Below, piece by piece: positions 1 to 64,000 of a stretch of DNA of 64,000 nt. This DNA comes from an uncultured Bacteroidia bacterium. Its GTDB lineage: Bacteria; Bacteroidota; Bacteroidia; Bacteroidales; UBA932. The first letter of the stretch is position 1. The number at the start of each line of letters is the position of its first letter. The stretch lies in the NCBI GenBank assembly GCA_902782225.1, contig CACZMF010000006.1, positions 1 to 64,000 on the forward strand, in the 5' to 3' direction. Position numbers and translations under genes: made by a program. Below the pieces are notes generated by a model that saw nothing but the letters and a program-made list of their open reading frames with translations, searched no databases and was not told where the DNA came from.

Positions 1-2
1 TC

Positions 3-191
3 AAGACGCAGGCTTTCCTGCCCAACAGCGGAACCCGCATGCTGTCCTCCATCCTTCAGATTATCCTGGGCATCATCTTCCTTGGACACAATCTATTCGG
101 TTCCTTTGTCCAAAATACGCTGCTCTTGCAGGGGCAAGAGCGCTACCTGACGGATTTACCGAAGAAATTCATCCTCGCGATGCTGCGGTAA
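3..191 (+). CDS. C-terminal fragment of an unrecognised protein
   Basis: An open frame enters from the left edge and stops with TAA at 189-191, giving 63 visible residues. The middle is hydrophobic (SILQIILGIIFLGHNLFG), consistent with a membrane or amphipathic segment, and the tail is basic (LPKKFILAMLR). I do not recognise the family. It lies 85 bp upstream of an ssb-like gene and an ArdC-like gene on the same strand, so it is probably part of the same conjugative-element segment. Confidence 0.5.
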   Translation, partial: KTQAFLPNSGTRMLSSILQIILGIIFLGHNLFGSFVQNTLLLQGQERYLTDLPKKFILAMLR

Positions 192-276
192 TTTCTCCTA
201 AAATTTTTGGAATCGGGATGTCCGCATCTGTGACGCAGTATCAGAAATTCAGTTTAACCCCTAAAAAATCAAAGTT

Positions 277-609
277 ATGAAATCAATCAACACTTTCGCT
301 CTCTCCGGCCGTCTCACAGCTAACGCCCGCATCTTCGAATCTAAGAATGGCAAGGTAGCACGATTCACCATCGCCCACAACTTCTCCAAAGGAGAACCTG
401 CCCTTTTCCTCGACGCAGTGATGTTCCCCAAGAACGGTTCAAAGGATGTCAACATCCCCGAGGCTCTTCTCACCAAAGGCACTCCGGTAATAGTAACTGG
501 CTACATGAAGCGCACCGTCAACAAGAAGGACGGCATCACCTACGAACCCAACGACCTGGTCGTGGTCTCTTGCGACCCTCTTGAAGAGGAGGCCGAGGAA
601 GCCGCATAG
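277..609 (+). CDS. ssb: single-stranded DNA-binding protein (SSB-like, OB fold)
   Basis: The 110-residue product begins MKSINTFALSGRLTANARIF and continues with a pattern typical of the SSB OB fold: a conserved strand with 'VARFTIAHN', then 'FLDAVMF', then 'GTPVIVTGYMKR'. It ends in an acidic tail (EEEAEEAA), as SSBs do, although without the DDxPF-type tip. Chromosomal SSBs are usually longer; short versions are common on plasmids and integrative conjugative elements, where they protect transferred single-stranded DNA. The ArdC-like gene follows 89 bp downstream on the same strand, which supports an element-borne SSB. The SSB family call is fairly sure; the element assignment is inferred from context. 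Confidence 0.75.
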   Translation: MKSINTFALSGRLTANARIFESKNGKVARFTIAHNFSKGEPALFLDAVMFPKNGSKDVNIPEALLTKGTPVIVTGYMKRTVNKKDGITYEPNDLVVVSCDPLEEEAEEAA

Positions 610-698
610 CTTCCGGATCTCGCCCCTCGGGGGCGTCCGACTCTCAGGGCGCCCCTTCCTTTTATCAAGATAGTTCCACAATCTCAATAAATCAGCAT

Positions 699-1559
699 AT
701 GTCACACAACGTTTATCAGATGGTCACCGACCGAATTATAGAACAGATGCAGCAAGGCATCATCCCCTGGCACCAGCCCTGGGCCGGTGGAAGCGCAATG
801 GCTATCAGCTATACAACCCGAAAAGCGTACTCGGTGCTCAACCAGTTCCTGCTTGGACGCCCCGGCGAATGGATTACTTGGAACCAGATACAGGCTCTGG
901 GGGGTCATGTCCGGAAGGGTGCCAAATCAAGATTCTGCGTCTACTACAAGCCTCTGGAGGAAGAGGTTGCTGACGCTGAGGCAGACGAGGCTGAACGCAA
1001 GTTCCGTTTCATCCTTAGGTGGTACAACGTTTTCCATCTTGACGATACCGAGGGTCTCGAGAGCAAGCTGGAGGCCGTATCTCAAAATCCTGGTCTCAAG
1101 CCAATCGAAGCAGCGGAAAACGTAATCAGCTCCTATCTCTCGCGGGAGCAGACCTTGCGATTCATCTGCGACCGGGAGTCTGGCAGCGCCTTTTACTCCC
1201 CGTCTCAGGACATGGTCGTCGTGCCAATGCTATCCCAGTACCAAATCCCAGAGGAATACTACTCCACGGCATTCCACGAGTTCACCCACTCTACTATGCA
1301 CGAAGCTCGCTGCAATCGCAAAACCGACAGCCACATCACCCGATTCGGGGACAAGGACTACTCCCGCGAGGAGCTCGTCGCCGAGATAGGCAGCGCGATG
1401 ATCTGCAACCGTATAGGGATAGAATCAGAGAAAGCATTCCGGAATTCCGCGGCTTACATCCAGTCGTGGTTGAAGGCTCTCAAGAATGATAACCGAATGA
1501 TTGTCTGGGCTGCGGCCAAAGCCGAGGAAGCGGCGAAATTCATCCTCGCAGAAAGATAG
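699..1559 (+). CDS. ArdC-like antirestriction protein (ssDNA-binding domain + zincin)
   Basis: The 286-residue protein matches the ArdC layout. The N-terminal ~110 residues resemble the ArdC ssDNA-binding domain (start 'VYQMVTDRIIEQMQQGIIPW', later 'GGHVRKGAKS' and 'WYNVFHLDDTEG'). The C-terminal half is a metallopeptidase-like domain with an HExxH motif, HEFTH at residues 193-197, followed by 'EELVAEIGSA' at 225-234, which would supply the third zinc ligand. ArdC-type proteins protect incoming conjugative DNA from restriction during establishment. The gene follows ssb and marks this end of the window as conjugative-element DNA. Both key motifs look intact. Confidence 0.82.
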   Translation: MSHNVYQMVTDRIIEQMQQGIIPWHQPWAGGSAMAISYTTRKAYSVLNQFLLGRPGEWITWNQIQALGGHVRKGAKSRFCVYYKPLEEEVADAEADEAERKFRFILRWYNVFHLDDTEGLESKLEAVSQNPGLKPIEAAENVISSYLSREQTLRFICDRESGSAFYSPSQDMVVVPMLSQYQIPEEYYSTAFHEFTHSTMHEARCNRKTDSHITRFGDKDYSREELVAEIGSAMICNRIGIESEKAFRNSAAYIQSWLKALKNDNRMIVWAAAKAEEAAKFILAER

Positions 1560-1567
1560 CTTGACTC

Positions 1568-1598
1568 TTTGTTTTCTGTTAATTAATCACTACTTTTG
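1568..1598 (+). promoter_or_regulatory. Bacteroidota-type promoter (-33/-7)
   Basis: TTTG at 1568-1571 is followed after exactly 19 bp by TACTTTTG at 1591-1598, an exact match to the Bacteroidota consensus TTTG-N19-TAnnTTTG. Transcription would begin near 1605, leaving an unusually long leader of about 275 nt before the TTG start of the lipoprotein gene at 1881. Confidence 0.65.
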
Positions 1599-1599
1599 T

Positions 1600-1880
1600 T
1601 TGTCACGCTCTGCGTGGCAGACATATTAGCGAAAGTGTTTTCGCGTGTCCTTGTAAGAAAATGTGGTAGTTTTCATGTCCCGAGGATAACGAAGATGCAT
1701 TCCGCTCGTGCTCAGAATATGCAACTGGCCCTGTTCTTCGGGTCGATACTCCATATCTGGCCGAGTGTGGAGTATCAAGTAGTTTATCTGGGACCAGGTC
1801 TTACCACAACCTTCTTACGGATAAGCGAAAGAAGCTCCACACTTTTGTTGTTTATTGGGCTTCGTAGGAGCGCGGAGTAA
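1600..1880 (+). other. long structured 5' leader or small RNA region
   Basis: This stretch between the promoter at 1568 and the gene at 1881 has no convincing protein. It contains a hairpin: GATACTCCA at 1745-1753 pairs perfectly with TGGAGTATC at 1768-1776, with a 14-nt apical part. A short open frame (1596-1880) exists but has no recognisable features. It may be a regulatory leader of the lipoprotein gene or an independent small RNA; no known riboswitch class is recognised. Confidence 0.35.
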
Positions 1881-3692
1881 TTGAACATAACTACATCTGT
1901 GATAAGTCTCAACCTTAAGCGACTCCCATTTTTTTCGCGCCGACATTTACCGATTCTACTTGTATTACTTTCCTTTATTGTTGGTTGCAATAAGAATAAC
2001 CCAGACTATTTTCAACGACAAAGAGATAAATTGAATAAGAAAGCAGAAGTAATTGCATCTGAAACACAGCACTATTTCGAGAAATGCTCTTCAACCGATG
2101 AACTGAAAGAGTACTTGAAAGAAATAAAGAGAATCAATGGTGTCAAGGATGCATACATTTCTGGGAATGCGCTATATGTTGATGTAAAAGACTGGGGGAA
2201 AGTCGCATATATTTATCAGCCAGAGTATGACTTTGAAGTTGATGATGACCTAAAGAATAAATTATCTGAGCTATCTGCGCAATTTACTAAAACACAAACA
2301 AAAGGGAGTGAGTCAAGAAACAATCATTATAGTGTCTGCATTGGGAATCAACTGTTTAATAACGAAGATCTTGGTTATATCTACCATTCTAACACAGCTT
2401 TCGCGTTGGTGTCAATCTTGCAATTATATGGGATTGAATGCTCTGTTGTTCAGCCGTCACTGGAATGGATTAGTTCCGGAATGTACAACTATGATTCTGT
2501 TATCTTATTAACCCACGGTAGCTATGACAACGGCCTTCATTGGATTCTTACTTCTGAGGAGCTGGGGCTTGAGAACTGGATGAATAAGTATTCAGAGGCC
2601 GAGAATAAATTAGCAGAAAAAGGAAATGCATACATTATGCCCGCCTATGTTTCTGAAACGAGGGGCGGCAAGGTCTACAGAGCATGGTATCTTGCTGTAT
2701 CAGACTTATATATAAACAGTATTAACAGTCGTGGGTTCACTGAAGGTACACCTCACATTGTTTTCAGTGCAGCTTGCCATTCATTAGAGGGTAATAGCTC
2801 TTTGGCTGAAGCATTTATTAACAAAGGTGCAGATTTTTTTCTAGGATATGATAACGAGAATTCAGTTGGCCCAAAAGCATTTGCGGATTTCTTCGCAAAT
2901 CTCGCCGAGGGCAAATCCATCGCAGAGGCTTTTTCGGTAATGAGGTATAAAAGAGATCCCTCTGAACCTTATGCAGAACTGCACTGTGTTCCTATTATTG
3001 ACTATTTTAGTGATGCTTGGATGACTTATATCGTTCCTCCAATGATTCCGTCCAAATTTACTCTCTCTTTGAGTAATCAAATACAAATAAATCGCGGATA
3101 TTATCCTCCAACGATAGAAGGAGAATACTATGTGTCTCCCCTTATTTATCAATATGGCACATGGCCGTATTATTATCCAGGCCTGGAGCTTTCTCCCGTA
3201 TATATTAGTTTCTCTGGCCAGGATAATGATAATATGACCATTAACGTTGAAATCATAAATAGCAATGGCCTTGAGAGGACATCGGGAATCGGTCATCTTG
3301 GAGGCTTTGGGAATCAGTTTAGTGTGTACGTTAATGGCCAAGGACAGGGAACCGGATATGCATATGATGAGAATTATGAGTTGTATTCTTTTTCGCAAAC
3401 CTATACGGCAGACATAATCCTTTCCGGTGCAGTAAACGGGACTTACATAGATGGTTTCCAGTATGGTTTTACAATAACAGGAAAATCTGCGGAGCCGACG
3501 CCATATGCTATTGTTCATGTTGCCGATGTTGGGACTACTATGGTTTTCAGAGATGGAGATGGTGTTTCGGGATGCTACCCTTTGACTAGTGTAGCATATT
3601 CTACGTCTTCAATTAAAGAAAAGAAAAATGAGTATTATGACATAGGTTGCGCTTTTGTTTGTCGCCAAACGCCATTATGTGTGAATCGATAG
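1881..3692 (+). CDS. clan CD (caspase/gingipain-fold) peptidase-like lipoprotein
   Basis: The 603-residue protein uses a TTG start (possible later starts are not excluded). A hydrophobic stretch ends in a lipobox, FIVGC with Cys36, so it should be a lipoprotein. Residues ~150-355 look like a caspase-like fold: a strand ending in a His-Gly pair ('VILLTHGSYDNG', His212) and a later strand ending in a Cys ('HIVFSAACHS', Cys299), followed by the 'GADFFLGYD ... FFANLAEG' segment seen in C25/CHAT-type domains. Residues ~380-600 form a probable beta-rich C-terminal domain of unknown role. It has a long structured leader upstream and is followed by two exported-protein genes. It is probably element cargo. 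Substrate unknown; the His/Cys dyad assignment is inferred from spacing. Confidence 0.6.
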   Translation: MNITTSVISLNLKRLPFFSRRHLPILLVLLSFIVGCNKNNPDYFQRQRDKLNKKAEVIASETQHYFEKCSSTDELKEYLKEIKRINGVKDAYISGNALYVDVKDWGKVAYIYQPEYDFEVDDDLKNKLSELSAQFTKTQTKGSESRNNHYSVCIGNQLFNNEDLGYIYHSNTAFALVSILQLYGIECSVVQPSLEWISSGMYNYDSVILLTHGSYDNGLHWILTSEELGLENWMNKYSEAENKLAEKGNAYIMPAYVSETRGGKVYRAWYLAVSDLYINSINSRGFTEGTPHIVFSAACHSLEGNSSLAEAFINKGADFFLGYDNENSVGPKAFADFFANLAEGKSIAEAFSVMRYKRDPSEPYAELHCVPIIDYFSDAWMTYIVPPMIPSKFTLSLSNQIQINRGYYPPTIEGEYYVSPLIYQYGTWPYYYPGLELSPVYISFSGQDNDNMTINVEIINSNGLERTSGIGHLGGFGNQFSVYVNGQGQGTGYAYDENYELYSFSQTYTADIILSGAVNGTYIDGFQYGFTITGKSAEPTPYAIVHVADVGTTMVFRDGDGVSGCYPLTSVAYSTSSIKEKKNEYYDIGCAFVCRQTPLCVNR

Positions 3693-3732
3693 CTGATTAG
3701 TCGCTCATTAACCAACCAATCATTTATACTAT

Positions 3733-4152
3733 ATGAAAAAATATCTACCAATCATTATCGCGTCGCTTTTTGTATGTTCGTTAAGCTACGCACAAAACAC
3801 TCAACTTGGGAGCGAAAAGTCATACTACCTTGAGGTATATGAAATCTCCATCTTAAATGCCAGGTCAGTATGTATTAACTGGGGTATTAATACTCCTAAT
3901 CCTATGACACAGACTTTCAAGCTGTTTAACCAAAAAGGAGAAATGATCAAGTTTGATAACGTCATAGGGGCAATCAACTATTTGGCGACCTTTGGGTGGA
4001 AATTGATCTCTGTTTATGAGCGGGAATATAGAAGTTCCCGAACTACGTACTATTTGCTTCATCTGGATGGGAGTAAGTATTCTCATAAACAAATGACAGA
4101 CGAGATTGATAAAGCTATGGCCAACCTGCAATCCTCACAAGTTAACAATTAA
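3733..4152 (+). CDS. small exported protein, unknown function
   Basis: The 139-residue product has a clear signal peptide (MKKYLPIIIASLFVCSLSYAQ) with cleavage likely after 'SYA'. The mature part has alternating strands and one helix and ends with a helix-like 'MTDEIDKAMANLQSS'. The segment 'INYLATFGWKLISVYEREY' resembles a small alpha/beta module with the common 'fGWelv' motif of short Bacteroidota exported proteins. It sits 40 bp after the caspase-like lipoprotein gene and 21 bp before a beta-barrel gene, so the three are probably co-transcribed. I cannot assign a function. Confidence 0.55.
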   Translation: MKKYLPIIIASLFVCSLSYAQNTQLGSEKSYYLEVYEISILNARSVCINWGINTPNPMTQTFKLFNQKGEMIKFDNVIGAINYLATFGWKLISVYEREYRSSRTTYYLLHLDGSKYSHKQMTDEIDKAMANLQSSQVNN

Positions 4153-4173
4153 CAGATTAATTATTGATGTTTT

Positions 4174-4731
4174 ATGAAAAAGATTGTAACAATGCTTTCA
4201 ATAAGCATTCTTGCAGCTTATACTGCGACTGCACAGGGTATTGTTTCTTCTGGTCAGTCCACAACTACCAAGGAGAATCAGGCGGAAACAGTGTACTCAA
4301 CACAGACCAACGGTTTTCTTGCAGATCGTCCAGCTGGCACAATCGCTGCAAATTTGGGTGTCGGCTTTGGAACATGGGGCCTCTCCCTTGCTGTGGATGG
4401 AGAATACACATTCGCGAATTTCGGTAGTGGAATGTCTCTGTCTGGTGGTGTATATGGGACTGTTGGTTTTTCAGGAGGGACCCATTTTTTTGTTGGCCCT
4501 GAGGCGGCTTTCCACTGGGCCGTGTTAGATCAGTTAGACCTTTATACAAAACTGATTCTTGGATATCACCGTTACAATTACACGTATATGGGCTATACAA
4601 CGGGCGCTGGTTTATTCCGTGCAGGCGCTTACATTGGAGCAACATACTATCTTAACAAATCAATCGGTATCGGTGGGGTCGTAGGCTATGGTGGACCAAA
4701 TATAGCCGCACAAGTTACGTTCCGCTTTTAA
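4174..4731 (+). CDS. small outer-membrane beta-barrel-like protein
   Basis: The 185-residue protein starts with a signal peptide (MKKIVTMLSISILAAYTATAQ). The rest is glycine- and aromatic-rich with alternating residues ('GTWGLSLAVDGEYTF', 'LILGYHRYNYTYMGY', 'AAQVTFRF' at the terminus), and it ends in Phe as outer-membrane barrels do. The length fits an 8-stranded barrel. It is the last gene before a strong hairpin terminator at 4827-4860 and the tRNA-Ser gene. Ligand or function unknown. Confidence 0.6.
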   Translation: MKKIVTMLSISILAAYTATAQGIVSSGQSTTTKENQAETVYSTQTNGFLADRPAGTIAANLGVGFGTWGLSLAVDGEYTFANFGSGMSLSGGVYGTVGFSGGTHFFVGPEAAFHWAVLDQLDLYTKLILGYHRYNYTYMGYTTGAGLFRAGAYIGATYYLNKSIGIGGVVGYGGPNIAAQVTFRF

Positions 4732-4826
4732 ATGGCCGAGAGTCTAAAACAGCTATGCGGAGTTGTATGGAGGAACAGCGCCTCAAATTTGAAAAACCGG
4801 TACACTTTTTGATACACTATTTACGA

Positions 4827-4860
4827 ATAATGCCTTACAGAGTGCTCTGTAAGGCATTAT
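4827..4860. terminator. perfect 16-bp inverted repeat, probable bidirectional terminator
   Basis: Arms at 4827-4842 and 4845-4860 are perfectly complementary around a 2-nt centre. It lies 95 bp after the beta-barrel gene and 2 bp beyond the 3' end of the leftward tRNA-Ser gene, so it could terminate both transcripts. The position also matches where an element attachment junction would lie if the left-hand DNA integrated at the tRNA 3' end. Confidence 0.6.
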
Positions 4861-4862
4861 CG

Positions 4863-4951
4863 CGGAGAGGACGAGATTCGAACTCGTGGTACGGAATGAC
4901 CCGTACGTCGGTTTAGCAAACCGGTGGTTTCAGCCACTCACCCACCTCTCC
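4863..4951 (-). tRNA. tRNA-Ser (anticodon GCU)
   Basis: On the minus strand the 7-bp acceptor stem GGAGAGG (4945-4951) pairs with CCTCTCC (4864-4870), and the discriminator is G (4863). The anticodon loop reads TTGCTAA inside a CCGGT/ACCG stem, giving GCU, which reads AGC/AGU serine codons. A long variable arm (TACGGGTCATTCCGTA) is typical of class II tRNA-Ser, and the T loop has GTTCGAATC. CCA is not encoded. Confidence 0.95.
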
Positions 4952-5012
4952 AATCACACCACGCTTTGTCAAACGGGACTGCAAATATAGTGATTATTTT
5001 TTAACTACCAAA

Positions 5013-5843
5013 CTATTTGCCACCAGCCAGGAAGGCAGCCTGCAGCGGACCGATGCGGCGGTAGCCCTCGGCGGTCATGTGGAGCTTGTCTTTCTGGTAG
5101 AAAGCCTCATAGTTGCTGATATCGACCCCTTGGAGACTGAACTGGTCCAGCACGGGCACGGCGTGGTAGCGGCAGCACTCGATCTGGGCCTGGACGTACT
5201 GGGCGAAGGTCCTGCCCGTCTTGTTGGCATCTTCCGAGAAGGGATTATATCCGGAATCGCGGCTGAAAAACCTCAGGGAAGTGAAAAAATAGATTTCGGC
5301 ATCCGGGTTCTTCTCGCGCAGCTTCCTGATGCAGTAGTTGATGCCGCCGCACTGGGTGTCGAGACGCGAAGCATCGTAGCCGTCGAGCTCGGTGTAGTCG
5401 CGCCAGCTGCCGCATTCCTTGCCTCCCGTGAAGTCGTTGGTCGAAGCCCACAGCACATAGACGTCGTGGACTCCGGCCGTATCCACCTGGCGCTGAAGCG
5501 AATAGCCCTTGCTCAGCGCAAACCCGGCGCCGCCCACACCGTAGGTAGTGACCTCGGCTCCGAGAAGGTCGGCCCAGATCTGCTTTGCCGCATCCGATTC
5601 CGGGCGCACGGAGAGCGAACCCCCGAACACGGCGATGCTCTTCCCGTAGTTGCGGCACCCCTGGTAGGGGCTGACCGCAGGCCGGCTGAGCGACGGCCTG
5701 ATATGGTGGGCCGCCGGATCCGGACGCCGCGATTCGGAACGCGCCCTGGACTGACCATAAGCGGGGTAAATCCCGCCAAACGACACTGCCGCCACGGCAA
5801 GCACCAGCGCCCACCGCAGCCTCAACAACTTACTTTTTTTCAT
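5013..5843 (-). CDS. SGNH/GDSL-family hydrolase, exported
   Basis: The 276-residue protein has an N-terminal hydrophobic signal (WALVLAVAAVSFGGIYPAYG). SGNH blocks are visible: block I 'VFGGSLSV' with the nucleophile Ser at about residue 76, block II 'YGVGGAGF', block III 'ASTNDF' with Asn, and block V 'DKLHMTAEGY' with Asp252 and His255. Such enzymes are esterases or deacylases; the substrate here is unknown. It is the last gene of the leftward locus and overlaps the AGCS symporter gene by 14 bp, so it is probably translationally coupled. Its position suggests removal of ester substituents from the imported or surface-degraded polymer, which is inference. Confidence 0.75.
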   Translation of the reverse strand: MKKSKLLRLRWALVLAVAAVSFGGIYPAYGQSRARSESRRPDPAAHHIRPSLSRPAVSPYQGCRNYGKSIAVFGGSLSVRPESDAAKQIWADLLGAEVTTYGVGGAGFALSKGYSLQRQVDTAGVHDVYVLWASTNDFTGGKECGSWRDYTELDGYDASRLDTQCGGINYCIRKLREKNPDAEIYFFTSLRFFSRDSGYNPFSEDANKTGRTFAQYVQAQIECCRYHAVPVLDQFSLQGVDISNYEAFYQKDKLHMTAEGYRRIGPLQAAFLAGGK

Positions 5844-7221
5844 ATTCCTTCAAAGCCTGGACAGCAAGCGGACAAAGGATGATAAGGGCCACCACATTGA
5901 TCCAGGCCACCAGCCCGACCCCTATGTCGCCCATCTGCCAGATGACGCCCGCCTCCTTCAGCGAGCCGAACACCACCATGCCGATCAGCGCAAAACGATA
6001 GGCCCAGATCACCAGCTTCTCCCCCTTCGCCGAACGCCCCTTCCCGGAGAACAGGTAGATGATGCTCGACTCACCGTAGAAATAATAAGCCATTATCGTG
6101 GTGAACGAGAAAAACAGCAGCGCTATCCCCACGAACGAGCTCCCGAAGCCCGAAAGCACCGAATCCACGGCCGCCTGCGTGTAGCCCACATAATTGGCCC
6201 CCAGCTCGGGCGCGTTGGCCACAAGCACCTCCCCGGTCCTGGCATCCAGCACGTTGTAGTTGCCGGAGCAGAGTATCATCAGGGCCGTGGCGGTGCATAT
6301 AAGGAGCGTGTCCACATAGACCGAAAACGCCTGTGCGAGCCCCTGCCTGGCCGGATGCGACACCGATGCCGACGCCGACACGATGGCCCCGCTGCCCTGG
6401 CCCGCCTCGTTGGAAAAGATTCCCCGCTTCACGCCCATCATGATGGTGGAACCGAGTATGCCCCCCACCAGCGGATGTATACCGAAGGCATTGGTGACTA
6501 TGGACTTAAGCACGGCGGGCACAACCTCGATATGGCTCGCCACCACAATGATCGTGATCACGATGTAGCCCAGCGCCATGAACGGCGTCACGATCGAAGC
6601 CACCCGCGAAATGCTTTTGATGCCCCCAATGATCACCAGCCCGAGAATGAATGCCAGCCCCAGGCCGCAGGCAAGAGGCGGGAGACTGAAAGCGTTGCCG
6701 AGCGCCGCCGTGAGGCCGTTGGACTGCACTGGGCTCAGCAGCAGGCCGTAACCCACCAGAGACAGCACCGAAAACAGCACCGCAAGCCACTTGCACTTCA
6801 GCCCCTTTTCGATGTAGCACGAAGGCCCGCCGCGGTAGCCGGTGGAATGGTGGAACTTGAACAACTGCGCCAGCGTGGATTCCACGAAGGCAGTCGAGGC
6901 CCCGAAGAAAGCGATTATCCACATCCAGAACACGGCACCGGGACCGCCCAGGGCGATAGCTGTGGCCACGCCCACGATGTTCCCCGTGCCCACGCGCCCG
7001 GAAAGGGCCACGCAGAACGCCTCGAACGACGAAATCCCCTTCTTGCTGCCGTCCTCCTCCTTATGGGCGGGAGCGAACAGCGAGCGCACCATCAACCCGA
7101 AACGCCGCAGCTGCACGAAGCGCGTGCGCACGGTGAAATACAGGCCGGCACCGACCAGGAGCACCACCAGGGCGGGGCTCCACACGATGTCGTTGACGGT
7201 GGATATGAAGGATTCGAACAT
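5830..7221 (-). CDS. AGCS-family sodium:alanine/glycine symporter
   Basis: The 463-residue polytopic membrane protein matches the alanine or glycine:cation symporter family: the start 'IVWSPALVVLLVGAGLYFTVRTRFVQLRRF', 'SFEAFCVALSGRVGTGNIVGVATAIALGGPGAVFWMW', 'GVKRGIFSNEAGQGSGAIVSA', and a later segment with 'YFYGESSIIYLF'. These are the conserved family signatures, and the length is normal. It imports alanine (and similar small amino acids) with sodium across the inner membrane. One base separates it from the M20-C1 peptidase gene upstream, so its role is probably uptake of alanine released by that peptidase. Confidence 0.88.
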   Translation of the reverse strand: MFESFISTVNDIVWSPALVVLLVGAGLYFTVRTRFVQLRRFGLMVRSLFAPAHKEEDGSKKGISSFEAFCVALSGRVGTGNIVGVATAIALGGPGAVFWMWIIAFFGASTAFVESTLAQLFKFHHSTGYRGGPSCYIEKGLKCKWLAVLFSVLSLVGYGLLLSPVQSNGLTAALGNAFSLPPLACGLGLAFILGLVIIGGIKSISRVASIVTPFMALGYIVITIIVVASHIEVVPAVLKSIVTNAFGIHPLVGGILGSTIMMGVKRGIFSNEAGQGSGAIVSASASVSHPARQGLAQAFSVYVDTLLICTATALMILCSGNYNVLDARTGEVLVANAPELGANYVGYTQAAVDSVLSGFGSSFVGIALLFFSFTTIMAYYFYGESSIIYLFSGKGRSAKGEKLVIWAYRFALIGMVVFGSLKEAGVIWQMGDIGVGLVAWINVVALIILCPLAVQALKEYEKK

Positions 7222-7222
7222 T

Positions 7223-9898
7223 CTAATAAAGGTTCCAGTAAGGTATCACTTCTGGCGTGCCGAGGCAGAGGCGCAGCTGCTCCTCGCTCAAGTATTTCTT
7301 ATCCACGGCCATACGGAACACGTAGGTCCTCCACCACTCCCCCTGCATCTGGACGTAGCCGTCCTGCCCGCGTCCGAGGCCGAAGCTGTTTTCGGAGACC
7401 CAGCGCACCACGGAGCCGTCAGGAGCTGTCTCCACCCCGCACATCGCCATAGCATGGGCTGAACTCACGTTGCGGCTCAGGAACTGCTCCCGCTTGTCCA
7501 TATGCCAGGGGCCTCCATCGCGCGCGCCCTCTATGGCAAGGCGGGTATCGTAGATGCCTTCGTCGGCAAGGGCCTGCTGGTAGGTGTCCACGGTGAAGTA
7601 GAACTTGTCGCCGCCCTTCAGCGACGCCTGCCCTATCTGCTCGAGCGCCTCGGCCGGAAGGTTCAGGAACACCCACTCGGGCGCGTCCGCAGCGCTCCTG
7701 GAGCCCTGCACGCGATACATCCTGCCGTACGGCCTCGTGGGGTCGTTCATCAGCATCACGTAACGCTCCGAAAGCCCGCCGAGGCCAAGCGAATCCCGGA
7801 ATCCGGCCGGGGTCCAGCGGCGCCCGCCGTACTCGAACGAGGCCGGGGGCACCCCCAGGGTCATAGCCAGCACCTTCCACGCTTCGGCGAGGGCCTCTGC
7901 GCGCACGGCCTCCGGGTCGGAGCTCTCGCGCATGCGCAGCCCGTAGCAGCGAAGCAGCGCACGAAGCTGCTGCAGCAGGGGGCTGGAAGCCACGGAAGTG
8001 GGCGTGCCGGGCATAGCTTCTTCCGGCACAATGCCGTATTTTTCAATAAGATAGAGGGCATTCATAAAATGTCCGCCGTCCCAGGTCGGGCGCCGGAAAG
8101 CGGCCTCGTTCCAGCGGCTGTCAAGAGCCTCCTTGCGGTGGTCCCACACGCCCACGAGGAAGAGGTTGGCCTTCTCCAGCATGTCGTAGAAATAGCCATA
8201 GACCGTGGAGAAGCGTAGCCCGCCGCGCAGCACGTTCGCCGTGGAGAAATACCAGCAGCGGCCGGAAGAGCCCTGGTCAGTGATGCCGGAGGCGGGCAGG
8301 AACACGTCCAGGCCAAGGGTGTCAGCACGCTCGCTGCCGCCTGCTTCAAGCAGGGCCTTGCGTTGCATATCGGGAATCTCCACGGGAGAGACTGCGACCT
8401 CGGAAGCGAAAAGTGCAGCGTCCGGCATAGCGGGCGAGAGGCTGGCCGGAGCCTCGAAAGGCGGCCTGCGGCTCCCCATCAGGGGTTCGAAACGGAAATC
8501 CGGGCCGCGGCGCTCCTCAAACTCCTTGCGCACGGCAGCAAGCACATCGGGCCGGGTGTAGAGTTCATATGCGGAAAGGAACAGCACCCGGGCCGCTCCC
8601 AGGGCACCTTTCGTGCCAATTGTGGTGCCGCCGCTCGCCACCTGCTGCCAGCTGTGACCCACCCCGCCGGGAGTGAAGCAGGCGTAGCGGAAACTGCCCG
8701 TAGGCACCGCCCAGGTCACATTTCCGACGTCGCTGGACACATAGGCTTCGTAGCCCTCGTCGGCCGGAGGCACCACCACGGAAAGCCGGTCGATCAAAGC
8801 GGCGTCCACGCCTGATTCAGCGGCCACGGCGCGTGCGAATTCCATCTCGCGGCCGTCCAGTTTGATGCCGCCCACCGCCTCCAGGCTGCGGCCCACCAGA
8901 GCCGCCATCTCCTCGTTGGGCAGGCGCTCGTAGTTGCCGGACACCAGTTCGTAGTCCATCGTGGTGCCGGTGCCCATCGCAGCGCCTCGAGCGGCAGCGA
9001 TAGCACGCTCCAGCAGGTCACGGACCACTTCCCTCGACGGGCTGCGGAAGTAGTATTTGACGCTGGCCCTGTCGGGCACCACGTTGGGAGCCTTGCCCCC
9101 GTCGGTGATGACGTAGTGGATGCGGCTCGTCTGCGGGACGTGCTCGCGCATCAGGTTTATCATGTAGTCGAAGGCCTCCACGGCATCGAGCGCGGAGCGG
9201 CCCTCGTCGGGGGCTCCGGAGGCGTGCGAAGCACGGCCGATGAAGGTGAAGAGCACCTGCACGTTGGCGAGGCCGCTCTGCTTGTTTACGGTGTTGCGGG
9301 TGTCGGGGTGCCAGTCCAGCATGGCGTCGAGGCCGTCGAAGACTCCGGCACGCATCATATAGGCCTTGCCTCCGCCGCCTTCTTCAGCCGGGCAGCCGAA
9401 GAGCTTTATCGTGCCCTGGCGCCCGCCGGCGAGCCATTCAGCCGCCGCGGCAGCCCCGGCCACAGAGCCGGTGCCGAGCAGGTTGTGGCCGCAACCGTGG
9501 CCGTTGGCCCCGGGCACGAGCGGCTTCCGGTAAGGCACGGTGTCCTGCGACATGCCAGCAAGGGCGTCGTACTCGGCCATCATGCCGATGACGGGCGAGC
9601 CGCTGCCGTAGCTGGCCACGAACGCGGTCGGGATGCCGGCCACGCCGCGCTCCACCTTGAAGCCGCGGCTTTCCAGGAAGGAGGCGAGCTCTTCAGCGCT
9701 GCGCTCTTCGGTGTAGGCCGTCTCGGCGTAGTTCCAGATGCGCTTCTGCAGCGCGTCAAACACGGCGAAGTTCCGGTCCAGATACTGCAGTCCCGCCGCC
9801 GGCGACGAGCGCACGGGTTTCTTCCGCGCGGCCATCGCCCCCGGCGCCGCAGCGCCCACCACCAGCGCCGCAACCAATATTGTGACAATCTTTTTCAT
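7223..9898 (-). CDS. exported fusion of an M20 (AbgB-like) amidohydrolase and a C1 (bleomycin-hydrolase-like) cysteine peptidase
   Basis: I place the start at the ATG at 9896-9898, because MKKIVTILVAALVVGAAAPGAMA is a signal peptide; the open frame upstream overlaps gltS and is arginine-rich. Of 891 residues, ~35-480 are an M20-type amidohydrolase resembling AbgB: 'GMMAEYDALAG', 'GANGHGCGHNLLG' and 'CPAEEGGGGKAYM' carry metal ligands, followed by 'WHPDT' and 'GRASHASGAP'. Residues ~525-891 form a papain-like domain of the bleomycin hydrolase/PepC type, with the active-site Cys548 in 'DQGSSGRCWYFS', His815 in 'SSAHAMAMCG' and Asn837 in 'WVSENSFG'. Both active sites look complete. It lies 2 bp from gltS and 1 bp from the AGCS gene, so released amino acids could be imported at once. 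The fusion is unusual. Confidence 0.8.
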   Translation of the reverse strand: MKKIVTILVAALVVGAAAPGAMAARKKPVRSSPAAGLQYLDRNFAVFDALQKRIWNYAETAYTEERSAEELASFLESRGFKVERGVAGIPTAFVASYGSGSPVIGMMAEYDALAGMSQDTVPYRKPLVPGANGHGCGHNLLGTGSVAGAAAAAEWLAGGRQGTIKLFGCPAEEGGGGKAYMMRAGVFDGLDAMLDWHPDTRNTVNKQSGLANVQVLFTFIGRASHASGAPDEGRSALDAVEAFDYMINLMREHVPQTSRIHYVITDGGKAPNVVPDRASVKYYFRSPSREVVRDLLERAIAAARGAAMGTGTTMDYELVSGNYERLPNEEMAALVGRSLEAVGGIKLDGREMEFARAVAAESGVDAALIDRLSVVVPPADEGYEAYVSSDVGNVTWAVPTGSFRYACFTPGGVGHSWQQVASGGTTIGTKGALGAARVLFLSAYELYTRPDVLAAVRKEFEERRGPDFRFEPLMGSRRPPFEAPASLSPAMPDAALFASEVAVSPVEIPDMQRKALLEAGGSERADTLGLDVFLPASGITDQGSSGRCWYFSTANVLRGGLRFSTVYGYFYDMLEKANLFLVGVWDHRKEALDSRWNEAAFRRPTWDGGHFMNALYLIEKYGIVPEEAMPGTPTSVASSPLLQQLRALLRCYGLRMRESSDPEAVRAEALAEAWKVLAMTLGVPPASFEYGGRRWTPAGFRDSLGLGGLSERYVMLMNDPTRPYGRMYRVQGSRSAADAPEWVFLNLPAEALEQIGQASLKGGDKFYFTVDTYQQALADEGIYDTRLAIEGARDGGPWHMDKREQFLSRNVSSAHAMAMCGVETAPDGSVVRWVSENSFGLGRGQDGYVQMQGEWWRTYVFRMAVDKKYLSEEQLRLCLGTPEVIPYWNLY

Positions 9899-9900
9899 AA

Positions 9901-11235
9901 CTACTTGGCGGCCTTGGCGAGCCAGCCCTTGAAGATGCTGAACAAGAGGATGCCTGCGCCGGCGGCGAAGCACACCGACACAAACAACCACCCAAAACCA
10001 TTGCAAAACGCCAGCGGCGAAAGACTCACCAACGCAATCTCCACCGGCGCGATATACAAATACGCAAACGCATAATCATCCAGGCAGCCGCTCTTCGAAT
10101 CCGGATCCGTGATGCGCAGGAGCGCGATGCCCATAGCCATCGTGCCCGTGAACCAGCCCCAGGTGAAGATCGACTTCTCGAAGGGCGCCGTCCTGTGGAT
10201 GCGGCTGCCCACCCAGAACACGTAGAACAGCGTCACGAGCAGTCCCACGGCCAGCAGGATCAGCAACGGCACCACGAACTTCCCCACTATCTCCAGCTTG
10301 ATGGAAGCCACTCCGAAGGCCACCAGATAATCAGTGAAAGCACCGCTTAGGTGCCCCACGATGGGCTTCGAAATATGTTCGTCCGCCTTAGCCCGCACAA
10401 GGATCCAGCGCACGAGTATGCCCACGATGAAGGCGCAGCTGAACACCGGCAGCATCAGCGCCGGCCAGATCAGCGAGATCAGCTTCGCAAGGCCGTAGCC
10501 GCCGAGCGCGATCATCGCCACCACCGCGAAATTGAAAGTCATCGAATCCAGCGAGATGGCGGAGAAGGAAGCCTTGCCCATGCTCACCCGCTTGTCCGGC
10601 GGCAGGATGCCCGTCCGCAGCTCCGGCGAGAGGTTCTCGAACGCACAGATATACTGCGTCTTGCCGCGCGCCGCACCCCAGGATATAAGCCACATTCCTA
10701 TGACCACGGAAGCGATGATGCCCACCGTGGCGGCTGTCATCGCGAGAGACTGCATTTCCTCGACGCCGTAGGATGAGAAGGACTCCCCTATTGCCGCAGC
10801 AGTGCCGTGGCCTCCGCAGAAGCCGGCCGGCATCGACAGGCCGAAGGATCCGTCCACAGGCCAGATACGGCTGAGCACCCAGAGTCCGAGCGCGCCGCCA
10901 AAGGCCCACTGAAGCAGCATACCGGCCTGAGAGTAGGCCCACATCCGGCCGATGCGAGCACCGCCGTCGGCCTTGCGCCCGCCCCCGGAAGTGATGGGTA
11001 TGCAGCTGAACACCAGCGCAATGAGTATTCCGGCATAGGTGCCGAGCTTATCCGAAAGCGGCAGCCAGCCGAGCACCTCCGGGCCCAGGACCAGGCCGAA
11101 CAGGCCGGCCAGCAGGCTGGGCGGGATGAAGAAGCGCTGGATAAGGCGCACCTTGGACCTCAGCAGCTTCCCGAGAAGCAGCAGGAGCGACACGATACCG
11201 GCATCGACAAGAAGGGTCCAGGGAGTGAACGTCAT
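9901..11235 (-). CDS. GltS-type sodium:glutamate symporter
   Basis: The 444-residue polytopic protein resembles the ESS/GltS family: 'LLLLLGKLLRSKVRLIQRFFIPPSLLAGLFGLVLGPEVLG' near the start, 'WAYSQAGMLLQWAFGGALGLW', and 'FCGGHGTAAAIGESF', which matches the glycine-rich reentrant segment of GltS. It would import glutamate with sodium. It overlaps the C45-like gene by 4 bp (ATGA) and ends 2 bp before the M20-C1 peptidase start. Glutamate is a component of both murein and pseudomurein peptides, which fits this locus. The exact substrate is not proven. Confidence 0.78.
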   Translation of the reverse strand: MTFTPWTLLVDAGIVSLLLLLGKLLRSKVRLIQRFFIPPSLLAGLFGLVLGPEVLGWLPLSDKLGTYAGILIALVFSCIPITSGGGRKADGGARIGRMWAYSQAGMLLQWAFGGALGLWVLSRIWPVDGSFGLSMPAGFCGGHGTAAAIGESFSSYGVEEMQSLAMTAATVGIIASVVIGMWLISWGAARGKTQYICAFENLSPELRTGILPPDKRVSMGKASFSAISLDSMTFNFAVVAMIALGGYGLAKLISLIWPALMLPVFSCAFIVGILVRWILVRAKADEHISKPIVGHLSGAFTDYLVAFGVASIKLEIVGKFVVPLLILLAVGLLVTLFYVFWVGSRIHRTAPFEKSIFTWGWFTGTMAMGIALLRITDPDSKSGCLDDYAFAYLYIAPVEIALVSLSPLAFCNGFGWLFVSVCFAAGAGILLFSIFKGWLAKAAK

Positions 11236-12359
11236 AAGGCGAATCTGTGTTTATAGTGTTTGAAGCGGTTGTCTGACCTGCGGTTGAAGCGCTCCACGGC
11301 GGGCCCGTCATAGCCGGAGCGGCGCATCCTGCGGTCCAGGCGGCGCCCCTTGCGGAACTCCCGCCCCTCAGCCCTGCGGACGCTGCGCAGGACCCTCCGG
11401 AGCGAGGCGATATCGACTTTCTTGATTTCGTCCTTGTCGGAATGGACGCTCAGGTAGAGCGCCGCGGCAAGGCGGTTGGCCTCGGCCGTGCCGGTCAGGC
11501 ACCGGGGAATGTTCTCCCCTGCCGCAACCCACACGGGGATGGCGTAGCAGCAGGGCGTGTAGCCGGGCGCGCACCACATCAGGCCGCTGTCGGGGGCATC
11601 TCCTGCCCCGGGGGCCTCGATGACCACGCAGGCCGTGGTGGTGCTGCGGGGGATGAAGTCATGTTCGTTCAGCCAGCCCCTGTAGACCCCGCTCAGGGCA
11701 TCGTCGCCGCCGTTGAGATAGCTGCGTCCCACGCGGAAGAAGAACTCGGGATCGAAGGTTTTCCGGGCCGCCATCAGGGAGGCCATGGTCTCATAGCGGG
11801 CAAAGCCGCGGCCGCGGTCCTCCTCGCCGGTGAGCGAATAGTTGGTGCGGAAAAGATAGCCGCCCGGCTCCACGTCGAAGCGGGTGTAGTCGTAGTCCGA
11901 CACCTCGAAATATGCCGCTCCGCCCTCGGCATCCACGACGCCGAAATTGGTGCTGAGCAGCATAGGGCGCTCCTTTTCGCGGAGCAGCCGCTCGAAATCG
12001 TCCACCGTGCGGCAGCATCCCAGGGCCAGGGCCATCAGCGGGCCGGCCTTGGTGTCGAAGCCCAGCGAATCGGGGCGCAGGTTGTAGGAAAGGTTGTTCA
12101 TCACCCCGAAGCCTGCGACGTTGATGCCGGCGTAGGCGAGGGTGCAGAGGCTGTCCGAGGTCGGGAAAAGTGCCGTGTAGGCAATCTGGACGCCGTCTTT
12201 TACGTGCACGATACGGTTGTAGGGATCGGAGGCGTCGCGCTGCTTCCATAGCATGGGGCGCCCGGATGCGCTCGCTCCCGCCGACACGACGGCAGTCGTG
12301 CAGGCAAGCAGGTCGGCGCCCAGCAGCAGGGCGGCCGCTATGATCCACAGCCGTTTCAT
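11232..12359 (-). CDS. C45/acyltransferase-like Ntn hydrolase, exported
   Basis: The 375-residue protein has a signal peptide (MKRLWIIAAALLLGADLLA) directly followed by CTTAVVSAGASASGRPML. A Cys exposed as the new N-terminus is the nucleophile in Ntn hydrolases such as penicillin V acylase/choloylglycine hydrolase and the C45 acyltransferases; here signal peptide cleavage itself could activate the enzyme. Further family-like stretches are 'WKQRDASDPYNRIV', 'AYAGINVAGFGVMNN' and 'LLSTNFGVVDAEGGAAYFEV'. It would hydrolyse an amide bond. The gene overlaps the neighbouring MFS and gltS genes by 4 bp each, so it belongs to the locus. The specific amide substrate is unknown. Confidence 0.68.
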   Translation of the reverse strand: MKRLWIIAAALLLGADLLACTTAVVSAGASASGRPMLWKQRDASDPYNRIVHVKDGVQIAYTALFPTSDSLCTLAYAGINVAGFGVMNNLSYNLRPDSLGFDTKAGPLMALALGCCRTVDDFERLLREKERPMLLSTNFGVVDAEGGAAYFEVSDYDYTRFDVEPGGYLFRTNYSLTGEEDRGRGFARYETMASLMAARKTFDPEFFFRVGRSYLNGGDDALSGVYRGWLNEHDFIPRSTTTACVVIEAPGAGDAPDSGLMWCAPGYTPCCYAIPVWVAAGENIPRCLTGTAEANRLAAALYLSVHSDKDEIKKVDIASLRRVLRSVRRAEGREFRKGRRLDRRMRRSGYDGPAVERFNRRSDNRFKHYKHRFAL

Positions 12360-13546
12360 TTGCGTATCTTATAGCCGTAGTAGGCGTAGAACATTATCAG
12401 CAGGTAGAAGGGCAGGCAGATCCAGTAGGCGTTCTGCATTCCCAGCCAGTCCTTCAATGCGCCGAAGAGCAGAGGGATGAGGGCGCCGCCGCCGATGGAG
12501 GCCACCAGCAGCGAGGAGCCCTTCTTGGTGAATTTGCCCAGGTCCACGATTGCAAGGGGCCAGATGGCGGGATACATCAGCGAGCAGGCGAAGCTCAGCA
12601 GCGCCACGCACCACACCGAAACCTGCGGAGGAGTGAGCACGATGAGCAGCGAATCGATCACGGCCACCCAGGTGCAGATGCGGAGGGCCTTGACCTGCGA
12701 AATGACCTTCGGGATGCACAGGATGCCGATGACGTAGCCGGCCGCCATGCCGATGCCGGGCCATATGGTGTAGCTCTCCGGATTCGGGAGCCCGAGGCCC
12801 TGGGCGTAGTCGAGCACCGTCAGCAGGGCGAGATTCTCCACGCCCACATACACGAAGAGCGCGAGCGCCCCGAGCACAAGGTGCGGGAACTGCCAGATGT
12901 TCTTCTTGCCGGCGGCGTAGGGGCAGTCTTCGGGGTTCTCCTCTCCTTCGGCCTTGATTTCCTCCAGCGGAGCGAAAATGGTCACGATGCCCAGGATCAC
13001 CACCACGGCGATGATGATGATGAGCGGCTTGTCCAGGTCCACCAGGCCCACGGCCTCGATGGGCTTGCGCGTCACGGCGGCAATGAACACCGACGGCAGC
13101 GCGAGGGCGCAGGAGTTGCAGATGCCCATGATGCTGATGCGCCGGGCGGCAGAATCTATGGGCCCCAGGATGGTCACGTAGGGGTTGATGGCGGCCTGCA
13201 GCACGGTGTTGGCCGTGCCGCTGATAAAGCAGGCCAGAAGATAGAGCGGGAAGCTCTCCAGGCGGGCCGCCGGGATAAAGAGGGCGAATGCCGCCGCGAA
13301 CATGAAGAACGAGAGCGACATGGTCTTCTTGTAGCCTATCTTCGCAATGATGCTGGAGGCCGGGAAACTGAACACCAGGAACGCGAGAAAGGTCGCCGCT
13401 ATGACCAGGTAGCTCTGCGCCGAACTCAGGTTCAGGTTATTCTCCAGAAACGGCACGAAATACCCGTTGATACCCGTAGCAAACCCTACGGTGAAAAACA
13501 TCATCCCTATAAACGCCAGGGGAATTATGTACTTGTTCTTACCCAT
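12356..13546 (-). CDS. FHS-family MFS sugar permease (FucP/GlcNAc/MurNAc-transporter-like)
   Basis: The 396-residue, ~12-TM protein starts 'YIIPLAFIGMMFFTVGFATGINGYFVPFLE', characteristic of the fucose-galactose-H+ symporter (FHS) branch of the major facilitator superfamily, with 'LLACFISGTANTVLQAAINPYVTILG' further in. In Bacteroidota, FHS permeases import fucose, glucose, GlcNAc or MurNAc. It is preceded by a BadF-type amino-sugar kinase gene (8 bp) and overlaps the C45-like gene by 4 bp. With murQ in the same locus, an amino-sugar permease similar to the MurNAc importer of Tannerella is the most likely role. Substrate not determinable from sequence by eye. Confidence 0.75.
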   Translation of the reverse strand: MGKNKYIIPLAFIGMMFFTVGFATGINGYFVPFLENNLNLSSAQSYLVIAATFLAFLVFSFPASSIIAKIGYKKTMSLSFFMFAAAFALFIPAARLESFPLYLLACFISGTANTVLQAAINPYVTILGPIDSAARRISIMGICNSCALALPSVFIAAVTRKPIEAVGLVDLDKPLIIIIAVVVILGIVTIFAPLEEIKAEGEENPEDCPYAAGKKNIWQFPHLVLGALALFVYVGVENLALLTVLDYAQGLGLPNPESYTIWPGIGMAAGYVIGILCIPKVISQVKALRICTWVAVIDSLLIVLTPPQVSVWCVALLSFACSLMYPAIWPLAIVDLGKFTKKGSSLLVASIGGGALIPLLFGALKDWLGMQNAYWICLPFYLLIMFYAYYGYKIRK

Positions 13547-13554
13547 TTTCCGAT

Positions 13555-14403
13555 TTATGCATTCAGATGATACTTGATGAGGCCTTCCATGGGGGCGATG
13601 AGGATGTTGCCCATCTTCATGCCGAATTCTTCAACGACGGGTTGCAGGAGGGGCTTGAAGTAGTAGGCCACGGAGCCGACGGCGTTGAAGGTGTATTTCT
13701 GATAGTCGGGGTAATGGGTGACTATGAGCTTGAAGAACTGGCGGAAGGCGTCGGTGACGAGGTTCGGGAAGTAGGGGTCGAAGTCCAGATGCTCGTTGAT
13801 GAACTTGGCGTACTGGGCGCAGAAGCGGTTGGGGAAGGGCTTCGTGTAGATGACATCCAGCAGCTCGTCGTTGTTGCGGCCCAGTTCCTTGCCCACGAGT
13901 TCATAGACTTTCGGGGGCATATTGCGGCGTATGTAGTCGGTGATCATACGCTTGCCGAGGTTGCCGCCGGAGCCCTCGTCGCCTAGGATGAAGCCGCAGC
14001 TGTCCACGTTGAGGCCTTCGTTGCAGCCGTCGTAGAGGCAGGAATTGGCTCCGGTGCCGAGGATGGCGGCAAAGCCGGGCTCGGTCTGGAGCAGGGCCCG
14101 GCAGGAGGCGAGGGTGTCCATTGCAATGAACACCTTGCCGGCCTTGGTGAACACTTCCCGGAGTGTTTTCTCCATGAAGGGGTACTGGAGGGGGGTGACT
14201 CCGGCTCCGTAGAAGTAGATTTCATCCACGAGGGTGGGGTCGAGGCCGGCCGGAAGGTTGGCGCGTATGTCGGCAACTATCTGGGTGCCGGTGATGTAGT
14301 TGGGGTTGTAGCCCTGGCTGTAGAAGCCGATCCTGGTCATGCCGTCTTTCGATACGCATCCCCATTCGGTCTTCGTGGCCCCGCTGTCTGCTATCAGTAT
14401 CAT
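13555..14403 (-). CDS. BadF/BadG-type amino-sugar kinase (GlcNAc/MurNAc kinase, MurK-like)
   Basis: The start is taken at the ATG at 14401-14403 because the product then begins MILIADSGATKTEW, the phosphate-1 motif of ASKHA kinases; 30 extra upstream codons would run into the ATPase gene. The 282-residue protein also carries 'AILGTGANSCLYDG' (phosphate-2 region) and 'GFILGDEGSGGNLGKRM', typical of the GlcNAc-kinase-like family of Bacteroidota. It would phosphorylate the amino sugar brought in by the permease gene 8 bp downstream. MurQ, encoded ~9 kb upstream in the same direction, acts on MurNAc 6-phosphate, so a MurK role is plausible; GlcNAc kinase is the alternative. Confidence 0.75.
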   Translation of the reverse strand: MILIADSGATKTEWGCVSKDGMTRIGFYSQGYNPNYITGTQIVADIRANLPAGLDPTLVDEIYFYGAGVTPLQYPFMEKTLREVFTKAGKVFIAMDTLASCRALLQTEPGFAAILGTGANSCLYDGCNEGLNVDSCGFILGDEGSGGNLGKRMITDYIRRNMPPKVYELVGKELGRNNDELLDVIYTKPFPNRFCAQYAKFINEHLDFDPYFPNLVTDAFRQFFKLIVTHYPDYQKYTFNAVGSVAYYFKPLLQPVVEEFGMKMGNILIAPMEGLIKYHLNA

Positions 14404-14413
14404 AATTATTGAG

Positions 14414-15670
14414 TTAACTTTTTGGTGCCGTAGGTTGAAAGGAGGGACGCTCCAGGGCTCTCTGCCTCTGGTGCCTGTCGCTAGCCGTCTCAAACTTGAT
14501 GTCGAGGTAATTGCCTTCCCTCGCTATCCATAGTTCGAACATGCGGTCATCAATGATATATGTTCCTTTGGTCAGTTTACGTACTATCGGGTTGTTGTCG
14601 TCTTGCAGGGAAATCAATGCATTCTGGACGCTGGATGCATTGTCCAAGGCATAGTCCTTCATTATTCTGGAGGACGTGAGATTTGACGCAATGCCTTGGG
14701 CGGCGATACAATACAGGGTGTTTCTCGTCTTTTCCTTTTCGATTCCGTTGAGAAGGGTCCGGAATGATTCGTCTTTGGATTCGAGAATGGCCGCGACCGA
14801 TTCTTTTATTTCCGGAATTCCGGCCGAGGCTTTCCTGCCCGCTTTCCCGAATACGTGATTCATAGTTTCCTGCATAGGGGCTGTTTCCCCCAGGAACAGG
14901 TCATAGACAAAGCGTATCGCCTCGGGAGCAATTGATTTTCCGTATTCTTCGAAGCATCCCGAAACGAAACTTTCATATTTGTTGTAGTCGAGAATGTCGA
15001 GGTCGATGTTTGATGAACTTTTATAGAACGGCTTGTTGTGGTTCATGAACATCATGTTCAGCATGTGTTTGGAGCTGCCGGAAAAGATGAACTTTGTGTT
15101 GTTCATTTGCTGGATATGCGAGCGTAGTATCGCCGCCATCCGCTCCGGGTAATACTCTATCTGCTGAAACTCGTCGAATACTATTAAATTCTTCTTTTTT
15201 GTGGTTTCCAAAAAGCCGAACAGTTCTTCGAGCGGAATCCTGGGCATCTGGGCCGGTGTGGTCCCTATGCTTGGAAGGGATACCTGTCCGGTTGCCGGGT
15301 CGTATGATCCCAGGGATACATTGATGTCCTTCAGGATTTGCTCAAAATTCCTTTTGATTTTGGCTGTGCGGGCAAAAGGGGCGTTGATGAGCTTGTTTTG
15401 GAAAGCTATATGGAAATCGTTGTAATTTTTGGTTCCAAAGAGGTCAATATAGAGGGTGTTATAGTCTTCTTGAACCCTTTTTTGATTGAAAATATGGTGC
15501 ACCAGGCTGGATTTCCCTATTCTTCTCTGGGCTTTCAGCACTACATTGTTTCCGTTTTCTATCAGATCTATTATCGTCTTTGTTTCTTGCTCTCTATCAC
15601 AGAAATAGCGGTCCGGAATGATGATTCCGGTAAAAAACGGATTCGCTGGTCTGGTGCCTTTATTTGCCAT
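14414..15670 (-). CDS. AAA/STAND-like ATPase (archaeal ATPase family)
   Basis: The 418-residue protein begins 'NPFFTGIIIPDRYFCDREQE', followed by a Walker A variant 'KAQRRIGKSSLVHHIF' and Walker B 'NLIVFDEFQQIEY'; sensor-like 'FIFSGSSKHML' follows. This is the archaeal-type AAA ATPase family common in Bacteroidota, with a winged-helix-like C-terminal region ('RNTLYCIAAQGIASN ... YIIDDRMFELWI'). Its role is unknown. It sits inside the glycan locus between the GHL10 lipoprotein and the kinase, has AT-rich flanks, looks more AT-rich than its neighbours and has its own promoter element. It reads like a later insertion rather than a locus component. Confidence 0.75.
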   Translation of the reverse strand: MANKGTRPANPFFTGIIIPDRYFCDREQETKTIIDLIENGNNVVLKAQRRIGKSSLVHHIFNQKRVQEDYNTLYIDLFGTKNYNDFHIAFQNKLINAPFARTAKIKRNFEQILKDINVSLGSYDPATGQVSLPSIGTTPAQMPRIPLEELFGFLETTKKKNLIVFDEFQQIEYYPERMAAILRSHIQQMNNTKFIFSGSSKHMLNMMFMNHNKPFYKSSSNIDLDILDYNKYESFVSGCFEEYGKSIAPEAIRFVYDLFLGETAPMQETMNHVFGKAGRKASAGIPEIKESVAAILESKDESFRTLLNGIEKEKTRNTLYCIAAQGIASNLTSSRIMKDYALDNASSVQNALISLQDDNNPIVRKLTKGTYIIDDRMFELWIAREGNYLDIKFETASDRHQRQRALERPSFQPTAPKS

Positions 15671-15689
15671 ACAACTGCCTTGTCTGCCG

Positions 15690-15697
15690 CAAATATA
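15690..15697 (-). promoter_or_regulatory. -7 promoter element upstream of the ATPase gene
   Basis: On the minus strand TATATTTG (15690-15697) matches the Bacteroidota -7 consensus TAnnTTTG, about 20 bp upstream of the ATPase start codon in an AT-rich gap. No good -33 TTTG is seen at 19 bp. It suggests that the ATPase gene, and perhaps the genes downstream, is transcribed independently of the susC promoter. Confidence 0.4.
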
Positions 15698-15742
15698 AGC
15701 TTTATATTTTTATTGTAAAAAAATTATTGTAAAAAAATAAAA

Positions 15743-16624
15743 TTATTTCTTGAGCTGGTGGAGGTCCGGGAGGTCGCCGAGGCCGTAGCGGAAGAGGACG
15801 ACGCCTTCGGCCTTGGTGGAGTCGATGAACATACGGCAGTCTTTGAGGATGCTCTCGGCGTCCATCGGGACGACCTTGGTGGAGTCGGTGTCGTAGTAGG
15901 TGGTGAGGCCGGCCCAGACCTTGGCGGGAGCGCCCTTGGTGGCGAAATGGTCGGCGACCATCTGCGCCCAGGGCCTGCCGCCCTTGCGGTAGGAGTCGCA
16001 GTGGAAGTAGATCATCGGCATCAGGATGTCGATGTACTGGCCCATCTGGGCGGGATCCTGGCCGTAGTAGTACTCGCTGTCAGGCTCGGGCATCAGGGCT
16101 GCCGAAAGGATGATATCCGGATTGGCGGCCTTGGTGGCGGCGGAAATCTGGCGGCAGAACTCGGTCACGCAGCCGGTGGCGGTGATTTCCTCGGAAGGAT
16201 TGTGCTTGTGGGCCGTGCCGCCGAAGCGGATGTAGTCCAGGTGGATGCCGTCCACGCCGTAGCCCACGTATTTCACTGCACGCTCGATTACCTCGTCGAA
16301 GTACTCCTGGTCGTAGCAGTTGAGGGAATCCTTCACGGGATTGATCCATTTGCCCTCCTTGTAGAAGGCCTGGAACCAGATGTGGACTTTCATGCCGCGC
16401 TTGTGGGCTTCGCTCACGAAATCCAGGGTAGAGTCGACTCCGTGGCGCTCGAAAGACACTTCGTGGAGGATGATGTTCTTGATGTCCTTGGCGGCAAGGG
16501 TGTCGAGGTTGACCTCGGGCATAAACTTGGACCAGAGCCAGATGCCGTTGAAATTGGGCTCTTCGGCCTTTTTGCAGGATGCAAGGGCCAGCATGGCCAG
16601 TGCAATTACTATGTATTTTTTCAT
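15743..16624 (-). CDS. GHL10-like TIM-barrel glycoside hydrolase, lipoprotein
   Basis: The 293-residue protein is a lipoprotein (lipobox LALASC, Cys17) followed directly by a single barrel domain. Motifs are 'HEVSFERHGV', 'GMKVHIWFQAFYKEGKW', 'YGVDGIHLDYIRFGGTAHKH' with Asp130 at the end of a strand, 'ILSAALMPEPDSEYYYGQD' with Glu180, 'ILMPMIYFH', 'VWAGLTTYYDTDS' and 'GVVLFRYGL'. The DYIRF strand and an acidic residue on a later strand are as in the GHL10/DUF187 family, which includes DigH of E. coli, a hydrolase of denuded murein glycan. From memory, the MPEP-YYYGQD and FRYGL stretches resemble barrels in methanogen wall-associated proteins even more closely. It is a paralogue of the barrel at 22239-23579 and lies 20 bp downstream of the transglutaminase gene. 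Confidence 0.72.
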   Translation of the reverse strand: MKKYIVIALAMLALASCKKAEEPNFNGIWLWSKFMPEVNLDTLAAKDIKNIILHEVSFERHGVDSTLDFVSEAHKRGMKVHIWFQAFYKEGKWINPVKDSLNCYDQEYFDEVIERAVKYVGYGVDGIHLDYIRFGGTAHKHNPSEEITATGCVTEFCRQISAATKAANPDIILSAALMPEPDSEYYYGQDPAQMGQYIDILMPMIYFHCDSYRKGGRPWAQMVADHFATKGAPAKVWAGLTTYYDTDSTKVVPMDAESILKDCRMFIDSTKAEGVVLFRYGLGDLPDLHQLKK

Positions 16625-16644
16625 AAGGAGACGGGGTTAGGGTA

Positions 16645-17745
16645 TCAGAAAGGAAGAGTCTTGTAGCGGCCGTTGAACTTGTTCATGCCTTTCCAGGTAG
16701 GATGGCCCATGGTGGCGCTGTTGTTGGACGGGTCGCTGACCCACCAGCGGCCGCCGGCCCAGATTTCAGGGATGACGTGGCCTATCACGCCGGAGCTGAA
16801 GTAGCACTGGCCGTGCATATAGCGGGCTGGGATGCCGGCTGCGCGGCACATCGCGAGAGTGGCGTGGGTGAGGTCGCAGCAGTTGCCGCCCTTGGCCTGG
16901 ATGGTCTTCACGGAGCCTTTGTGGGTGTTGGCGTAGTCCTCCCACTCCCACTCGTCGCGGGCGTATTCGAAGATGGCCTTGGCCTTCTGCAGGTCGGTGG
17001 CATTCTCGGGAAGTTTCGACAGGGCGGCGTCCTTTGCGGCTATGACCACGGGATCATCGATGTCGCAGTTGGTGACCTTGCGGAGGTAGTCGGAGCCCCA
17101 GGTGCAGACCTTGCCGGGGAACTTAAGGTTGTGCTTGTAATAGTGGAAAGCACGGCACAGGGCGGCGCCGTAGTCGCGGGAGATGAAATTGCCTATGTAC
17201 TTGACCTGGTCCTTGAAGGGGGTGTCGTAGGTGTAGGTGAAGGTGCTGTCCGCTCCGCGGGAAGGGCAGGTGATGGTGCCGAACGACACATAGTTGGGCA
17301 TCGAACCGTTCTTGATGCCGTAGGCGAGGGCCTTGTCGGCCGCCCAGGTGAGGGCTTCGATGGAAATGGAGTCCTGCTCGAAGGTGTTGTTGCCTTCGGC
17401 GCTGCCCCAGGTCATCCTGACCGGCACGTCGACCTCCTCGTCCTCCCAGTGTTCGGGATCTTCCTGGATCTTGCGCAGGAGGGCGCAGGCGGCCGCCATA
17501 TACTGACCCTTGCCATAGAGTATGCCTTCCACGTTGACAGATGCGGGAAGTTCGTCTTTCTCCACGAAGGTCTCGTAGGCCTTGGCCAGTTCTTCGACGA
17601 AGAATCCGTTATAGCGTTTGGCCACGAACTCCTTGGGAGTGTCGTCCGGCTTGTCTTCCGGCTGGTCCGGATTCTGCTTGGGCTGGCAGGCGCAGGCGGC
17701 AATAAGGCTTGCACAGGCCAGCAGGATAAATGCAAATTTCTTCAT
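16645..17745 (-). CDS. pseudomurein-endoisopeptidase-like (C71/transglutaminase fold) lipoprotein with pseudomurein-binding-repeat-like segments
   Basis: I use the ATG at 17743-17745 (an upstream TTG adds two residues), giving 366 residues. The signal ends in a Cys-containing lipobox (SLIAACAC). Residues ~47-93 and ~127-160 resemble pseudomurein-binding repeats: a helix, a 'Pxx(Y)V' turn, then a strand and helix; the second contains 'NGSMPNYVSFG', close to the LPNYV hallmark. The C-terminal ~100 residues are a transglutaminase-like cysteine peptidase: 'GGNCCDLTHATL' (Cys289), 'GIPARYMHGQCYFSSGVIGHV' split over strand and His323, 'GRWWVSDPSN' (Asp338). The YxHGxCYFSSG stretch is, from memory, typical of PeiW/PeiP-like enzymes and methanogen surface proteins. 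These cleave the Ala-Lys epsilon isopeptide bond of pseudomurein. An ordinary transglutaminase-like murein peptidase is the alternative. Confidence 0.75.
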   Translation of the reverse strand: MKKFAFILLACASLIAACACQPKQNPDQPEDKPDDTPKEFVAKRYNGFFVEELAKAYETFVEKDELPASVNVEGILYGKGQYMAAACALLRKIQEDPEHWEDEEVDVPVRMTWGSAEGNNTFEQDSISIEALTWAADKALAYGIKNGSMPNYVSFGTITCPSRGADSTFTYTYDTPFKDQVKYIGNFISRDYGAALCRAFHYYKHNLKFPGKVCTWGSDYLRKVTNCDIDDPVVIAAKDAALSKLPENATDLQKAKAIFEYARDEWEWEDYANTHKGSVKTIQAKGGNCCDLTHATLAMCRAAGIPARYMHGQCYFSSGVIGHVIPEIWAGGRWWVSDPSNNSATMGHPTWKGMNKFNGRYKTLPF

Positions 17746-17766
17746 AATCAATGGTTTAAATTGGGA

Positions 17767-17794
17767 GCAGCAGGGACGGTCAGGTCCCTGCTGC
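17767..17794 (-). promoter_or_regulatory. intra-operon stem-loop between the repeat lipoprotein and the peptidase gene
   Basis: Arms 17767-17777 and 17784-17794 form a perfect 11-bp GC-rich stem with a 6-nt loop, placed in the 69-bp gap between two consecutive genes of the locus. No strong T-run follows on the minus strand, so an mRNA-stabilising or processing element, or partial attenuator, is more likely than a full terminator. Confidence 0.5.
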
Positions 17795-17814
17795 CAAAAG
17801 AGTATCCAGATAAA

Positions 17815-20800
17815 CTATTTCACGACGATGTTGTCGAGATACCAGCGATTCTGATGACGTGCACTATTGGAGACATCAGGATCATTGTTGGTGGGACGAA
17901 TCGTGATACGGGTCGATGCGGTCGCCCCCTTGATCTTCACGGAAGCGTGCTGCCACTCTAGTTTGGTAGGCTTCGTAGTGGGCTGTGCCGACTCTATTTC
18001 CCCACTGGTCTCGGTGCCGGTAGCTTCAATAGTGCCACCACCGCTCACAACCACGGTAAGGGTCATAATGTCCGGATTGTCAGAACCGGTCTTGCACCAG
18101 CACCAGTCGAAGGTAAGCTCGACATCCTTTGCAGCAGTGAGAGACTTAAGGGCGGGAAGAATAATGCCTGAGCTGTATGAAGTCTTACCAAATTTGAGGT
18201 AATACTTGTTCAGATACAAAGTCTGTTTGTTTGCTTCATCCGGGGTGCCGTCGGACCAAGCCTGATCCTTCCATCCCCAGATATATCCATATCCACGGTT
18301 CTGCATTTCAGTCAGGAAAGTGGCGGTCTTCTCGTTGGTGAAAACATTGGGCGAGGAGCCCACCTTGTCGGTGCCTACATCATCCGGAGAATTGGTCTCA
18401 TCGGCCCAAGGCTTGATCCATTCGAAATCATCCTCAAAAACTGCCGTGCCGGCTTCAGGCTCTCCACCCTCGACTCCGAAGAGTTCGGAACGGATTTCCA
18501 GCTCGGCTCCGAGAGCGTCAGCCTTCTCGAGGTTGTGGTCCAGTACGTACTTGAAGAAGTGTGCATAGGTGATCAGAGCGCGCATGGAACTGAAGCAGCC
18601 CTCATAGTCGCTGATGGGATCACGGGGATATGTGCACATGTTGGTGATGGACTGGCCGTGCTGGAAGTTCACGGAACGCTGTGCCCAGTTGTCCAGGACG
18701 CGCATCTCAACCTTGCGGTAGAGCTTGGTGTCGCCGACCTTCTTGCAGAGGTAGCCTCCGTTGGAAGGCTCTGCATAAGGCAGGCTGCCGAAATAGTACT
18801 TGTGGGTTGCGGGCAGTTTGTCCTTCATGGACGCGGGAGTGGCGGCAGGGATCTTGCCGAAGCCGTTCAGCTCGGTCTCGTTGCCGTCGAAGCCGCGGAG
18901 CAGGAGGAAGCTGCGGAGAGCAAGCTCAAGCATGTCGGCGGTGTTCAGGGTGGCGTCACCGACCTTGATGGTCGTGGCCATAGGCACATAGTGGGCGTTC
19001 TCCACGAGAGTCTGGGATGCGGCATCGATTGACTCGGTGTCGCTCTTCTTCACGTAGTCGATGGTGCCGGTGGTCTTCTCCCAGATGTCGAGAATCTTCA
19101 CGTATTCCTTGGCGAAGTCCTCGATGGTGGGCTCTGCCGCTGCAGAGCTCTGACCGTAGAGATCCACATCGAATTTCACGCCGTTGAGTCCGGTGACCAC
19201 CTTGTCGTCGATACCGTTGTCAAGCAGGTACTTGTAGATTCGCATGAGGATAAGGAGCTCACGCATAGGGGAAATGTATCCCACATAGCCGTCGAGGTTC
19301 AGGGTACCGGAAGAGGTGCCGAATTCCTGGTAGTTGCCTATCATTCCGAGAGGGTTGTTGCTGCCCACCTTGATGAAGGAACGGACCACGTGCCATGCAC
19401 CGACCTTGAGCATGAAGCTGAGGTCGACGTCCACGACCTCGAGGCCATGGTTCTTGACGAAATTGTCGCTTTCATACCAAGGGAACTTGCCCCACTGGTT
19501 GTCCTTGCTGGTTTCGGAAATGGGAGCCTTGGACATGGCGATGCCGTCCTGGACAGTGTAGGCCTTGTTGCGGTCGGTCATTCCGTCAAGGAATGCCTCG
19601 CCTTCGGCGGTACACATGTTCAGCAGACCGCGGATAGCGATTTCCCATGCCTGGCTGGAGCTGTACTCCTTGCCCTTCACGTGGAGCTTCCAGATCTTGC
19701 CGGCCCACTTGGGATCATACTGGTTGCCGGGCACCTTGTAGTAATCTCCGGCAGGGTTGCCGACGATGGGGATGAAGTGGACATTCTGCCATGCAGTGCC
19801 GTTGTCGGTGCAGTGCGTGCCGTCTGCATCGACTGTGCCGACGGTGTTCTCCCACACCTGGAGACCCTTCACGAATTCCTTGGCGAAGTCGGCCAGGGTA
19901 GCCTCTTCCTCGATCTGGCTGCCTTCCTCGTTACCGAAGAGCTCGGAATGGATAGGAGTGTCGCCGGGGATGGCGTCAGCCTTTTCGAGATTGTTATCGA
20001 GCATGTACTTGAAGAAGTATGCATAGGTCAGGAGGGCACGGCCGGAACTGAAGCATCCCTGGTAGTTGGTGATGTTGTGGTCGGCACGAGGATAGGTGCA
20101 GAAGTTGGTGATGTTCTTGCCGTGGTTGAAGTTGATGGAGCGCTGGGCCCAGTTGTCGAGGATGACGGGATCCACCACGCAGTGGATTTCCTTGTCGCCT
20201 TCGAGCTTGACAAGGTATCCGCCGTTGCTGCTCTCGATAAGAGGTGAGCCGAAGGAGTAGTCGTGGGTCTTGGGCACGATGGCGTTGATGTCGACGGGAG
20301 TTGCTGTCGGGATCTTGCCGAAGCCGTTAAGCTCCGTCTCATTGCCGTCCCAGCCGCGGAGCAGCAGGTAGGAACGGAGAGCGGTCTCGAGCATGTCGGC
20401 GATGTTGTAGGTCTTGCCGCCCACGACGATGGTCCAGTCGTTGGGGACATAGTGGACGTTTTCGACCACATCATTATCTCCCTCCTTTGCAAGCTCCCAG
20501 TTGGAGAGGCGGTTGATATTGCCCACGTGCTGCGACCAGACGTCGATGATACCGACGTACTGCTCGGCGAATTCCTTGATGGTAGCCTGCACCGGAGCGG
20601 TGTACTTGACCTGGGTGATGACGATTTCAAGGCCTTCGGTGACGTTGCCGCCCTTGACGATGACCTTGCCTTCACGGGCGTCGCCGGTGTTCTCGGCAAC
20701 GGTGATCTTGAGGGTGACGTCGCCGGGTTCGCCGGAGAGCTGGTCAACGGTGATCCAGCTGTCGGATGCGGTGGCGGTCCATGCCTTCTTGGCGGAGAAC

Positions 20801-22197
20801 TTGGCTTCCTTCGTGGACTCTATGCAGTCGAAGTCGAGCTGCTTTGTCTTGAGTTCGATGTCGGGCATGTCGACGCCGTAGAGGTCGTAGTTGAGGTGGA
20901 CGTCCTTCATGGCATCCCACACATTGTCCTCGATGTTGTTGGCGAGCAGGTACTCGTAGAAGCGGGCCATGATGAGGAAGGTACGCATTGCGGAGATGAT
21001 ACCCTCATAGCTGCCGAAATTGATCTTGGCGTCATCTGCACCGAACTCCTGGAAGTTGCCGATGGCCGGAGTGTCGAACTGGGTGCAACGGGTCAGGTAC
21101 CAGCCAAGTTCATGGCAGAGGAACTCTACAGTACAAGGATTGGTTTCGGAGAAGTTTATGATCTTCTTCACGCCGCCCTCGGTGTTCTCATACCAGGGAT
21201 AGGCGTTGAAGCCGGTCACTGTAGCATACTCGGCAGGAGTAGGATAAGGCTCGTTGAGAGACTTACCGTTGCCCATGGTGTGGATGAACGGGTTACGGGT
21301 GGGCTGGAGGAGGCTGGAGCCTTCCTTGGTCACGAGGTCCATGATACCCTGGGCTGCGATGCTCCAGCACTCGGCTGCAGTGTACTCGTGGCCGTCAAGG
21401 TTCACATGGTAGTAGGGCTGGTAGTACTCGCTGTACATGGTGCCGTCCTTGTAGCCGCCGGAGTACTCGATGGGGATGAAGTGGACGTTCTCCCAGGCGG
21501 TGTTGTTTGCGGTGCAGTGCGAGCCGTCGGCGTCGACGGTACCCACAGTCTTCTGCCAGACGTCGAGATACTTGACGAACTCCTTGGCGAAGGCCTTGAG
21601 GGTGTTGGAAGCGCCCTTGTAGTTGGCGGAGATGCTCGCAGGGAGCGAGCCGCCGGCCTTGTACTCCTTCAGGGCACGGCTGATCACGATGGTGGCGCGG
21701 TCGGTCGAGAAGGCGATGGCGGAGCCGTTGCGGGTGAAGTTGGTCTGGTTGGGGACCTTGAGGTCATCCTTCATGCGGGAGAGCATACGGGTGGCGATGT
21801 TCACGAGGTCTTCGGTTTCGTCCCCGTTCTTGGGGCCGCCCGCCATCGCGATCTCTTCCTTGTCGTAGCTGTCCCTTTCGGGATGGTCGGCCGGCTTGTA
21901 GGACATCACTTCGATGTCTTCTTTCTTGCCGGCATTGAGGTTCACCAGTGCGCTGCAGATGGCATACTGGAACTGGGGGACCGTGAAGTCCTTTTCGCCG
22001 ACCTTGAAGGTCGTAGGGAAGGCCTCACTGGATTCCCATTCACTGAAGGCAGCTGCTGCCGCATCCACAATCTGGGAGACGGGGAATTTGCCGATGCTGT
22101 TCTCATCGACAGGGCCCTCTTCCTCCTTGGGCTGGCAGGCCGTGAACGCAAGCGACAGGGCCGCTACGGTCAGTAAGAATAAACGGAATTTTTTCAT
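17815..22197 (-). CDS. 1460-residue repeat lipoprotein with pseudomurein-binding-like modules, BACON and C-terminal beta-sandwich
   Basis: Lipobox 'SLAFTAC' gives Cys21. Residues ~36-195 contain helix-turn-strand-helix units such as 'IVDAAAAAFSEW...FPTTFKVGEKDFTVPQF' that resemble pseudomurein-binding repeats. Four larger modules follow in an ABAB order: A at ~200-445 and ~768-1045 (share 'TVGTVDADG' and 'AW-NVHFIPI'), B at ~539-755 and ~1050-1270 (share 'LLLRG-DGNETELNGFGKIP' and 'DNWAQRS'). A BACON domain lies at ~455-530 ('KAWTATASDSWITVDQLSGE'), and ~1275-1460 is a probable jelly-roll ('FDWCWCKTGSDNPDIMTLTV' to the C-terminus). No catalytic motif is obvious, so a surface glycan-binding protein is most likely. 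It lies between the LTD-GHL10 enzyme (41 bp) and the C71-like peptidase genes. Family calls are by eye. Confidence 0.7.
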   Translation of the reverse strand: MKKFRLFLLTVAALSLAFTACQPKEEEGPVDENSIGKFPVSQIVDAAAAAFSEWESSEAFPTTFKVGEKDFTVPQFQYAICSALVNLNAGKKEDIEVMSYKPADHPERDSYDKEEIAMAGGPKNGDETEDLVNIATRMLSRMKDDLKVPNQTNFTRNGSAIAFSTDRATIVISRALKEYKAGGSLPASISANYKGASNTLKAFAKEFVKYLDVWQKTVGTVDADGSHCTANNTAWENVHFIPIEYSGGYKDGTMYSEYYQPYYHVNLDGHEYTAAECWSIAAQGIMDLVTKEGSSLLQPTRNPFIHTMGNGKSLNEPYPTPAEYATVTGFNAYPWYENTEGGVKKIINFSETNPCTVEFLCHELGWYLTRCTQFDTPAIGNFQEFGADDAKINFGSYEGIISAMRTFLIMARFYEYLLANNIEDNVWDAMKDVHLNYDLYGVDMPDIELKTKQLDFDCIESTKEAKFSAKKAWTATASDSWITVDQLSGEPGDVTLKITVAENTGDAREGKVIVKGGNVTEGLEIVITQVKYTAPVQATIKEFAEQYVGIIDVWSQHVGNINRLSNWELAKEGDNDVVENVHYVPNDWTIVVGGKTYNIADMLETALRSYLLLRGWDGNETELNGFGKIPTATPVDINAIVPKTHDYSFGSPLIESSNGGYLVKLEGDKEIHCVVDPVILDNWAQRSINFNHGKNITNFCTYPRADHNITNYQGCFSSGRALLTYAYFFKYMLDNNLEKADAIPGDTPIHSELFGNEEGSQIEEEATLADFAKEFVKGLQVWENTVGTVDADGTHCTDNGTAWQNVHFIPIVGNPAGDYYKVPGNQYDPKWAGKIWKLHVKGKEYSSSQAWEIAIRGLLNMCTAEGEAFLDGMTDRNKAYTVQDGIAMSKAPISETSKDNQWGKFPWYESDNFVKNHGLEVVDVDLSFMLKVGAWHVVRSFIKVGSNNPLGMIGNYQEFGTSSGTLNLDGYVGYISPMRELLILMRIYKYLLDNGIDDKVVTGLNGVKFDVDLYGQSSAAAEPTIEDFAKEYVKILDIWEKTTGTIDYVKKSDTESIDAASQTLVENAHYVPMATTIKVGDATLNTADMLELALRSFLLLRGFDGNETELNGFGKIPAATPASMKDKLPATHKYYFGSLPYAEPSNGGYLCKKVGDTKLYRKVEMRVLDNWAQRSVNFQHGQSITNMCTYPRDPISDYEGCFSSMRALITYAHFFKYVLDHNLEKADALGAELEIRSELFGVEGGEPEAGTAVFEDDFEWIKPWADETNSPDDVGTDKVGSSPNVFTNEKTATFLTEMQNRGYGYIWGWKDQAWSDGTPDEANKQTLYLNKYYLKFGKTSYSSGIILPALKSLTAAKDVELTFDWCWCKTGSDNPDIMTLTVVVSGGGTIEATGTETSGEIESAQPTTKPTKLEWQHASVKIKGATASTRITIRPTNNDPDVSNSARHQNRWYLDNIVVK

Positions 22198-22238
22198 AAA
22201 AATGAATTTTGAATGGTTGATAAAGTGTTAAATATATG

Positions 22239-23579
22239 TTAGTTCCATAAGTCGTTGATGTCCGGGAAAGTGCCGAGCTGGTAGCGGAAGAGCACGATTC
22301 CCGAGGCCTTGGTTTCGGCCATCAGGTCTATGTCCTTGCGCATTGCTTCGGCAGTCATGCCGTGGGTCGCCGCGTCGTAGGTCTGGATGCCGGACCAGGA
22401 CACTCCGCCGCCTATCTTCGCCTGCTCGGCGTAGTAGTCGGATCGCTCCTTGAACGACTTGTCGCTGAAGTTGTAGGATCCGTAGCGGTAGATCATAGGC
22501 ATAAGGATGTGGATGTATTTCGCCATCTCGGCAGGCTTCTGGCCGTAGGCGGAGCTGGAGTTGGGCTCCGGCATCAGGGCGGCGGAAGTGACGAGACCCT
22601 CGTCGAATCCGTCGCAGATCTCGCGAATCTCGCGGCAGCAGCGGTTCACGGCGTTGACCGAATTGACGGCGTTCTCGCCGACGCCCCAGTTGTGCTTGGA
22701 GGCGGTGCCGCCGAAGCGGATGTAGTCGAGATGGACGCCCTTGACACCCCATTCCTCGAGATAATCGGTAGCTTCGTTGCGTATGCGCTCGTAGACTTCT
22801 TCCTTATAGGCCTTCTTGTCGTCGTCGATGGGGCTGATCCAGCCGCCGTCGTAGAAGCACTGCAGCCACACGTGGACGGCGAGCCCGATTTCGTCGGCTA
22901 TCTGGATGAACTTGATCGCCTGCTGGCGGTAGTTCTTGTTGTGGAAGCCGGCGTAGTTCATGAGGATGTGGTCATAGCCCTTGTCCTTCATCTCGCGCAT
23001 CTTGGCGCCGTTGTCGGAAATCAGGTCGCTGAGGTGGGATCCCCATGCCCACACGGCTGTAGGCCTGGTCTTGGAGAGGTCGAACACCACGTTCTCGCGG
23101 CCGGGGCTGGAATAGGTGAGCTTGCGCAGTGCGCCAGTGCCGTCGGGCAGCCTCTGGTAGCTCGCAAACGCCCCCAGGGGCTTGGCATCTTCGCCGCGTT
23201 CGAATGAATCGACCGGCTTGTCGGCGGCGGGACCGAGCACCAGGGTGAAGGGATCGGCTGAAGAGATGCCGGTCTTGAGGCCGCGGTCGGAAGAGGAGAT
23301 GACCTTGCGCTCCCCTGCCGCCAGGCTGCCGGAAAGGTCGCCGATCTTTTGGCCCTTGAAGTAGGAGTCGGTGATGAAGAACGACAGGCCGTCGAGGGCT
23401 ATGGACTTGTCGGTGGTGTTGAGTATCTCCACCCACGTGTCAAAGCCGTCGGAATTCTCGTGGGCTGCCACTTCATTGATCACCAGGCCCTTGAATGCCT
23501 CCGTGGGGTCGACCTGCGGAACGGGGTCGCAGGCGGCGAGGCCACAGAGGGCGGGAATCAGGATACGGATCAGTTTCAT
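22239..23579 (-). CDS. lipoprotein with lamin-tail domain and GHL10-like TIM barrel
   Basis: The 446-residue lipoprotein (lipobox 'CGLAAC', Cys17) has two domains. Residues ~30-155 look like a lamin-tail domain: 'GLVINEVAAHENSDGFDTWVEILN', 'LDGLSFFITDS', 'GERKVISSSD'. Residues ~168-440 are a barrel paralogous to that encoded at 15743-16624: 'IGLAVHVWLQCFYDGGW', 'WGVKGVHLDYIRFGGTASKH' with Asp285, 'SAALMPEPNSSSAYGQKPAEM' split across the loop, 'ILMPMIYRYGS' and 'GIVLFRYQLG'. Lamin-tail domains often tether or position secreted enzymes. Start overlaps the murQ end by 4 bp. A glycosidase acting on a wall glycan chain is likely; whether it cuts murein or pseudomurein is unknown. Confidence 0.72.
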   Translation of the reverse strand: MKLIRILIPALCGLAACDPVPQVDPTEAFKGLVINEVAAHENSDGFDTWVEILNTTDKSIALDGLSFFITDSYFKGQKIGDLSGSLAAGERKVISSSDRGLKTGISSADPFTLVLGPAADKPVDSFERGEDAKPLGAFASYQRLPDGTGALRKLTYSSPGRENVVFDLSKTRPTAVWAWGSHLSDLISDNGAKMREMKDKGYDHILMNYAGFHNKNYRQQAIKFIQIADEIGLAVHVWLQCFYDGGWISPIDDDKKAYKEEVYERIRNEATDYLEEWGVKGVHLDYIRFGGTASKHNWGVGENAVNSVNAVNRCCREIREICDGFDEGLVTSAALMPEPNSSSAYGQKPAEMAKYIHILMPMIYRYGSYNFSDKSFKERSDYYAEQAKIGGGVSWSGIQTYDAATHGMTAEAMRKDIDLMAETKASGIVLFRYQLGTFPDINDLWN

Positions 23580-24403
23580 AACTTGCCTTGAGCTTTGAGG
23601 TACTCTTCCGCCTTCACGAGGCCGCCGGTCTTCTTGATGACTTCTTCGCAGAACTCATAGCTGAGCTGGGGGTTGCGCTCCACCATCGTGCGGGTGAGGC
23701 GGTCGATTACCTTGTTGTTGATGAGGTTGGCGCAGACCATGCGGTTGCCCTGCACGCGGCCCAGGCGCACCATGATGGTGGTGCTGATCATGTCGCACAT
23801 GAGTTTCTGGGACGTGCCGGACTTCATGCGGGTGCTGCCGGTGATGAATTCGGGGCCCATCACTATCTCAATCGGGTAGTCCACATACTGAGAGATGGGG
23901 GACCCGGGGTTGTTGCAGATGCTTCCGCAGGGGATGCCGTGCTCCTTGCAGGCCTTCATGGCGGCCATCACGTAGGGGGTGTTGCCGCTGGCGGAGATGC
24001 CCACCACGATGTCCTTGGGGGTGATGTGGTGCTTGTCGCGAAGCGTAATCCAGCCCTCGTCGACGTCGTCTTCGGCCTCTTCGAGGTCGAGCACGAGGTT
24101 CTCCACGCCGCCGGCAAGCACGGCCTGCCAGCATTCGGGATCCACGCCGTAGGTGTTGGGCACCTCGAGCACGTCGAGCACGCCGAGTTTGCCGCCGGTG
24201 CCGGCGCCGAGCCAGAAGAAGCGGCCGCCTGCGCGGAGCTGGTGCTCGATGGCGGTGCAGAGTTTTTCTATGTCAGGAAGCACGGCCTCGATGGCGAGGG
24301 GCACTTTCTTGTCTTCGGTGTTGATGTCACGCAGCAGTTCCGCTACGGATTTGGTCTCAAGATGGTCGTACAACGACGGCTGTTCAGTTAATCTTACACT
24401 CAT
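23576..24403 (-). CDS. murQ: N-acetylmuramic acid 6-phosphate etherase
   Basis: MurQ cleaves the lactyl ether of MurNAc 6-phosphate to give GlcNAc 6-phosphate and D-lactate in the cytoplasm. The 275-residue protein has the SIS-fold signatures: 'GAGTGGKLGVLDVLEVPNTYG' split around the catalytic-Glu loop, 'LEEAEDDVDEG' corresponding to the second acidic region, 'GISASGNTPYVMAAMKA', and the family stretch 'EFITGSTRMKSGTSQKL' followed by 'MISTTIMVRLGRVQGN'. Length and motifs match the family (about 300 residues in E. coli). It lies 2 bp after one GH20 gene and overlaps the LTD-GHL10 gene by 4 bp. Its presence is the strongest sign that the locus handles murein-derived sugar. Confidence 0.92.
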   Translation of the reverse strand: MSVRLTEQPSLYDHLETKSVAELLRDINTEDKKVPLAIEAVLPDIEKLCTAIEHQLRAGGRFFWLGAGTGGKLGVLDVLEVPNTYGVDPECWQAVLAGGVENLVLDLEEAEDDVDEGWITLRDKHHITPKDIVVGISASGNTPYVMAAMKACKEHGIPCGSICNNPGSPISQYVDYPIEIVMGPEFITGSTRMKSGTSQKLMCDMISTTIMVRLGRVQGNRMVCANLINNKVIDRLTRTMVERNPQLSYEFCEEVIKKTGGLVKAEEYLKAQGKL

Positions 24404-24405
24404 TT

Positions 24406-26256
24406 TTAAAAGTCTTTATACTTAATATCACCTATCATTCTACCGTTGCGGAAGGCGGCGGCGGTCACGCGCTGCTGGCGGTTCACCGCGAAGGGCTCTT
24501 CGTAGAGCAGGGAGGCCGCGGTGGGGGCGCTGCCGTCCAGGGTGTAGCGGATCTCGGCCCCGGGAGCATCGATGCTCATGGTGACCACCTTGCTGTACTC
24601 CGTGTCCTTATGGAAATCGATGAAGGGGTTCCAGAAGTTGCGGCAGTAGCCCACGCCGAGGCGGTCCAGGCGGCCCAGATGCGTCTCGAGGCGGCTTGTG
24701 AAGCCCTCCCAGTCTTTGGGCGCCCTGGTCCAGCCGGCTTCGGCGATTGCGCACATACGCGGCCAGGCCATATATTCCACGCGGGCCGGGGTGGGCATAT
24801 ATTCAGTCCACACGCAGCCCTCGACACCTATAATATACCTGCGCTCCTCGGGCGTCAGCACCGCGGGCACGGGTTCGTATTCATACATGGTGCGCAGCAG
24901 GGTCGGGCCACCCATTGCCAGCGGCTCGCTGTCCGGGTCGCCCTGCCAGTAGTCGAGGTAGTACTTGGGATAGGGCGACATCACCACCTCGTGGTGCTGC
25001 TGGGCGGCCTTGATGCCGCCTTCTTCGCCGAGCCACGACATCACCTTGGCGTTCGGGGCGAGGCCTCCTTCGAGGATTTCGTCCCAGCCGATGATCTGGC
25101 GGCCCTTGGCGTTGATGTATTTCTCCATGCGCTGGATGAACCAGCTCTGGAGCTCGTATTCGTCTTTGAGGCCAAGCTTCCTGATGAGTGCCTGGCAGTG
25201 CGGGCACTTCTTCCAGCTGGCCTTGGGGCATTCGTCGCCTCCGATGTGGATGAGTTCGGAGGGGAAGAGCTCTATGATTTCATCGAATACGTCTTCGAGG
25301 AACTTGAAAGTCTCCTCCTTGGGGCAGTACACCTGCTTGAAAATGCCCCATCTTGTGGCGGTCTCATAATGGTCTTCGAGGCCGCAGCTGAGCTCGGGAT
25401 AGCAGGATATGGCGGCGAGCGAGTGGCCGGGGATCTCGATCTCCGGAATGATGGTCACGTAGCGCTCGGCGGCATATTTTATAAGGTCGCGCGCCTCTTC
25501 CTGGGTGTAGAAGCCGCCGTGGGGCTTGCCGTCGTAGATACCGGAATAGAGCGAGCCGACCACGGTCTCCTTGCGCCACTGGCCCTTTTCGGTGAGCAGG
25601 GGGTATTTCTTGATCTCGATGCGCCAGCCCTGGTCTTCGGTGAGGTGCCAGTGGAAACGGTTGACCTTGTGGAGAGCCATCAGGTCGATGTAGCGCTTGA
25701 GGAAGGGGATGTCGAAGAAATGGAGGCAGCAATCCAGATGCATGCCGCGATAAGGGAAACGGGGACTGTCTTCGATGCTGCAGCAGGGCACTTCCCAGCG
25801 CACTCCGCGCTGCACGCTCTCGGCGAAAATGGCCTCCGGAAGCAGCTGGAAGAGGGTCTGTATGGCGTAGAACACGCCTGCGCCGCTGCCGTATTCGATC
25901 ACGATGCCCTTGGGCGTCACGTCCAGGTTGTAGGCCTCCTTCATAAGGCCGGCGTCGAGCACGAGGATGGCGCCTTCATCCCTGTGGTGCAGGGGATCGT
26001 CGTTGGAGATGACCTTAAGACTGAAGCCGGCTGCTTTCTGCAGGCGCTCATTGAGGAAGCCGACGGTGCGAAGGATGGCGCTGTCGGCAATGTCCACATA
26101 GACCGGCACCTTACGGTCGATCCTGAAGCTGCCTTCGGTGCGCTGCAACGACGCGGGCTGCGGCACGACCTGCGGCTCCCGCAGCTCCTGCTTCGCCGTA
26201 CAGGCCACGGCAAGCAGCAGCACAGCAGCGACAAATATGTATTTCTTAAGTATCAT
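24406..26256 (-). CDS. GH20 beta-N-acetylhexosaminidase, lipoprotein
   Basis: The 616-residue enzyme starts with a lipoprotein signal (MILKKYIFVAAVLLLAVAC). It has the GH20 two-domain layout: an N-terminal GH20b-like domain (~30-155), then the catalytic barrel (~160-510) with 'YRGMHLDCCLHFFDIPFLKRYIDLMA', 'KVNRFHWHLTEDQGWRIE', 'EIEIPGHSLAAIS' and the catalytic Asp-Glu pair in 'HIGGDECPKASW'. A chitobiase-like C-terminal domain follows ('ITLDGS'-type 'IRYTLDGSAPT'). It removes terminal beta-GlcNAc or GalNAc by substrate-assisted catalysis. It is 3 bp downstream of a second GH20 gene and 2 bp upstream of murQ; in this locus it probably trims GlcNAc from wall fragments. Confidence 0.93.
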   Translation of the reverse strand: MILKKYIFVAAVLLLAVACTAKQELREPQVVPQPASLQRTEGSFRIDRKVPVYVDIADSAILRTVGFLNERLQKAAGFSLKVISNDDPLHHRDEGAILVLDAGLMKEAYNLDVTPKGIVIEYGSGAGVFYAIQTLFQLLPEAIFAESVQRGVRWEVPCCSIEDSPRFPYRGMHLDCCLHFFDIPFLKRYIDLMALHKVNRFHWHLTEDQGWRIEIKKYPLLTEKGQWRKETVVGSLYSGIYDGKPHGGFYTQEEARDLIKYAAERYVTIIPEIEIPGHSLAAISCYPELSCGLEDHYETATRWGIFKQVYCPKEETFKFLEDVFDEIIELFPSELIHIGGDECPKASWKKCPHCQALIRKLGLKDEYELQSWFIQRMEKYINAKGRQIIGWDEILEGGLAPNAKVMSWLGEEGGIKAAQQHHEVVMSPYPKYYLDYWQGDPDSEPLAMGGPTLLRTMYEYEPVPAVLTPEERRYIIGVEGCVWTEYMPTPARVEYMAWPRMCAIAEAGWTRAPKDWEGFTSRLETHLGRLDRLGVGYCRNFWNPFIDFHKDTEYSKVVTMSIDAPGAEIRYTLDGSAPTAASLLYEEPFAVNRQQRVTAAAFRNGRMIGDIKYKDF

Positions 26257-26259
26257 TAG

Positions 26260-28080
26260 TTATTTCTTGTCATAACTGCTGAAGAAACGTTTTTCGGTAA
26301 TATTGCCGAGTGGCTTGCCGTCGCGGCCGAAGGCGCGGGCCTTGATCACGTCGTCCTTGCCGACCATAAACGGGGTGCCGTCGTAGGCGGGGCTCTGGAG
26401 CGTGGGCTCGGAGCCGTCGAGGGTGTAGTGGACTGTACCCTCGGGATAGTCGAGCTCGAGGTTCATCGGCTTGGGGAACGGGAGGCGGCGGTCGTAGTCG
26501 AAGATCACGTCGTAGTAGACCGGACAGTAGCCTATGTGCTTCATGTCCAGGCGCTTGAGTATCTTCGGCATACGCATGCGGAAGCTCTCCCAGTCCTTGT
26601 TGGGACGGCTGGTCCACGCCACCTCGGAGGCAGCCACGTTACGCGGGAAGGCGAACCATTCGGCCGTCTTGTTGTCGGGAATGTATTCGGTCCAGAGGCA
26701 GGTCTCGTAGCCGATGATGTACTTCTTGCTCAGGTCGGGGATGGAATCCACGGCCGGGTAGTAGTTGTAGACCTTCTTCAGGGGCATAAAGACCTCCTGC
26801 GCCAGGTCATCGGGCTGGTCGTCCTGGTGGTTGTCCAGGTAGCACCAGCGGTTGGGGGTCAGCACCACGCGTATGCCGCGGCGAATGCCGCGCGCCGCAG
26901 GAGCGTGCCCCCTGTAGGACATCGCGATAGGGTCTTCCAGCGCGCCGCCGTCCAGGATTTCATCCCAGCCGATGCAGGTCTTGCCGTGCTCCCTGAGGAA
27001 GTCGCCGATACGCTTCACGAAGAAGGTCTGCAGCTCTTCCACGTTCTTGAGTCCCAGCACCTTCATCAGGTCCTGGCAGTACTGGCTCTCGATGTACACG
27101 TCCTTCGGGGCCTCGTCGCCGCCGATGTGGTAGAGGGGCGACGGGAAGAGTTCGAAGAGCTCCATGAACACGTCCTCGAGGAACTGGAAGGTCTTGGCCG
27201 TGGGGGCGTAGAGGTTCTTCCATATGCCCCAGCGGGTCTCCACCTCGTAGCTGCGCTCCGGGAAGCAGCTGAGCTCGGGGTAGGCGGCGATGGCGGCAGT
27301 GCTGTGGCCGGGGATCTCCACTTCGGGAATCACGGTCACGCAGCGCCTGCGGGCATATTCCACCACCTCGCGGATGTCGTCCTTTGTGTAGTAGCCCCCG
27401 TGGGGGATGCCGTTGCCTATCCAGCTGTGGAAGGCAGTCTCCTTGCGCCAGGAGCCGATTTCGGTCAGGCGGGGATACTTGTCGATCTGGATGCGCCAGC
27501 CCTGGTCTTCGGTCAGGTGCCAGTGGAACATGTTCTGCTTGTGCATCGCCATCAGGTCGATGAACTTCATCACCTCCTCCTTCGGGAAAAAGTAGCGGCC
27601 GCAGTCGAAAAGGAAGCCGCGGTAGGCGAATTCCGGCTCGTCCTCGATAGTGCAGCAGGGCGCCTGCCATTTGACTTTCCGCACCGGAGTGTCGGAGAAA
27701 ATCTCGGCGGGAAGCAGCTGCAGGAGGGTCTGGAGGCCATAGAACGCCCCCGGCACCTCGCTCGCCTCAATGAGCACGCCGGACGGCTGCACCGTGAGCC
27801 TGTAGGCTTCCTTGGCGAATCCGCCGGCCTTGCGCAGCACGATGGCGGGGCCGGGGCCGGTGAGACTGAAGCCCGTGGAGGCCTTCACGGTGGAGGTGAA
27901 GTCTTCGGCAATCTCGCTGAATGCCGGATCTTCGACCTTTATGCCGCTGGTCTTGCCTATAGTGAACACGCCTTCGGCGGGGGTCAGGCTCTTGGGGGTG
28001 GGAACTATGTCATACCTCGGGGGCTGTGAAACGGACGCGCCCACGGTGAGGAGGGTTGCAAGCAGAAGGGAAAGAATCAT
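26260..28080 (-). CDS. GH20 beta-N-acetylhexosaminidase, exported
   Basis: The 606-residue paralogue of the neighbouring GH20 has a hydrophobic N-terminal signal (MILSLLLATLLTVGASVS) without a clear lipobox. Family motifs are 'YRGFLFDCGRYFFPKEEVMKFIDLMA', 'KQNMFHWHLTEDQGWRIQ', 'EVEIPGHSTAAIA' and the catalytic pair in 'HIGGDEAPKDVY', ending in a chitobiase C-terminal-like domain ('VHYTLDGSEPT'). A soluble periplasmic enzyme would complement a lipid-anchored one. It overlaps the ceramidase-like gene by 4 bp and is 3 bp from the second GH20 gene. Both enzymes appear intact. Confidence 0.93.
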   Translation of the reverse strand: MILSLLLATLLTVGASVSQPPRYDIVPTPKSLTPAEGVFTIGKTSGIKVEDPAFSEIAEDFTSTVKASTGFSLTGPGPAIVLRKAGGFAKEAYRLTVQPSGVLIEASEVPGAFYGLQTLLQLLPAEIFSDTPVRKVKWQAPCCTIEDEPEFAYRGFLFDCGRYFFPKEEVMKFIDLMAMHKQNMFHWHLTEDQGWRIQIDKYPRLTEIGSWRKETAFHSWIGNGIPHGGYYTKDDIREVVEYARRRCVTVIPEVEIPGHSTAAIAAYPELSCFPERSYEVETRWGIWKNLYAPTAKTFQFLEDVFMELFELFPSPLYHIGGDEAPKDVYIESQYCQDLMKVLGLKNVEELQTFFVKRIGDFLREHGKTCIGWDEILDGGALEDPIAMSYRGHAPAARGIRRGIRVVLTPNRWCYLDNHQDDQPDDLAQEVFMPLKKVYNYYPAVDSIPDLSKKYIIGYETCLWTEYIPDNKTAEWFAFPRNVAASEVAWTSRPNKDWESFRMRMPKILKRLDMKHIGYCPVYYDVIFDYDRRLPFPKPMNLELDYPEGTVHYTLDGSEPTLQSPAYDGTPFMVGKDDVIKARAFGRDGKPLGNITEKRFFSSYDKK

Positions 28081-29432
28081 AGTGCCTTGGTTATTGTCTT
28101 TTCAATGGCTCCGGCGAAAGCCCCTGGCATTGTCTCCGAGAGCGGATAGGGAGCCTTTATATATACGTGCATCTGGTCGATTTCATACTCGTAGCCTTTG
28201 CGGTATTCGTAGGCGTGGGCGGACGGGAGGTATGAATTCTGGCCGTTGGTGTAGCCGGCGAAAAACACGGTGCGGCCGGGGAATTTCTTCCTGGCTTCCA
28301 TCTGGTACTCGCAGAAGGGCTCGCCCTGGGTGAAGAAGAACACGATACCGCGTATGTTCACGGCACCCATCGTGAAGTCGAGGGTGTTGTGGACCTTGCC
28401 CTGGGCGTAGCGCTCCAGCATCTGGTCCTTCCAGCCGGCGACGTCGTCCTTCCAGGTGGCGGAGACGGTCTTGTCCCACTTCGAAATTTCTTCGGCATGC
28501 TCGATGATGGCCTCCGGGGTCACTTCGGCGATGCGGAACGGGAGCGACACGGTGTCGTTGACCACCTTGAACACGCCGCTTTCCTTCACTGGCTCGAACT
28601 TGACCTTCAGCAGGGAGTCGGCAAGACAGGCGCCGCATTCCTCTGCGTAGTCGGCCATCTTGCAGCCGCGCGCCGGGTCCATGTTGCCGGCAGCGCCTGT
28701 GAGCTGGAACACGTCGCCGCCCCAGGCCCCGCGTAGTATCTTGCCGCAGACGCCGGGATAGTCGGACGACACCAGCAGGCTCCTGGGCCCCATGCACACG
28801 GGGTGGCACGCAAGGTTGACCACCGACACCACGGGCTTGCCGCCCTCATCCAGGAAGCGGGCCACATAGACGTCGCGGTCCACGGGGCCTGTCTCCTTCT
28901 CGCAGCGGTTGGCGTTGATGCTCGTCTGCGCCTTGCCCACCTCCATACGGAAGGGACGGAAGGCGGCCTCGTCGGTGATGGTCTTCACCGCATTGTCCAC
29001 AAGCACCTTGTGGAGCCGCTCCTTATGCGTGTAGTTGCTTCCGCCCGGCTCGCAGCGCCATCCGCCGTTGCGGGGGGCCGAATGGGTGTGGATGCAGTGC
29101 ATGAAGATGCGGTCCAGCGGAAGCCCGCTCTTTTCGGAGATTTCCTTGCGCCATTCCAGGGAAAGGTCGGGGGAAATTTCCATCAGGTCGTTGGAAATGA
29201 TGCACACCTTGTCCGCACCGCTGTCGATGACGAGGCAGTGGGTGTTCAGGGGCATGTGCAGTCCGTCCGAAAGCTCGTTGCGGGCCGCGAATCCGGCCAG
29301 CATCGTGTGCTCGTCGGGCGTCGTGGATATGTCGGCTGCGTTGTAGTTCATTTTCAAGCCGTCTCCCCTGCAGCCGCCGAGGCCGCAGAGGAGAAGGATC
29401 GAAAACGCTGCCAGTACTGGATGCAGTTTCAT
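28077..29432 (-). CDS. neutral/alkaline ceramidase-like lipoprotein (N-terminal ceramidase domain)
   Basis: The 451-residue lipoprotein (lipobox 'CGLGGC') resembles the N-terminal catalytic domain of neutral ceramidases: 'NYNAADISTTPDEHTMLAGFAAR', 'FMHCIHTHSAPRNGG' with histidines for zinc, 'NLACHPVCMG' and 'QLTGAAGNMDPARG'. Many Bacteroidota glycan loci carry such stand-alone domains; their substrates are generally not ceramide and mostly unknown. An amidase activity on an N-acyl or peptide-linked group would fit the locus, which is inference. It follows susD after 1 bp and overlaps the first GH20 gene by 4 bp. Confidence 0.8.
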   Translation of the reverse strand: MKLHPVLAAFSILLLCGLGGCRGDGLKMNYNAADISTTPDEHTMLAGFAARNELSDGLHMPLNTHCLVIDSGADKVCIISNDLMEISPDLSLEWRKEISEKSGLPLDRIFMHCIHTHSAPRNGGWRCEPGGSNYTHKERLHKVLVDNAVKTITDEAAFRPFRMEVGKAQTSINANRCEKETGPVDRDVYVARFLDEGGKPVVSVVNLACHPVCMGPRSLLVSSDYPGVCGKILRGAWGGDVFQLTGAAGNMDPARGCKMADYAEECGACLADSLLKVKFEPVKESGVFKVVNDTVSLPFRIAEVTPEAIIEHAEEISKWDKTVSATWKDDVAGWKDQMLERYAQGKVHNTLDFTMGAVNIRGIVFFFTQGEPFCEYQMEARKKFPGRTVFFAGYTNGQNSYLPSAHAYEYRKGYEYEIDQMHVYIKAPYPLSETMPGAFAGAIEKTITKAL

Positions 29433-29433
29433 T

Positions 29434-31488
29434 TTAGTAAATGTAGCCGGGGTTCTGGACTATGCGTCCCTTGGTCTTGTCGATTTCCGTCTGGGGAATA
29501 GGCATCAGGTAGTTCGGATAGTCCTCGGGATTCTCGAGGCCGGGCTTGTTGGAGCACTTGATCACGCCGGTGGGGCGGACGCGGTTCTTGTTGGGGAACC
29601 ACTTCTGTGTCGGGGAGATCGTCAGGCAGCACTCGCCGTAGTCGACCCTGTAGGTCTTGCCCTTCCATTCATAGTCGACGAGGTAGAGCACGTCGTTGCC
29701 ACGGTTGGAATCGATGTAGGAGGTGCGCTCGCTGGTGTTGGCCCAGTAGTAGTTGAGATCCTTGTTGCTGAGGTCGAACGGCTGGACGCAGCGGTACATG
29801 GTGTCGGGCTTTGCGCCGCCGGTCAGCAGCATGGTGCGGGTGCCGGCGAAGGGCACGTTCTCATAGCCGACCGCAATCTTGAGGCGGCGGGTGTCGAAGT
29901 AACGGAAGGCCTCGAAGGCGAGCTCGATACGGCGCTCGTTGACCAGGCGGTCCCAGAGGTCGTCGCCGGACTCGGTCACGGGCGGCATCTTCACGTCTTC
30001 ACGGCTGCGCACCTTGTTGATATACTCGCGGCACACATCGAATTTACCCAGATGCCAGGCAGCCTCTGCGAGGTTGAGGTACATCTCGCCCATGCGGAAC
30101 CATGGATACATCACGTTGCCAATCATGGAGTCGGAGATGTATTTGTCGGGCATGTACCACTTGGTCAGGCCGCTGCCGCCGGTGTTGGTGATGTGGATCT
30201 GGTCGCTGGCTTTCTTGGAGGGCAGCCAGTCGGGCTTGCCTTTGGCAAAGTCGGCACGGGTGCCGGTGGTCACGTAATCGCCCACTTTCTGGTCTTTTTC
30301 GAAGAGCAGGTAGAGCTGGAGGGGATCCTCGCGGGGCTTGCCTTCCTTGTCCGTCCACTTGTAGATTTTCCTCGGATAGATGATGCAGTGGGAGAAGCGG
30401 GGATCGCGGCCCTTGAACGGGATGGCGGGATCGTAGCCGGAGCCTTCTTCGAAAATCTTCTTGCCGTTGGCCATCTCGTAGTCGAGCCACATAGCCTGGG
30501 TGGGGTTGAAGCTCTCCCAGCCGCCGCCGCCGAAGTCCATCAGGGAGTAGAGCAGCTGGGCCTTGTGGGGCTGGTTACTGCTCTGTACGAAGTACTTGGC
30601 CCAGATGACCTCGGGAGAGTTGATGTCGCGCCAGAAGCCGTCATAGGTGTCGTCAAGCTGGTAGACTCCGTCCACGTCGGCACGGTCGCATATGGCCTTA
30701 GCAGCCGCATATGCGTCTTCCCATTTCTTCTCTGAATAGGCTCCGCGGAAGATGCCTCCCTCGGGATGAGTCGGGTCGTTGAACAGAGGGGACGCCACGA
30801 TGAGGGTCATACGGCAGCGGAGAGCGAGCACGCAGTCTTTGTGGACGCGTCCGAGAGCCGCACCGCCCTTGTCGGGGAGGAGTTCATAGGCCTTGTCGAG
30901 GTCCTCGTTGATGAAGGTCACGCATTCGTCGAACGGGGCACGCTCCTCAGCGAAATCGGCGCCGATATCATCGTGGGGCTTGTCCACCTTCACCACGCCG
31001 CCGTAGCGTTCTATGAGGTTGGTGTAGGCCCAGGCGCGGAGGAAGTAAGACTCGCCGAGCAGGCGCGACTTGGTGGATTCCGACATGGCGGAGCCCTTTT
31101 CCTCGACGTAGCGGATGAAGTAGTTCAGGCGGTAGATGTATTCGTAGGCACGGTTCCAGATGTTGAGGAAGGTGGTACGGGTGTTGTGGGCCGGACCGCC
31201 CTCATCCATGGGGATGATGGAGCTCGGCGTCATGGAGCCGTCGGCGATGTAGCGGGTGGAGGTGCCGCCGTAGCGGAAGAAACCCTCATCGGAGATACAG
31301 CCGATGTTGCCCTCCGTGAACGGGTCGGGCATCACGGTGTAGATGGCGTTGACGTAGCTCTCGGCGAGGGCGTCGCTGTTGAACACGGCCTCTTCGGAAA
31401 GCTTGTCAAGGGGTTTCTTGTCCAGGAACCCGTCGTTGCAGGCAGTCAGGACTGCGGCAAATGCAAGAATAGAGAATATCTTTTTCAT
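29434..31488 (-). CDS. SusD/RagB-family glycan-binding lipoprotein
   Basis: The 684-residue lipoprotein starts MKKIFSILAFAAVLTAC and continues 'NDGFLDKKPLDKLSEEAVF', a classical SusD N-terminus. Helical TPR-like repeats follow ('RAYEYIYRLNYFIRYVE', 'ESYFLRAWAYTNLIERYGGV'), and the C-terminal part has 'NLAEAAWHLGKFDVCREYINKVRSRE' and 'LVNERRIELAFEAFRYFDTRRLKIA', the conserved family end. It forms the lid on the SusC transporter, whose gene ends 12 bp upstream. Ligand is not deducible; in this locus a wall-glycan fragment is expected. Confidence 0.95.
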   Translation of the reverse strand: MKKIFSILAFAAVLTACNDGFLDKKPLDKLSEEAVFNSDALAESYVNAIYTVMPDPFTEGNIGCISDEGFFRYGGTSTRYIADGSMTPSSIIPMDEGGPAHNTRTTFLNIWNRAYEYIYRLNYFIRYVEEKGSAMSESTKSRLLGESYFLRAWAYTNLIERYGGVVKVDKPHDDIGADFAEERAPFDECVTFINEDLDKAYELLPDKGGAALGRVHKDCVLALRCRMTLIVASPLFNDPTHPEGGIFRGAYSEKKWEDAYAAAKAICDRADVDGVYQLDDTYDGFWRDINSPEVIWAKYFVQSSNQPHKAQLLYSLMDFGGGGWESFNPTQAMWLDYEMANGKKIFEEGSGYDPAIPFKGRDPRFSHCIIYPRKIYKWTDKEGKPREDPLQLYLLFEKDQKVGDYVTTGTRADFAKGKPDWLPSKKASDQIHITNTGGSGLTKWYMPDKYISDSMIGNVMYPWFRMGEMYLNLAEAAWHLGKFDVCREYINKVRSREDVKMPPVTESGDDLWDRLVNERRIELAFEAFRYFDTRRLKIAVGYENVPFAGTRTMLLTGGAKPDTMYRCVQPFDLSNKDLNYYWANTSERTSYIDSNRGNDVLYLVDYEWKGKTYRVDYGECCLTISPTQKWFPNKNRVRPTGVIKCSNKPGLENPEDYPNYLMPIPQTEIDKTKGRIVQNPGYIY

Positions 31489-31500
31489 ATCAGGTTCGGA

Positions 31501-34500
31501 TTAGAAGGTTACTTTGACACCGAAGTTGAAGATCTTGACCTGGGGATAGGTCTGGTAGCCTTCGTCGCTGGTCTCAGGGTCGATGGTCTTGAGTTCGGAG
31601 AAGGTCAGAAGGTTGTAGCCTGCAGCGTAGAAGCGGATGTTCTTGATGCCGATCTGGTAGCCGAACACGTTGCCGGGCAGGGTGTAGCCAAGTTCGACGT
31701 TCTTCAGACGCAGGAAGGCCGCATTGCGGTAGTAGTAGGAAGTACGGTACACGCCGCCGTTGCCGATGTTGGAGGCGATACGCGGGTGGTCGGTGTCGGG
31801 ATTGTCAAGCGTCCAGGCGTTGACTGCGGCATCCGCCTCGATGTTGCCGGACACGGGGTCGGTAAGAGGTGCGTAGTAGTAGCGCGCACGGCCCTGGCCC
31901 TGGAGGAGGATGGAGAGGTCGAAGTTCTTCCACTGGAGCTCGCTGTTGAGACCGAAGACTATCTGGGGCACTGCGGTCAGGTCGCAGCGGAGGCGGTCCT
32001 GGGAGTCGATTATGCCGTTTTCGTCGAGATCCTTGAAGTAGAAGTCACCGAGACCTGCGCCGGCCATCTGGAGATGCTTCTCAAGGTCTTCGTTGGTGCG
32101 GTTGATACCCTCCACCTGGTAGATCAGGCTGGCTCCCATGGGGTGGCCGGTCCTGTTCATGTACTGGTGTTTCTCGTCGTAGGGGGTCTCATCCATGTAC
32201 TCGATGGTGTTCTTCGCGTACATGATGTTGCCGGCCACGCGGTAGCGGAGGTCGCCGCCGAGGGCCTTGTTCTCATGGGTGAGCTGGAGCTCGACACCCT
32301 TGTTGGACACGATACCGATGTTCTCGTCGGGCAGGTTGCCGGTGAGGCCGGTGTAGTACGGCACGGAGGCGTTGCGGGTGCAGAGGATGTTGCTTCGGCG
32401 GGTGTGGAAGAATTCGAGTTCCCATCCGAGGAGGCCGTGGTTGATGTTACCGTCCAGACCAAGGTTCCAGGTGCGGGCCACTTCCCAGGTGATGTTGGCG
32501 TTGGGCACGCCGTCGGGAAGGATGAAGTTGACTTCCTTGCCGTCGTAGAGGGCACGGTAGGAGGTGCTGGTGGTGTAGGCGTAGGTGGCCAGGTACTGGA
32601 ATGCATCCACCTGGTCGTTACCCTGTTCGCCGTAGGAAGCGCGGAGCTTGAGGTTGGTCAGCCAGGGCACGTTGTTCTTGATGAACGGCTCTTCGGAAAT
32701 ACGCCAGCCCACGGACACTCCGGGGAACACGCCCCAGCGCTTGTCGGCGGGGAAGTTCTCGGAACCGTCCCAGCGCACGAGGGCCTGGATCATGTACTTG
32801 CTCTTGTAGTCGTAGCCGGCACGGGCGAAGAAGGAGCGGCGGGCGGTCTCGGCTGCGTAGCCTCCGATTTTGTAGAAGGACTTGTCGGCGTTGCCGGCGA
32901 AGAACTGGTCAAGGATGTCGGAGTCGTATTTCTCGATGTTGGCGTTGAAGCGGTCGCGGCGGAACTGGCTCTGCTCCATACCGGCGAGGGCGCTCACGTG
33001 GTGGTCACCGAAAGTGCGGTCGTAGTTGATGTTGGCATTGACGGTGATGGTGTGGTAGTTGTTCTGGCTCTCGTTGAGGGTCGGGGTCGTGAACACGCCG
33101 CTGTCCCTTTCGCGGTAGGTCTCGGTGATCTCGTCGTAGGAGTAGCACGGCCAGTTCTTCGACCAGTTCTTGTTGAAGTTGTTGTGGACGTCGTAGGCCA
33201 GCACTGCGTTGACGGAGAGTCCCTTGGTGATGGCGTGGAGGTCGTAGTTGCCGCGGAATGTGGTGTTGATGGTGTTGTAGGTGGTGCGGTCATAACCGGT
33301 CAGGTCCTGCACCAGGGCTGCGGGGTTGGAGCCGCTACGGATGTAGCCGTTGGGATAGTACGGCGCGCTGGAAGCGTAGCGGCGGGTGGTGATGTAGAAG
33401 ATACCGTAGGAGTCCGACGGGTAGGCCGAGTAGTTCTTGTGCTGCTGGCGGACGTTCAGGTCGACGCCGAGCTTGAAGTCGTTGGTCACCTGGATGTCGA
33501 TGTTGGAGCGGACGTTGTACTGGTTGTAGTTCGTAGCGGACTTGACGTAGATACCGTCCTGGTACTGGCCGTTGAACTGCACGAAGTAGCTGACCTTGCC
33601 GGCACCGCCCTGCAGGCTCACTCCGTATTTGTGCTGGGAGGAGAAGGGCTTGATGATTTCCTTGAACCAGTCGGTGTTGGGGTAGTTGATGGGGTCGTCC
33701 TGGTCGATGTAGTGCTGGATCTGCTCCTGGGTGTAGATCGGGGATGCGCCGGTGATTGCGCGCGCTGCGTTGTAGGCTTTGGCGAACTGCACTGCGTCGG
33801 CCATCTTCAGGAGGCGGGTCGGCGACTGCATACCGTAGTCGTAGGTGAAGGTCACGGTCGGGGTGCCGTCGGTGCGGCCGCGCTTGGTGGTGACGAGGAT
33901 GACGCCGTTGGCGGAACGGGCACCGTAGATGGCTGCGGATGCATCCTTCAGCACGTTGATGCTCTCGATTTCCTCACCGGTGAGGCGGGAGAATTCGTCG
34001 CCACGTCCGGGCACGCCGTCGATGATGATGAGCGGGGAGTTGTTGCCGAGGGTGGAGCGGCCGCGGATGTACATCACGGCATCGTCGCGTCCGGGCTCAC
34101 CGGAACGGTTGTTGACGATGACGCCGGACATACGGCCGGCAAGACCCTGGGAGAGGTTGACTGAAGAGTTCTTCACAAGTTCCTCGCCGGAAGTGGAGGT
34201 CACGGAGCCGGTGAGGGTGATCTTGGACTGCGTACCGTAGCCGATAGCCACGGCTTCGTCGAGGACGAGGGCGTCGTCCTTGAGGGAGAAGTCCACGGTG
34301 GTGCGGCCGTCCACCCTTGTGGTCTGGTCTTCATAGCCCATCAGGCTGGCGGTGATGGTCGCTTTAGGGGAGACGTTGCTCAGGGAATAGCGTCCTTCCG
34401 CGTCGGTCATTGCACCGTTCTGGGTGCCGTCCACGATGACCATTGCGCCCGGAAGAGCTTCTCCTTTGCTGTCGGTCACGCGGCCCTGCACCTTGATGCG

Positions 34501-34584
34501 GCTCTGCTGGGCCAGTGCGCCGAACGACGGCCCGGCAAGCAGCGGCAGGACTGCAAGCAGGATAAGGAATAGTTGTTTTTTCAT
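31501..34584 (-). CDS. SusC/RagA-family TonB-dependent outer-membrane transporter
   Basis: The 1027-residue protein has a signal peptide, a carboxypeptidase-D-like domain ('VQGRVTDSKGEALPGAMVIV ...'), a TonB-box-like region ('VLDEAVAIGYGTQSK'), the plug with 'LSQGLAGRMSGVIVNNRSGEPG' and 'LIIIDGVPGR', 'INVLKDASAAIYGARSANGV' and a beta-barrel ending in 'NFGVKVTF'. These are all SusC hallmarks, and the length is standard. It is the first gene of the long leftward locus and pairs with the SusD protein 12 bp downstream. It imports oligomers released at the surface using TonB energy. Confidence 0.97.
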   Translation of the reverse strand: MKKQLFLILLAVLPLLAGPSFGALAQQSRIKVQGRVTDSKGEALPGAMVIVDGTQNGAMTDAEGRYSLSNVSPKATITASLMGYEDQTTRVDGRTTVDFSLKDDALVLDEAVAIGYGTQSKITLTGSVTSTSGEELVKNSSVNLSQGLAGRMSGVIVNNRSGEPGRDDAVMYIRGRSTLGNNSPLIIIDGVPGRGDEFSRLTGEEIESINVLKDASAAIYGARSANGVILVTTKRGRTDGTPTVTFTYDYGMQSPTRLLKMADAVQFAKAYNAARAITGASPIYTQEQIQHYIDQDDPINYPNTDWFKEIIKPFSSQHKYGVSLQGGAGKVSYFVQFNGQYQDGIYVKSATNYNQYNVRSNIDIQVTNDFKLGVDLNVRQQHKNYSAYPSDSYGIFYITTRRYASSAPYYPNGYIRSGSNPAALVQDLTGYDRTTYNTINTTFRGNYDLHAITKGLSVNAVLAYDVHNNFNKNWSKNWPCYSYDEITETYRERDSGVFTTPTLNESQNNYHTITVNANINYDRTFGDHHVSALAGMEQSQFRRDRFNANIEKYDSDILDQFFAGNADKSFYKIGGYAAETARRSFFARAGYDYKSKYMIQALVRWDGSENFPADKRWGVFPGVSVGWRISEEPFIKNNVPWLTNLKLRASYGEQGNDQVDAFQYLATYAYTTSTSYRALYDGKEVNFILPDGVPNANITWEVARTWNLGLDGNINHGLLGWELEFFHTRRSNILCTRNASVPYYTGLTGNLPDENIGIVSNKGVELQLTHENKALGGDLRYRVAGNIMYAKNTIEYMDETPYDEKHQYMNRTGHPMGASLIYQVEGINRTNEDLEKHLQMAGAGLGDFYFKDLDENGIIDSQDRLRCDLTAVPQIVFGLNSELQWKNFDLSILLQGQGRARYYYAPLTDPVSGNIEADAAVNAWTLDNPDTDHPRIASNIGNGGVYRTSYYYRNAAFLRLKNVELGYTLPGNVFGYQIGIKNIRFYAAGYNLLTFSELKTIDPETSDEGYQTYPQVKIFNFGVKVTF

Positions 34585-34618
34585 AAATATTGTTGGAATA
34601 GTTATTAGTTTCCAAATT

Positions 34619-34626
34619 CAAATATA
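34619..34626 (-). promoter_or_regulatory. -7 promoter element of the susC operon
   Basis: On the minus strand TATATTTG (34619-34626) matches TAnnTTTG and lies 35 bp upstream of the susC start codon in an AT-rich gap. The expected -33 TTTG is not well conserved. It would drive the whole locus down to at least the ATPase gene. Confidence 0.5.
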
Positions 34627-34670
34627 ATGTTTTTTTAGAAAAATACATATATTTACGACTATAATAATTG

Positions 34671-34739
34671 CCTGCCCGCAGCGGGCGAAAATGCTTACAC
34701 AATTGTCCGCTCGCGGCGGGCGTAAACGCTTACACAATG
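34671..34739 (+). repeat. two ~35-bp tandem copies at the start of the msrA fusion gene
   Basis: GCTTACACAA occurs at 34693-34702 and again at 34728-34737, each preceded by a GC-rich inverted motif (CCCGCAGCGGG-like, CCGCTCGCGGCGGGCG). The copies are 35 bp apart. The second copy ends in ACAATG, supplying the start codon, where the first has ACAATT. Confidence 0.6.
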
Positions 34740-35987
34740 AGTTACAGGAAGATATATTTTGCAGGCGGCTGCTTCTGGGGAGTCGAACATTTCTTCAAGG
34801 GAGTGGACGGGGTGCTCTCCACCATGCCCGGCTACGCCGGCGGGACCGTCGATTCCCCGTCCTACGAGCAGGTCTACACCGACGCCACCGGGCACGCCGA
34901 AACCGTGGAAGTCATCTACGACCCGTCCAGGGTCAGCCTGCCGAAGCTGGTGCGGCTGTTCTTCGCCAGCATCGATCCCCTTTCGCTGAACAGGCAGGGC
35001 CACGACGAAGGCACGCGCTACCGCACCGGCGTCTTCTACGACGACCCTTCGGACCGGGCGGCAATCGAGGCCGAATTCGCCCGGCAGGAGCAGCGGCTCG
35101 GAGAGTATCCCGTCACGGAACTGCTACCCCTGCAGCGCTTCTGGCCGGCCGAGGAGCGGCACCGCGACTACCTCGGAAAGAACACCTCCGGCTATTGCCA
35201 CCTGCCCTTGAAAGCATTCAAGTATCTTCGTCTGTATCAAGACCTTGAGCTGCTGCTGGGAGACGAGCCCGACCCGATCGCGCGGCAGGCCCAGACGGCC
35301 GCCCTGCTCCAGGAAAGGATGGGGTTCTTCTGGACGGGATTCTACAATGTGTCGGGCGATGAGCTGGTGCTCGGGCCCTTCCAGGGGCCGCCGGCCTGCT
35401 TCCGCATAGCCCGCGGCCGCGGCGTCTGCGGCAGCGCCTGGGCACAGGGCCGCACCCTGGTCGTACCCGACGTCGAGGACTTCCCCGGCCACATCGCCTG
35501 CAGCTCCGAGTCCCGCTCCGAGATCGTCGTCCCGGTGAGGGGCAAAGGCAGCGGAAACTGCGAGGGAAGAGGGAGCGGCGAGGGCAGCGGAAGCGGCGAG
35601 GCCGAGGGCGCCGGCAACAGAAGCTGTGAGGCCGGGAGCAGCGAGGGTGCCGGCGCCAACCACGGTGCCGGCTGCAGCAACGGAAGCGGCGAGGCCGAGG
35701 ACGCCGGCAACAGAAGCTATGAGGCCAGGAGCAGCGAGGGTGCCGGCGCCAACCACGGTGCCGGCTGCAGCAGCGGAAGCGGCAAGGCCGAGGACGCCAA
35801 TTACAGTGCCGGATGCAGCAACGGAAGCGGCGAGGCCGAGGACGCCAATTACAGTGCCGGATGCAGCAACGGAAGCGGCAAGGGAAGCGGCAACATCACT
35901 GCTGTACTGGACATCGACAGCACATTCCCCGGCACCTTCGATGACACCGACGCCACCTGGCTCGAACTCATCACCGAACTGGTGTAG
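34737..35987 (+). CDS. msrA: methionine sulfoxide reductase A fused to a GAF-type free-methionine-(R)-sulfoxide reductase with a repeat insertion
   Basis: I take the ATG at 34737-34739 (MSYRKIYFAGGCFWG); upstream in-frame codons lie in the tandem repeat. Residues ~1-160 are MsrA: 'FAGGCFWGVEHFF' with the catalytic Cys, 'GYAGG', 'HAETVEVIYDP' and 'FWPAEERHRDYL'. Residues ~180-265 plus ~385-416 form a GAF domain like E. coli fRMsr: 'GFFWTGFYNV', 'LGPFQGPPACFRI', 'GRGVCG' and 'GHIACSSESRSEIVVPV' keep the three expected cysteines, and the last strand 'AVLDIDSTFPGTFDDTD' is present. Between them ~110 Gly/Ser/Glu-rich residues are inserted, encoded by tandem repeats, at the tip of a beta hairpin. 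The enzymes reduce protein-bound S- and free R-methionine sulfoxide. It is divergent from susC. Confidence 0.85.
   Translation: MSYRKIYFAGGCFWGVEHFFKGVDGVLSTMPGYAGGTVDSPSYEQVYTDATGHAETVEVIYDPSRVSLPKLVRLFFASIDPLSLNRQGHDEGTRYRTGVFYDDPSDRAAIEAEFARQEQRLGEYPVTELLPLQRFWPAEERHRDYLGKNTSGYCHLPLKAFKYLRLYQDLELLLGDEPDPIARQAQTAALLQERMGFFWTGFYNVSGDELVLGPFQGPPACFRIARGRGVCGSAWAQGRTLVVPDVEDFPGHIACSSESRSEIVVPVRGKGSGNCEGRGSGEGSGSGEAEGAGNRSCEAGSSEGAGANHGAGCSNGSGEAEDAGNRSYEARSSEGAGANHGAGCSSGSGKAEDANYSAGCSNGSGEAEDANYSAGCSNGSGKGSGNITAVLDIDSTFPGTFDDTDATWLELITELV
35598..35879 (+). repeat. in-frame tandem repeats inside the GAF domain (2 x 93 bp, 2 x 48 bp)
   Basis: Units 35598-35690 and 35691-35783 are 93 bp (31 codons, start EAE-AGNRS, end GAGCS-GSG). 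Units 35784-35831 and 35832-35879 are 48 bp (16 codons, AEDANYSAGCSNGSG). All are multiples of three, so the frame is kept. The shorter units look like internal deletions of the longer one. Confidence 0.85.
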
Positions 35988-36072
35988 GAGGTGTCCCCAA
36001 ATCCAGGACACCTCCACCGGAAACCCCGCATTTTTGACTGAGGTGTCCCAGAATTCCGGACACCTCCACCGG
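35987..36072 (+). repeat. paired-hairpin dispersed element, copy 1
   Basis: Two hairpins in tandem: GGAGGTGTCC (35987-35996) with GGACACCTCC (36006-36015), and GAGGTGTCC (36040-36048) with GGACACCTC (36058-36066), separated by a spacer with a TTTTTGAC motif. It begins on the last base of the msrA-fusion stop codon. An inverted copy with the same architecture lies at 57841-57922. It may serve as a terminator as well. Confidence 0.7.
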
Positions 36073-36105
36073 ATCCTCCGGCTAAACCCACAGTCCTGGG
36101 CTGTG

Positions 36106-36396
36106 GCGCAGGTCACCCCCTCTTCCGGCGCAGGTCCCCCTTCTTCCAGAGCAGGTGCCTTCTGCTGGTGGCGCAGGTCCCCCTTCTTCCGGCGCAGGTC
36201 CGCCCTTCTTCCGGAGCAGGTCCACCCTTCTTCCAGCGCAGGTCCCCCGGCCAAGCGGAGCAAGTCTGTTTTTCTCTTAGAGTCCTGCTCCGCCAATCTA
36301 TCGCCCACGCTTTCCAACGGCGCAGGTCCCCAACTTTTTTTCGGACCTGCGCCAGACAACCTGGGGACCTGCGCCAGGAATGCCGGGGACCTGCGC
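36106..36396 (+). repeat. iteron-like array: GCGCAGGTCC units at 21-22 bp spacing, then inverted copies
   Basis: A 10-bp core (GCGCAGGTCC with small variations) starts at 36106, 36128, 36149, 36171, 36192, 36214, 36236 and 36320; inverted copies (GGACCTGCGC) are at 36343, 36365 and 36387. The first seven are spaced 21-22 bp, two helical turns, with CCCTTCTTCC-like linkers. The unit at 36319-36329 pairs with 36343-36353 as a perfect 11-bp stem. No gene is convincing across this region (36073-36490). Confidence 0.75.
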
Positions 36397-36490
36397 CACT
36401 TGGCCGAATATTCCGGGACAGTGGCCGCTGTCGCCCCCCTGGCCGACGGGCTGGAACATGGCAGACGGACTGGAACCTGGCCGACGGGCC

Positions 36491-36566
36491 GTTATTCGTA
36501 ACCCACTCTATTTCAGCCAATAGCACAAACTCCTGTGCTCCAAACGGCGCATAGGAGATTTATTAC
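36491..36566 (+). repeat. upstream copy of an ~75-bp direct repeat containing a hairpin
   Basis: The stretch GTTATTC-TAA ... CTCCTGTGCTCC ... GGCGCA-AGGAGATT is repeated at 37984-38060, downstream of the His/Asn repeat gene. The hairpin here (ACTCCTGTGC 36529-36538 with GCATAGGAGATT 36549-36560) is imperfect. Between 36567 and 36725 I see only a GC-rich stretch with short CGCACC repeats. Confidence 0.6.
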
Positions 36567-36725
36567 ATCCTTATTTACAAGGAGTTACAAATCACACCTT
36601 GAGGCTTTATTTCCCGACGCGGCAACACCCCTTCAGGGCGCACCCTGGGCCGCACCAAGGGCCGCACCCAGTTTTTGGCACGGGCTTTGCCATAGTTCAG
36701 ACAAACCATTTAAAATTACTGCCTT

Positions 36726-37982
36726 ATGAAAACGAACATCAAACTTCTCTCGGCGCTCCTCGCACTGGCATTCGTAGCAATGTCTGCAAGCGCACAGCAG
36801 CCTTCCCGCCGCAATGGCTCCGACGCTGCAAACCGTCAGGAGAACAAAGTGGAAAGGCAGCAGACAAAGGTTGACAAGGTCCAGAGACCTACCAACATCA
36901 GCAACCAAAACGCCACCGACCGCAAGGTCCGCGACGCCGGCATCAGCTCCGGCTCCGTGAACGGAGGCAGCAGCTTCGGCAACAGCTCCGGCTCCGTCAA
37001 TAGCGGCAGCAACGGCAACTCCGGTTCCGTCAACAGCGGCAGCAACCGCAACGGCAACTCCGGCTCCGCCAGCAGCGGCAGCAACCGAAACGGCAACTCC
37101 GGCAGCCATGGCGGCTCAGCCAACAACGACGGCGCCCGCAGGCCTTCCGGCGGCTCGATGAACAACGGTTCTTCCAGCAGCCACAACGGCGGCTCCGTCC
37201 TCAACGGCGGCAACTCCGGCAAAGTGAACAGCAGCAGCAACCACGGCAACGTGAGCGGCCACAACAACGGCAGCGCTATCCACAACAACGGTGGAGCCGT
37301 CCACAACAACGGCAGCGCGATCCACAATAACGGTGGAGCCGTCCACAACAACGGCAGCGCGATCCACAATAACGGTGGAGCCGTCCACAACAACGGTGGA
37401 GCCGTCCACAACGGCAGCAACCACGGCAACGCCGGCAGCCACGGCAACGGCGGTTCGATGAACCACAACGGCTCGGTGAACCACGGCGCCGGCAACAGGC
37501 CTCCTCAGGGCGGCCACGTGGAGCACGGCAGGCGTCCTTCGCTGCCTCCGGTGATAGTGTACACCAGGCCTCAGGTCTATGAGCGTACCAACTCCAACAG
37601 CATAGTGGTCAACACCCTCTTCAGCAGCAAGGCTGAAGCCTACGACTACATCGCAACCCTGCTGGACGCCCGCTACTACACCATCGCCTCCTACGGCAAC
37701 AACTACAACTGGCTCAAGACTGAAGTCGCGTTCATACCGACTCCTTTCGACTGGACCAACCCTATGACTCACAATCAGTTCAGGATGGAATTCGACATCA
37801 CCCGCAGCCTCTTCGGCACGGTCAAGGTCACAATCACCGCCTACTGGCGCGAGTCGGTACTCTCAACCGGATTCACGAGGCTCCGCTTCCAGCCGAGCGA
37901 CCGCTACAGCACCTACTACGCCTGGCGCGTCCTCGAGGACATAGCCTCCAACATACCGAACAGTTCAGTATACTACAACTAA
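36726..37982 (+). CDS. exported His/Asn/Gly/Ser repeat protein with unknown C-terminal domain
   Basis: The 418-residue product has a signal peptide (MKTNIKLLSALLALAFVAMSASA). Residues ~60-275 are low-complexity repeats rich in Asn, Gly, Ser and His, including three exact 14-residue units of the type GSAIHNNGGAVHNN encoded by 42-bp repeats at 37269-37394. Residues ~285-418 form an ordered domain: 'VVNTLFSSKAEAYDYIATLL', 'TEVAFIPTPFDWTNPM', 'VKVTITAYW', ending 'NIPNSSVYYN'. I do not recognise this domain. Regular histidines suggest metal binding or a flexible surface stalk. The gene is flanked by direct copies of a hairpin repeat (36491-36566, 37984-38060). Confidence 0.75.
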   Translation: MKTNIKLLSALLALAFVAMSASAQQPSRRNGSDAANRQENKVERQQTKVDKVQRPTNISNQNATDRKVRDAGISSGSVNGGSSFGNSSGSVNSGSNGNSGSVNSGSNRNGNSGSASSGSNRNGNSGSHGGSANNDGARRPSGGSMNNGSSSSHNGGSVLNGGNSGKVNSSSNHGNVSGHNNGSAIHNNGGAVHNNGSAIHNNGGAVHNNGSAIHNNGGAVHNNGGAVHNGSNHGNAGSHGNGGSMNHNGSVNHGAGNRPPQGGHVEHGRRPSLPPVIVYTRPQVYERTNSNSIVVNTLFSSKAEAYDYIATLLDARYYTIASYGNNYNWLKTEVAFIPTPFDWTNPMTHNQFRMEFDITRSLFGTVKVTITAYWRESVLSTGFTRLRFQPSDRYSTYYAWRVLEDIASNIPNSSVYYN

Positions 37983-37983
37983 G

Positions 37984-38060
37984 CGTTATTCCTAAACCCC
38001 TGTAAATCAGGACCCAACACAATCTCCTGTGCTCCGTTTGGCGCACAGGAGATTCATTTA
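37984..38060 (+). repeat. downstream copy of the hairpin-containing direct repeat
   Basis: This copy begins 2 bp after the stop of the His/Asn repeat gene and aligns with 36491-36566. Its hairpin is perfect (12-bp stem) and is listed separately as a terminator. Confidence 0.6.
38021..38054 (+). terminator. hairpin terminator of the His/Asn repeat gene
   Basis: AATCTCCTGTGC (38021-38032) pairs perfectly with GCACAGGAGATT (38043-38054) around a 10-nt loop, followed by CATTTATT. It lies 38 bp after the stop codon. Confidence 0.6.
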
Positions 38061-38155
38061 TTGCTGACACACAGGGAGATACGGAAAACGGTCCGAGCGG
38101 CGAAGTGGCCGGCGGCTTGCCGTTATTCCGATTATTTCCTAACTTTACCAGCGAT

Positions 38156-40783
38156 ATGCTTAGCTTCCTGACCACATTTGCGGCGGCACTCGCCGTCCTG
38201 ACGCCGTTCGTCAATCCGTTCGTGGGCACCGACGCCCACGGCCACACTTTCCCCGGAGCATGCGTGCCGTTCGGCATGGTGCAGCTCAGCCCCGACACGC
38301 GCCCGAAGGCCGGCGACTGGGACGGCTGCAGCGGCTACCACTACTCCGACAGCCTGATCTACGGCTTCAGCCACACCCACCTCTCCGGCACCGGCTGCGA
38401 CGACTGGTGCGATGTGCTCATAACCCCCGGCAGCGGCCCCTGGTCCTTCTCCCACGCCAATGAGAAGGCGGAACCGGGCTACTACGAAGTCCTGCTGGAG
38501 CGCGGCTCAGAGAAGGTGCTGGCCCGGATGACCGCAGGAAGACGCACCGGAATCCACGAATACTCCTTCCGAGGCGGCACCAAAGCCGTCCTGACGCTGG
38601 ACCTGCGCCACCGCGACCCGCTCGACAGTTTCGTCATCCACCACGGCCCCGACTGGATCAGCGGCTGCCGCGTCTCGAGCAGCTGGGCGCGCGGCCAGCA
38701 CGTCTATTTCTACATAAAGTTCTCATCCAAAGCCAGTTGCGCGCTCACGGACGGCGGCCGCAAGGCGACGCTCACCTTCGACCGCAGCAAGGTGACCCTC
38801 CGCGCCGCCATCTCCAGCGTCTCCGAAGAAGGCGCAAAGGCCAACCTGAAATCCGAATACCCCTGTTCGTTCAAGGCCGCCCGCAGGAAGGCCGCCCGCG
38901 AATGGAACTCCTACCTGGGCCTGCTGAAGTGCCCCTACAGCGACACCGAACACCAAAAACGCTTCTACACAGCCCTCTACCACACCGGCATCCACCCGTC
39001 GCTCTACTCCGACGCCGACGGCCGCTACCGCGGTATGGACGGCAAGATCCACAAGGCCGAAGGCTGGGAGCGCTACACCGTGTTCAGCACCTGGGACACC
39101 TTCCGCGGCGAGCATCCGCTGCTCTTCGAAATCCAGCCGGAACGCAGCGTGGACTTCATCCGCTCCATGATTTCGGTTTACGAAGAGAACGGCAAACTCC
39201 CCGTCTGGGAGCTCTCCGGCTGGGAAACCGACTGCATGATAGGCTACAACTCCGCCCCGGTGATCGCCGACGCAGTGGCGCGCGGACTGGGCGGCTTCGA
39301 CGTGGAAAAGGCCTACGAAGCCATGGTAGCGAGCTCCCTGCGCCCAGAGTACGGCATGGAAAGCTTCCGCCGCAACGGCCTCGTGCTTGCGGACGACGAA
39401 CACGAGAGCGTGTCCAAGACCCTGGAGTTCGCCTACGACGACTGGTGTGTGGCGCAGGTGGCGAAGCATCTTGGCAAAACCGCTGATTACCAGAAATATA
39501 TGGAGTCCGCCCAGTACTGGCGCAACGTCCTCGACCCGGAGACCGGCTTCATGCGGGCCCGTCTGAACGGCCGCTGGTACTCCCCCTTCGACCCCCGCGA
39601 GGTCAACAACAACTACACCGAAGCCAACTCATGGCAGTACAGCTTCTTCGTGCCGCAGGACATCCCCGGGCTCATCGAGGCCCTCGGCGGCCCGGAAGCA
39701 TTCGAGGCCCGGCTCGACGGCCTTTTCTCCGCCCCTGAAGGCACCACCGGCCGCACCCAGGCCGACATCACCGGCTGCATCGGCCAGTACGCCCACGGCA
39801 ACGAACCCAGCCACCACATCCCCTTCCTCTACAACGCCGTCGGACGCCCCGACAAGGCGCAGGCCACCGTGGACCGCATCCTGGAGACCCTCTACAGCTC
39901 CGCCCCCGACGGCCTGTGCGGCAACGACGACTGCGGCCAGATGTCGGCGTGGTATGTCCTAGCCTCCCTCGGCCGATATCCTGTATGCCCAGGTCTGGGC
40001 ATACAGGATGACATACAATCCCCCTGCACCCCCAGGGGACTGAGGGGCGAACCCCTCAGACTCCCCCAAAATCCAACGGCGGCAATAATCACAAACCCGT
40101 ACTTCATATCGGACAGCGACATCTTCACGGACTCGCTCACGGTCAGGATAGGCGGCGAGGGCCAGCTGTTCTGGAGAGTGGCGGGAATGAAGGAATTCCG
40201 TCCGTACAGCAGCGGAGCAAAGATCATAGTCAAGCACGGATGCATCCTCGAGGCCTACGCCGAAAGGGACTGCAAACGCAGTTTCACCACACGCTGCCAG
40301 CTGCATAAAGCATTCAGCGACAGGGACATCGACATCCATTCCCGCTGCAGCGGGCAGTACACCGCCGGCGGCCCGAGAGGCCTTATCGACGACCGCCGTG
40401 GCAGCGTGAACTGGCGCACCGGAGGCTGGCAGGGCTACCAGGGCACCGACTTCGAGGCCGTGGTGGACCTGAGGGAAGAAAAACTCATCGAAACCGCCTC
40501 CGCCGGCTTCCTGCAGGACGCCCGTTCCTGGATCTGGATGCCGAAGGACGTGGAGTTCCTGGTCTCCACAGACGGCTCCGACTGGACGTCCGTCGCCACC
40601 ATCCCCACCCCCGTCGCGGAGCGCGATATGAAGATACAGACCTGGGAATGCAGTACGCCCGTCGGCCGCCGCGCCCGCTACGTGATGGTCCGCGCCCGCA
40701 ACTTCGGCACCATCCCGGAATGGCACCCCGGCGCCGGCTACCCCGCCTTCATTTTCATCGACGAAATCACAGTAAATATTTAA
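38156..40783 (+). CDS. GH92-like alpha-mannosidase with altered C-terminal region
   Basis: The start is the ATG at 38156, which begins a signal peptide (MLSFLTTFAAALAVLTPF); an upstream in-frame GTG is unlikely. A possible promoter, TTG (38117-38119) with TAACTTTA (38140-38147), sits almost on the start. GH92 motifs are 'VNPFVGTDAHGHTFPGACVPFGMVQLSPDT', 'GFSHTHLSGTGC', 'FSTWDTFRGEHPLL', 'NNYTEANSWQYSFFVPQD', 'YAHGNEPSHHIPFLYN' and 'GNDDCGQMSAWYVLASLGRYPVCPG'. After that the usual GH92 C-terminal beta segment ('SGxYxIGSPL') is missing: a repeat element (39978-40073) is read in frame, and the rest is a chitobiase-like segment plus an F5/8-type C domain (~715-875, 'VVDLREEKLIETASAGFLQD', 'VEFLVSTDGSDW'). 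GH92 enzymes remove alpha-mannose; activity here is uncertain. Confidence 0.82.
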   Translation: MLSFLTTFAAALAVLTPFVNPFVGTDAHGHTFPGACVPFGMVQLSPDTRPKAGDWDGCSGYHYSDSLIYGFSHTHLSGTGCDDWCDVLITPGSGPWSFSHANEKAEPGYYEVLLERGSEKVLARMTAGRRTGIHEYSFRGGTKAVLTLDLRHRDPLDSFVIHHGPDWISGCRVSSSWARGQHVYFYIKFSSKASCALTDGGRKATLTFDRSKVTLRAAISSVSEEGAKANLKSEYPCSFKAARRKAAREWNSYLGLLKCPYSDTEHQKRFYTALYHTGIHPSLYSDADGRYRGMDGKIHKAEGWERYTVFSTWDTFRGEHPLLFEIQPERSVDFIRSMISVYEENGKLPVWELSGWETDCMIGYNSAPVIADAVARGLGGFDVEKAYEAMVASSLRPEYGMESFRRNGLVLADDEHESVSKTLEFAYDDWCVAQVAKHLGKTADYQKYMESAQYWRNVLDPETGFMRARLNGRWYSPFDPREVNNNYTEANSWQYSFFVPQDIPGLIEALGGPEAFEARLDGLFSAPEGTTGRTQADITGCIGQYAHGNEPSHHIPFLYNAVGRPDKAQATVDRILETLYSSAPDGLCGNDDCGQMSAWYVLASLGRYPVCPGLGIQDDIQSPCTPRGLRGEPLRLPQNPTAAIITNPYFISDSDIFTDSLTVRIGGEGQLFWRVAGMKEFRPYSSGAKIIVKHGCILEAYAERDCKRSFTTRCQLHKAFSDRDIDIHSRCSGQYTAGGPRGLIDDRRGSVNWRTGGWQGYQGTDFEAVVDLREEKLIETASAGFLQDARSWIWMPKDVEFLVSTDGSDWTSVATIPTPVAERDMKIQTWECSTPVGRRARYVMVRARNFGTIPEWHPGAGYPAFIFIDEITVNI
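39978..40073 (+). repeat. dispersed repeat element lying in frame inside the GH92 gene
   Basis: A perfect inverted repeat (39978-39992 with 39995-40009, 15-bp arms) is followed by a 23-bp block (40018-40040) identical to the reverse complement of 58047-58069 near hppA. Next comes a hairpin CTGAGGGG/CCCCTCAG (40040-40047, 40052-40059) in the position of the GGGGGG/CCCCCC hairpin of that second site. It adds about 32 codons without breaking the frame. Confidence 0.75.
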
Positions 40784-40794
40784 TCATCAATTAT

Positions 40795-41445
40795 ATGGAA
40801 AAGAAAATTTTAGACTTTTTCTCCGGGATCGGAAAGAGCCTGGGAAGTGGAAAACTGAATCTGGGAAGCCTGCTGCAGAAAGCAGGGGTGACCGATGCCA
40901 TCAACAGGACCAAGGCGCAGGTGCACGCACAGGCGCAGGCGCAGACCCACACGCAGACCTACACCTTCCAGACCCTCCCCAAGACGGTCGCGGAGCTCCA
41001 GGCCCTGCCGGAGGCGGCCATGAACGACGTCTATGCCGTCGCCGCCCTGAGCGTCCTCGCCCTGATGCGCTTCGAGGAAAGCCGGGCTGACGCCGTGGAA
41101 ATGCTCAACTTCCTGAAGGGCCCAGACGACATGTCTCCCACCGAGCTTCAGCAGATTTCCGACCGCTTCATGGACGGCAAATTCTACAAGGTCCGTTCCT
41201 TCTTCGAAGGCGCCACGCCCGCCAACAACTACAGCCCGGCTCAGCCCTTCCGGATCCAGGTGAGTTCCAATCCGTATTCTTTTGAAAACGAAGGCTGGGC
41301 CACCCTCTATATGCATTCCGGAGGCGCCGACAACCCCCGCCCCATACGGCTCCGTATGAAGCCCAGCACGGGACAGTGGTTTATGGTGGAGATCCAGTAC
41401 CTCGGCGACATCCGCATCCCCGCCGCCGAAGACAAGTGGCGCTAG
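40795..41445 (+). CDS. DUF6935-like protein, unknown function
   Basis: The 216-residue product starts at the ATG at 40795 (MEKKILDFFSGIGKSLGSGK). The N-terminal ~50 residues are variable with a Gln/Ala/Thr-rich stretch. Then comes a conserved module, 'LPKTVAELQALPEAAMNDVYAVAAL' in two parts, 'MLNFLKGPDDMSPTELQQISDRF', 'YKVRSFFEGATPANNYSPAQPF', 'GADNPRPIRLRMKPSTGQWF' and 'LGDIRIP', which I recognise as the DUF6935 type seen in gut Firmicutes and Bacteroidota. There is no signal peptide, so it is cytoplasmic. It follows GH92 by 11 bp. A degraded second copy lies at 50215-50523. Confidence 0.75.
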   Translation: MEKKILDFFSGIGKSLGSGKLNLGSLLQKAGVTDAINRTKAQVHAQAQAQTHTQTYTFQTLPKTVAELQALPEAAMNDVYAVAALSVLALMRFEESRADAVEMLNFLKGPDDMSPTELQQISDRFMDGKFYKVRSFFEGATPANNYSPAQPFRIQVSSNPYSFENEGWATLYMHSGGADNPRPIRLRMKPSTGQWFMVEIQYLGDIRIPAAEDKWR

Positions 41446-41476
41446 ACTGACTACGGTTTTTCTGTGATAATCCCGT

Positions 41477-41513
41477 CTCCGCAATCCGGGCATAAGCCGC
41501 CCAGGTTGCGGAG
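41477..41513. terminator. hairpin between convergent genes
   Basis: CTCCGCAA (41477-41484) pairs with TTGCGGAG (41506-41513), with further GGGC/GCCC pairing inside. It sits between the DUF6935-like gene and a leftward gene ending at 41521, so it can serve both directions. Confidence 0.55.
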
Positions 41514-41520
41514 CTTGGGT

Positions 41521-42366
41521 TTATTGCTTTCCGTGCCGTTCTTCCAAATACTTTTGCTTACCCGGGAAAGCAATACTCCCAAATGCCGGACCACCGTAAA
41601 CAAAACAAACGTGAGGATTAAACGCTATTCTTGAACAGTCCTCAGCATCTACCGCTTCCATTTCGGCTTCCGTCATTGCATCTTTATGGATGTCATAGTA
41701 ATAGGCAGACGCCAGATCTCGCCTGAACATCAAAGTTGCCACATTGTATGTTCCATCCTTTTTGACTATACTTATGGAGTGGCACTTTGCCTTAAAAAGC
41801 CGGTCGCGAATAGCATTAAGTTTTTCTCGATTGAGACCAATTTCCGCCGAAAGCGAATCGACTTTATCTCTTGAAGGATTCCAAGTACTAACCCAGTTAC
41901 CCTCTTTCCCAATGTGGAATAATTCCACACTGCCATTATCTTTGAACTCAATATCCAACCCCATTCCTTCCTCCAGGCAAGACAGGGTATAATCTATGGC
42001 CTGCTCAATCTCCGAAGAATGTATGCAATAGTTCTTTTCCAGCTTTTCCACATCAACACGACCATTAATCAGCAGAAAGCCAGATATAACCAACAAGCCT
42101 ATTCCCGCTCCGGAGAGTCCCTTCAACAGGTTTTTTCTTGGATCTTTTGAGGAAAAAGACGAAATAAAACCCGCAAAATCAAGGATGAAGACAGGAAGGA
42201 TAACTATAATTGAGAAGGCGCTTATTATAAAAATGACAAACTTTGCTCCTTCTCCAAGCATCATAGTCACACACCAAACCAAATCTATGAGCAAAGCCAC
42301 TGAAGCGACTACCAAAGAAAAGGTTACCCAACCACTATGTTTAATATTTCTTTCCATCATTTTCAT
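41521..42366 (-). CDS. membrane protein of unknown function
   Basis: The 281-residue protein has three hydrophobic segments in its first ~105 residues (VTFSLVVASVALLIDLVWCV; FVIFIISAFSIIVILPVFIL; AGIGLLVISGFLLI) and a soluble C-terminal domain of ~170 residues with 'MGLDIEFKDNGSVELFHIG' and 'VATLMFRRDLASAYYYDIH'. I do not recognise the family. It is the last of several leftward genes and looks AT-richer than the surrounding core. Confidence 0.55.
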   Translation of the reverse strand: MKMMERNIKHSGWVTFSLVVASVALLIDLVWCVTMMLGEGAKFVIFIISAFSIIVILPVFILDFAGFISSFSSKDPRKNLLKGLSGAGIGLLVISGFLLINGRVDVEKLEKNYCIHSSEIEQAIDYTLSCLEEGMGLDIEFKDNGSVELFHIGKEGNWVSTWNPSRDKVDSLSAEIGLNREKLNAIRDRLFKAKCHSISIVKKDGTYNVATLMFRRDLASAYYYDIHKDAMTEAEMEAVDAEDCSRIAFNPHVCFVYGGPAFGSIAFPGKQKYLEERHGKQ

Positions 42367-42415
42367 TATACTTTGACTATTGTCAAGTATTTAGAAATAG
42401 AGCAAAAAAGATGTC

Positions 42416-43015
42416 CTATTCATAATTCGTGTATTTTACGCTTCCATCCTTTCCAAGGACAGTCATCTTCACCTTGGTTGGATACAACGTGTCTCGGTTA
42501 TATATAGAATCTTCCTTGGACGGCGGCACGTTTTCAAGGTAAAAATAGCGCCCTTGTTTCATAAGAGAATCTTCTAGTGTCCAAACATTCAATATAGATT
42601 CATACTTCTGCCGTTTTTGTTCTTCACTTACCGTGAATATCCGTTTTGCTTTTCTTTTGTAAAGCAATGGCCTTGTTATTTTATCTCCAGCAACCAAAAC
42701 AGTCCCATTCTGAAAGTAAACTCTTGTCAAAAGCCAAGAAGACAGGTCCTTGTATCCTACTGATACTTTATCTACCTCCTCATTGTCTTCTATAAAATAC
42801 AAATCAATATGACCGTCTTTGTTCACTCTTTTCAAAACCATTCCATCTAATTCATACATGCGGACGTCCCTATCGATTGCTGAATCCCCCAGGTTCCACA
42901 CAACATAAAAGAAGTAACCGCAAACATACAGACAAAACAAAACAACCAAACCGGAAGCACAAAGCCCAAGCAATAACAATATGCTTTTAATCTTATTTCT
43001 ACCGTTGCCATTCAT
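42416..43015 (-). CDS. membrane-anchored protein of unknown function
   Basis: The 199-residue protein has one N-terminal transmembrane helix (IKSILLLLGLCASGLVVLFCLYVCGYFFYVV) followed by a soluble domain with 'MYELDGMVLKRVNKDGHIDLYFIED'. No family recognised. It lies 49 bp upstream of the previous membrane-protein gene and about 70 bp after the next, all leftward. Confidence 0.5.
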   Translation of the reverse strand: MNGNGRNKIKSILLLLGLCASGLVVLFCLYVCGYFFYVVWNLGDSAIDRDVRMYELDGMVLKRVNKDGHIDLYFIEDNEEVDKVSVGYKDLSSWLLTRVYFQNGTVLVAGDKITRPLLYKRKAKRIFTVSEEQKRQKYESILNVWTLEDSLMKQGRYFYLENVPPSKEDSIYNRDTLYPTKVKMTVLGKDGSVKYTNYE

Positions 43016-43087
43016 ATTAAGAGTCTTTTGGTTATCTTTACGCCTTCATCTTCATCAACGAAATCAACGTGAACATATAGCGCCTCA

Positions 43088-43939
43088 CTACTCCTGAATT
43101 TCATTATCAATCACGAACCAATAAAAAGAATTGACTTTTACACCACGAAATGTGGCTGGCTCGAATTTGTATTTACAGATTTCTTCAGTTATTTTTTTTG
43201 CTTTTATGTATTGATCAGCCAGTGGGAGTTCTTGTCCAACTCTGTCTATGGACACAGTGCCATTTCGTGAAATCCGCAGAACAACGCCTATCAATCCCGT
43301 GAATTGATACTTCACAATTAGCCGTCTCAGTATAGTCTCAAAGGCTGCTTCGCCAAGAGCAAATGTGCCTCTAAGTAAAAAATCTTCATCGTTCAGATAG
43401 TATTCTTCTCGGCTCGACTCTGGATAGTATCTTAATACTATTGAGCTTATATCATCAATACTATTATCACTATTGATCTCGGTTACTTTCCACGTGTGAA
43501 TTGAAGAATATGTCGTGTCCGGGCGAAAGACAATATTCCAGCTGGCCGGATCGTATTCATAACAGCCTAACTTTTTTAACTTCCTTGGGTGACTAACATT
43601 GCTTTCATAGAACATTGTTTTGACTGGTCCAAATACCAGAACTTCTTTGTCTTTCACTCTTGTTTTTCCAACATAATCATCTGGAGAAAAAGGCCATAAC
43701 TCATCACCATAATGAGTCGCCCCATCCCACCAAATTGATAAATATATCCTGGTGGGGCCTTGGAAACTTCTCAAGAATAATAAATCATCTTCTTTTGTTA
43801 AATCTTGATGTGCCTCAATATACTTTGCGACCAACTCTTCCGTCATCGGAGATAACGTCACTGTTTCATCCGAACACGAAACGCCAAATAGCAATAAACT
43901 GCAGCAAAGAAAAGCAGCGGATAAAGCATGAGCTTTCAT
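43088..43939 (-). CDS. lipoprotein of unknown function
   Basis: The 283-residue product has a lipoprotein signal (AFLCCSLLLFGVSC, Cys22). The mature part begins 'SDETVTLSPMTEELVAKYIEAHQ' and includes 'YLSIWWDGATHYGDELWPFSPDDYVG'. The C-terminal part ('TILRRLIVKYQFTGLIGVVLRISRNGTVSIDRVGQELP') resembles a TonB-C-like alpha/beta segment, but this is uncertain. Unknown role. Confidence 0.5.
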   Translation of the reverse strand: MKAHALSAAFLCCSLLLFGVSCSDETVTLSPMTEELVAKYIEAHQDLTKEDDLLFLRSFQGPTRIYLSIWWDGATHYGDELWPFSPDDYVGKTRVKDKEVLVFGPVKTMFYESNVSHPRKLKKLGCYEYDPASWNIVFRPDTTYSSIHTWKVTEINSDNSIDDISSIVLRYYPESSREEYYLNDEDFLLRGTFALGEAAFETILRRLIVKYQFTGLIGVVLRISRNGTVSIDRVGQELPLADQYIKAKKITEEICKYKFEPATFRGVKVNSFYWFVIDNEIQE

Positions 43940-43996
43940 GATAAAAACGCTTGAACCGCCATGACCGCTATTGTCAATCCACTTCTATCTGATTAA

Positions 43997-44497
43997 TTAA
44001 AAGAATACTCTATTGATAATTAGAGTATGAGATTTATCTGCACTATCTACCCACTGAAGAGTAATTTCACATTTAAGATTATACTGCGCAGGCGTAGTTT
44101 TGGTCGGGACATCGCTTTGAATCCATCCGGAGGCGCGTCCTTTATATTTTGTTGCGTTAACGGTAACCTCAACAATCGAATCAAATAAAACATCTCCAAC
44201 ACTACCTGAAAGCATAATCTCTGATGTAGCGATTCCTGCTACATCAGTATTCTTGGCTAGAGTTCCACTATTCTGCAATAACGTGAATTGAAGACTGTTA
44301 TTCGATTTCTGGATACAATTGAAGATTGTAAATTGATCCCCAAAAGATTCTCCATCAAAAAGCCCTTCTGCGTGATAAGAATTGATAGACGTGACAGAAC
44401 CAGCTAGCGTCTTGGCATTTTGCTCAATTCTCCAGGAATCAGTACATGAAACTAAAAAGAAACAGATAAGTGATATTATTGGAACTATCTTTTTCAT
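43997..44497 (-). CDS. lipoprotein of unknown function
   Basis: The 166-residue product starts MKKIVPIISLICFFLVSC, a lipoprotein signal with Cys18, and continues as a beta-rich domain ('FTIFNCIQKSNNSLQFTLLQN', 'IVEVTVNATKYKGRASGWIQ', 'YNLKCEITLQWVDSAD'). No family recognised. It lies between the preceding lipoprotein gene and the LRR gene. Confidence 0.5.
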   Translation of the reverse strand: MKKIVPIISLICFFLVSCTDSWRIEQNAKTLAGSVTSINSYHAEGLFDGESFGDQFTIFNCIQKSNNSLQFTLLQNSGTLAKNTDVAGIATSEIMLSGSVGDVLFDSIVEVTVNATKYKGRASGWIQSDVPTKTTPAQYNLKCEITLQWVDSADKSHTLIINRVFF

Positions 44498-44567
44498 TGT
44501 GATAGATGTATATTTTGCTCATTTAGATGGCGTATTTGTATGCTTCTTTTTTAATAGTGACCCTCGC

Positions 44568-46754
44568 TTACTCAGTTACAGGGCGGACCGAAAAGCCTCT
44601 GTCACGAAAATGCAAACCATTTATCCTTTCATTCATATGAAAGCGAATATGAAGCACCTCCATGCTACCCGAAAGCGAAGCAGATGCATAATGGCCATCA
44701 ACGCCAACATAACTAAGGTCAATACCAAAACGGTTTCCGGCCTTTGGAAGGAATATCCATTTGTCCGTGTACCCTTCCTTTTTGCCGAAAACTTTGAAAC
44801 CTTCAACGCCATTCAATGATGTTGGTTCCCATGCGCAGTTGCTCTGTATTTCATTCAACTCCTTCTTTGTTGGCATTCTCCAGGATCCGCCCCAGTGGGC
44901 CGTCGCAGCATCATCTTCTGGATACAATTCTGTTTTATCATCAACCGTTCCATAGTAGCTGTCAGTGTTGTATTTTGACAATGAAGTATATAAACTTCCG
45001 TTACACCATTTATATGTCTTTTCACTATAGTCCCACTTCTGCTCTGTCTCGCCCCAGGCAAAATATGCTCCCAAACCCTCTGGCGAAGACGCTCCTACAT
45101 TCCAACTTGCCCATTTCACCGATAGTCCAAGGTCCACAGCTTCGCCGACTATTCCGCCAACTGTTAAGTCTGCGGGATAGTCTTCAATAGGCCTTATCCT
45201 TTCCGCATAAACGCTCCAGTTCGGGCTTGTTTTATATGAATCCACCAACTCGGCAGGAACATACAAGAAGGTATAGGAAATACTGAATGCGGATTCATCT
45301 ATTGACACAACGTTCGGGGCCGGAAGAATAAGGTGGCGAAGGCCATAAAAAGCATCCCGGCCAATTTTAGTGACGCTGGAAGGTAACGTCAAAGAATAAT
45401 TGTTCCCCTCAAAGCCACACTTTAAAAAAGCATAAGTATCAATAAACTCTACATTAGCCGGCCAGTTAATCGTTGACAACTGTTTGCAATCTGCAAAGCA
45501 GCCGAACGGAATAGATGTTATACCGGACGGCAGGTCAATACTTGTCAGGCTGGAGCAACCGACAAAACACCATTTCGGAAGAGTTGTTATTTTGGATGGC
45601 AGGACTACGGTTTTCAATGACGAACAACGCTCAAATGAACCTAATTCCGTTATATTGTCCGGTATAATTATGCTCTCAAGGTTACTCAAGCCCTCAAACA
45701 CTCCTACCGTGGAAGACACGCCTGTAAAATACTTGATTTCATCAAACCTTGTGACTGTATTCCAGTCAGCAAACAGACCACTTAGGCTTGTGACCGCTGC
45801 GGCTTCCTCAAATGACACCTCGCAATCTCCATTGACGTCAAACCTTTCAACGCAAGCGCTTTTCGCAATCGGGTCAGCGAAGGAGATGAATGATTTCCCA
45901 CTATTTGGAGTATCTTTAAACAACAAGTCTTTATCCACATCAGATAAGGACCCGTAAACGCCGCGCTTTATTGCGACAGTTTTGCCTGTTGATATCGTTG
46001 CAGAAGTATTATCCTTGTAGAACACCATTGTAAATCCTCCCGCCAACTGTCCGGGGATCATTTCCATATAATACCACCTGCCCGTCTGAAACGCCTCCCC
46101 ATCCGGAGCTGTTAGAGTAATCAGGGACCTGCCTTCAGAAACTGCCCCGACAACAGGCCGCCCATCTTCAAATGTCATCTTGATCTTTCCGGCGATGGCT
46201 GTTTTGTTGTTGGCCTGGAAGGACACTTTCTTAATGCCTTCTTGCGTCAGAGAAAAGCGAAGACCACCGCAGACATTATAGAAAGAGAGGTTGAACCCTT
46301 CGGAACATGCGAGCGTAATATGTGTATTCCGCGCAAAAGACCCGGCCCGTCCGATTTGTGAAGCAGGAAGCAACGTTGTCACAGAGGAGCCATCGCAAGT
46401 GGCGCTTGACCAATATGGATACAACCCCCAAAGAATACTGTTGGTGCCGGCACCTTCTTCCGAGCCAATAACAACACCAACAATATTACCCTCAAAATCA
46501 GTCGAAGAAGCGAGGTCTGTATTTATAGACACAAAACGACTTGATCTCCCTTTCAGGAACACCTTAATCTCTTCATTTGGTTCCCAATATACTTGAAGAG
46601 CGCCTTCTTGAACGATTGTTTTTGTGCCCGTAGCTCCCTCAAGGGATGCGTGAATAGTAATTCGTGCCCCTTCTTCGCCAGTCATCTCAATGCGGCTTGA
46701 ACAGGCTGTTATTGCAAACAATGCAAATGCAAAGATTATTAAATGTGTTTTCAT
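44568..46754 (-). CDS. BspA-like LRR lipoprotein with fimbrillin-like N-terminus and FISUMP-like C-terminus
   Basis: The start is taken at the ATG at 46752-46754, which opens a lipoprotein signal (MKTHLIIFAFALFAITAC). Domains in order (728 residues): a fimbrillin-like beta domain (~20-260), a short dockerin-like loop ('FDVNGDCEVSFEEAAAV', ~315), BspA-type leucine-rich repeats (~345-510, 'LTSIDLPSGITSIPFGCFADCKQL' pattern) and a C-terminal C-type-lectin/FISUMP-like domain (~555-728, 'VDLGLSVKWASWNVGA', 'GGSWRMPTKKELNEI', ending 'RGFSVRPVTE'). It is probably a surface adhesin. The FISUMP-type domain can be a diversity-generating target, but no reverse transcriptase is present here. Confidence 0.72.
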   Translation of the reverse strand: MKTHLIIFAFALFAITACSSRIEMTGEEGARITIHASLEGATGTKTIVQEGALQVYWEPNEEIKVFLKGRSSRFVSINTDLASSTDFEGNIVGVVIGSEEGAGTNSILWGLYPYWSSATCDGSSVTTLLPASQIGRAGSFARNTHITLACSEGFNLSFYNVCGGLRFSLTQEGIKKVSFQANNKTAIAGKIKMTFEDGRPVVGAVSEGRSLITLTAPDGEAFQTGRWYYMEMIPGQLAGGFTMVFYKDNTSATISTGKTVAIKRGVYGSLSDVDKDLLFKDTPNSGKSFISFADPIAKSACVERFDVNGDCEVSFEEAAAVTSLSGLFADWNTVTRFDEIKYFTGVSSTVGVFEGLSNLESIIIPDNITELGSFERCSSLKTVVLPSKITTLPKWCFVGCSSLTSIDLPSGITSIPFGCFADCKQLSTINWPANVEFIDTYAFLKCGFEGNNYSLTLPSSVTKIGRDAFYGLRHLILPAPNVVSIDESAFSISYTFLYVPAELVDSYKTSPNWSVYAERIRPIEDYPADLTVGGIVGEAVDLGLSVKWASWNVGASSPEGLGAYFAWGETEQKWDYSEKTYKWCNGSLYTSLSKYNTDSYYGTVDDKTELYPEDDAATAHWGGSWRMPTKKELNEIQSNCAWEPTSLNGVEGFKVFGKKEGYTDKWIFLPKAGNRFGIDLSYVGVDGHYASASLSGSMEVLHIRFHMNERINGLHFRDRGFSVRPVTE

Positions 46755-46989
46755 AATCATTACAAATATATGGTTTTTCCGTCTCCAGTACAACTGACAT
46801 CCATGTTTCAACACTGCAAAGATACGGCGATTCTTCCAGTTTTGCGTAAATTAGTTTCTGAAGTATAGATTGTATATATTTGATAATAGGCCGGTTATGA
46901 TTATCGTTTCTTACACTCATGTAATTATGCCCTAAATCTCTATTTTTTTATTACCTTGCATCTGCTATTGTGTTATGTTTGTATAAACA

Positions 46990-48585
46990 ATGAGACCACC
47001 AAAAGCTATTCTCGCCCTGCTTGTCATAAGTCTCGCATGCCATCCTGTTACTCCGATTCTTTCTGAAATGAAAGGCATTGAGGAGATTATTCAGGACGAG
47101 CCGAAAGAGGCATTGACAAGACTGTCTGATATAGATGATGAGTCCCTGTCGGGAGCCCAGGAGAAAGGTTTGTACGCATTGCTACTTTCAATGGCGCTGG
47201 ACAAGAATTACATCGACCTTCAGTCTGACTCAATCATAGCTCCCGCCGTTAATTATTACTCCAAGCACGGCGATAAACGGCATCGTTTCCTTGCTTTCTA
47301 TTATCAAGGACGGGTGTTTGAAAATGCTAAGGAATATGAGAAAGCACTTGACGCATATATAAAAGCGGAGGATTTGCTATCAGATACTGTTTCCAAGGAA
47401 GAGGAAGTTCGATTATACTGCGCAAAAGCAAGGGTGTTCCAACATCAATTTGCAAGAAAAGAAGGTTACCTTGAAATGCTTAAGGCGAAAGAGGTCTCAT
47501 CCACGATTGATAACCCCGAGTTCTATTTCCGCAATTGTCTTGACCTTGCTTCGTATTATTATTTGGAAGGGGAAAAACAGAAAGCCGAGGTCGAATTGGA
47601 TTCTCTATGTCGGTGGATGAGGGGAAAAACACTGCAGCGTTCGTCAAACTTCTACAAAACCAAACTGCGTTCATATCTCGTTTCTGAATCGCCGTCAAAG
47701 GACACGGTGGCTGCTCTCTTCAACAACTACTTGCAAAGGTGTGTTTCAGACAAAGTAGCCTATGACCATCTATTGGCTGCCGATGCCTTTTTGGAATTGA
47801 ATGACCTTGAAAGTGCCGAGCAAGAGTTTTCTTTATGCAAGGAAAGGGGAAATGACTACGATGATATTATGTATTACTCTACGTGGTCAGAACTATATGA
47901 GAAACTTGGTGATGCGAACAAAGCACTACAGGGTTTTTATAAGCATCAAGCCGCAGTGGAACGAATTAGCATTGAAGTCTTTAAGAACGATGTCCGTTTC
48001 CTCGAAGAGAGACACAAGACAGAACTGGATAAACAAAGGGATACCTATATCAAATCATGGCTGGCGCTGCTGGTGGTCCTGATGGCGGGGCTGGCCGGGT
48101 ATGGCACAGTCCGGATGGTGAGGTATCGCGCTGCACTGAAGGAGGCGAAAGAAGAATATGACTTCATCGCGAAACTGACCCAAAGCGAAGATGGGGCCAT
48201 GAAAGAGGTTCTCAGTGACCGCCTTTATGCCCTTGAGCCATACATCACCAAAAAGAGAATCATGCCTGTGCAAGCCGGGCGCAAGGGACTTGAAAAAATG
48301 GATGAGGACAGAAAGGCAATGCTGCGATCGGTCGGAATGATATATGCACTGACCTACCCGAAGTTCGTTTCCGAATTGGTCAAGCACAAACTTTCTCCAG
48401 AGGAAGTCGGAATGTGCTCCATGTATGTGTCCGGTTATTCTTCGAAAGAATTGTCTGACCTTCTGAATCGGGGTGACATATACCACCTGAACAGCAGCAT
48501 ACGGGCCAAGATCGGAGATGAGCTCTCCTCCGCAAGGCTTCATTCATGGCTCAAGGAAACGTTTAATTATAGCCAGCGGGGATGA
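46990..48585 (+). CDS. TPR sensor/regulator with transmembrane helix and C-terminal HTH-like domain
   Basis: The 531-residue protein has a lipoprotein-like N-terminus (ILALLVISLAC), TPR helices over ~40-330 (e.g. 'FLAFYYQGRVFENAKEYEKALDAYIKA'), a transmembrane segment at ~358-378 (SWLALLVVLMAGLAGYGTV), a short coiled coil, and a LuxR-like C-terminal region ('HKLSPEEVGMCSMYVSGYSSKELSDLL'). This layout is common for Bacteroidota membrane-bound TPR regulators, in which the periplasmic TPRs may sense and the cytoplasmic end bind DNA. TATGTTTG at 46974-46981 matches a -7 element just before the start. It is divergent from the LRR gene, which it may control. Confidence 0.65.
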   Translation: MRPPKAILALLVISLACHPVTPILSEMKGIEEIIQDEPKEALTRLSDIDDESLSGAQEKGLYALLLSMALDKNYIDLQSDSIIAPAVNYYSKHGDKRHRFLAFYYQGRVFENAKEYEKALDAYIKAEDLLSDTVSKEEEVRLYCAKARVFQHQFARKEGYLEMLKAKEVSSTIDNPEFYFRNCLDLASYYYLEGEKQKAEVELDSLCRWMRGKTLQRSSNFYKTKLRSYLVSESPSKDTVAALFNNYLQRCVSDKVAYDHLLAADAFLELNDLESAEQEFSLCKERGNDYDDIMYYSTWSELYEKLGDANKALQGFYKHQAAVERISIEVFKNDVRFLEERHKTELDKQRDTYIKSWLALLVVLMAGLAGYGTVRMVRYRAALKEAKEEYDFIAKLTQSEDGAMKEVLSDRLYALEPYITKKRIMPVQAGRKGLEKMDEDRKAMLRSVGMIYALTYPKFVSELVKHKLSPEEVGMCSMYVSGYSSKELSDLLNRGDIYHLNSSIRAKIGDELSSARLHSWLKETFNYSQRG

Positions 48586-48600
48586 TATCGTCGCGTTCAG

Positions 48601-48631
48601 TTTGTATGGAGAGAAAATAACTGTAACTTTG
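48601..48631 (+). promoter_or_regulatory. Bacteroidota promoter of the AlbA_2 gene
   Basis: TTTG (48601-48604), 19 bp, TAACTTTG (48624-48631): an exact TTTG-N19-TAnnTTTG match, 21 bp before the start codon at 48652. Confidence 0.75.
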
Positions 48632-48651
48632 TAAGAAAGACACATCGCGAT

Positions 48652-50106
48652 ATGGACGAAAAAGAAATAATGGCCATTATCAGAGACATTCAGGCTTCGC
48701 CAACAGAATGTGAGTGGGTTGAGATTAAGCATAATAATGAAGACCCTGAGTCTATTGGGGAATATGTCTCCGCATTAGCAAATGGTGCAGCATATATGGG
48801 ACAGTCTCGGGGCTATATGGCCTGGGGATTGGATGATAATACTCATCAGATTATCGGGACTAAGTTCAATCCTAAGACAGCGAAATATGGTAATGAGGAA
48901 TTAGAGAATTGGATTGCGCATAACCTGACTCCTCGTATTGATTTCTCATTTCAAGAGATTACTCTCCAGGAGGGAAGAGTTGTCATTATGATGGTAGATT
49001 CTGCCGGTAACACCCCTGTCAAGTTCAAGGGGCTGGCGTATATTCGTGTGGGAACATATAAGAAGAAACTTGCTGATTTCCCCGAGCGCGAAAGAAAAAT
49101 ATGGCAGAATACCCAGCACAGCTCATTTGAGACAAAGATTGCTATGTCTGCAGTATCTGATGATGAAGTTTTGGAACTTCTGGATTACGCCAAGATTTTC
49201 AGTCTATTACATCTGCCATTCCCTGACTCAAAGACTGCCATCATTGACAAGTTGGTCGAGGAGCAGTTAATCGTAAGAAGGCAATCGTGTTTTGACATCA
49301 CGAATCTTGGGGCCATTCTTTTCGCAAATGATTTAAAGAGATTCGAATTGTTGGCGAGGAAAGCCGTGAGGGTTATATTCTACAAAGAGAATGATAGAAT
49401 TAATGCAATCAGAGAGCAAGTCAACTGGAAAGGCTACGCTGTTGGTTTTGAAGGGCTTGTTGACTATATAAGTGCCAATCTTCCGGTAAACGAAGAGATT
49501 GGAAAAGCACTTCGTAAGGAAATCCCAATGTACCCGCCTATTGCTATTCGTGAGTTTGTGGCTAATGCTCTTATACATCAAGACTTCTCCATAGGAGGTT
49601 CTTCTACGATGATAGAGGTCTTTTCAAATCGCATGGAAATCACAAATCCAGGCAAACCTTTGATTGATGTTTTTCGCTTTATTGACCATGCTCCAATTAG
49701 CAGGAATGAAAAACTTGCCTCGCTGATGAGAAGGATGAATATCTGTGAAGAACGAGGAAGTGGAATTGACCGGGCACTTCTTCAGTGCGAGATATACCAA
49801 CTTCCTGCACCTGATTTCCAGCGTGATGAGTTGTTTACCAAAGTGATTATGTTCGCGCCAATGACTCTTCGCCAGATGAACAAAGAAGATAAACGAAGGG
49901 CCTGCTATCAACACTGCTGTTTAGAGTATCTTTCGGGGAAAAAGATGACCAACGAGAGTTTTAGAGGACGGCTCAATATCAAAGACGAGAATTATTCAAT
50001 AGCATCGCGTATTATTTCAGATACCATAGCCGCCAAATATATCAAATTAGACGACGCTACTGCCTCTTCTAAGAAATACGCTAGATATGTTCCATTTTGG
50101 GTTTGA
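48652..50106 (+). CDS. AlbA_2 (Schlafen-like) / HATPase_c_4 ATP-binding protein
   Basis: The 484-residue protein starts with an AlbA_2 (Schlafen AlbA) domain, ~10-145: 'ECEWVEIKHNNEDPESIGEYVSALANGAA', 'GYMAWGLDD' and 'PVKFKGLAYIRVGTYKK'. The middle and C-terminal region carries the 'RecG-like' ATP-binding module ('YPPIAIREFVANALIHQDFS', 'EVFSNRMEITNPGKP', 'ERGSGIDRALLQCE'). Such proteins are found as putative transcriptional regulators and in phage-defence contexts. It has its own promoter, is AT-rich and is single, so it is likely acquired. Exact function unknown. Confidence 0.78.
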   Translation: MDEKEIMAIIRDIQASPTECEWVEIKHNNEDPESIGEYVSALANGAAYMGQSRGYMAWGLDDNTHQIIGTKFNPKTAKYGNEELENWIAHNLTPRIDFSFQEITLQEGRVVIMMVDSAGNTPVKFKGLAYIRVGTYKKKLADFPERERKIWQNTQHSSFETKIAMSAVSDDEVLELLDYAKIFSLLHLPFPDSKTAIIDKLVEEQLIVRRQSCFDITNLGAILFANDLKRFELLARKAVRVIFYKENDRINAIREQVNWKGYAVGFEGLVDYISANLPVNEEIGKALRKEIPMYPPIAIREFVANALIHQDFSIGGSSTMIEVFSNRMEITNPGKPLIDVFRFIDHAPISRNEKLASLMRRMNICEERGSGIDRALLQCEIYQLPAPDFQRDELFTKVIMFAPMTLRQMNKEDKRRACYQHCCLEYLSGKKMTNESFRGRLNIKDENYSIASRIISDTIAAKYIKLDDATASSKKYARYVPFWV

Positions 50107-50214
50107 TCTTATGTGACCATTATGTGACTAAGCCTTTTAAATTATCTCTAAATAATTGATAATCAATACTTTTTTATGTGATTATTATATGACTATTGTT
50201 TAAAAATTAACTAT

Positions 50215-50523
50215 ATGGACAAGAAAGTATTGGATTATATCAGCGGATTGGGGAGAGGAAGGATGAACCTCGGAGGTTTGATCTCAAAGGCGGTCACGAC
50301 AGCTGCGATCAACAAGAAGAAGGAATAAGTGGAGGCGCAGGTGCGGGCGGCGCAGACCCACATACAGAGCTACACCTTCCAGGCCCTTCCCAAGACGGTC
50401 GCGGAGCTCCAGGCCCTGCCTGAAGCCGCAATGAACGACGTCTATGCCGTCGCCGCCCTCAGCGTCCTCGCACTGATGCGCTTCGAGGAAAGCCGGGCCG
50501 CCGCCGAAGACAAGTGGCGCTAG
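50215..50523 (+). pseudogene. degraded second copy of the DUF6935-like gene
   Basis: From ATG 50215 the frame reads MDKKVLDYISGLGRGRMNLG, parallel to the intact gene at 40795, then hits TAA at 50326-50328. The same frame continues with 'QSYTFQALPKTVAELQALPE' and 'AVAALSVLALMRFEESRA', nearly identical to the intact copy. It then jumps directly to the final 'AAEDKWR' and TAG: about 120 codons are missing, with GCCGCC microhomology at the junction. A nonsense codon plus an internal deletion mean it is not functional. Its stop lies 1 bp from the end of the convergent GH28 gene. Confidence 0.85.
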
Positions 50524-50524
50524 A

Positions 50525-51901
50525 CTAATAACTTAGCAGCTTCACATTCTCGAGCGTCAGAAGGCCGGGGGCCGAGAAGTCACTTTCGGCGCCGGTCCAG
50601 AAGAAGGTGCAGTCGCGCAGCACCACGTCGTGGATCATCGCGGGCGTGCCGTGAGCCTGCAGGGCTATGCGCGCATCGCGGCAGACCACGCGCTCGATCG
50701 TGATGTCGCAGAACTCCGGGACGAACTGGTCCGTCTCCTCGCGGGAGCCCTTCTCCCCCACCTGCACGTTGGTGTAGGTGGTCTCGAACACCACCGCCTG
50801 GTCGCGTATGTCGCTCATAATCACGTCGCTGATGCGCACGCGCTCCGTCTTCCCGCCGCGTCCGGGAGCGCTCTTGAAGCGAAGGCCGGTGTCGGTGCCG
50901 GAGAAAGTGTTGCCATGCACCACCACGTCGCGTATGCCGCCGGAGAACTCAGACCCGATCACGAAGCCGCCGTGGGCGTGATACACGGTGTTGCCGCAGA
51001 TGAGCACGCGCTCGGTGGCGCCCGCTTTCAGGGCCGCCTGCCCGCCGCCCGCCTTAAGGCAGATGCCGTCGTCGCCCACGTCCACAGTGCAGCCCGTCAC
51101 CAGCACGTCCCTGGACTGCATCAAGTCGATGCCGTCGCCGTTCTGCGCGTTCCAGGGGCAACGCACCGTGACTCCGTCGATGATCACGTCGGAGCAGCGC
51201 TGCGGCACCAGGTGGAAGCGCGGGGAGTTCTGGATGGTCACGCCCTTGACGAGCACGCGCCTGCAATCGGTGAAGCGGATCAGGTGCACACGCATCTTCT
51301 CCTGCTCCCGGTAGCCCTCGGCGATGTTGCCGAAGTGCTTGAGATTGAACGGGTACCACAGGGCGCCCTCTTCGGCGTCGGTGCCGCCCATCAGGTGGTA
51401 GTCCTTCCACTCCACGTCGCTGACCTTGCCGCGCTTCACGGCCCGCCACCACTCGCCGTTGCCGTCGATGGTGCCCTCGCCGGTGATGCTTATGTCCTCA
51501 CGCTTGCTGGCGGAGATTCCGGGGGCCGTCTTGCCGTCGTCGCGCAGGTGCTGCGCCTTGTCCGGGGTGAGCAGCAGCATGGCGTTACGCTCCAGATGCA
51601 GGTCGATGCGGTTCTTTAGCGAGATCGGGCCGGTGAGCCAGATGCCGGCAGGCACCACCAGGTGGCCGCCGCCGCGCTTGTCAAGGGAGGCAATCGCCTT
51701 GCGGAAGGCTTCGGTGTTGAGCGTGACGCCGTCGCCAACGCCCCCGAAGTCGAGGATGGACACCGTCAGGTCGGGAATCGAAGGAGCGGCGGGCTCGGAG
51801 ATGGGGACGGGAAGGGCGTTGTAGAGGCGGGCGTAGTCGCCAGCAAAGGCGGGAAAGGCCGCGAGCAGCACGAGGGCCGCAATGATTGTGGTACGTTTCA
51901 T
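50525..51901 (-). CDS. GH28-family glycoside hydrolase (polygalacturonase-like)
   Basis: The 458-residue exported protein (signal MKRTTIIAALVLLAAFPAFAG) has the right-handed beta-helix pattern. Motifs are 'DFGGVGDGVTLNTEAFRKAI', 'PAGIWLTGPISLKNRIDLHLE', 'NGDGIDLMQSRDVLVTGCTVDVGDDGICLKAGG' in two stretches (NxDGID and DDGICLK, the catalytic aspartates) and 'AHGGFVIGSEFSGG' (catalytic His). It hydrolyses alpha-linked galacturonate or related backbones. It is the last gene of a five-gene leftward operon and overlaps GH29 by 1 nt (TAATG). Confidence 0.9.
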   Translation of the reverse strand: MKRTTIIAALVLLAAFPAFAGDYARLYNALPVPISEPAAPSIPDLTVSILDFGGVGDGVTLNTEAFRKAIASLDKRGGGHLVVPAGIWLTGPISLKNRIDLHLERNAMLLLTPDKAQHLRDDGKTAPGISASKREDISITGEGTIDGNGEWWRAVKRGKVSDVEWKDYHLMGGTDAEEGALWYPFNLKHFGNIAEGYREQEKMRVHLIRFTDCRRVLVKGVTIQNSPRFHLVPQRCSDVIIDGVTVRCPWNAQNGDGIDLMQSRDVLVTGCTVDVGDDGICLKAGGGQAALKAGATERVLICGNTVYHAHGGFVIGSEFSGGIRDVVVHGNTFSGTDTGLRFKSAPGRGGKTERVRISDVIMSDIRDQAVVFETTYTNVQVGEKGSREETDQFVPEFCDITIERVVCRDARIALQAHGTPAMIHDVVLRDCTFFWTGAESDFSAPGLLTLENVKLLSY

Positions 51902-53307
51902 TATTGACTGTTATAAAGCGCCACCTCGCTCAGCACAGGGCAGGCCTTCGAGGAGGTGATCCTGATTCGTATTGCTTCCGCGCTCTGCGGCGGGAAACTG
52001 AGTATCCTTTTGTATCCAATAGTCGTGCCCGAAGCTATTTCCTGCCACTCCCCGGATGACGGGCGGGCGTCGACAGCAAAGGCCGCAACCCTCTGGCCCA
52101 GAGGGATATACTCCTGCAGCACGAGGCGATCGAAATGGGCCTCCGCGGGCAGGGTCAGCTCAAGGACGGGCGTTAGTTCGCCGTCCGCCGGAGCCCAGAA
52201 AGTGTCGAAGTCGCCGTCCACCAGATTGCTCCCACGGAAGCGGCGGGCACGGGCTTTCGTGCCGCCCACGGAGGCGCCGGAGGCCAGGTTGTCCGAGAAT
52301 TCCCGGTCGATGCGCGCCTTCCACTCCATCAGCCGCAGGGAGTCGGCTTCCGGGATGCGGCCGCGTGTGTCCGGGGGCACATTGAGAAGCAGCAGCGAGT
52401 TGCGGCCCACGCTTTCCAGGTAGATGCGCATCAGCTCGTCCACGCTCTTCGGCTCCTCGCCGGGGCGCCAGAACCAGCCGGGGCGCAGCGACACGTCGGT
52501 CTCCGCCGGGATCCACGCGCTGCCGTATTTATTGCCGCACTGAAGGGTGTCCACGGGGGGCGCACCGAGACCGGGCTCGAAGCCATCGGGGCTCAGGGTG
52601 CTCCAGTTGGTCTCCCCTGCCGAGCCGCGCTCGTTGCCCACCCAGCGGCATCCGGGCCCCACGTCGCTGAACATCACGGCGCCGGGGCTGAGCTCACGCA
52701 CGGTCCTGTGGAACAGGGGCCAGTCGTACTCCTGCCGCCTGCCGTCAGGGCCTTCGCCGCAGGCCCCGTCGAACCATTGTTCGAACACGGGTCCGTAGCG
52801 GCCGTCGTGGACGCTGCGCAGCGTGCGGGCGTATTTTTCATTGTAGGCAGGGCTGCCGTAATCGGGGTCGAAACGGTCCCAGGGGGATATGTACACCCCG
52901 AACTTCAGCCCATATTCACGGCAGGCGTCCGAAAGCTCACGGAGCACGTCGCCGCGCCCGTCCCGCCAGGGGCTGGAGGCCACGGTGTGGGTGCTTTCCG
53001 GGTTGGGCCAGAGGCAGAATCCGTCGTGGTGCTTGGCGGTGATTATGATGCCCTTCATGCCGGCTGCAGCGGCCGTACGGGCCCACTGGCGGCAGTCCAG
53101 GGCCGTCGGTGCGAAGAGGTCTTCCGGCTCGGTGCCTAGCCCCCATTCCAGGCCGCTGAAGGTGTTGGGGCCGAAATGGCAGAACATGTTCACCTCCATC
53201 CTCTGCCACTCCATCTGGGCGGCGGACGGCACCGGGCCGCACGGCGCAGGCGCGCCCGCAGAGCAGGCGGCAAGAAGGAACAGGAAGGACAGGGGCAGGT
53301 GCCTCAT
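51901..53307 (-). CDS. GH29 alpha-L-fucosidase, lipoprotein
   Basis: The 468-residue lipoprotein (lipobox 'LFLLAAC') has GH29 motifs: 'MFCHFGPNTFSG', 'GIIITAKHHDGFCLWPN', 'GLKFGVYISPWDR' and 'FEQWFDGACGEGPDG' with the nucleophile Asp. It continues to a C-terminal domain (~330-468) resembling an F5/8-type carbohydrate-binding module. It releases alpha-L-fucose. It directly abuts the esterase gene (no gap) and overlaps GH28 by 1 nt, so this is a plant- or host-glycan operon distinct from the wall locus. Confidence 0.92.
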   Translation of the reverse strand: MRHLPLSFLFLLAACSAGAPAPCGPVPSAAQMEWQRMEVNMFCHFGPNTFSGLEWGLGTEPEDLFAPTALDCRQWARTAAAAGMKGIIITAKHHDGFCLWPNPESTHTVASSPWRDGRGDVLRELSDACREYGLKFGVYISPWDRFDPDYGSPAYNEKYARTLRSVHDGRYGPVFEQWFDGACGEGPDGRRQEYDWPLFHRTVRELSPGAVMFSDVGPGCRWVGNERGSAGETNWSTLSPDGFEPGLGAPPVDTLQCGNKYGSAWIPAETDVSLRPGWFWRPGEEPKSVDELMRIYLESVGRNSLLLLNVPPDTRGRIPEADSLRLMEWKARIDREFSDNLASGASVGGTKARARRFRGSNLVDGDFDTFWAPADGELTPVLELTLPAEAHFDRLVLQEYIPLGQRVAAFAVDARPSSGEWQEIASGTTIGYKRILSFPPQSAEAIRIRITSSKACPVLSEVALYNSQ

Positions 53308-54171
53308 CTATTTGTCGAAGTTGCGGGAGGCGAAAGGCAGCGCCAGGCGGAGCGCCTGATGCCAGTATTCCCAGGTGTGGCCGCCGTTGCGCACGCGGAA
53401 TTCGCAGGGCACGCGGGACTTTCTCATCTTCTGGTGGAACTGCTCGTTGAGGACCAGCAGGAAGTCGTCGTCGCCGCAGTCAACCATCCACTTGACCGTG
53501 CGCAGCTTGTCCAGCGTGGCGGCGTCGGCGCGGTCCAGGAAATCCAGCGTGGAGTGTTCGCAGACCGATTCCCCGACGATGTAGAGCTTGTCCTCGGGGG
53601 CGTCGGGCTTCTTCACGTTGTCGCTTTTGTTGTCCATCCAGGCGCTCATCGCGTAGCAACTGGAGAAGAGGTCAGGGTGCCTCTGGGCATAGACGGTGCT
53701 GCCGCCTCCTCCCATCGAGAGGCCCATTATGGCCCGGTGGCCCTTGTCGCCGACGGCGTGGTACTTGGCCTCGACTGCGGGCATGAATTCCTTGAAGAAG
53801 AAATCTTCGTAGGCCCAGTCCTTGACGTTGAAATAGCCGTTCTGGACATTGTGGACGTCGGCATCGCCGGCATTCGGCATGATGATTATCATCGGCACGG
53901 CTTCGCCGGATGCTATCAGCTCGTCGGCTACGCCACGCATGTGGCCGCGCATGCGCCAGTCGTCGTAGTTGCCGTAGAGCCCGTGGAGCAGGTACACCAC
54001 GGGATAGGTGCGGCTGGATTCCGCATAGCCGTCGGGAAGATATACGTTGTACTTGACACTGGTGGAGAGCACTGCGCTGAAAAGGCTGTCGGTGACGATC
54101 TTGCCCGCCTGCGCAGGCACGGCAGGGAGAAGGAAAAGCGCCGCCGCAAGAATGATAAGTGTCTTTTTCAT
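53308..54171 (-). CDS. CE1/esterase-D-like alpha/beta-hydrolase, exported
   Basis: The 287-residue protein has a signal peptide (MKKTLIILAAALFLLPAVPAQA) and the putative-esterase fold: 'YPVVYLLHGLYGNYDDW', 'MIIIMPNAGDADVH', the nucleophile elbow 'IMGLSMGGGGS' and a C-terminal His in 'VRNGGHTWEYW'. It would remove ester substituents (acetyl or feruloyl) from glycans. It overlaps the ABC exporter gene by 4 bp and is followed directly by GH29. Confidence 0.87.
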   Translation of the reverse strand: MKKTLIILAAALFLLPAVPAQAGKIVTDSLFSAVLSTSVKYNVYLPDGYAESSRTYPVVYLLHGLYGNYDDWRMRGHMRGVADELIASGEAVPMIIIMPNAGDADVHNVQNGYFNVKDWAYEDFFFKEFMPAVEAKYHAVGDKGHRAIMGLSMGGGGSTVYAQRHPDLFSSCYAMSAWMDNKSDNVKKPDAPEDKLYIVGESVCEHSTLDFLDRADAATLDKLRTVKWMVDCGDDDFLLVLNEQFHQKMRKSRVPCEFRVRNGGHTWEYWHQALRLALPFASRNFDK

Positions 54172-55964
54172 TGGTCGTTGCTGCTTATGGTTTTGGCAAT
54201 TTTTTCTATGTTCAGGCTGCGGGCGGATGCATCGATGATGTCTTTGTAGATGCCGCCCTTGCGGTAGATTTCGTCCGGGTCGCCGGACTGCTCCACGCGG
54301 CCGCTGCGCAGGGCATAGACCATCTCGCTGTCGATTATCTGGGAGATGTTGTGGGAGATGATGATGACGGTGCGGTCTTTCTTGATGGCTTCGATGCTGT
54401 TCTTGATCTGCTCGGTGGCCACCGCATCCAGGCTTGCCGTGGGCTCGTCCAGGAAGATGACCGGAGGGTTCTTCAGGAACATGCGGGCAATGGCGATACG
54501 CTGCTGCTGGCCGCCGGAGAGGTCGGAGGCCTTGTTTTCGAACTGCTTGGGAAGGGCCATTATCTGGTCGTAGATGTAGGATTTCTTCGCCGCCTCGACC
54601 ACTTCCTCATGGGTGGCGCCGGGCTTGCCGTAGAGTATGTTCTCCTCAATGGTGCCGTCGAAGATGTGGTTCTTCTGGAGCACCAGGCCTATGTGGTCGC
54701 GGAGGTACTTGGTGTCGTATTCGGCAAGGTCCACGCCGTCCAGGGTGATGGTCCCCTTCTGGGGCGAGTAGAACTTATCCAGCAGGTTCACGATGGTGCT
54801 CTTTCCGGCTCCGGAGAGGCCCACGAGGGCGGTGATCTTGCCGGGGTGGATGGTCATGTCGACGTCGTAGAGCGCCTGGTTGCCGTTGGGGTAGGTGAAG
54901 TCCACGCCCTTGAGCTCGAACTCGCCGCGTATGGTCTCAGGCCGGTAGCTGCCGCTCTGCTCCACCTCGGAGTCGGACTGCAGGATGCCGAAGAAGCCCT
55001 CGGCGTAGATCAGGGCGTCGTTGACGTCGTCGAAGATGCGCTGGAGCTGGGTGATGGGGGCTATCACGTTGGTGAAGAGCATCACGTGGTACATGATCTT
55101 TCCTATCGACATCCCGGGGTACTGGATAAGCACCAGGTAGGCCGTCAGGATGATCACGAGCACCGTGCCCACCTGCTTGACGAAACTCTTCAGGCCGGTG
55201 TAGTAGAAGCTCACGCGGCGCGTCTTCATCTGATTGGCAGTCACGCGGTTCTGGATGTCCAGCTGCTTGCCGGCCTCTATCTCCTCCCGGTTGAAACTCT
55301 TGATCACGTTGATGGAGTCGATGATGTTCTTGATGCCCTGGCTCTTGGTCTCCAGGTGGGAGCGCATCTCGCGGCGCCATCCCTTCAGGCGCCTGGCCTG
55401 ACGGTAGGTGATCCAGAAGTATATTGGCACTATTCCGAGCGCCACAAGGCCAACATAGACGTTGGCCGCGAACATCAGGATCAGGGCGAGGAGGGCGCTG
55501 GTGAACAGGGGCAGGAGGTCGATGAAGAAGTTCTGGACCGTGCGCGATATGCTGCTGACTCCCTGGTCGATACGCGCCTGCACGCGGCCGGTGGCGTTCT
55601 CGTCGGCGCAGAAGTAGGCCATGCGGAATGTGAGCACCTTTTCGATGACGCTTTGCGACAGGTCGCGGGACACGAAGATGCGCATCCGCTCGCCGAAGTA
55701 GTTCTGCGCGAAGGTGATGAGGGCCGACAGAATTTCCTTGCCAAGCAGCACGGAGGAGATGATGATCATGATCCGGGCGGCCTGGCTCCAGGTGAAGTCG
55801 GTGCCTATCAGGGCGTTGATGGCGTCCACGGTGCGGTCCAGCACGATGGCATTGACCTGCTGCATCACGGAGCCCACCAGCGTGAGGATGAGCGTGATCA
55901 GCACCAGCAGGCGGTAGGGCCGCACGAACGGCCGTATGTTCTTGAACAGCTGGAAGATATTCAT
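54168..55964 (-). CDS. MsbA-like ABC exporter (fused permease and ATPase)
   Basis: The 598-residue half-transporter has a six-TM ABC exporter domain (~15-330) and a nucleotide-binding domain with Walker A 'GLSGAGKST', Q-loop 'VLQKNHIFDGTIEENI', signature 'LSGGQQQRIAIARMF', Walker B 'VIFLDEPTASLD' and H-loop 'IISHNIS'. It resembles the MsbA/lipid-exporter group; a drug or peptide exporter role is possible. It sits between a small exported-protein gene (7 bp) and the esterase gene (4-bp overlap). Its link to the glycosidases may be only operon co-location. Confidence 0.9.
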   Translation of the reverse strand: MNIFQLFKNIRPFVRPYRLLVLITLILTLVGSVMQQVNAIVLDRTVDAINALIGTDFTWSQAARIMIIISSVLLGKEILSALITFAQNYFGERMRIFVSRDLSQSVIEKVLTFRMAYFCADENATGRVQARIDQGVSSISRTVQNFFIDLLPLFTSALLALILMFAANVYVGLVALGIVPIYFWITYRQARRLKGWRREMRSHLETKSQGIKNIIDSINVIKSFNREEIEAGKQLDIQNRVTANQMKTRRVSFYYTGLKSFVKQVGTVLVIILTAYLVLIQYPGMSIGKIMYHVMLFTNVIAPITQLQRIFDDVNDALIYAEGFFGILQSDSEVEQSGSYRPETIRGEFELKGVDFTYPNGNQALYDVDMTIHPGKITALVGLSGAGKSTIVNLLDKFYSPQKGTITLDGVDLAEYDTKYLRDHIGLVLQKNHIFDGTIEENILYGKPGATHEEVVEAAKKSYIYDQIMALPKQFENKASDLSGGQQQRIAIARMFLKNPPVIFLDEPTASLDAVATEQIKNSIEAIKKDRTVIIISHNISQIIDSEMVYALRSGRVEQSGDPDEIYRKGGIYKDIIDASARSLNIEKIAKTISSNDQ

Positions 55965-55971
55965 GGCGGAC

Positions 55972-56514
55972 TCAGTTGAGCAGGGCGGCGTTCTGCCTGT
56001 CTTCGAACGACACCACCACCTGGCCGTTGTTCACTATAACCGGCTGGATGCGCAGCGACACGGACCCTTCGGGCGTCATGTAGTCGGAGAGCCACTTGCA
56101 GAGGCCCATGTTGAGGTGCCGCAGCTCGCAGCGGTCGCCCTCGCGGAAAGGATGGTCGAACTTTTCGATTTTCTTGGGGCGGCCGTAGATGGCGCTAAGT
56201 TCCTTCTGCAGCGCAAGATAGTCGCCCTTGCAGACCGACCAGTCGTTACGGATGGGCAGCGACGCATCCACGCCATACACGATGCCGCTCCCCGGCAGGC
56301 TCTTCACCAGCAGTTTGCAGGAACGGCCGTAGAGCGTGCCCTGGAGGATGACGCCGGCGTCGTTTGAGCCCAGGACCGTGAAACCCTCAAGGGCGGCCGT
56401 GAATGCCTCAACCGGCCCGTCCAGAGGGATGCCGTTGAAGCGGAGGTGCTCCTCCTGGGCGCCGAGGCCCGCGCAGAGGAGCAGGCAGGCTGCGAGTGTG
56501 AGTATGTGTCTCAT
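55972..56514 (-). CDS. small exported protein, unknown function
   Basis: The 180-residue product has a signal peptide (ILTLAACLLLCAGLGAQ), then a globular domain beginning 'EHLRFNGIPLDGPVEAFTAALEG' and containing 'LQGTLYGRSCKLLVKS', 'YLALQKELSAIYGRPKKIEKFD' and 'VSLRIQPVIVNNGQVVVSFED'. The pattern recurs in short exported proteins of Bacteroidota, for which I know no function. It is the first gene of the leftward operon ending with GH28. Confidence 0.65.
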   Translation of the reverse strand: MRHILTLAACLLLCAGLGAQEEHLRFNGIPLDGPVEAFTAALEGFTVLGSNDAGVILQGTLYGRSCKLLVKSLPGSGIVYGVDASLPIRNDWSVCKGDYLALQKELSAIYGRPKKIEKFDHPFREGDRCELRHLNMGLCKWLSDYMTPEGSVSLRIQPVIVNNGQVVVSFEDRQNAALLN

Positions 56515-56531
56515 TTTTCAATCGGTTTTGA

Positions 56532-56539
56532 CAAATATA
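56532..56539 (-). promoter_or_regulatory. -7 element of the leftward GH28/GH29 operon
   Basis: TATATTTG on the minus strand (56532-56539) fits TAnnTTTG, 18 bp upstream of the start at 56514. No clear -33 TTTG. Confidence 0.45.
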
Positions 56540-56578
56540 AGAAAAGTTCCTATGGTATGATTATTGTCTGCATTTTTT

Positions 56579-56586
56579 TATCTTTG
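56579..56586 (+). promoter_or_regulatory. -7 element of the OmpA-like gene
   Basis: TATCTTTG (56579-56586) fits TAnnTTTG, 24 bp before the ATG at 56611. It forms a divergent promoter pair with the leftward operon. The nearest TTG upstream is at an atypical 12-bp spacing. Confidence 0.45.
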
Positions 56587-56610
56587 TAGAAATTGCAAAA
56601 ATCGAGCACA

Positions 56611-57834
56611 ATGAAAAAAGTACTTTCACTCATAGCCGCTATCGCGCTTTCCTGCGCGTCGGCTTTCGCCCAGGAGACCTGGACATGTCCCAATCCCGAA
56701 TGCGGCCACGAAGGCAACACCGGTAAATTCTGTTCCGAATGCGGCACCCCGAGGCCTGCGGCCGACGGCCAGGAGGCCCCTGCAGCCCAGAAGCAGAACC
56801 TTGAAAACGCTTATGCCAAAAGCGACTTCGTGCCTGGCGACGAGATTTTCTTTGATGACGATTTCGCCGGAGAGAAACTCGGAGAATTCCCCTCCCGCTG
56901 GGACCTTATTGAAGGTTATGCCGAGGTTGCTACCATCCAGGGCCGCAAGGTCATAGCCTTTACCGATGACGGATACGGAATCGTCATTCCGCTGATGAAG
57001 GAGGCCCGCACCTTCCTTCCCGATGTGTTCACGCTGGAATTCGACCTCTATCTCGACCGTTACGAAGACGGCGAAGGCCATAACACTATCATTACATTCT
57101 TAAACCCCGAACAAGTGGATTGGAATGACGGAGAATGCGGTGAAGTCAATTTCTATTACCGGCCGGACGGCAGCAGCACTATATACTGGTGGCTGATGAA
57201 GCCCGACAAGGAAAACAACGTCGACGGGCAGAAAGACTTGGGCCTCAACCCGGATTATTCGGACTACAGCCCCAAGGACAATCCTTTGAAGGAGGGAGAC
57301 TGGAACCATTTCGCCTTCTCCTTCAACAAGCGTGCATTCAAGGGCTACATCAATGGCCAGAGAGTCATCAATATCCCTATCGCCCTGGCTCCCAGGAGCT
57401 TCTGGATCAAGCACACAGGAACCTACAAATACAGCTGCGTCTCCAACGTCCGCATCGCAAAGGGCGCCGTGCCTCTGTATGACAGGCTCTCCAGCGACGG
57501 CAGGATTGTTTCCTACGGCATCACCTTCGAGACCGGAAAGGCAACCCTAAAGCCTGAGTCAATGACGGAAATCGCCCGCATCGCGAAGCTGATGGCTGAG
57601 CATCCCGAGCTGAACTTCGAGGTCCAGGGCCATTGCGACAACACCGGCTCCGACAAGGTCAACGATCCCCTCAGCCAGAAGCGCGCCGAGGCAGTCGTCG
57701 CCGCACTGGTCGCGCAGGGCATCGACTCCGGCCGCCTGAGCGCCGTCGGCAAGGGCTCCAAGGTCCCCGTCGCCGACAACTCCACCGACGAAGGCCGCGC
57801 CAAGAACCGCCGCGTCGAGTTCGTCAAGAAATAA
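56611..57834 (+). CDS. OmpA-family protein with exported zinc-ribbon-like segment
   Basis: The 407-residue protein starts at the ATG at 56611 (MKKVLSLIAAIALSCASAFAQ, signal peptide). Right after cleavage there is a CxxxxC...CxxC motif ('CPNPECGHEGNTGKFCSECG'), zinc-ribbon-like, which is unusual outside the cytoplasm. Residues ~85-290 resemble a concanavalin-like beta sandwich ('IFFDDDFAGEKLGEFPSRWDL', 'FTLEFDLYLDRY', 'WNHFAFSFNKRAFKGYINGQR'). Residues ~300-407 are an OmpA C-terminal domain ('SYGITFETGKATLKPES', 'FEVQGHCDNTGSD', 'LSQKRAEAV', 'NRRVEFVKK') that binds peptidoglycan. It is single-gene and followed by dispersed repeats. Confidence 0.82.
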   Translation: MKKVLSLIAAIALSCASAFAQETWTCPNPECGHEGNTGKFCSECGTPRPAADGQEAPAAQKQNLENAYAKSDFVPGDEIFFDDDFAGEKLGEFPSRWDLIEGYAEVATIQGRKVIAFTDDGYGIVIPLMKEARTFLPDVFTLEFDLYLDRYEDGEGHNTIITFLNPEQVDWNDGECGEVNFYYRPDGSSTIYWWLMKPDKENNVDGQKDLGLNPDYSDYSPKDNPLKEGDWNHFAFSFNKRAFKGYINGQRVINIPIALAPRSFWIKHTGTYKYSCVSNVRIAKGAVPLYDRLSSDGRIVSYGITFETGKATLKPESMTEIARIAKLMAEHPELNFEVQGHCDNTGSDKVNDPLSQKRAEAVVAALVAQGIDSGRLSAVGKGSKVPVADNSTDEGRAKNRRVEFVKK

Positions 57835-57840
57835 CTGATC

Positions 57841-57922
57841 GAGGTGTCCCTGCGCATGGGACACCTCTGTCAAAAACCGGCATAAATGATGGAGGTGTCC
57901 CTGTTTTGGGGACACCTCCATC
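57841..57922 (-). repeat. paired-hairpin dispersed element, copy 2 (inverted relative to 35987-36072)
   Basis: Hairpins GAGGTGTCCC (57841-57850)/GGGACACCTC (57858-57867) and GGAGGTGTCC (57891-57900)/GGACACCTCC (57910-57919) are separated by a spacer with CAAAAA. The reverse complement aligns over its whole length with the copy at 35987-36072, including the TTTTTGAC spacer motif. Confidence 0.7.
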
Positions 57923-57960
57923 GTTTATATTCTTCGCTGCGCTCAGAATGACAACAACCT

Positions 57961-58102
57961 GGTGCAGGGGGATAAGGGGCTTTCGCCTGCTGTGGCCGCT
58001 TTCAGGCCAGAGGCCTGGTCAGGGGGTCTCGGGGGGAACGCCCCCCGTCCCCTGGGGGTGCAGGGGGATAATAGGCTTTCACCTGCTGTAGCTACAGCAG
58101 GT
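57961..58102. repeat. GC-rich repeat element overlapping the hppA 3' end
   Basis: A ~35-bp sequence occurs at 57961-57995 and again at 58057-58091 (start GGTGCAGGGGGATAA, end CCTGCTGT-G). Hairpins CAGGCC/GGCCTG (58003-58017) and GGGGGG/CCCCCC (58031-58046) lie between them. A perfect 22-bp palindrome, 58081-58102, spans the hppA stop codon. Part of the block (58047-58069) is identical in reverse complement to the element inside the GH92 gene. TTCTTCGCTGCGCTCAGAAT just upstream (57931-57950) is another typical intergenic repeat. Confidence 0.7.
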
Positions 58103-60305
58103 GGAAGCCTGCGGTCAGGCCTGCCATAACGATGCTGACCATGCTCATGAGCTTGATGAGGATGTTCAGCGAAGGGCCGGAGGTGTCCTTGAAGGGATCG
58201 CCGACGGTGTCGCCGACCACGGTGGCGTGGTGGCACTCGGAGTTCTTGCCCCCGAAGTGGCCTTCCTCGACAAACTTCTTCGCGTTGTCCCAGGCACCGC
58301 CAGAGTTGGACATGAACACTGCCAGCACGAAGCCCGCGCCGAGTCCGCCGATGAGCAGGCCGAGCACGCCGGCGACGCCGAGCACCAGGCCCACGACTAT
58401 GGGCACGATGATGGCGAGCAGCGACGGTCCGAGCATCTCGTGCTGGGCGGCCTTGGTGGAGATTTCCACGCAGCGCTTGTAGTCGGGAGTGCCCTCTCCG
58501 GTGAGGATGCCCTTGATCTCACGGAACTGACGGCGCACCTCGACCACCATCTTGGAGGCCGCACGGCCCACGGCGTTCATGGTGAGGCCGCAGAACAGGA
58601 ATGCCATCATGGAACCGATGAACACACCGGCCAGGACAGTCGGATTCATCAGGGACACGTTGTAGTTGTTGAGGATATCAAGGATCGAAGCTTCGGCGGC
58701 CTTCACCTGTCCGGCAACACCGGAAACCATGGCTCCGGCGCGCTCCAGCGCTATCTTTATCTCTTCGATGTAGGAAGCCAGCAGGGCGAGGGCGGTCAGT
58801 GCGGCGGAGCCGATGGCGAAGCCCTTGCCGGTGGCGGCGGTGGTGTTGCCAAGGGCGTCGAGCACGTCGGTGCGCTCGCGCACTTCCGGCTCAAGCTCGG
58901 ACATCTGGGCGTTGCCGCCGGCGTTGTCGGCGATGGGGCCGTAGGCGTCGGTGGCGAGGGTGATGCCAAGCGTGGAGAGCATGCCCACGGCGGCGATAGC
59001 CACACCGTAGAGACCCTTCGACAGGTTGGCGGCGGTCATCATGTTCTGCACGTCGAAGCCAATTGCGAAGAGGTAGGCCAGCACGATGGCGCACACGATG
59101 GCGATCACGGGCACGGCGGTGGAAATCATTCCGAGGCCGACACCGTTGATGATCACGGTCGCGGGACCGGTCTTGGAGGCCTCCGCAAGCTTCTGCGTGG
59201 GTTTATATGAATGCGACGTGTAGTACTCGGTCGCCTTGCCGATCACGACGCCGGCCACCAGGCCAGCCACCACGGAGCAGGCGAAATGCCACCAGTCGTT
59301 GTTGGCGGTGCCGAACACGAGGGCCAGGATGCCGAAGGTCGCAACGCCGCTCAGGATAGCGGCCATGTTGGTGCCGAAGCTCATGCTCTTGAGGAGCTGG
59401 GCCATGCCGGCGCCTTCCTTGGTGCGCACGGTGAAGATGCTGATCACGGAAAGCACCACGCCCACGGCTGCGATGAGCATAGGGGCGAGGATGGCCTTCG
59501 TCTGCATCTCGGGACCGACTGCGTAGAAGGCGGAAGCACCGAGGGCCATAGTGGAAAGGATGGAGCCGCAGTAGCTCTCATAGAGGTCTGCGCCCATGCC
59601 GGCCACGTCGCCCACGTTGTCGCCCACGTTGTCGGCGATGGTGGCGGGATTGCGGGGGTCGTCTTCGGGGAGGTCGCTCTCGACCTTGCCCACGATGTCG
59701 GCGCCCACGTCGGCGGCCTTGGTGTAGATACCGCCGCCCACACGGGCGAAGAGGGCCTGCGTGGAAGCACCCATTCCGAAGGTCAGCATGGTGGTGGTGA
59801 TGACCACAAGCTTCTGTGCGTCAGAGGCTTCGACGATAAATGCATTGAGCAGGATGTACCAGAGGGCGATGTCGAGGAGGCCGAGGCCCACCACGGTGAG
59901 GCCCATCACGGCGCCGCTGCGGAACGCAACCTTAAGGCCGGAGTTGAGCGACTTGCGGGCGGCATTGGCGGTGCGGCCGGACGCGAAGGTCGCGGTCTTC
60001 ATGCCGATGAAACCGGCAAGTCCGCTGAAGAAACCGCCCGTCAGGAAAGCGAACGGCACCCAAGGGTTCTGCACTTTGAACACATAGGCGAGGACAGCGA
60101 AGAAGACTGCCATGATTGCGAACACGATGATGACCACCTTGTACTGCTGCTTGAGGTACGCCATGGCACCTTCGCGCACATACTGCGCAATTTGACGCAT
60201 GGTAGGGGTCCCCTCGTCCTGCTTCTTCATCTGACGATAGAAGATGAATGCAAAGAGCAGGGCCACGACGGATGCACAGGGGACTGCATAGAATAGCGGA
60301 TTCAT
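58092..60305 (-). CDS. hppA: membrane-bound ion-translocating pyrophosphatase
   Basis: The 737-residue polytopic enzyme couples pyrophosphate hydrolysis to export of H+ or Na+ across the inner membrane. Key motifs are '[38 protein letters not shown]' in pieces (the [11 protein letters not shown] signature and DNVGD metal sites), '[24 protein letters not shown]', and '[17 protein letters not shown]'. '[17 protein letters not shown]' has Ala where K+-independent enzymes have Lys, so a K+-dependent type is expected; many Bacteroidota versions pump Na+. Length is normal. It is single; its last codons overlap a repeat palindrome. Confidence 0.95.
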
Positions 60306-60361
60306 AATTTATTGGTTAAAATTTCAGTCTGCTAAAATAAGCATAAATCTTAGAAAAGCAA

Positions 60362-60388
60362 AGCCCCGGCCTTTTCTTGGTCGGGGCT
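60362..60388 (-). terminator. rho-independent-type terminator after rplQ
   Basis: On the minus strand, AGCCCCGACC and GGCCGGGGCT form a 10-bp stem (one G-T pair) with loop AAGAAAA, followed by TTGCTTTTCT. It lies 18 bp after the rplQ stop codon and ends the ribosomal/rpoA transcript. Confidence 0.75.
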
Positions 60389-60405
60389 CTGTCTCTTCTC
60401 CGTGC

Positions 60406-60894
60406 TTATTCAGCCTTCTCCTCCTGTGCGGGGGCCTCGGCTGCGGGGGCCTCGGCTGCAGGAGCCTCGGCCTTCTTCGCGCGGCTGCGGCGGGTAGCCT
60501 TCTTCTCGGCCTTGGGCGCTGTTGCGAGTGCGGCCTCGTTGAAGTCCACGAGCTCGATCAGGGCCATCTCGGCGGCGTCTCCCTGACGGAAACCGGTGTG
60601 GAGCACGCGGGTGTATCCGCCCGGACGGTCTGCCACCTTCGGAGCGACGTTACGGAAGAGCTCGGTAACGGCGTACTTGTCTTTCAGGTAGCTGAACACG
60701 ACACGACGTGAGTGGGTGGAATCCTCCTTGGATTTGGTGATAAGCGGCTCCACATAGCTGCGGAGGGCCTTGGCCTTTGCAACGGTGGTGGTGATGCGCT
60801 TGTGGAGAATCAAGGAAGAAGCCATGTTGGCGAGCATAGCCTTGCGGTGTCCGCTCTGACGTCCAAGATGATTGATAGCTTTATTGTGTCTCAT
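60406..60894 (-). CDS. rplQ: 50S ribosomal protein L17
   Basis: The 162-residue protein starts '[29 protein letters not shown]', the L17 signature, with '[26 protein letters not shown]' and '[26 protein letters not shown]'. The core is ~120 residues; the last ~40 form an Ala/Glu/Lys-rich tail ([16 protein letters not shown]) as seen in several Bacteroidota L17 proteins. It follows rpoA after 2 bp, the conserved order, and is the last gene of the cluster. Confidence 0.98.
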
Positions 60895-60896
60895 CT

Positions 60897-61907
60897 CTAC
60901 TGTTCGATTTTTTTCTTGGGTTCGATATTATACTTGGTGACATCCATTCCAAACTCGAGCTTCATCTTTTCGACGAGCAGCTCGATTTCGTGGAGACTCT
61001 TGCGGCCGAAGTTGCGGAACTTCATCAGCTCGGGACGGGTGTAGGAAACGAGATCAGCGAAGGTCTCGATCTCAGCCGCCTTGAGGCAGTTGAAAGCACG
61101 CACCGAAAGGCCGACATCCGCAAGCTTGGACATCAGGAGATGCCTGGTGCGGAGTGACTCCTCGTCCAGCTCGTTGCTGGAGGCCTCGACGGCGCTCTCC
61201 AGAGTCACCTTCTTGTCATCGGTGAACAGTCTGAAATGGTAGATCAGGATATTGGCAGCTTCCTCGAGGGCGTTTTCGGGGCTGATGGAGCCGTCGGTTT
61301 CCACTTCGAGGGTGAGCTTCTCGTAGTCGGTCTTCTGCTCGACACGCCAGTTGTCCACGCTCCAGTTGACCTTGCGGATAGGAGTGTAGATGGCATCCAC
61401 GGGGATGGTGCCGATGGGCGTGTTCTCCTCACGGCCTTCCTCGGCGGGCACGAAGCCGCGGCCCTTGGTGATGGTCAGGGAGATTTCGAGCTTCACGGAC
61501 GGCTCGAGACTGCAGATATGCTGCTCCAGGTTCAACACCTTGAAAGAAGACAATCCTTTGGAGATGTCCTCGGCGGTAAACTCATGCTTGCCGCTGACGG
61601 TAATGTTCACAGTCTCGGAATCGACGGATTCGACCATTCTGCGGAACCTCACCTGCTTGAGGTTGAGGATGATGTCCTGCATGCCCTCGATGACACCGGG
61701 GATGGTCTGGAATTCCTGGTCGACGCCGACAATCTTGATCTGTGAAATAGCAAAACCCTCCAAAGACGCCAGGAGAATGCGGCGAAGAGCGTTGCCGATG
61801 GTCTGACCGTAACCGGGCTCGAGAGGGCGGAACTCAAAACGTCCCACGGTCTCGGAGCTTTCGAGCACGATCACCTTGTCCGGTTTCTGAAATGCTAAGA
61901 TTGCCAT
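60897..61907 (-). CDS. rpoA: RNA polymerase alpha subunit
   Basis: The 336-residue protein has the N-terminal assembly domain ('[31 protein letters not shown]') and the C-terminal domain ('[47 protein letters not shown]'), joined by an acidic linker ('[13 protein letters not shown]'). Length is normal. It lies between rpsD (17 bp) and rplQ (2 bp). Confidence 0.99.
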
Positions 61908-61924
61908 ATCAATTAGGTGTTTTA

Positions 61925-62527
61925 TTACTTGGAGTAGAGATCGACGATAAGCTGCTCGTTGATGGTCTCGGGTATCTCGGCGCGGGTCGGGAGGTTGAGG
62001 AACTTGCCGACAAGTGTCTTCTGGTCGAACTCGAGCCAGGAATACTTGGTCACGGAAGCCACGCTTGCCTGGATGACCTCAAGGCTCTTGGAGCGCTCGC
62101 GCACGGCCACGGTGTCACCGGCCTTCACGGTTGCGGAAGGAATGCTGCAGACCTCGCCGTTCAGGGTGATGTGGTGGTGGGAGACAAGCTGGCGGGCAGC
62201 TGCACGGCTGGGGGCGATACCAAGACGGTACACCACGTTGTCCAGACGGGACTCGAGGAGGAGAATGAGGTTCTCACCCTTCTGTCCGGCCATACGTGCG
62301 GCCTTTTCGTAGGTGTTGCGGAACTGGCGCTCGAGCACACCGTACATATACTTGACCTTCTGCTTCTCCTTCAGCTGGGTGCCGTACTCCTTCTGCTTCT
62401 TGCGCTTGGAGGCGAGACCGTGCTGTCCCGGAGGGAAGTTACGCTTCTCGAAATATTTGTCGGCGCCGAAAATGGGCTCACCGAACTTACGGGCTATCTT
62501 GGTGCTGGGACCTGTATATCTTGCCAT
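61925..62527 (-). CDS. rpsD: 30S ribosomal protein S4
   Basis: The 200-residue protein starts '[21 protein letters not shown]' and carries the S4 RNA-binding region ('[33 protein letters not shown]'). S4 is a primary 16S rRNA binder and often autoregulates this operon. It lies 19 bp after rpsK. Confidence 0.99.
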
Positions 62528-62546
62528 AGTAACTGAATTTTAAAAA

Positions 62547-62933
62547 TTAAACCTTACGACGGCCTTTCGGTCTGCATCCATTGTGGGGCATCGGGGTGAC
62601 GTCGACGATCTCAGTCACGATGATACCTGCGTTATTGATGGTGCGGACGGCGGACTCACGGCCCTGGCCCGGACCCTTGACGAAGCATTTGACCCTGCGA
62701 AGGCCGGCATCGTATGCTGTCTTTGCAGCATCCTCTGCAGCCATCTGGGCAGCGTAGGGAGTGTTCTTCTTGGAACCTCTGAAACCGCACTTACCGGCAG
62801 AGCCCCAGCTGATGACCTGGCCCTGGGCGTTGGTAAGGGAAACGATCACGTTGTTGAAGGTTGATGAAATATGGGCCTCGCCATAAGCTTCAACCTTGAC
62901 AACCCTTTTGGATGTTGTAGTTTTCTTTGCCAT
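62547..62933 (-). CDS. rpsK: 30S ribosomal protein S11
   Basis: The 128-residue protein has '[28 protein letters not shown]', '[18 protein letters not shown]' and the conserved end '[22 protein letters not shown]'. It lies between rpsM (11 bp) and rpsD. Confidence 0.99.
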
Positions 62934-62944
62934 AATTCATCTGA

Positions 62945-63322
62945 TTACTTGGTCGCCTTCTTCTTGTTGGCAACGGTCTTCTTCTTGCCCTTCCTGGTGC
63001 GGGCGTTGTTCTTGGTGCTCTGTCCGCGGACAGGGAGACCTGCGCGGTGACGGATACCACGGTAGCAACCGATATCCATGAGACGCTTGATGTCCATCTG
63101 GACAGAAGAGCGGAGCTCACCCTCGATCTTGTACTCTTCGTTGATCTCGGTACGGATCTTGGCAATCTGTTCGTCGTTCCAGTCACCCACTTTGATGGTT
63201 CTATCGATACCGCACTTGTCAAGAATCTTCCTGGCGGAGCTGCGGCCGATACCGAAGATATAGGTCAGACCTATTTCTCCTTGTTTGTTGTTAGGTAAAT
63301 CAACACCGGCTATACGTGCCAT
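62945..63322 (-). CDS. rpsM: 30S ribosomal protein S13
   Basis: The 125-residue protein starts '[34 protein letters not shown]' and has '[30 protein letters not shown]', the standard S13 pattern, with a Lys-rich end. It lies 31 bp after rpmJ. Confidence 0.99.
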
Positions 63323-63353
63323 AATTATACTTTACTTAATTAGTTACTGAATA

Positions 63354-63470
63354 TTATCCCTGACGCATCTTGAACTTGGGGTTCTTCTTGCAGATCACGT
63401 ACAGACGGCCCTTGCGGCGGACTATCTTGCAATCCTCGCTGCGCTTTTTGATGGATGTTTTGACTTTCAT
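63354..63470 (-). CDS. rpmJ: 50S ribosomal protein L36
   Basis: A 38-residue protein, [20 protein letters not shown] and onward to 'NPKFKMRQG', is encoded between infA and rpsM. The Cys spacing ([16 protein letters not shown]...) is reduced relative to the zinc-binding four-Cys form, as in many Bacteroidota L36 proteins (C- type). Position and order match the conserved infA-rpmJ-rpsM block. Confidence 0.95.
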
Positions 63471-63482
63471 ATCGTGAATTTT

Positions 63483-63701
63483 TTATTTGTATCTGAAAGA
63501 TATTCTGCCTTTGGTCAAATCATAAGGTGAAATTTCAACCCGTACCCTGTCGCCGAGAAGAATGTGGATAAAGTTCATGCGCATCTTGCCCGAAATGTTG
63601 CAGAGCAGGACGTGACCGTTCTCAAGTTCGACTTTGAACATCGCATTGGGAAGGGTCTCGATGACCTTTCCATCTTGTTCTATAGCTACCTGTTTCGACA
63701 T
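63483..63701 (-). CDS. infA: translation initiation factor IF-1
   Basis: The 72-residue protein has '[32 protein letters not shown]' and '[23 protein letters not shown]', the typical IF-1 OB fold. It lies between map (12 bp) and rpmJ (12 bp). Confidence 0.99.
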
Positions 63702-63713
63702 TAAAAAAACACT

Positions 63714-64000
63714 TTAAAAATTGATCGTGGGATCTTTCTCGATAAAATCGAAGGTCGACAGCTGCTCGGCACGGCCCTTACGGACAACAACCGTGAGCTC
63801 ATAGTGAGCCGATTTTTTATGGTCGGAGGTGTGCACCGCCCAACCGTTGCGGTCGAGGTACACACTTTTCCCGCCCGCATTGATCATGGGTTCGATGCAA
63901 ATCACCATTCCGTCCACGAGGTGCGTTCCCTTGCCCCTGCGCCCGTAATTGGGCACGCCGGGCTGCTCGTGCATTTCACGCCCGAGCCCGTGGCCTTCCA
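63714..64000 (-). CDS. map: methionine aminopeptidase type I, C-terminal part (runs off the window)
   Basis: The visible 95 residues begin in the family motif 'GHGLGREMHEQPGVPNYG', followed by 'GKGTHLVDGMVICIEPMIN' with metal ligands and 'WAVHTSDHKKSAHYELTVVV'. The N-terminus lies beyond position 64000. It removes initiator methionine. The map-infA order is normal for Bacteroidota. Confidence 0.97.
   Translation of the reverse strand, partial: EGHGLGREMHEQPGVPNYGRRGKGTHLVDGMVICIEPMINAGGKSVYLDRNGWAVHTSDHKKSAHYELTVVVRKGRAEQLSTFDFIEKDPTINF

Follow-up and report, generated by a model that had tools for sequence, protein, structure and literature searches.

The window, a 64,000-nucleotide stretch of DNA from an uncultured Bacteroidia bacterium, carries a run of 18 genes, all on the minus strand. 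An earlier note had described a SusC/SusD pair, two GH20 hexosaminidases, two GHL10-like proteins, a lipoprotein with repeat modules, and a transglutaminase-like peptidase, closely packed on one strand between 15743 and 34584. All of these are present, and neighboring genes in this interval lie -4 to 69 bp apart; the run extends beyond it, on the same strand, down to 5013. From the gene spacing we infer that it is a single transcript (an inner ATG was taken as the start codon for two of its genes). It opens with a SusC-type TonB-dependent outer-membrane transporter (31501 to 34584; TIGR04056, 882.6 bits) and a SusD-type surface lipoprotein (29434 to 31488; SusD_RagB, E 5.6e-43), and two predicted GH20 beta-N-acetylhexosaminidases lie at 26260 to 28080 and 24406 to 26256 (Glyco_hydro_20, E 2.9e-103 and 9.7e-120). 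With SusC next to SusD and glycan-active enzymes in a single gene run, this is the arrangement of a polysaccharide utilization locus.

Two further candidates for glycan cutting flank the modular lipoprotein and the peptidase. The protein at 22239 to 23579, a conserved neighbor of the large lipoprotein, combines a lamin-tail-like domain with a DUF4015/DUF4434-type region; all its matches are under their cut-offs (DUF4015, 21.3 bits), and it is a candidate glycan-cutting enzyme. The DUF4015/GHL10-type lipoprotein at 15743 to 16624 scores 33.5 bits (cut-off 27) and is a candidate glycosidase, with a weak match (26 residues, E 0.087) to the peptidoglycan enzyme Cwp19. The run also holds parts of which the earlier note made no mention, namely an amino-sugar kinase, transporters, peptidases, and two genes upstream of the lipoprotein. 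One of these, a neutral-ceramidase-like protein and candidate amidase (28077 to 29432), scores 31.5 bits against Ceramidase_alk (cut-off 32.1) and has no relative at E<=0.1 in a PDB sequence search; the other is a divergent MurQ-like sugar-phosphate etherase, MurQ' (23576 to 24403).

The extension past 15743, likewise absent from the earlier account, consists of eight genes. Its ATPase_2-type protein (14414 to 15670; profile match) probably stands outside the pathway and is matched in only one (L015) of the compared loci with conserved order. It is followed by a MurK/NagK-like amino-sugar kinase (13555 to 14403), whose PDB relatives are N-acetylglucosamine kinase and a putative MurNAc kinase, a NagP-like MFS sugar transporter (12356 to 13546; NagP_SO3503, 270 bits, below the cut-off of 625), and a C45/AAT-like autoproteolytic hydrolase (11232 to 12359; NF040521, 47.9 bits, below the cut-off of 85). 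The remaining genes encode a GltS-like glutamate-symporter-like protein (9901 to 11235; Glt_symporter, E 9.5e-20), an M20 amidohydrolase fused to a C1/PepC-type peptidase (7223 to 9898; profile matches), a sodium/alanine symporter of the AgcS type (5830 to 7221; TIGR00835, 463.8 bits), and, as the final gene, a GDSL lipase/esterase-like protein (5013 to 5843; profile match).

The peptidase, lipoprotein P0001 (16645 to 17745; Transglut_core, E 2.3e-18; residues numbered from a TTG at 17751), is modeled as three repeats and a catalytic core. The secondary structure of the model places three PMBR-like repeats (residues 45 to 219; 17095 to 17619) N-terminal to the transglutaminase-fold domain (16648 to 17088). 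Within this domain, Cys291, His325, and Asp340 are invariant in 17/17 rows of alignment A1 and aligned with the lysin of Methanobacterium virus Drs3 in alignment A2, forming a Cys-His-Asp triad of the MEROPS C71/PeiP type. The Pfam matches anticipated by the earlier note fared less well: PF09373 (PMBR) aligns to residues 128 to 157 with a marginal 18.2 bits (E 2.6e-3; gathering score, 24.9), leaving the repeats PMBR-like and under the Pfam cut-off, and PF12386 (Peptidase_C71) gives no match at E<=1. PMBR matches at E<=0.1 occur in 9 of the 17 aligned peptidase sequences (best, 1.7e-5). At E<=0.01, they turn up in 8/393 genomes of the same order and 6/149 of the family, the own genome included in both counts, and in none of the four other peptidase-bearing genomes. 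Because chance matches reach the same level, a lone Pfam PMBR match was rejected as proof.

PeiP is the best PDB fold match of the P0001 model (E 2.9e-9 over 340 columns, 15% identity in the fold alignment) and also its best match among viral structure models (E 1.3e-9); against this stand low TM-scores to PeiP (0.28/0.34) and an rmsd of 15.5 for this multi-domain model. Direct BLAST of P0001 to PeiP is uninformative (E 0.11), so the connection runs through Drs3, profile comparison, and fold. The Drs3 lysin shares 38% identity with P0001 over 148 columns of the catalytic part and reaches PeiP at E 5.8e-9 by blastp, and profile comparison with the Drs3/bacterial peptidase alignment gives a probability of 51. 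P0001 is a candidate PeiP-like endoisopeptidase that may cut the Ala-epsilon-Lys bond of pseudomurein.

A search of 50,697 phage records with P0001 (E<=0.01) returned six matches: two methanogen viruses in two records each and two "Acinetobacter phage" contigs, of which the one inspected appears chromosomal. The Drs3 lysin itself has three PMBR and a Peptidase_C71 match near threshold (20.7 of 22 bits). Viral-contig scans with P0001, A1, Drs3, and A2 as queries found no relative; a degenerate DNA pattern recovered two viral lysins, vL082 and vL083. Both of them, two of the three viral relatives, have PG_binding_1 in place of PMBR. vL082 adjoins a gene that matches methanogen viruses only (4/4 records), and among the neighbors of vL083 two have no match and one has a weak Methanomicrobiales-virus match. 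In the final tree, the 17 bacterial peptidases group with three viral ones in a clade supported at 100/99, a value that holds against three plasmid transglutaminases only, because vir080, Methylomonas, Acinetobacter, and three family rows were left out; PeiP is in neither tree. The first tree, with more outgroups, is dominated by long branches and places three family transglutaminases and the Methylomonas plasmid row, poorly supported, among the bacterial rows. The shared clade with methanogen-virus lysins and the PeiP matches support the proposed kinship to C71-like lysins. The viral rows are nested among the bacterial rows with modest support, a monophyletic bacterial group is still accepted by the topology test (p-AU 0.35), and transfer from virus to bacteria and from bacteria to virus are both compatible with the data.

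The large lipoprotein (17815 to 22197; BACON domain, fold matches) is a candidate wall-binding protein with a PMBR-like N terminus and four related modules. Its triple PMBR-like region (residues 22 to 196; 21610 to 22134), identified by hhalign and fold search, is homologous to the repeat region of the peptidase (hhalign E 7e-14), and the first four PDB matches of its model are PeiP and PeiR chains, albeit weak ones (E 1e-3 to 1.1). The Pfam PMBR profile finds no match at E<=1 in this protein, where the earlier note had looked for one, and none in the 12 rows of its alignment (A4). The repeat modules reported earlier do exist: m1, BACON, m2, m3, and m4 occupy 18469 to 21702 (BACON profile, module comparison), and m1 to m4 are mutually related. 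Whole-length self-BLAST shows no repeats; comparison of cut pieces revealed them. The large lipoprotein and the peptidase co-occur in exactly the same 5/149 family genomes, and the lipoprotein shows module shuffling.

Twelve loci on 11 other contigs, a number of them truncated, show the same gene order, which argues that the arrangement is not due to chance. Rumen or omasum is named for 5 of the 12 loci, goat, buffalo, and deer stomachs being among the sources, and five more belong to the RUG series, presumably rumen genomes. Methanobrevibacter walls in the rumen consist of pseudomurein, and to our knowledge only viral and methanogen enzymes open it. In one locus, L021, a second SusC/SusD-DUF4015-lipoprotein-peptidase set lies in tandem. 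Within the same loci, peptidase and large lipoprotein diverge faster than MurQ'. Among the matches listed (at most five scored candidates per genome; E<=1e-15), the peptidase appears in 0/394 other genomes of a same-phylum sample. A sister MurQ' locus devoid of lysin-like genes occurs in 5/149 family genomes; these five stretches group MurQ', kinase, ceramidase-like protein, and GH20 (GH20b absent in one), with the C45-like gene in 3/5, the MFS gene in 3/5, and an adjoining divergent SusC match in 4/5.

MurQ' exceeds the subfamily cut-off of PRK05441.1 (284.6 bits; 168) and stays under the equivalog cut-off of TIGR00274 (234.6 bits; 302). A second, more canonical murQ elsewhere in the genome (G000:C28) also falls just under the latter (299.4 bits). 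E80 and E108, presumably the two catalytic glutamates by positions from the E. coli enzyme, are conserved between the paralogs. MurQ' is well preserved, at 80 to 98% in five named loci and 68 to 87% among four peptidase-bearing family genomes. Sister loci without lysin-like genes have the same MurQ' residues (residue table with 9 canonical rows; G305 and G392 left out), so this back end did not originate as one for pseudomurein. MurQ' and the kinase point to muramic acid, the MurQ substrate, which murein contains and pseudomurein lacks. MurQ' differs from the other murQ of the genome, so action on plain MurNAc-6P is not required. The sugar genes of the run suit muramic acid or GlcNAc and not talosaminuronic acid, for which we know of no pathway.

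We read the locus as a muramic-acid/hexosamine salvage locus with an acquired pseudomurein-lysin-type front end. In this cell-wall utilization locus of gut Bacteroidales, a surface front end would be joined to a back end. PMBR-like modules of the large lipoprotein would hold wall material, the PMBR-like and PeiP-like endoisopeptidase would cut peptide cross-links, the two DUF4015/GHL10-type candidates would cut the backbone, and SusC/SusD would import the fragments. In the back end, the GH20s would remove terminal N-acetylhexosamine and the ceramidase-like candidate amidase would free peptide from sugar; amino sugars would be imported by the MFS transporter and converted by kinase and MurQ', and peptidases together with Glu- and Ala-type symporters would serve the uptake of peptide products. 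A surface enzyme built like methanogen-virus lysins suggests that these bacteria may feed on methanogen walls, and we put the probability that the front end targets methanogen pseudomurein, alone or together with murein, at about 0.55. The earlier proposal of a pseudomurein utilization locus is supported in part: the lysin-type peptidase and the PMBR-like lipoprotein speak for it, and the MurQ- and MurK/NagK-like genes, which fit murein, and the marginal Pfam tests speak against it.

A locus for murein only is a serious possibility, though short of an even chance. PMBR-like repeats and PeiP-like fold would have been redirected to bacterial walls, binding GlcNAc ends and cutting cross-links, and MurQ' and the kinase would burn muramic acid. 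The presence of these two genes within the run speaks for it, as do their grouping in the sister stretches and the Cwp19 match; further, PMB domains bind spheroplasts of lysozyme-treated Lactococcus lactis and Escherichia coli, according to PMC3124540, which also lists PMB motifs from three bacteria (Xanthomonas, Granulibacter, and Novosphingobium). The same paper reports that purified murein (GEM) particles are not bound by the PMB domain, which argues against a murein-only target, as does the divergence of MurQ' from the other murQ. Moreover, the other known carriers of PMBR repeats with a transglutaminase-fold peptidase are a methanogen virus in the present searches and, as reported in PMC11532034, methanogens, with PMBR beside a transglutaminase domain in adhesin-like proteins of gut species.

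At the other extreme, this could be a bacterial nutrient locus for archaeal walls and the first of its kind, a doubtful reading in which a lysin of methanogen viruses (or methanogens) was recruited to the outer membrane, the PMBR-like lipoprotein grips pseudomurein, Ala-Lys cross-links are cut, and GlcNAc/GalNAc-talosaminuronate fragments are imported. The MurQ paralog could then eliminate a 3-O-linked hexosamine from talosaminuronic acid, not lactate from muramic acid. It is improbable that the lysin-like pair serves mainly to attack or attach to methanogens (or bacteria) from within a nutrient locus, with wall feeding secondary. Kinship to lysins, the faster divergence of the pair relative to MurQ', and module shuffling would suit such a role; tight packing with SusC/SusD and uptake genes does not, and the tandem set in L021 ties the pair to import.

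If the preferred pseudomurein reading holds, bacteria graze on methanogens, part of methanogen biomass turnover could be explained, and methane mitigation would gain new enzymes of interest. Should murein be the target, this is still an unusual Bacteroidota muramic acid locus, and the closest relatives found for its peptidase subfamily are methanogen-virus lysins. No utilization locus for pseudomurein is described in the literature searched.

P0001 shares with PeiP/PeiW (MEROPS C71, methanogen viruses) the N-terminal PMBR-type repeats, C-terminal transglutaminase fold, Cys-His-Asp residues, and best fold match, but it is a bacterial lipoprotein beside SusC/SusD with three repeats instead of four and no Pfam C71 match. 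Similarly, the putative lysin Drs3 ORF_00035 ("pseudomurein-binding repeat protein") has three PMBR, the same catalytic subfamily, and the same C-terminal LPF end, whereas it is viral, without a lipoprotein signal or linked sugar genes in the stretch inspected. The Tannerella forsythia murT-murK-murQ cluster (PMC7670621) likewise provides a Bacteroidota transporter, kinase, and MurQ, there for exogenous muramic acid; the present locus differs in its SusC/SusD, GH20s, lysin-like front end, and divergent MurQ paralog. With Bacteroidota polysaccharide utilization loci, it has in common SusC/SusD, surface-type lipoproteins, GH20s, an MFS transporter, and a single run, and it departs from them in a candidate binding protein with PMBR-like modules.

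The gene run at 15743-34584 is tightly packed on the minus strand, with gaps of -4 to 69 bp. It begins with SusC (31501-34584, minus) and SusD (29434-31488, minus), followed by a neutral-ceramidase-like protein, two GH20 hexosaminidases, and a divergent MurQ-like etherase, MurQ' (23576-24403, minus). Next come a protein of DUF4015 type that also has a lamin-tail-like domain, a large lipoprotein of 1460 residues (P0002; 17815-22197, minus), a transglutaminase-fold lipoprotein (the peptidase P0001; 16645-17745, minus, numbered from a TTG at 17751), and a second DUF4015-type lipoprotein. The inventory in the earlier note (SusC/SusD, two GH20 enzymes, two DUF4015/GHL10-type proteins, a lipoprotein, and a transglutaminase peptidase, closely spaced on one strand) is thus correct in every item. 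The run extends past 15743 through an ATPase_2 protein, a MurK/NagK-like kinase, a NagP-like MFS transporter, a C45-like hydrolase, a GltS-like symporter, a fused M20 and C1 peptidase, an AgcS alanine symporter, and a GDSL protein ending at 5013. All of this lies on contig C6 of a 2.58-Mb genome. The front end of the locus (peptidase, large lipoprotein, and DUF4015-type proteins) is predicted to lie at the cell surface, on the basis of signals of lipoprotein type and of acidic residues that follow the cysteine.

Several features in and around the run are recorded here for completeness. The genes for the DUF4015 protein and the kinase are separated by the ATPase_2-type gene (14414-15670), which interrupts the run and occurs in only one other compared locus (L015; 74%). 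The M20 amidohydrolase and C1/PepC-type peptidase share a single 891-residue frame (7223-9898) and are two separate pieces in another genome (G387, L068). Adjoining SusC on the plus strand, one frame (34668-35987) gives weak matches to peptide methionine sulfoxide reductase and a GAF domain. A plus-strand GH92 gene with an F5/8 type C domain (38105-40783) lies outside the run, preceded by a 418-residue protein without a Pfam match.

In Pfam, P0001 matches Transglut_core (E = 2.3e-18), has one match to the pseudomurein-binding repeat (PMBR) at 18.2 bits, below the cut-off of 24.9, and does not match Peptidase_C71 at E ≤ 1. Because the C71 profile did not match, we term the enzyme PeiP-like and not a C71 member; the profile check proposed in the earlier note thus had a marginal outcome. 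PMBR is matched at E ≤ 0.1 in 9 of 17 aligned P0001 sequences (best, 1.7e-5). A single match at the level seen in P0001 is uninformative as stand-alone evidence: PMBR matches at E ≤ 0.01 occur in 8/393 same-order and 6/149 family genomes, the own genome being counted in both. For comparison, PeiR, an active lysin of a rumen virus, has two PMBRs that are reported at a Pfam E value of 0.11 (PMC6189367).

Viral sequence relatives (below) and structural comparison weigh more, and the proposed AlphaFold and Foldseek check came out in favor of the earlier note. The AlphaFold model of P0001 (pLDDT 80.5) has a catalytic core preceded by three helix-strand repeats, and its top Foldseek hit is the methanogen-virus lysin PeiP, both in the PDB (8z4f_A; E = 2.9e-9 over 340 columns) and among viral structure models (E = 1.3e-9). 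A Cytophaga cysteine protease is second in the PDB (3.4e-7), and PeiW chains appear later (1.7e-3 and weaker). Full-length superposition on PeiP gives low TM-scores (0.28/0.34) and an rmsd of 15.5, so we rely on hit ranking and span. Cys291, His325, and Asp340 are invariant in 17/17 sequences and aligned in the protein of Methanobacterium virus Drs3; PeiW and PeiP are reported to share a Cys-His-Asp triad and to cleave Ala-epsilon-Lys (PMC4592898).

The large lipoprotein P0002 has a BACON domain (Pfam) and four mutually related modules (57% for m2/m4 and 37% for m1/m3, with E values of about 5e-14 to 2e-7 for the remaining pairs), whose number and type vary among relatives. The suggestion that it carries pseudomurein-binding repeats fared unevenly: Pfam finds PMBR in the N-terminal part of 0/12 homologs, whereas profile-profile comparison relates the P0002 N terminus to the peptidase repeats (E = 7e-14, 161 columns). 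PeiP/PeiR chains are the first four of 33 Foldseek hits to the modelled N terminus (E = 1.0e-3, 0.52, 1.0, and 1.1), hits that are weak yet all of one kind. Further module copies lie outside the locus, on contigs C29 (7014-10600, with an in-frame stop) and C15 (66323-67018). The C-terminal 206 residues match an unannotated human fecal phage contig (MT835678.1; 27.5%, E = 3e-13), and PHROG 27353 matches module m4.

A single scan of named genomes yielded 12 loci on 11 contigs, every one titled Bacteroidales or Bacteroidia: five whose titles name rumen or omasum (goat, water buffalo, and water deer), five from the RUG series, which we take to be rumen uncultured genomes, and two with a run number only. 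Gene order is kept as far as each stretch extends. MurQ' is seen in 7/12; L012, L013, and L019 start downstream of its expected place, and L018 and L021 hold a SusC/SusD-DUF4015-lipoprotein set with neither MurQ' nor GH20 within. In L021 the peptidase follows this set, which lies directly before the full locus L017 on the same contig (JAFRSW010000022.1); L018 appears similar. The peptidase was found in 1/295 genomes of the order sample (the own genome; E ≤ 1e-10) and, among the matches listed with at most five first-look candidates scored per genome, in 0/394 other genomes of the phylum sample (E ≤ 1e-15). It is full length in 5/149 family genomes, with three further weak hits spanning only part of the catalytic domain. 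The P0002 model matches exactly these five genomes, which represent two genera and are therefore not five independent cases.

MurQ enzymes remove lactate from MurNAc-6-phosphate, and pseudomurein contains talosaminuronic acid, with a carboxyl at C6 and no lactyl ether. The earlier note passed over the MurQ-like gene, whose presence is counterevidence to a pseudomurein reading. MurQ' is divergent (TIGR00274, 234.6 bits against a cut-off of 302); the genome's second murQ, on contig C28, scores 299.4 bits and adjoins another murK-like gene. At ≥60% identity to the MurQ' reference P0004, MurQ' occurs in 10/149 family genomes, of which five carry the peptidase and five lack it. Hallmark residues (e.g., G70, N83, S137, and C203), compared with nine canonical sequences, are identical in 12/12 sequences with and 5/5 without the peptidase. 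In the five peptidase-less genomes, 19- to 20-kb stretches place MurQ' beside kinase, ceramidase-like, and GH20 genes (a single GH20 in L066; a divergent SusC match alongside in the other four; C45-like and MFS genes in 3/5 each), with no match to the peptidase, large lipoprotein, DUF4015 proteins, or GltS. Neither peptidase nor lipoprotein was found across these five whole genomes, save one weak transglutaminase hit in G358. The back end (salvage genes such as those for MurQ', the kinase, the ceramidase-like protein, and GH20) can therefore stand without the lysin-like front end and probably predates it. Three sister loci lacking the peptidase (L062, L063, and L064) contain other large ORFs, which in L062 include an 841-residue GH18-GHL10 fusion and an N-formylglutamate-amidohydrolase-like protein.

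Both sets of facts are most simply explained by a muramic-acid/hexosamine salvage locus that, in one gut Bacteroidales group, would have gained a PeiP-like peptidase, a lipoprotein with PMBR-like binding modules, and enzymes of the DUF4015 type. We put the probability that the front end targets pseudomurein, alone or with murein, at roughly 0.55. Murein as its sole target is a less favored but substantial alternative, to which the MurQ-like gene lends weight. PMB domains are reported to have bound lysozyme-treated bacterial spheroplasts, and PMB motifs to occur in three bacterial species, which leaves room for a murein target; in the same report, however, methanogen cells were bound and purified murein particles were not (PMC3124540). 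GH20 activity would be compatible with both walls, as are the glutamate- and alanine-type symporters and the peptidases; the pseudomurein of M. ruminantium is described with GalNAc (PMC2812497). That a locus so equipped has a mainly antagonistic role seems improbable.

Searches on pseudomurein with Bacteroidetes or polysaccharide utilization returned no described Bacteroidota pseudomurein locus among the matches listed, as the earlier note had supposed. Nor did titles and abstract openings of the papers listed reveal pseudomurein utilization or a MurQ/SusC peptidoglycan locus of this kind, most subscription journals and bioRxiv-only work being outside the scope. The nearest relatives found for the peptidase are methanogen-virus lysins. 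Among 50,697 phage records, P0001 has six matches (E ≤ 0.01): two Drs3 records annotated "pseudomurein-binding repeat protein" (9e-22; 38% identity over 148 columns), two of Methanobacteriales virus vir080 (2e-4), and two from contigs that bear the name Acinetobacter phage (1e-4). One of the latter, the 232-kb "Acinetobacter phage MD-2021a" (CAKLQH020000004.1), looks chromosomal, with alr and a gene for a proteasome-like protein, and is therefore probably mislabelled. The Drs3 protein matches PMBR in three stretches (E = 2.7e-17) and C71 slightly below the cut-off; plasmid transglutaminases reach 2e-7 at best among the matches listed (20 of 58 records). The 17 bacterial and three viral sequences form one clade (100/99) against three plasmid transglutaminases; within it, a grouping of the bacterial sequences by themselves is neither demonstrated nor rejected. 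PeiW-like genes are reported to be frequent in human-gut archaeal viruses (PMC9800368). In M. smithii and M. stadtmanae, PMBR next to a transglutaminase domain is described for adhesin-like proteins (PMC11532034), so the donor, if any, was not necessarily a virus.
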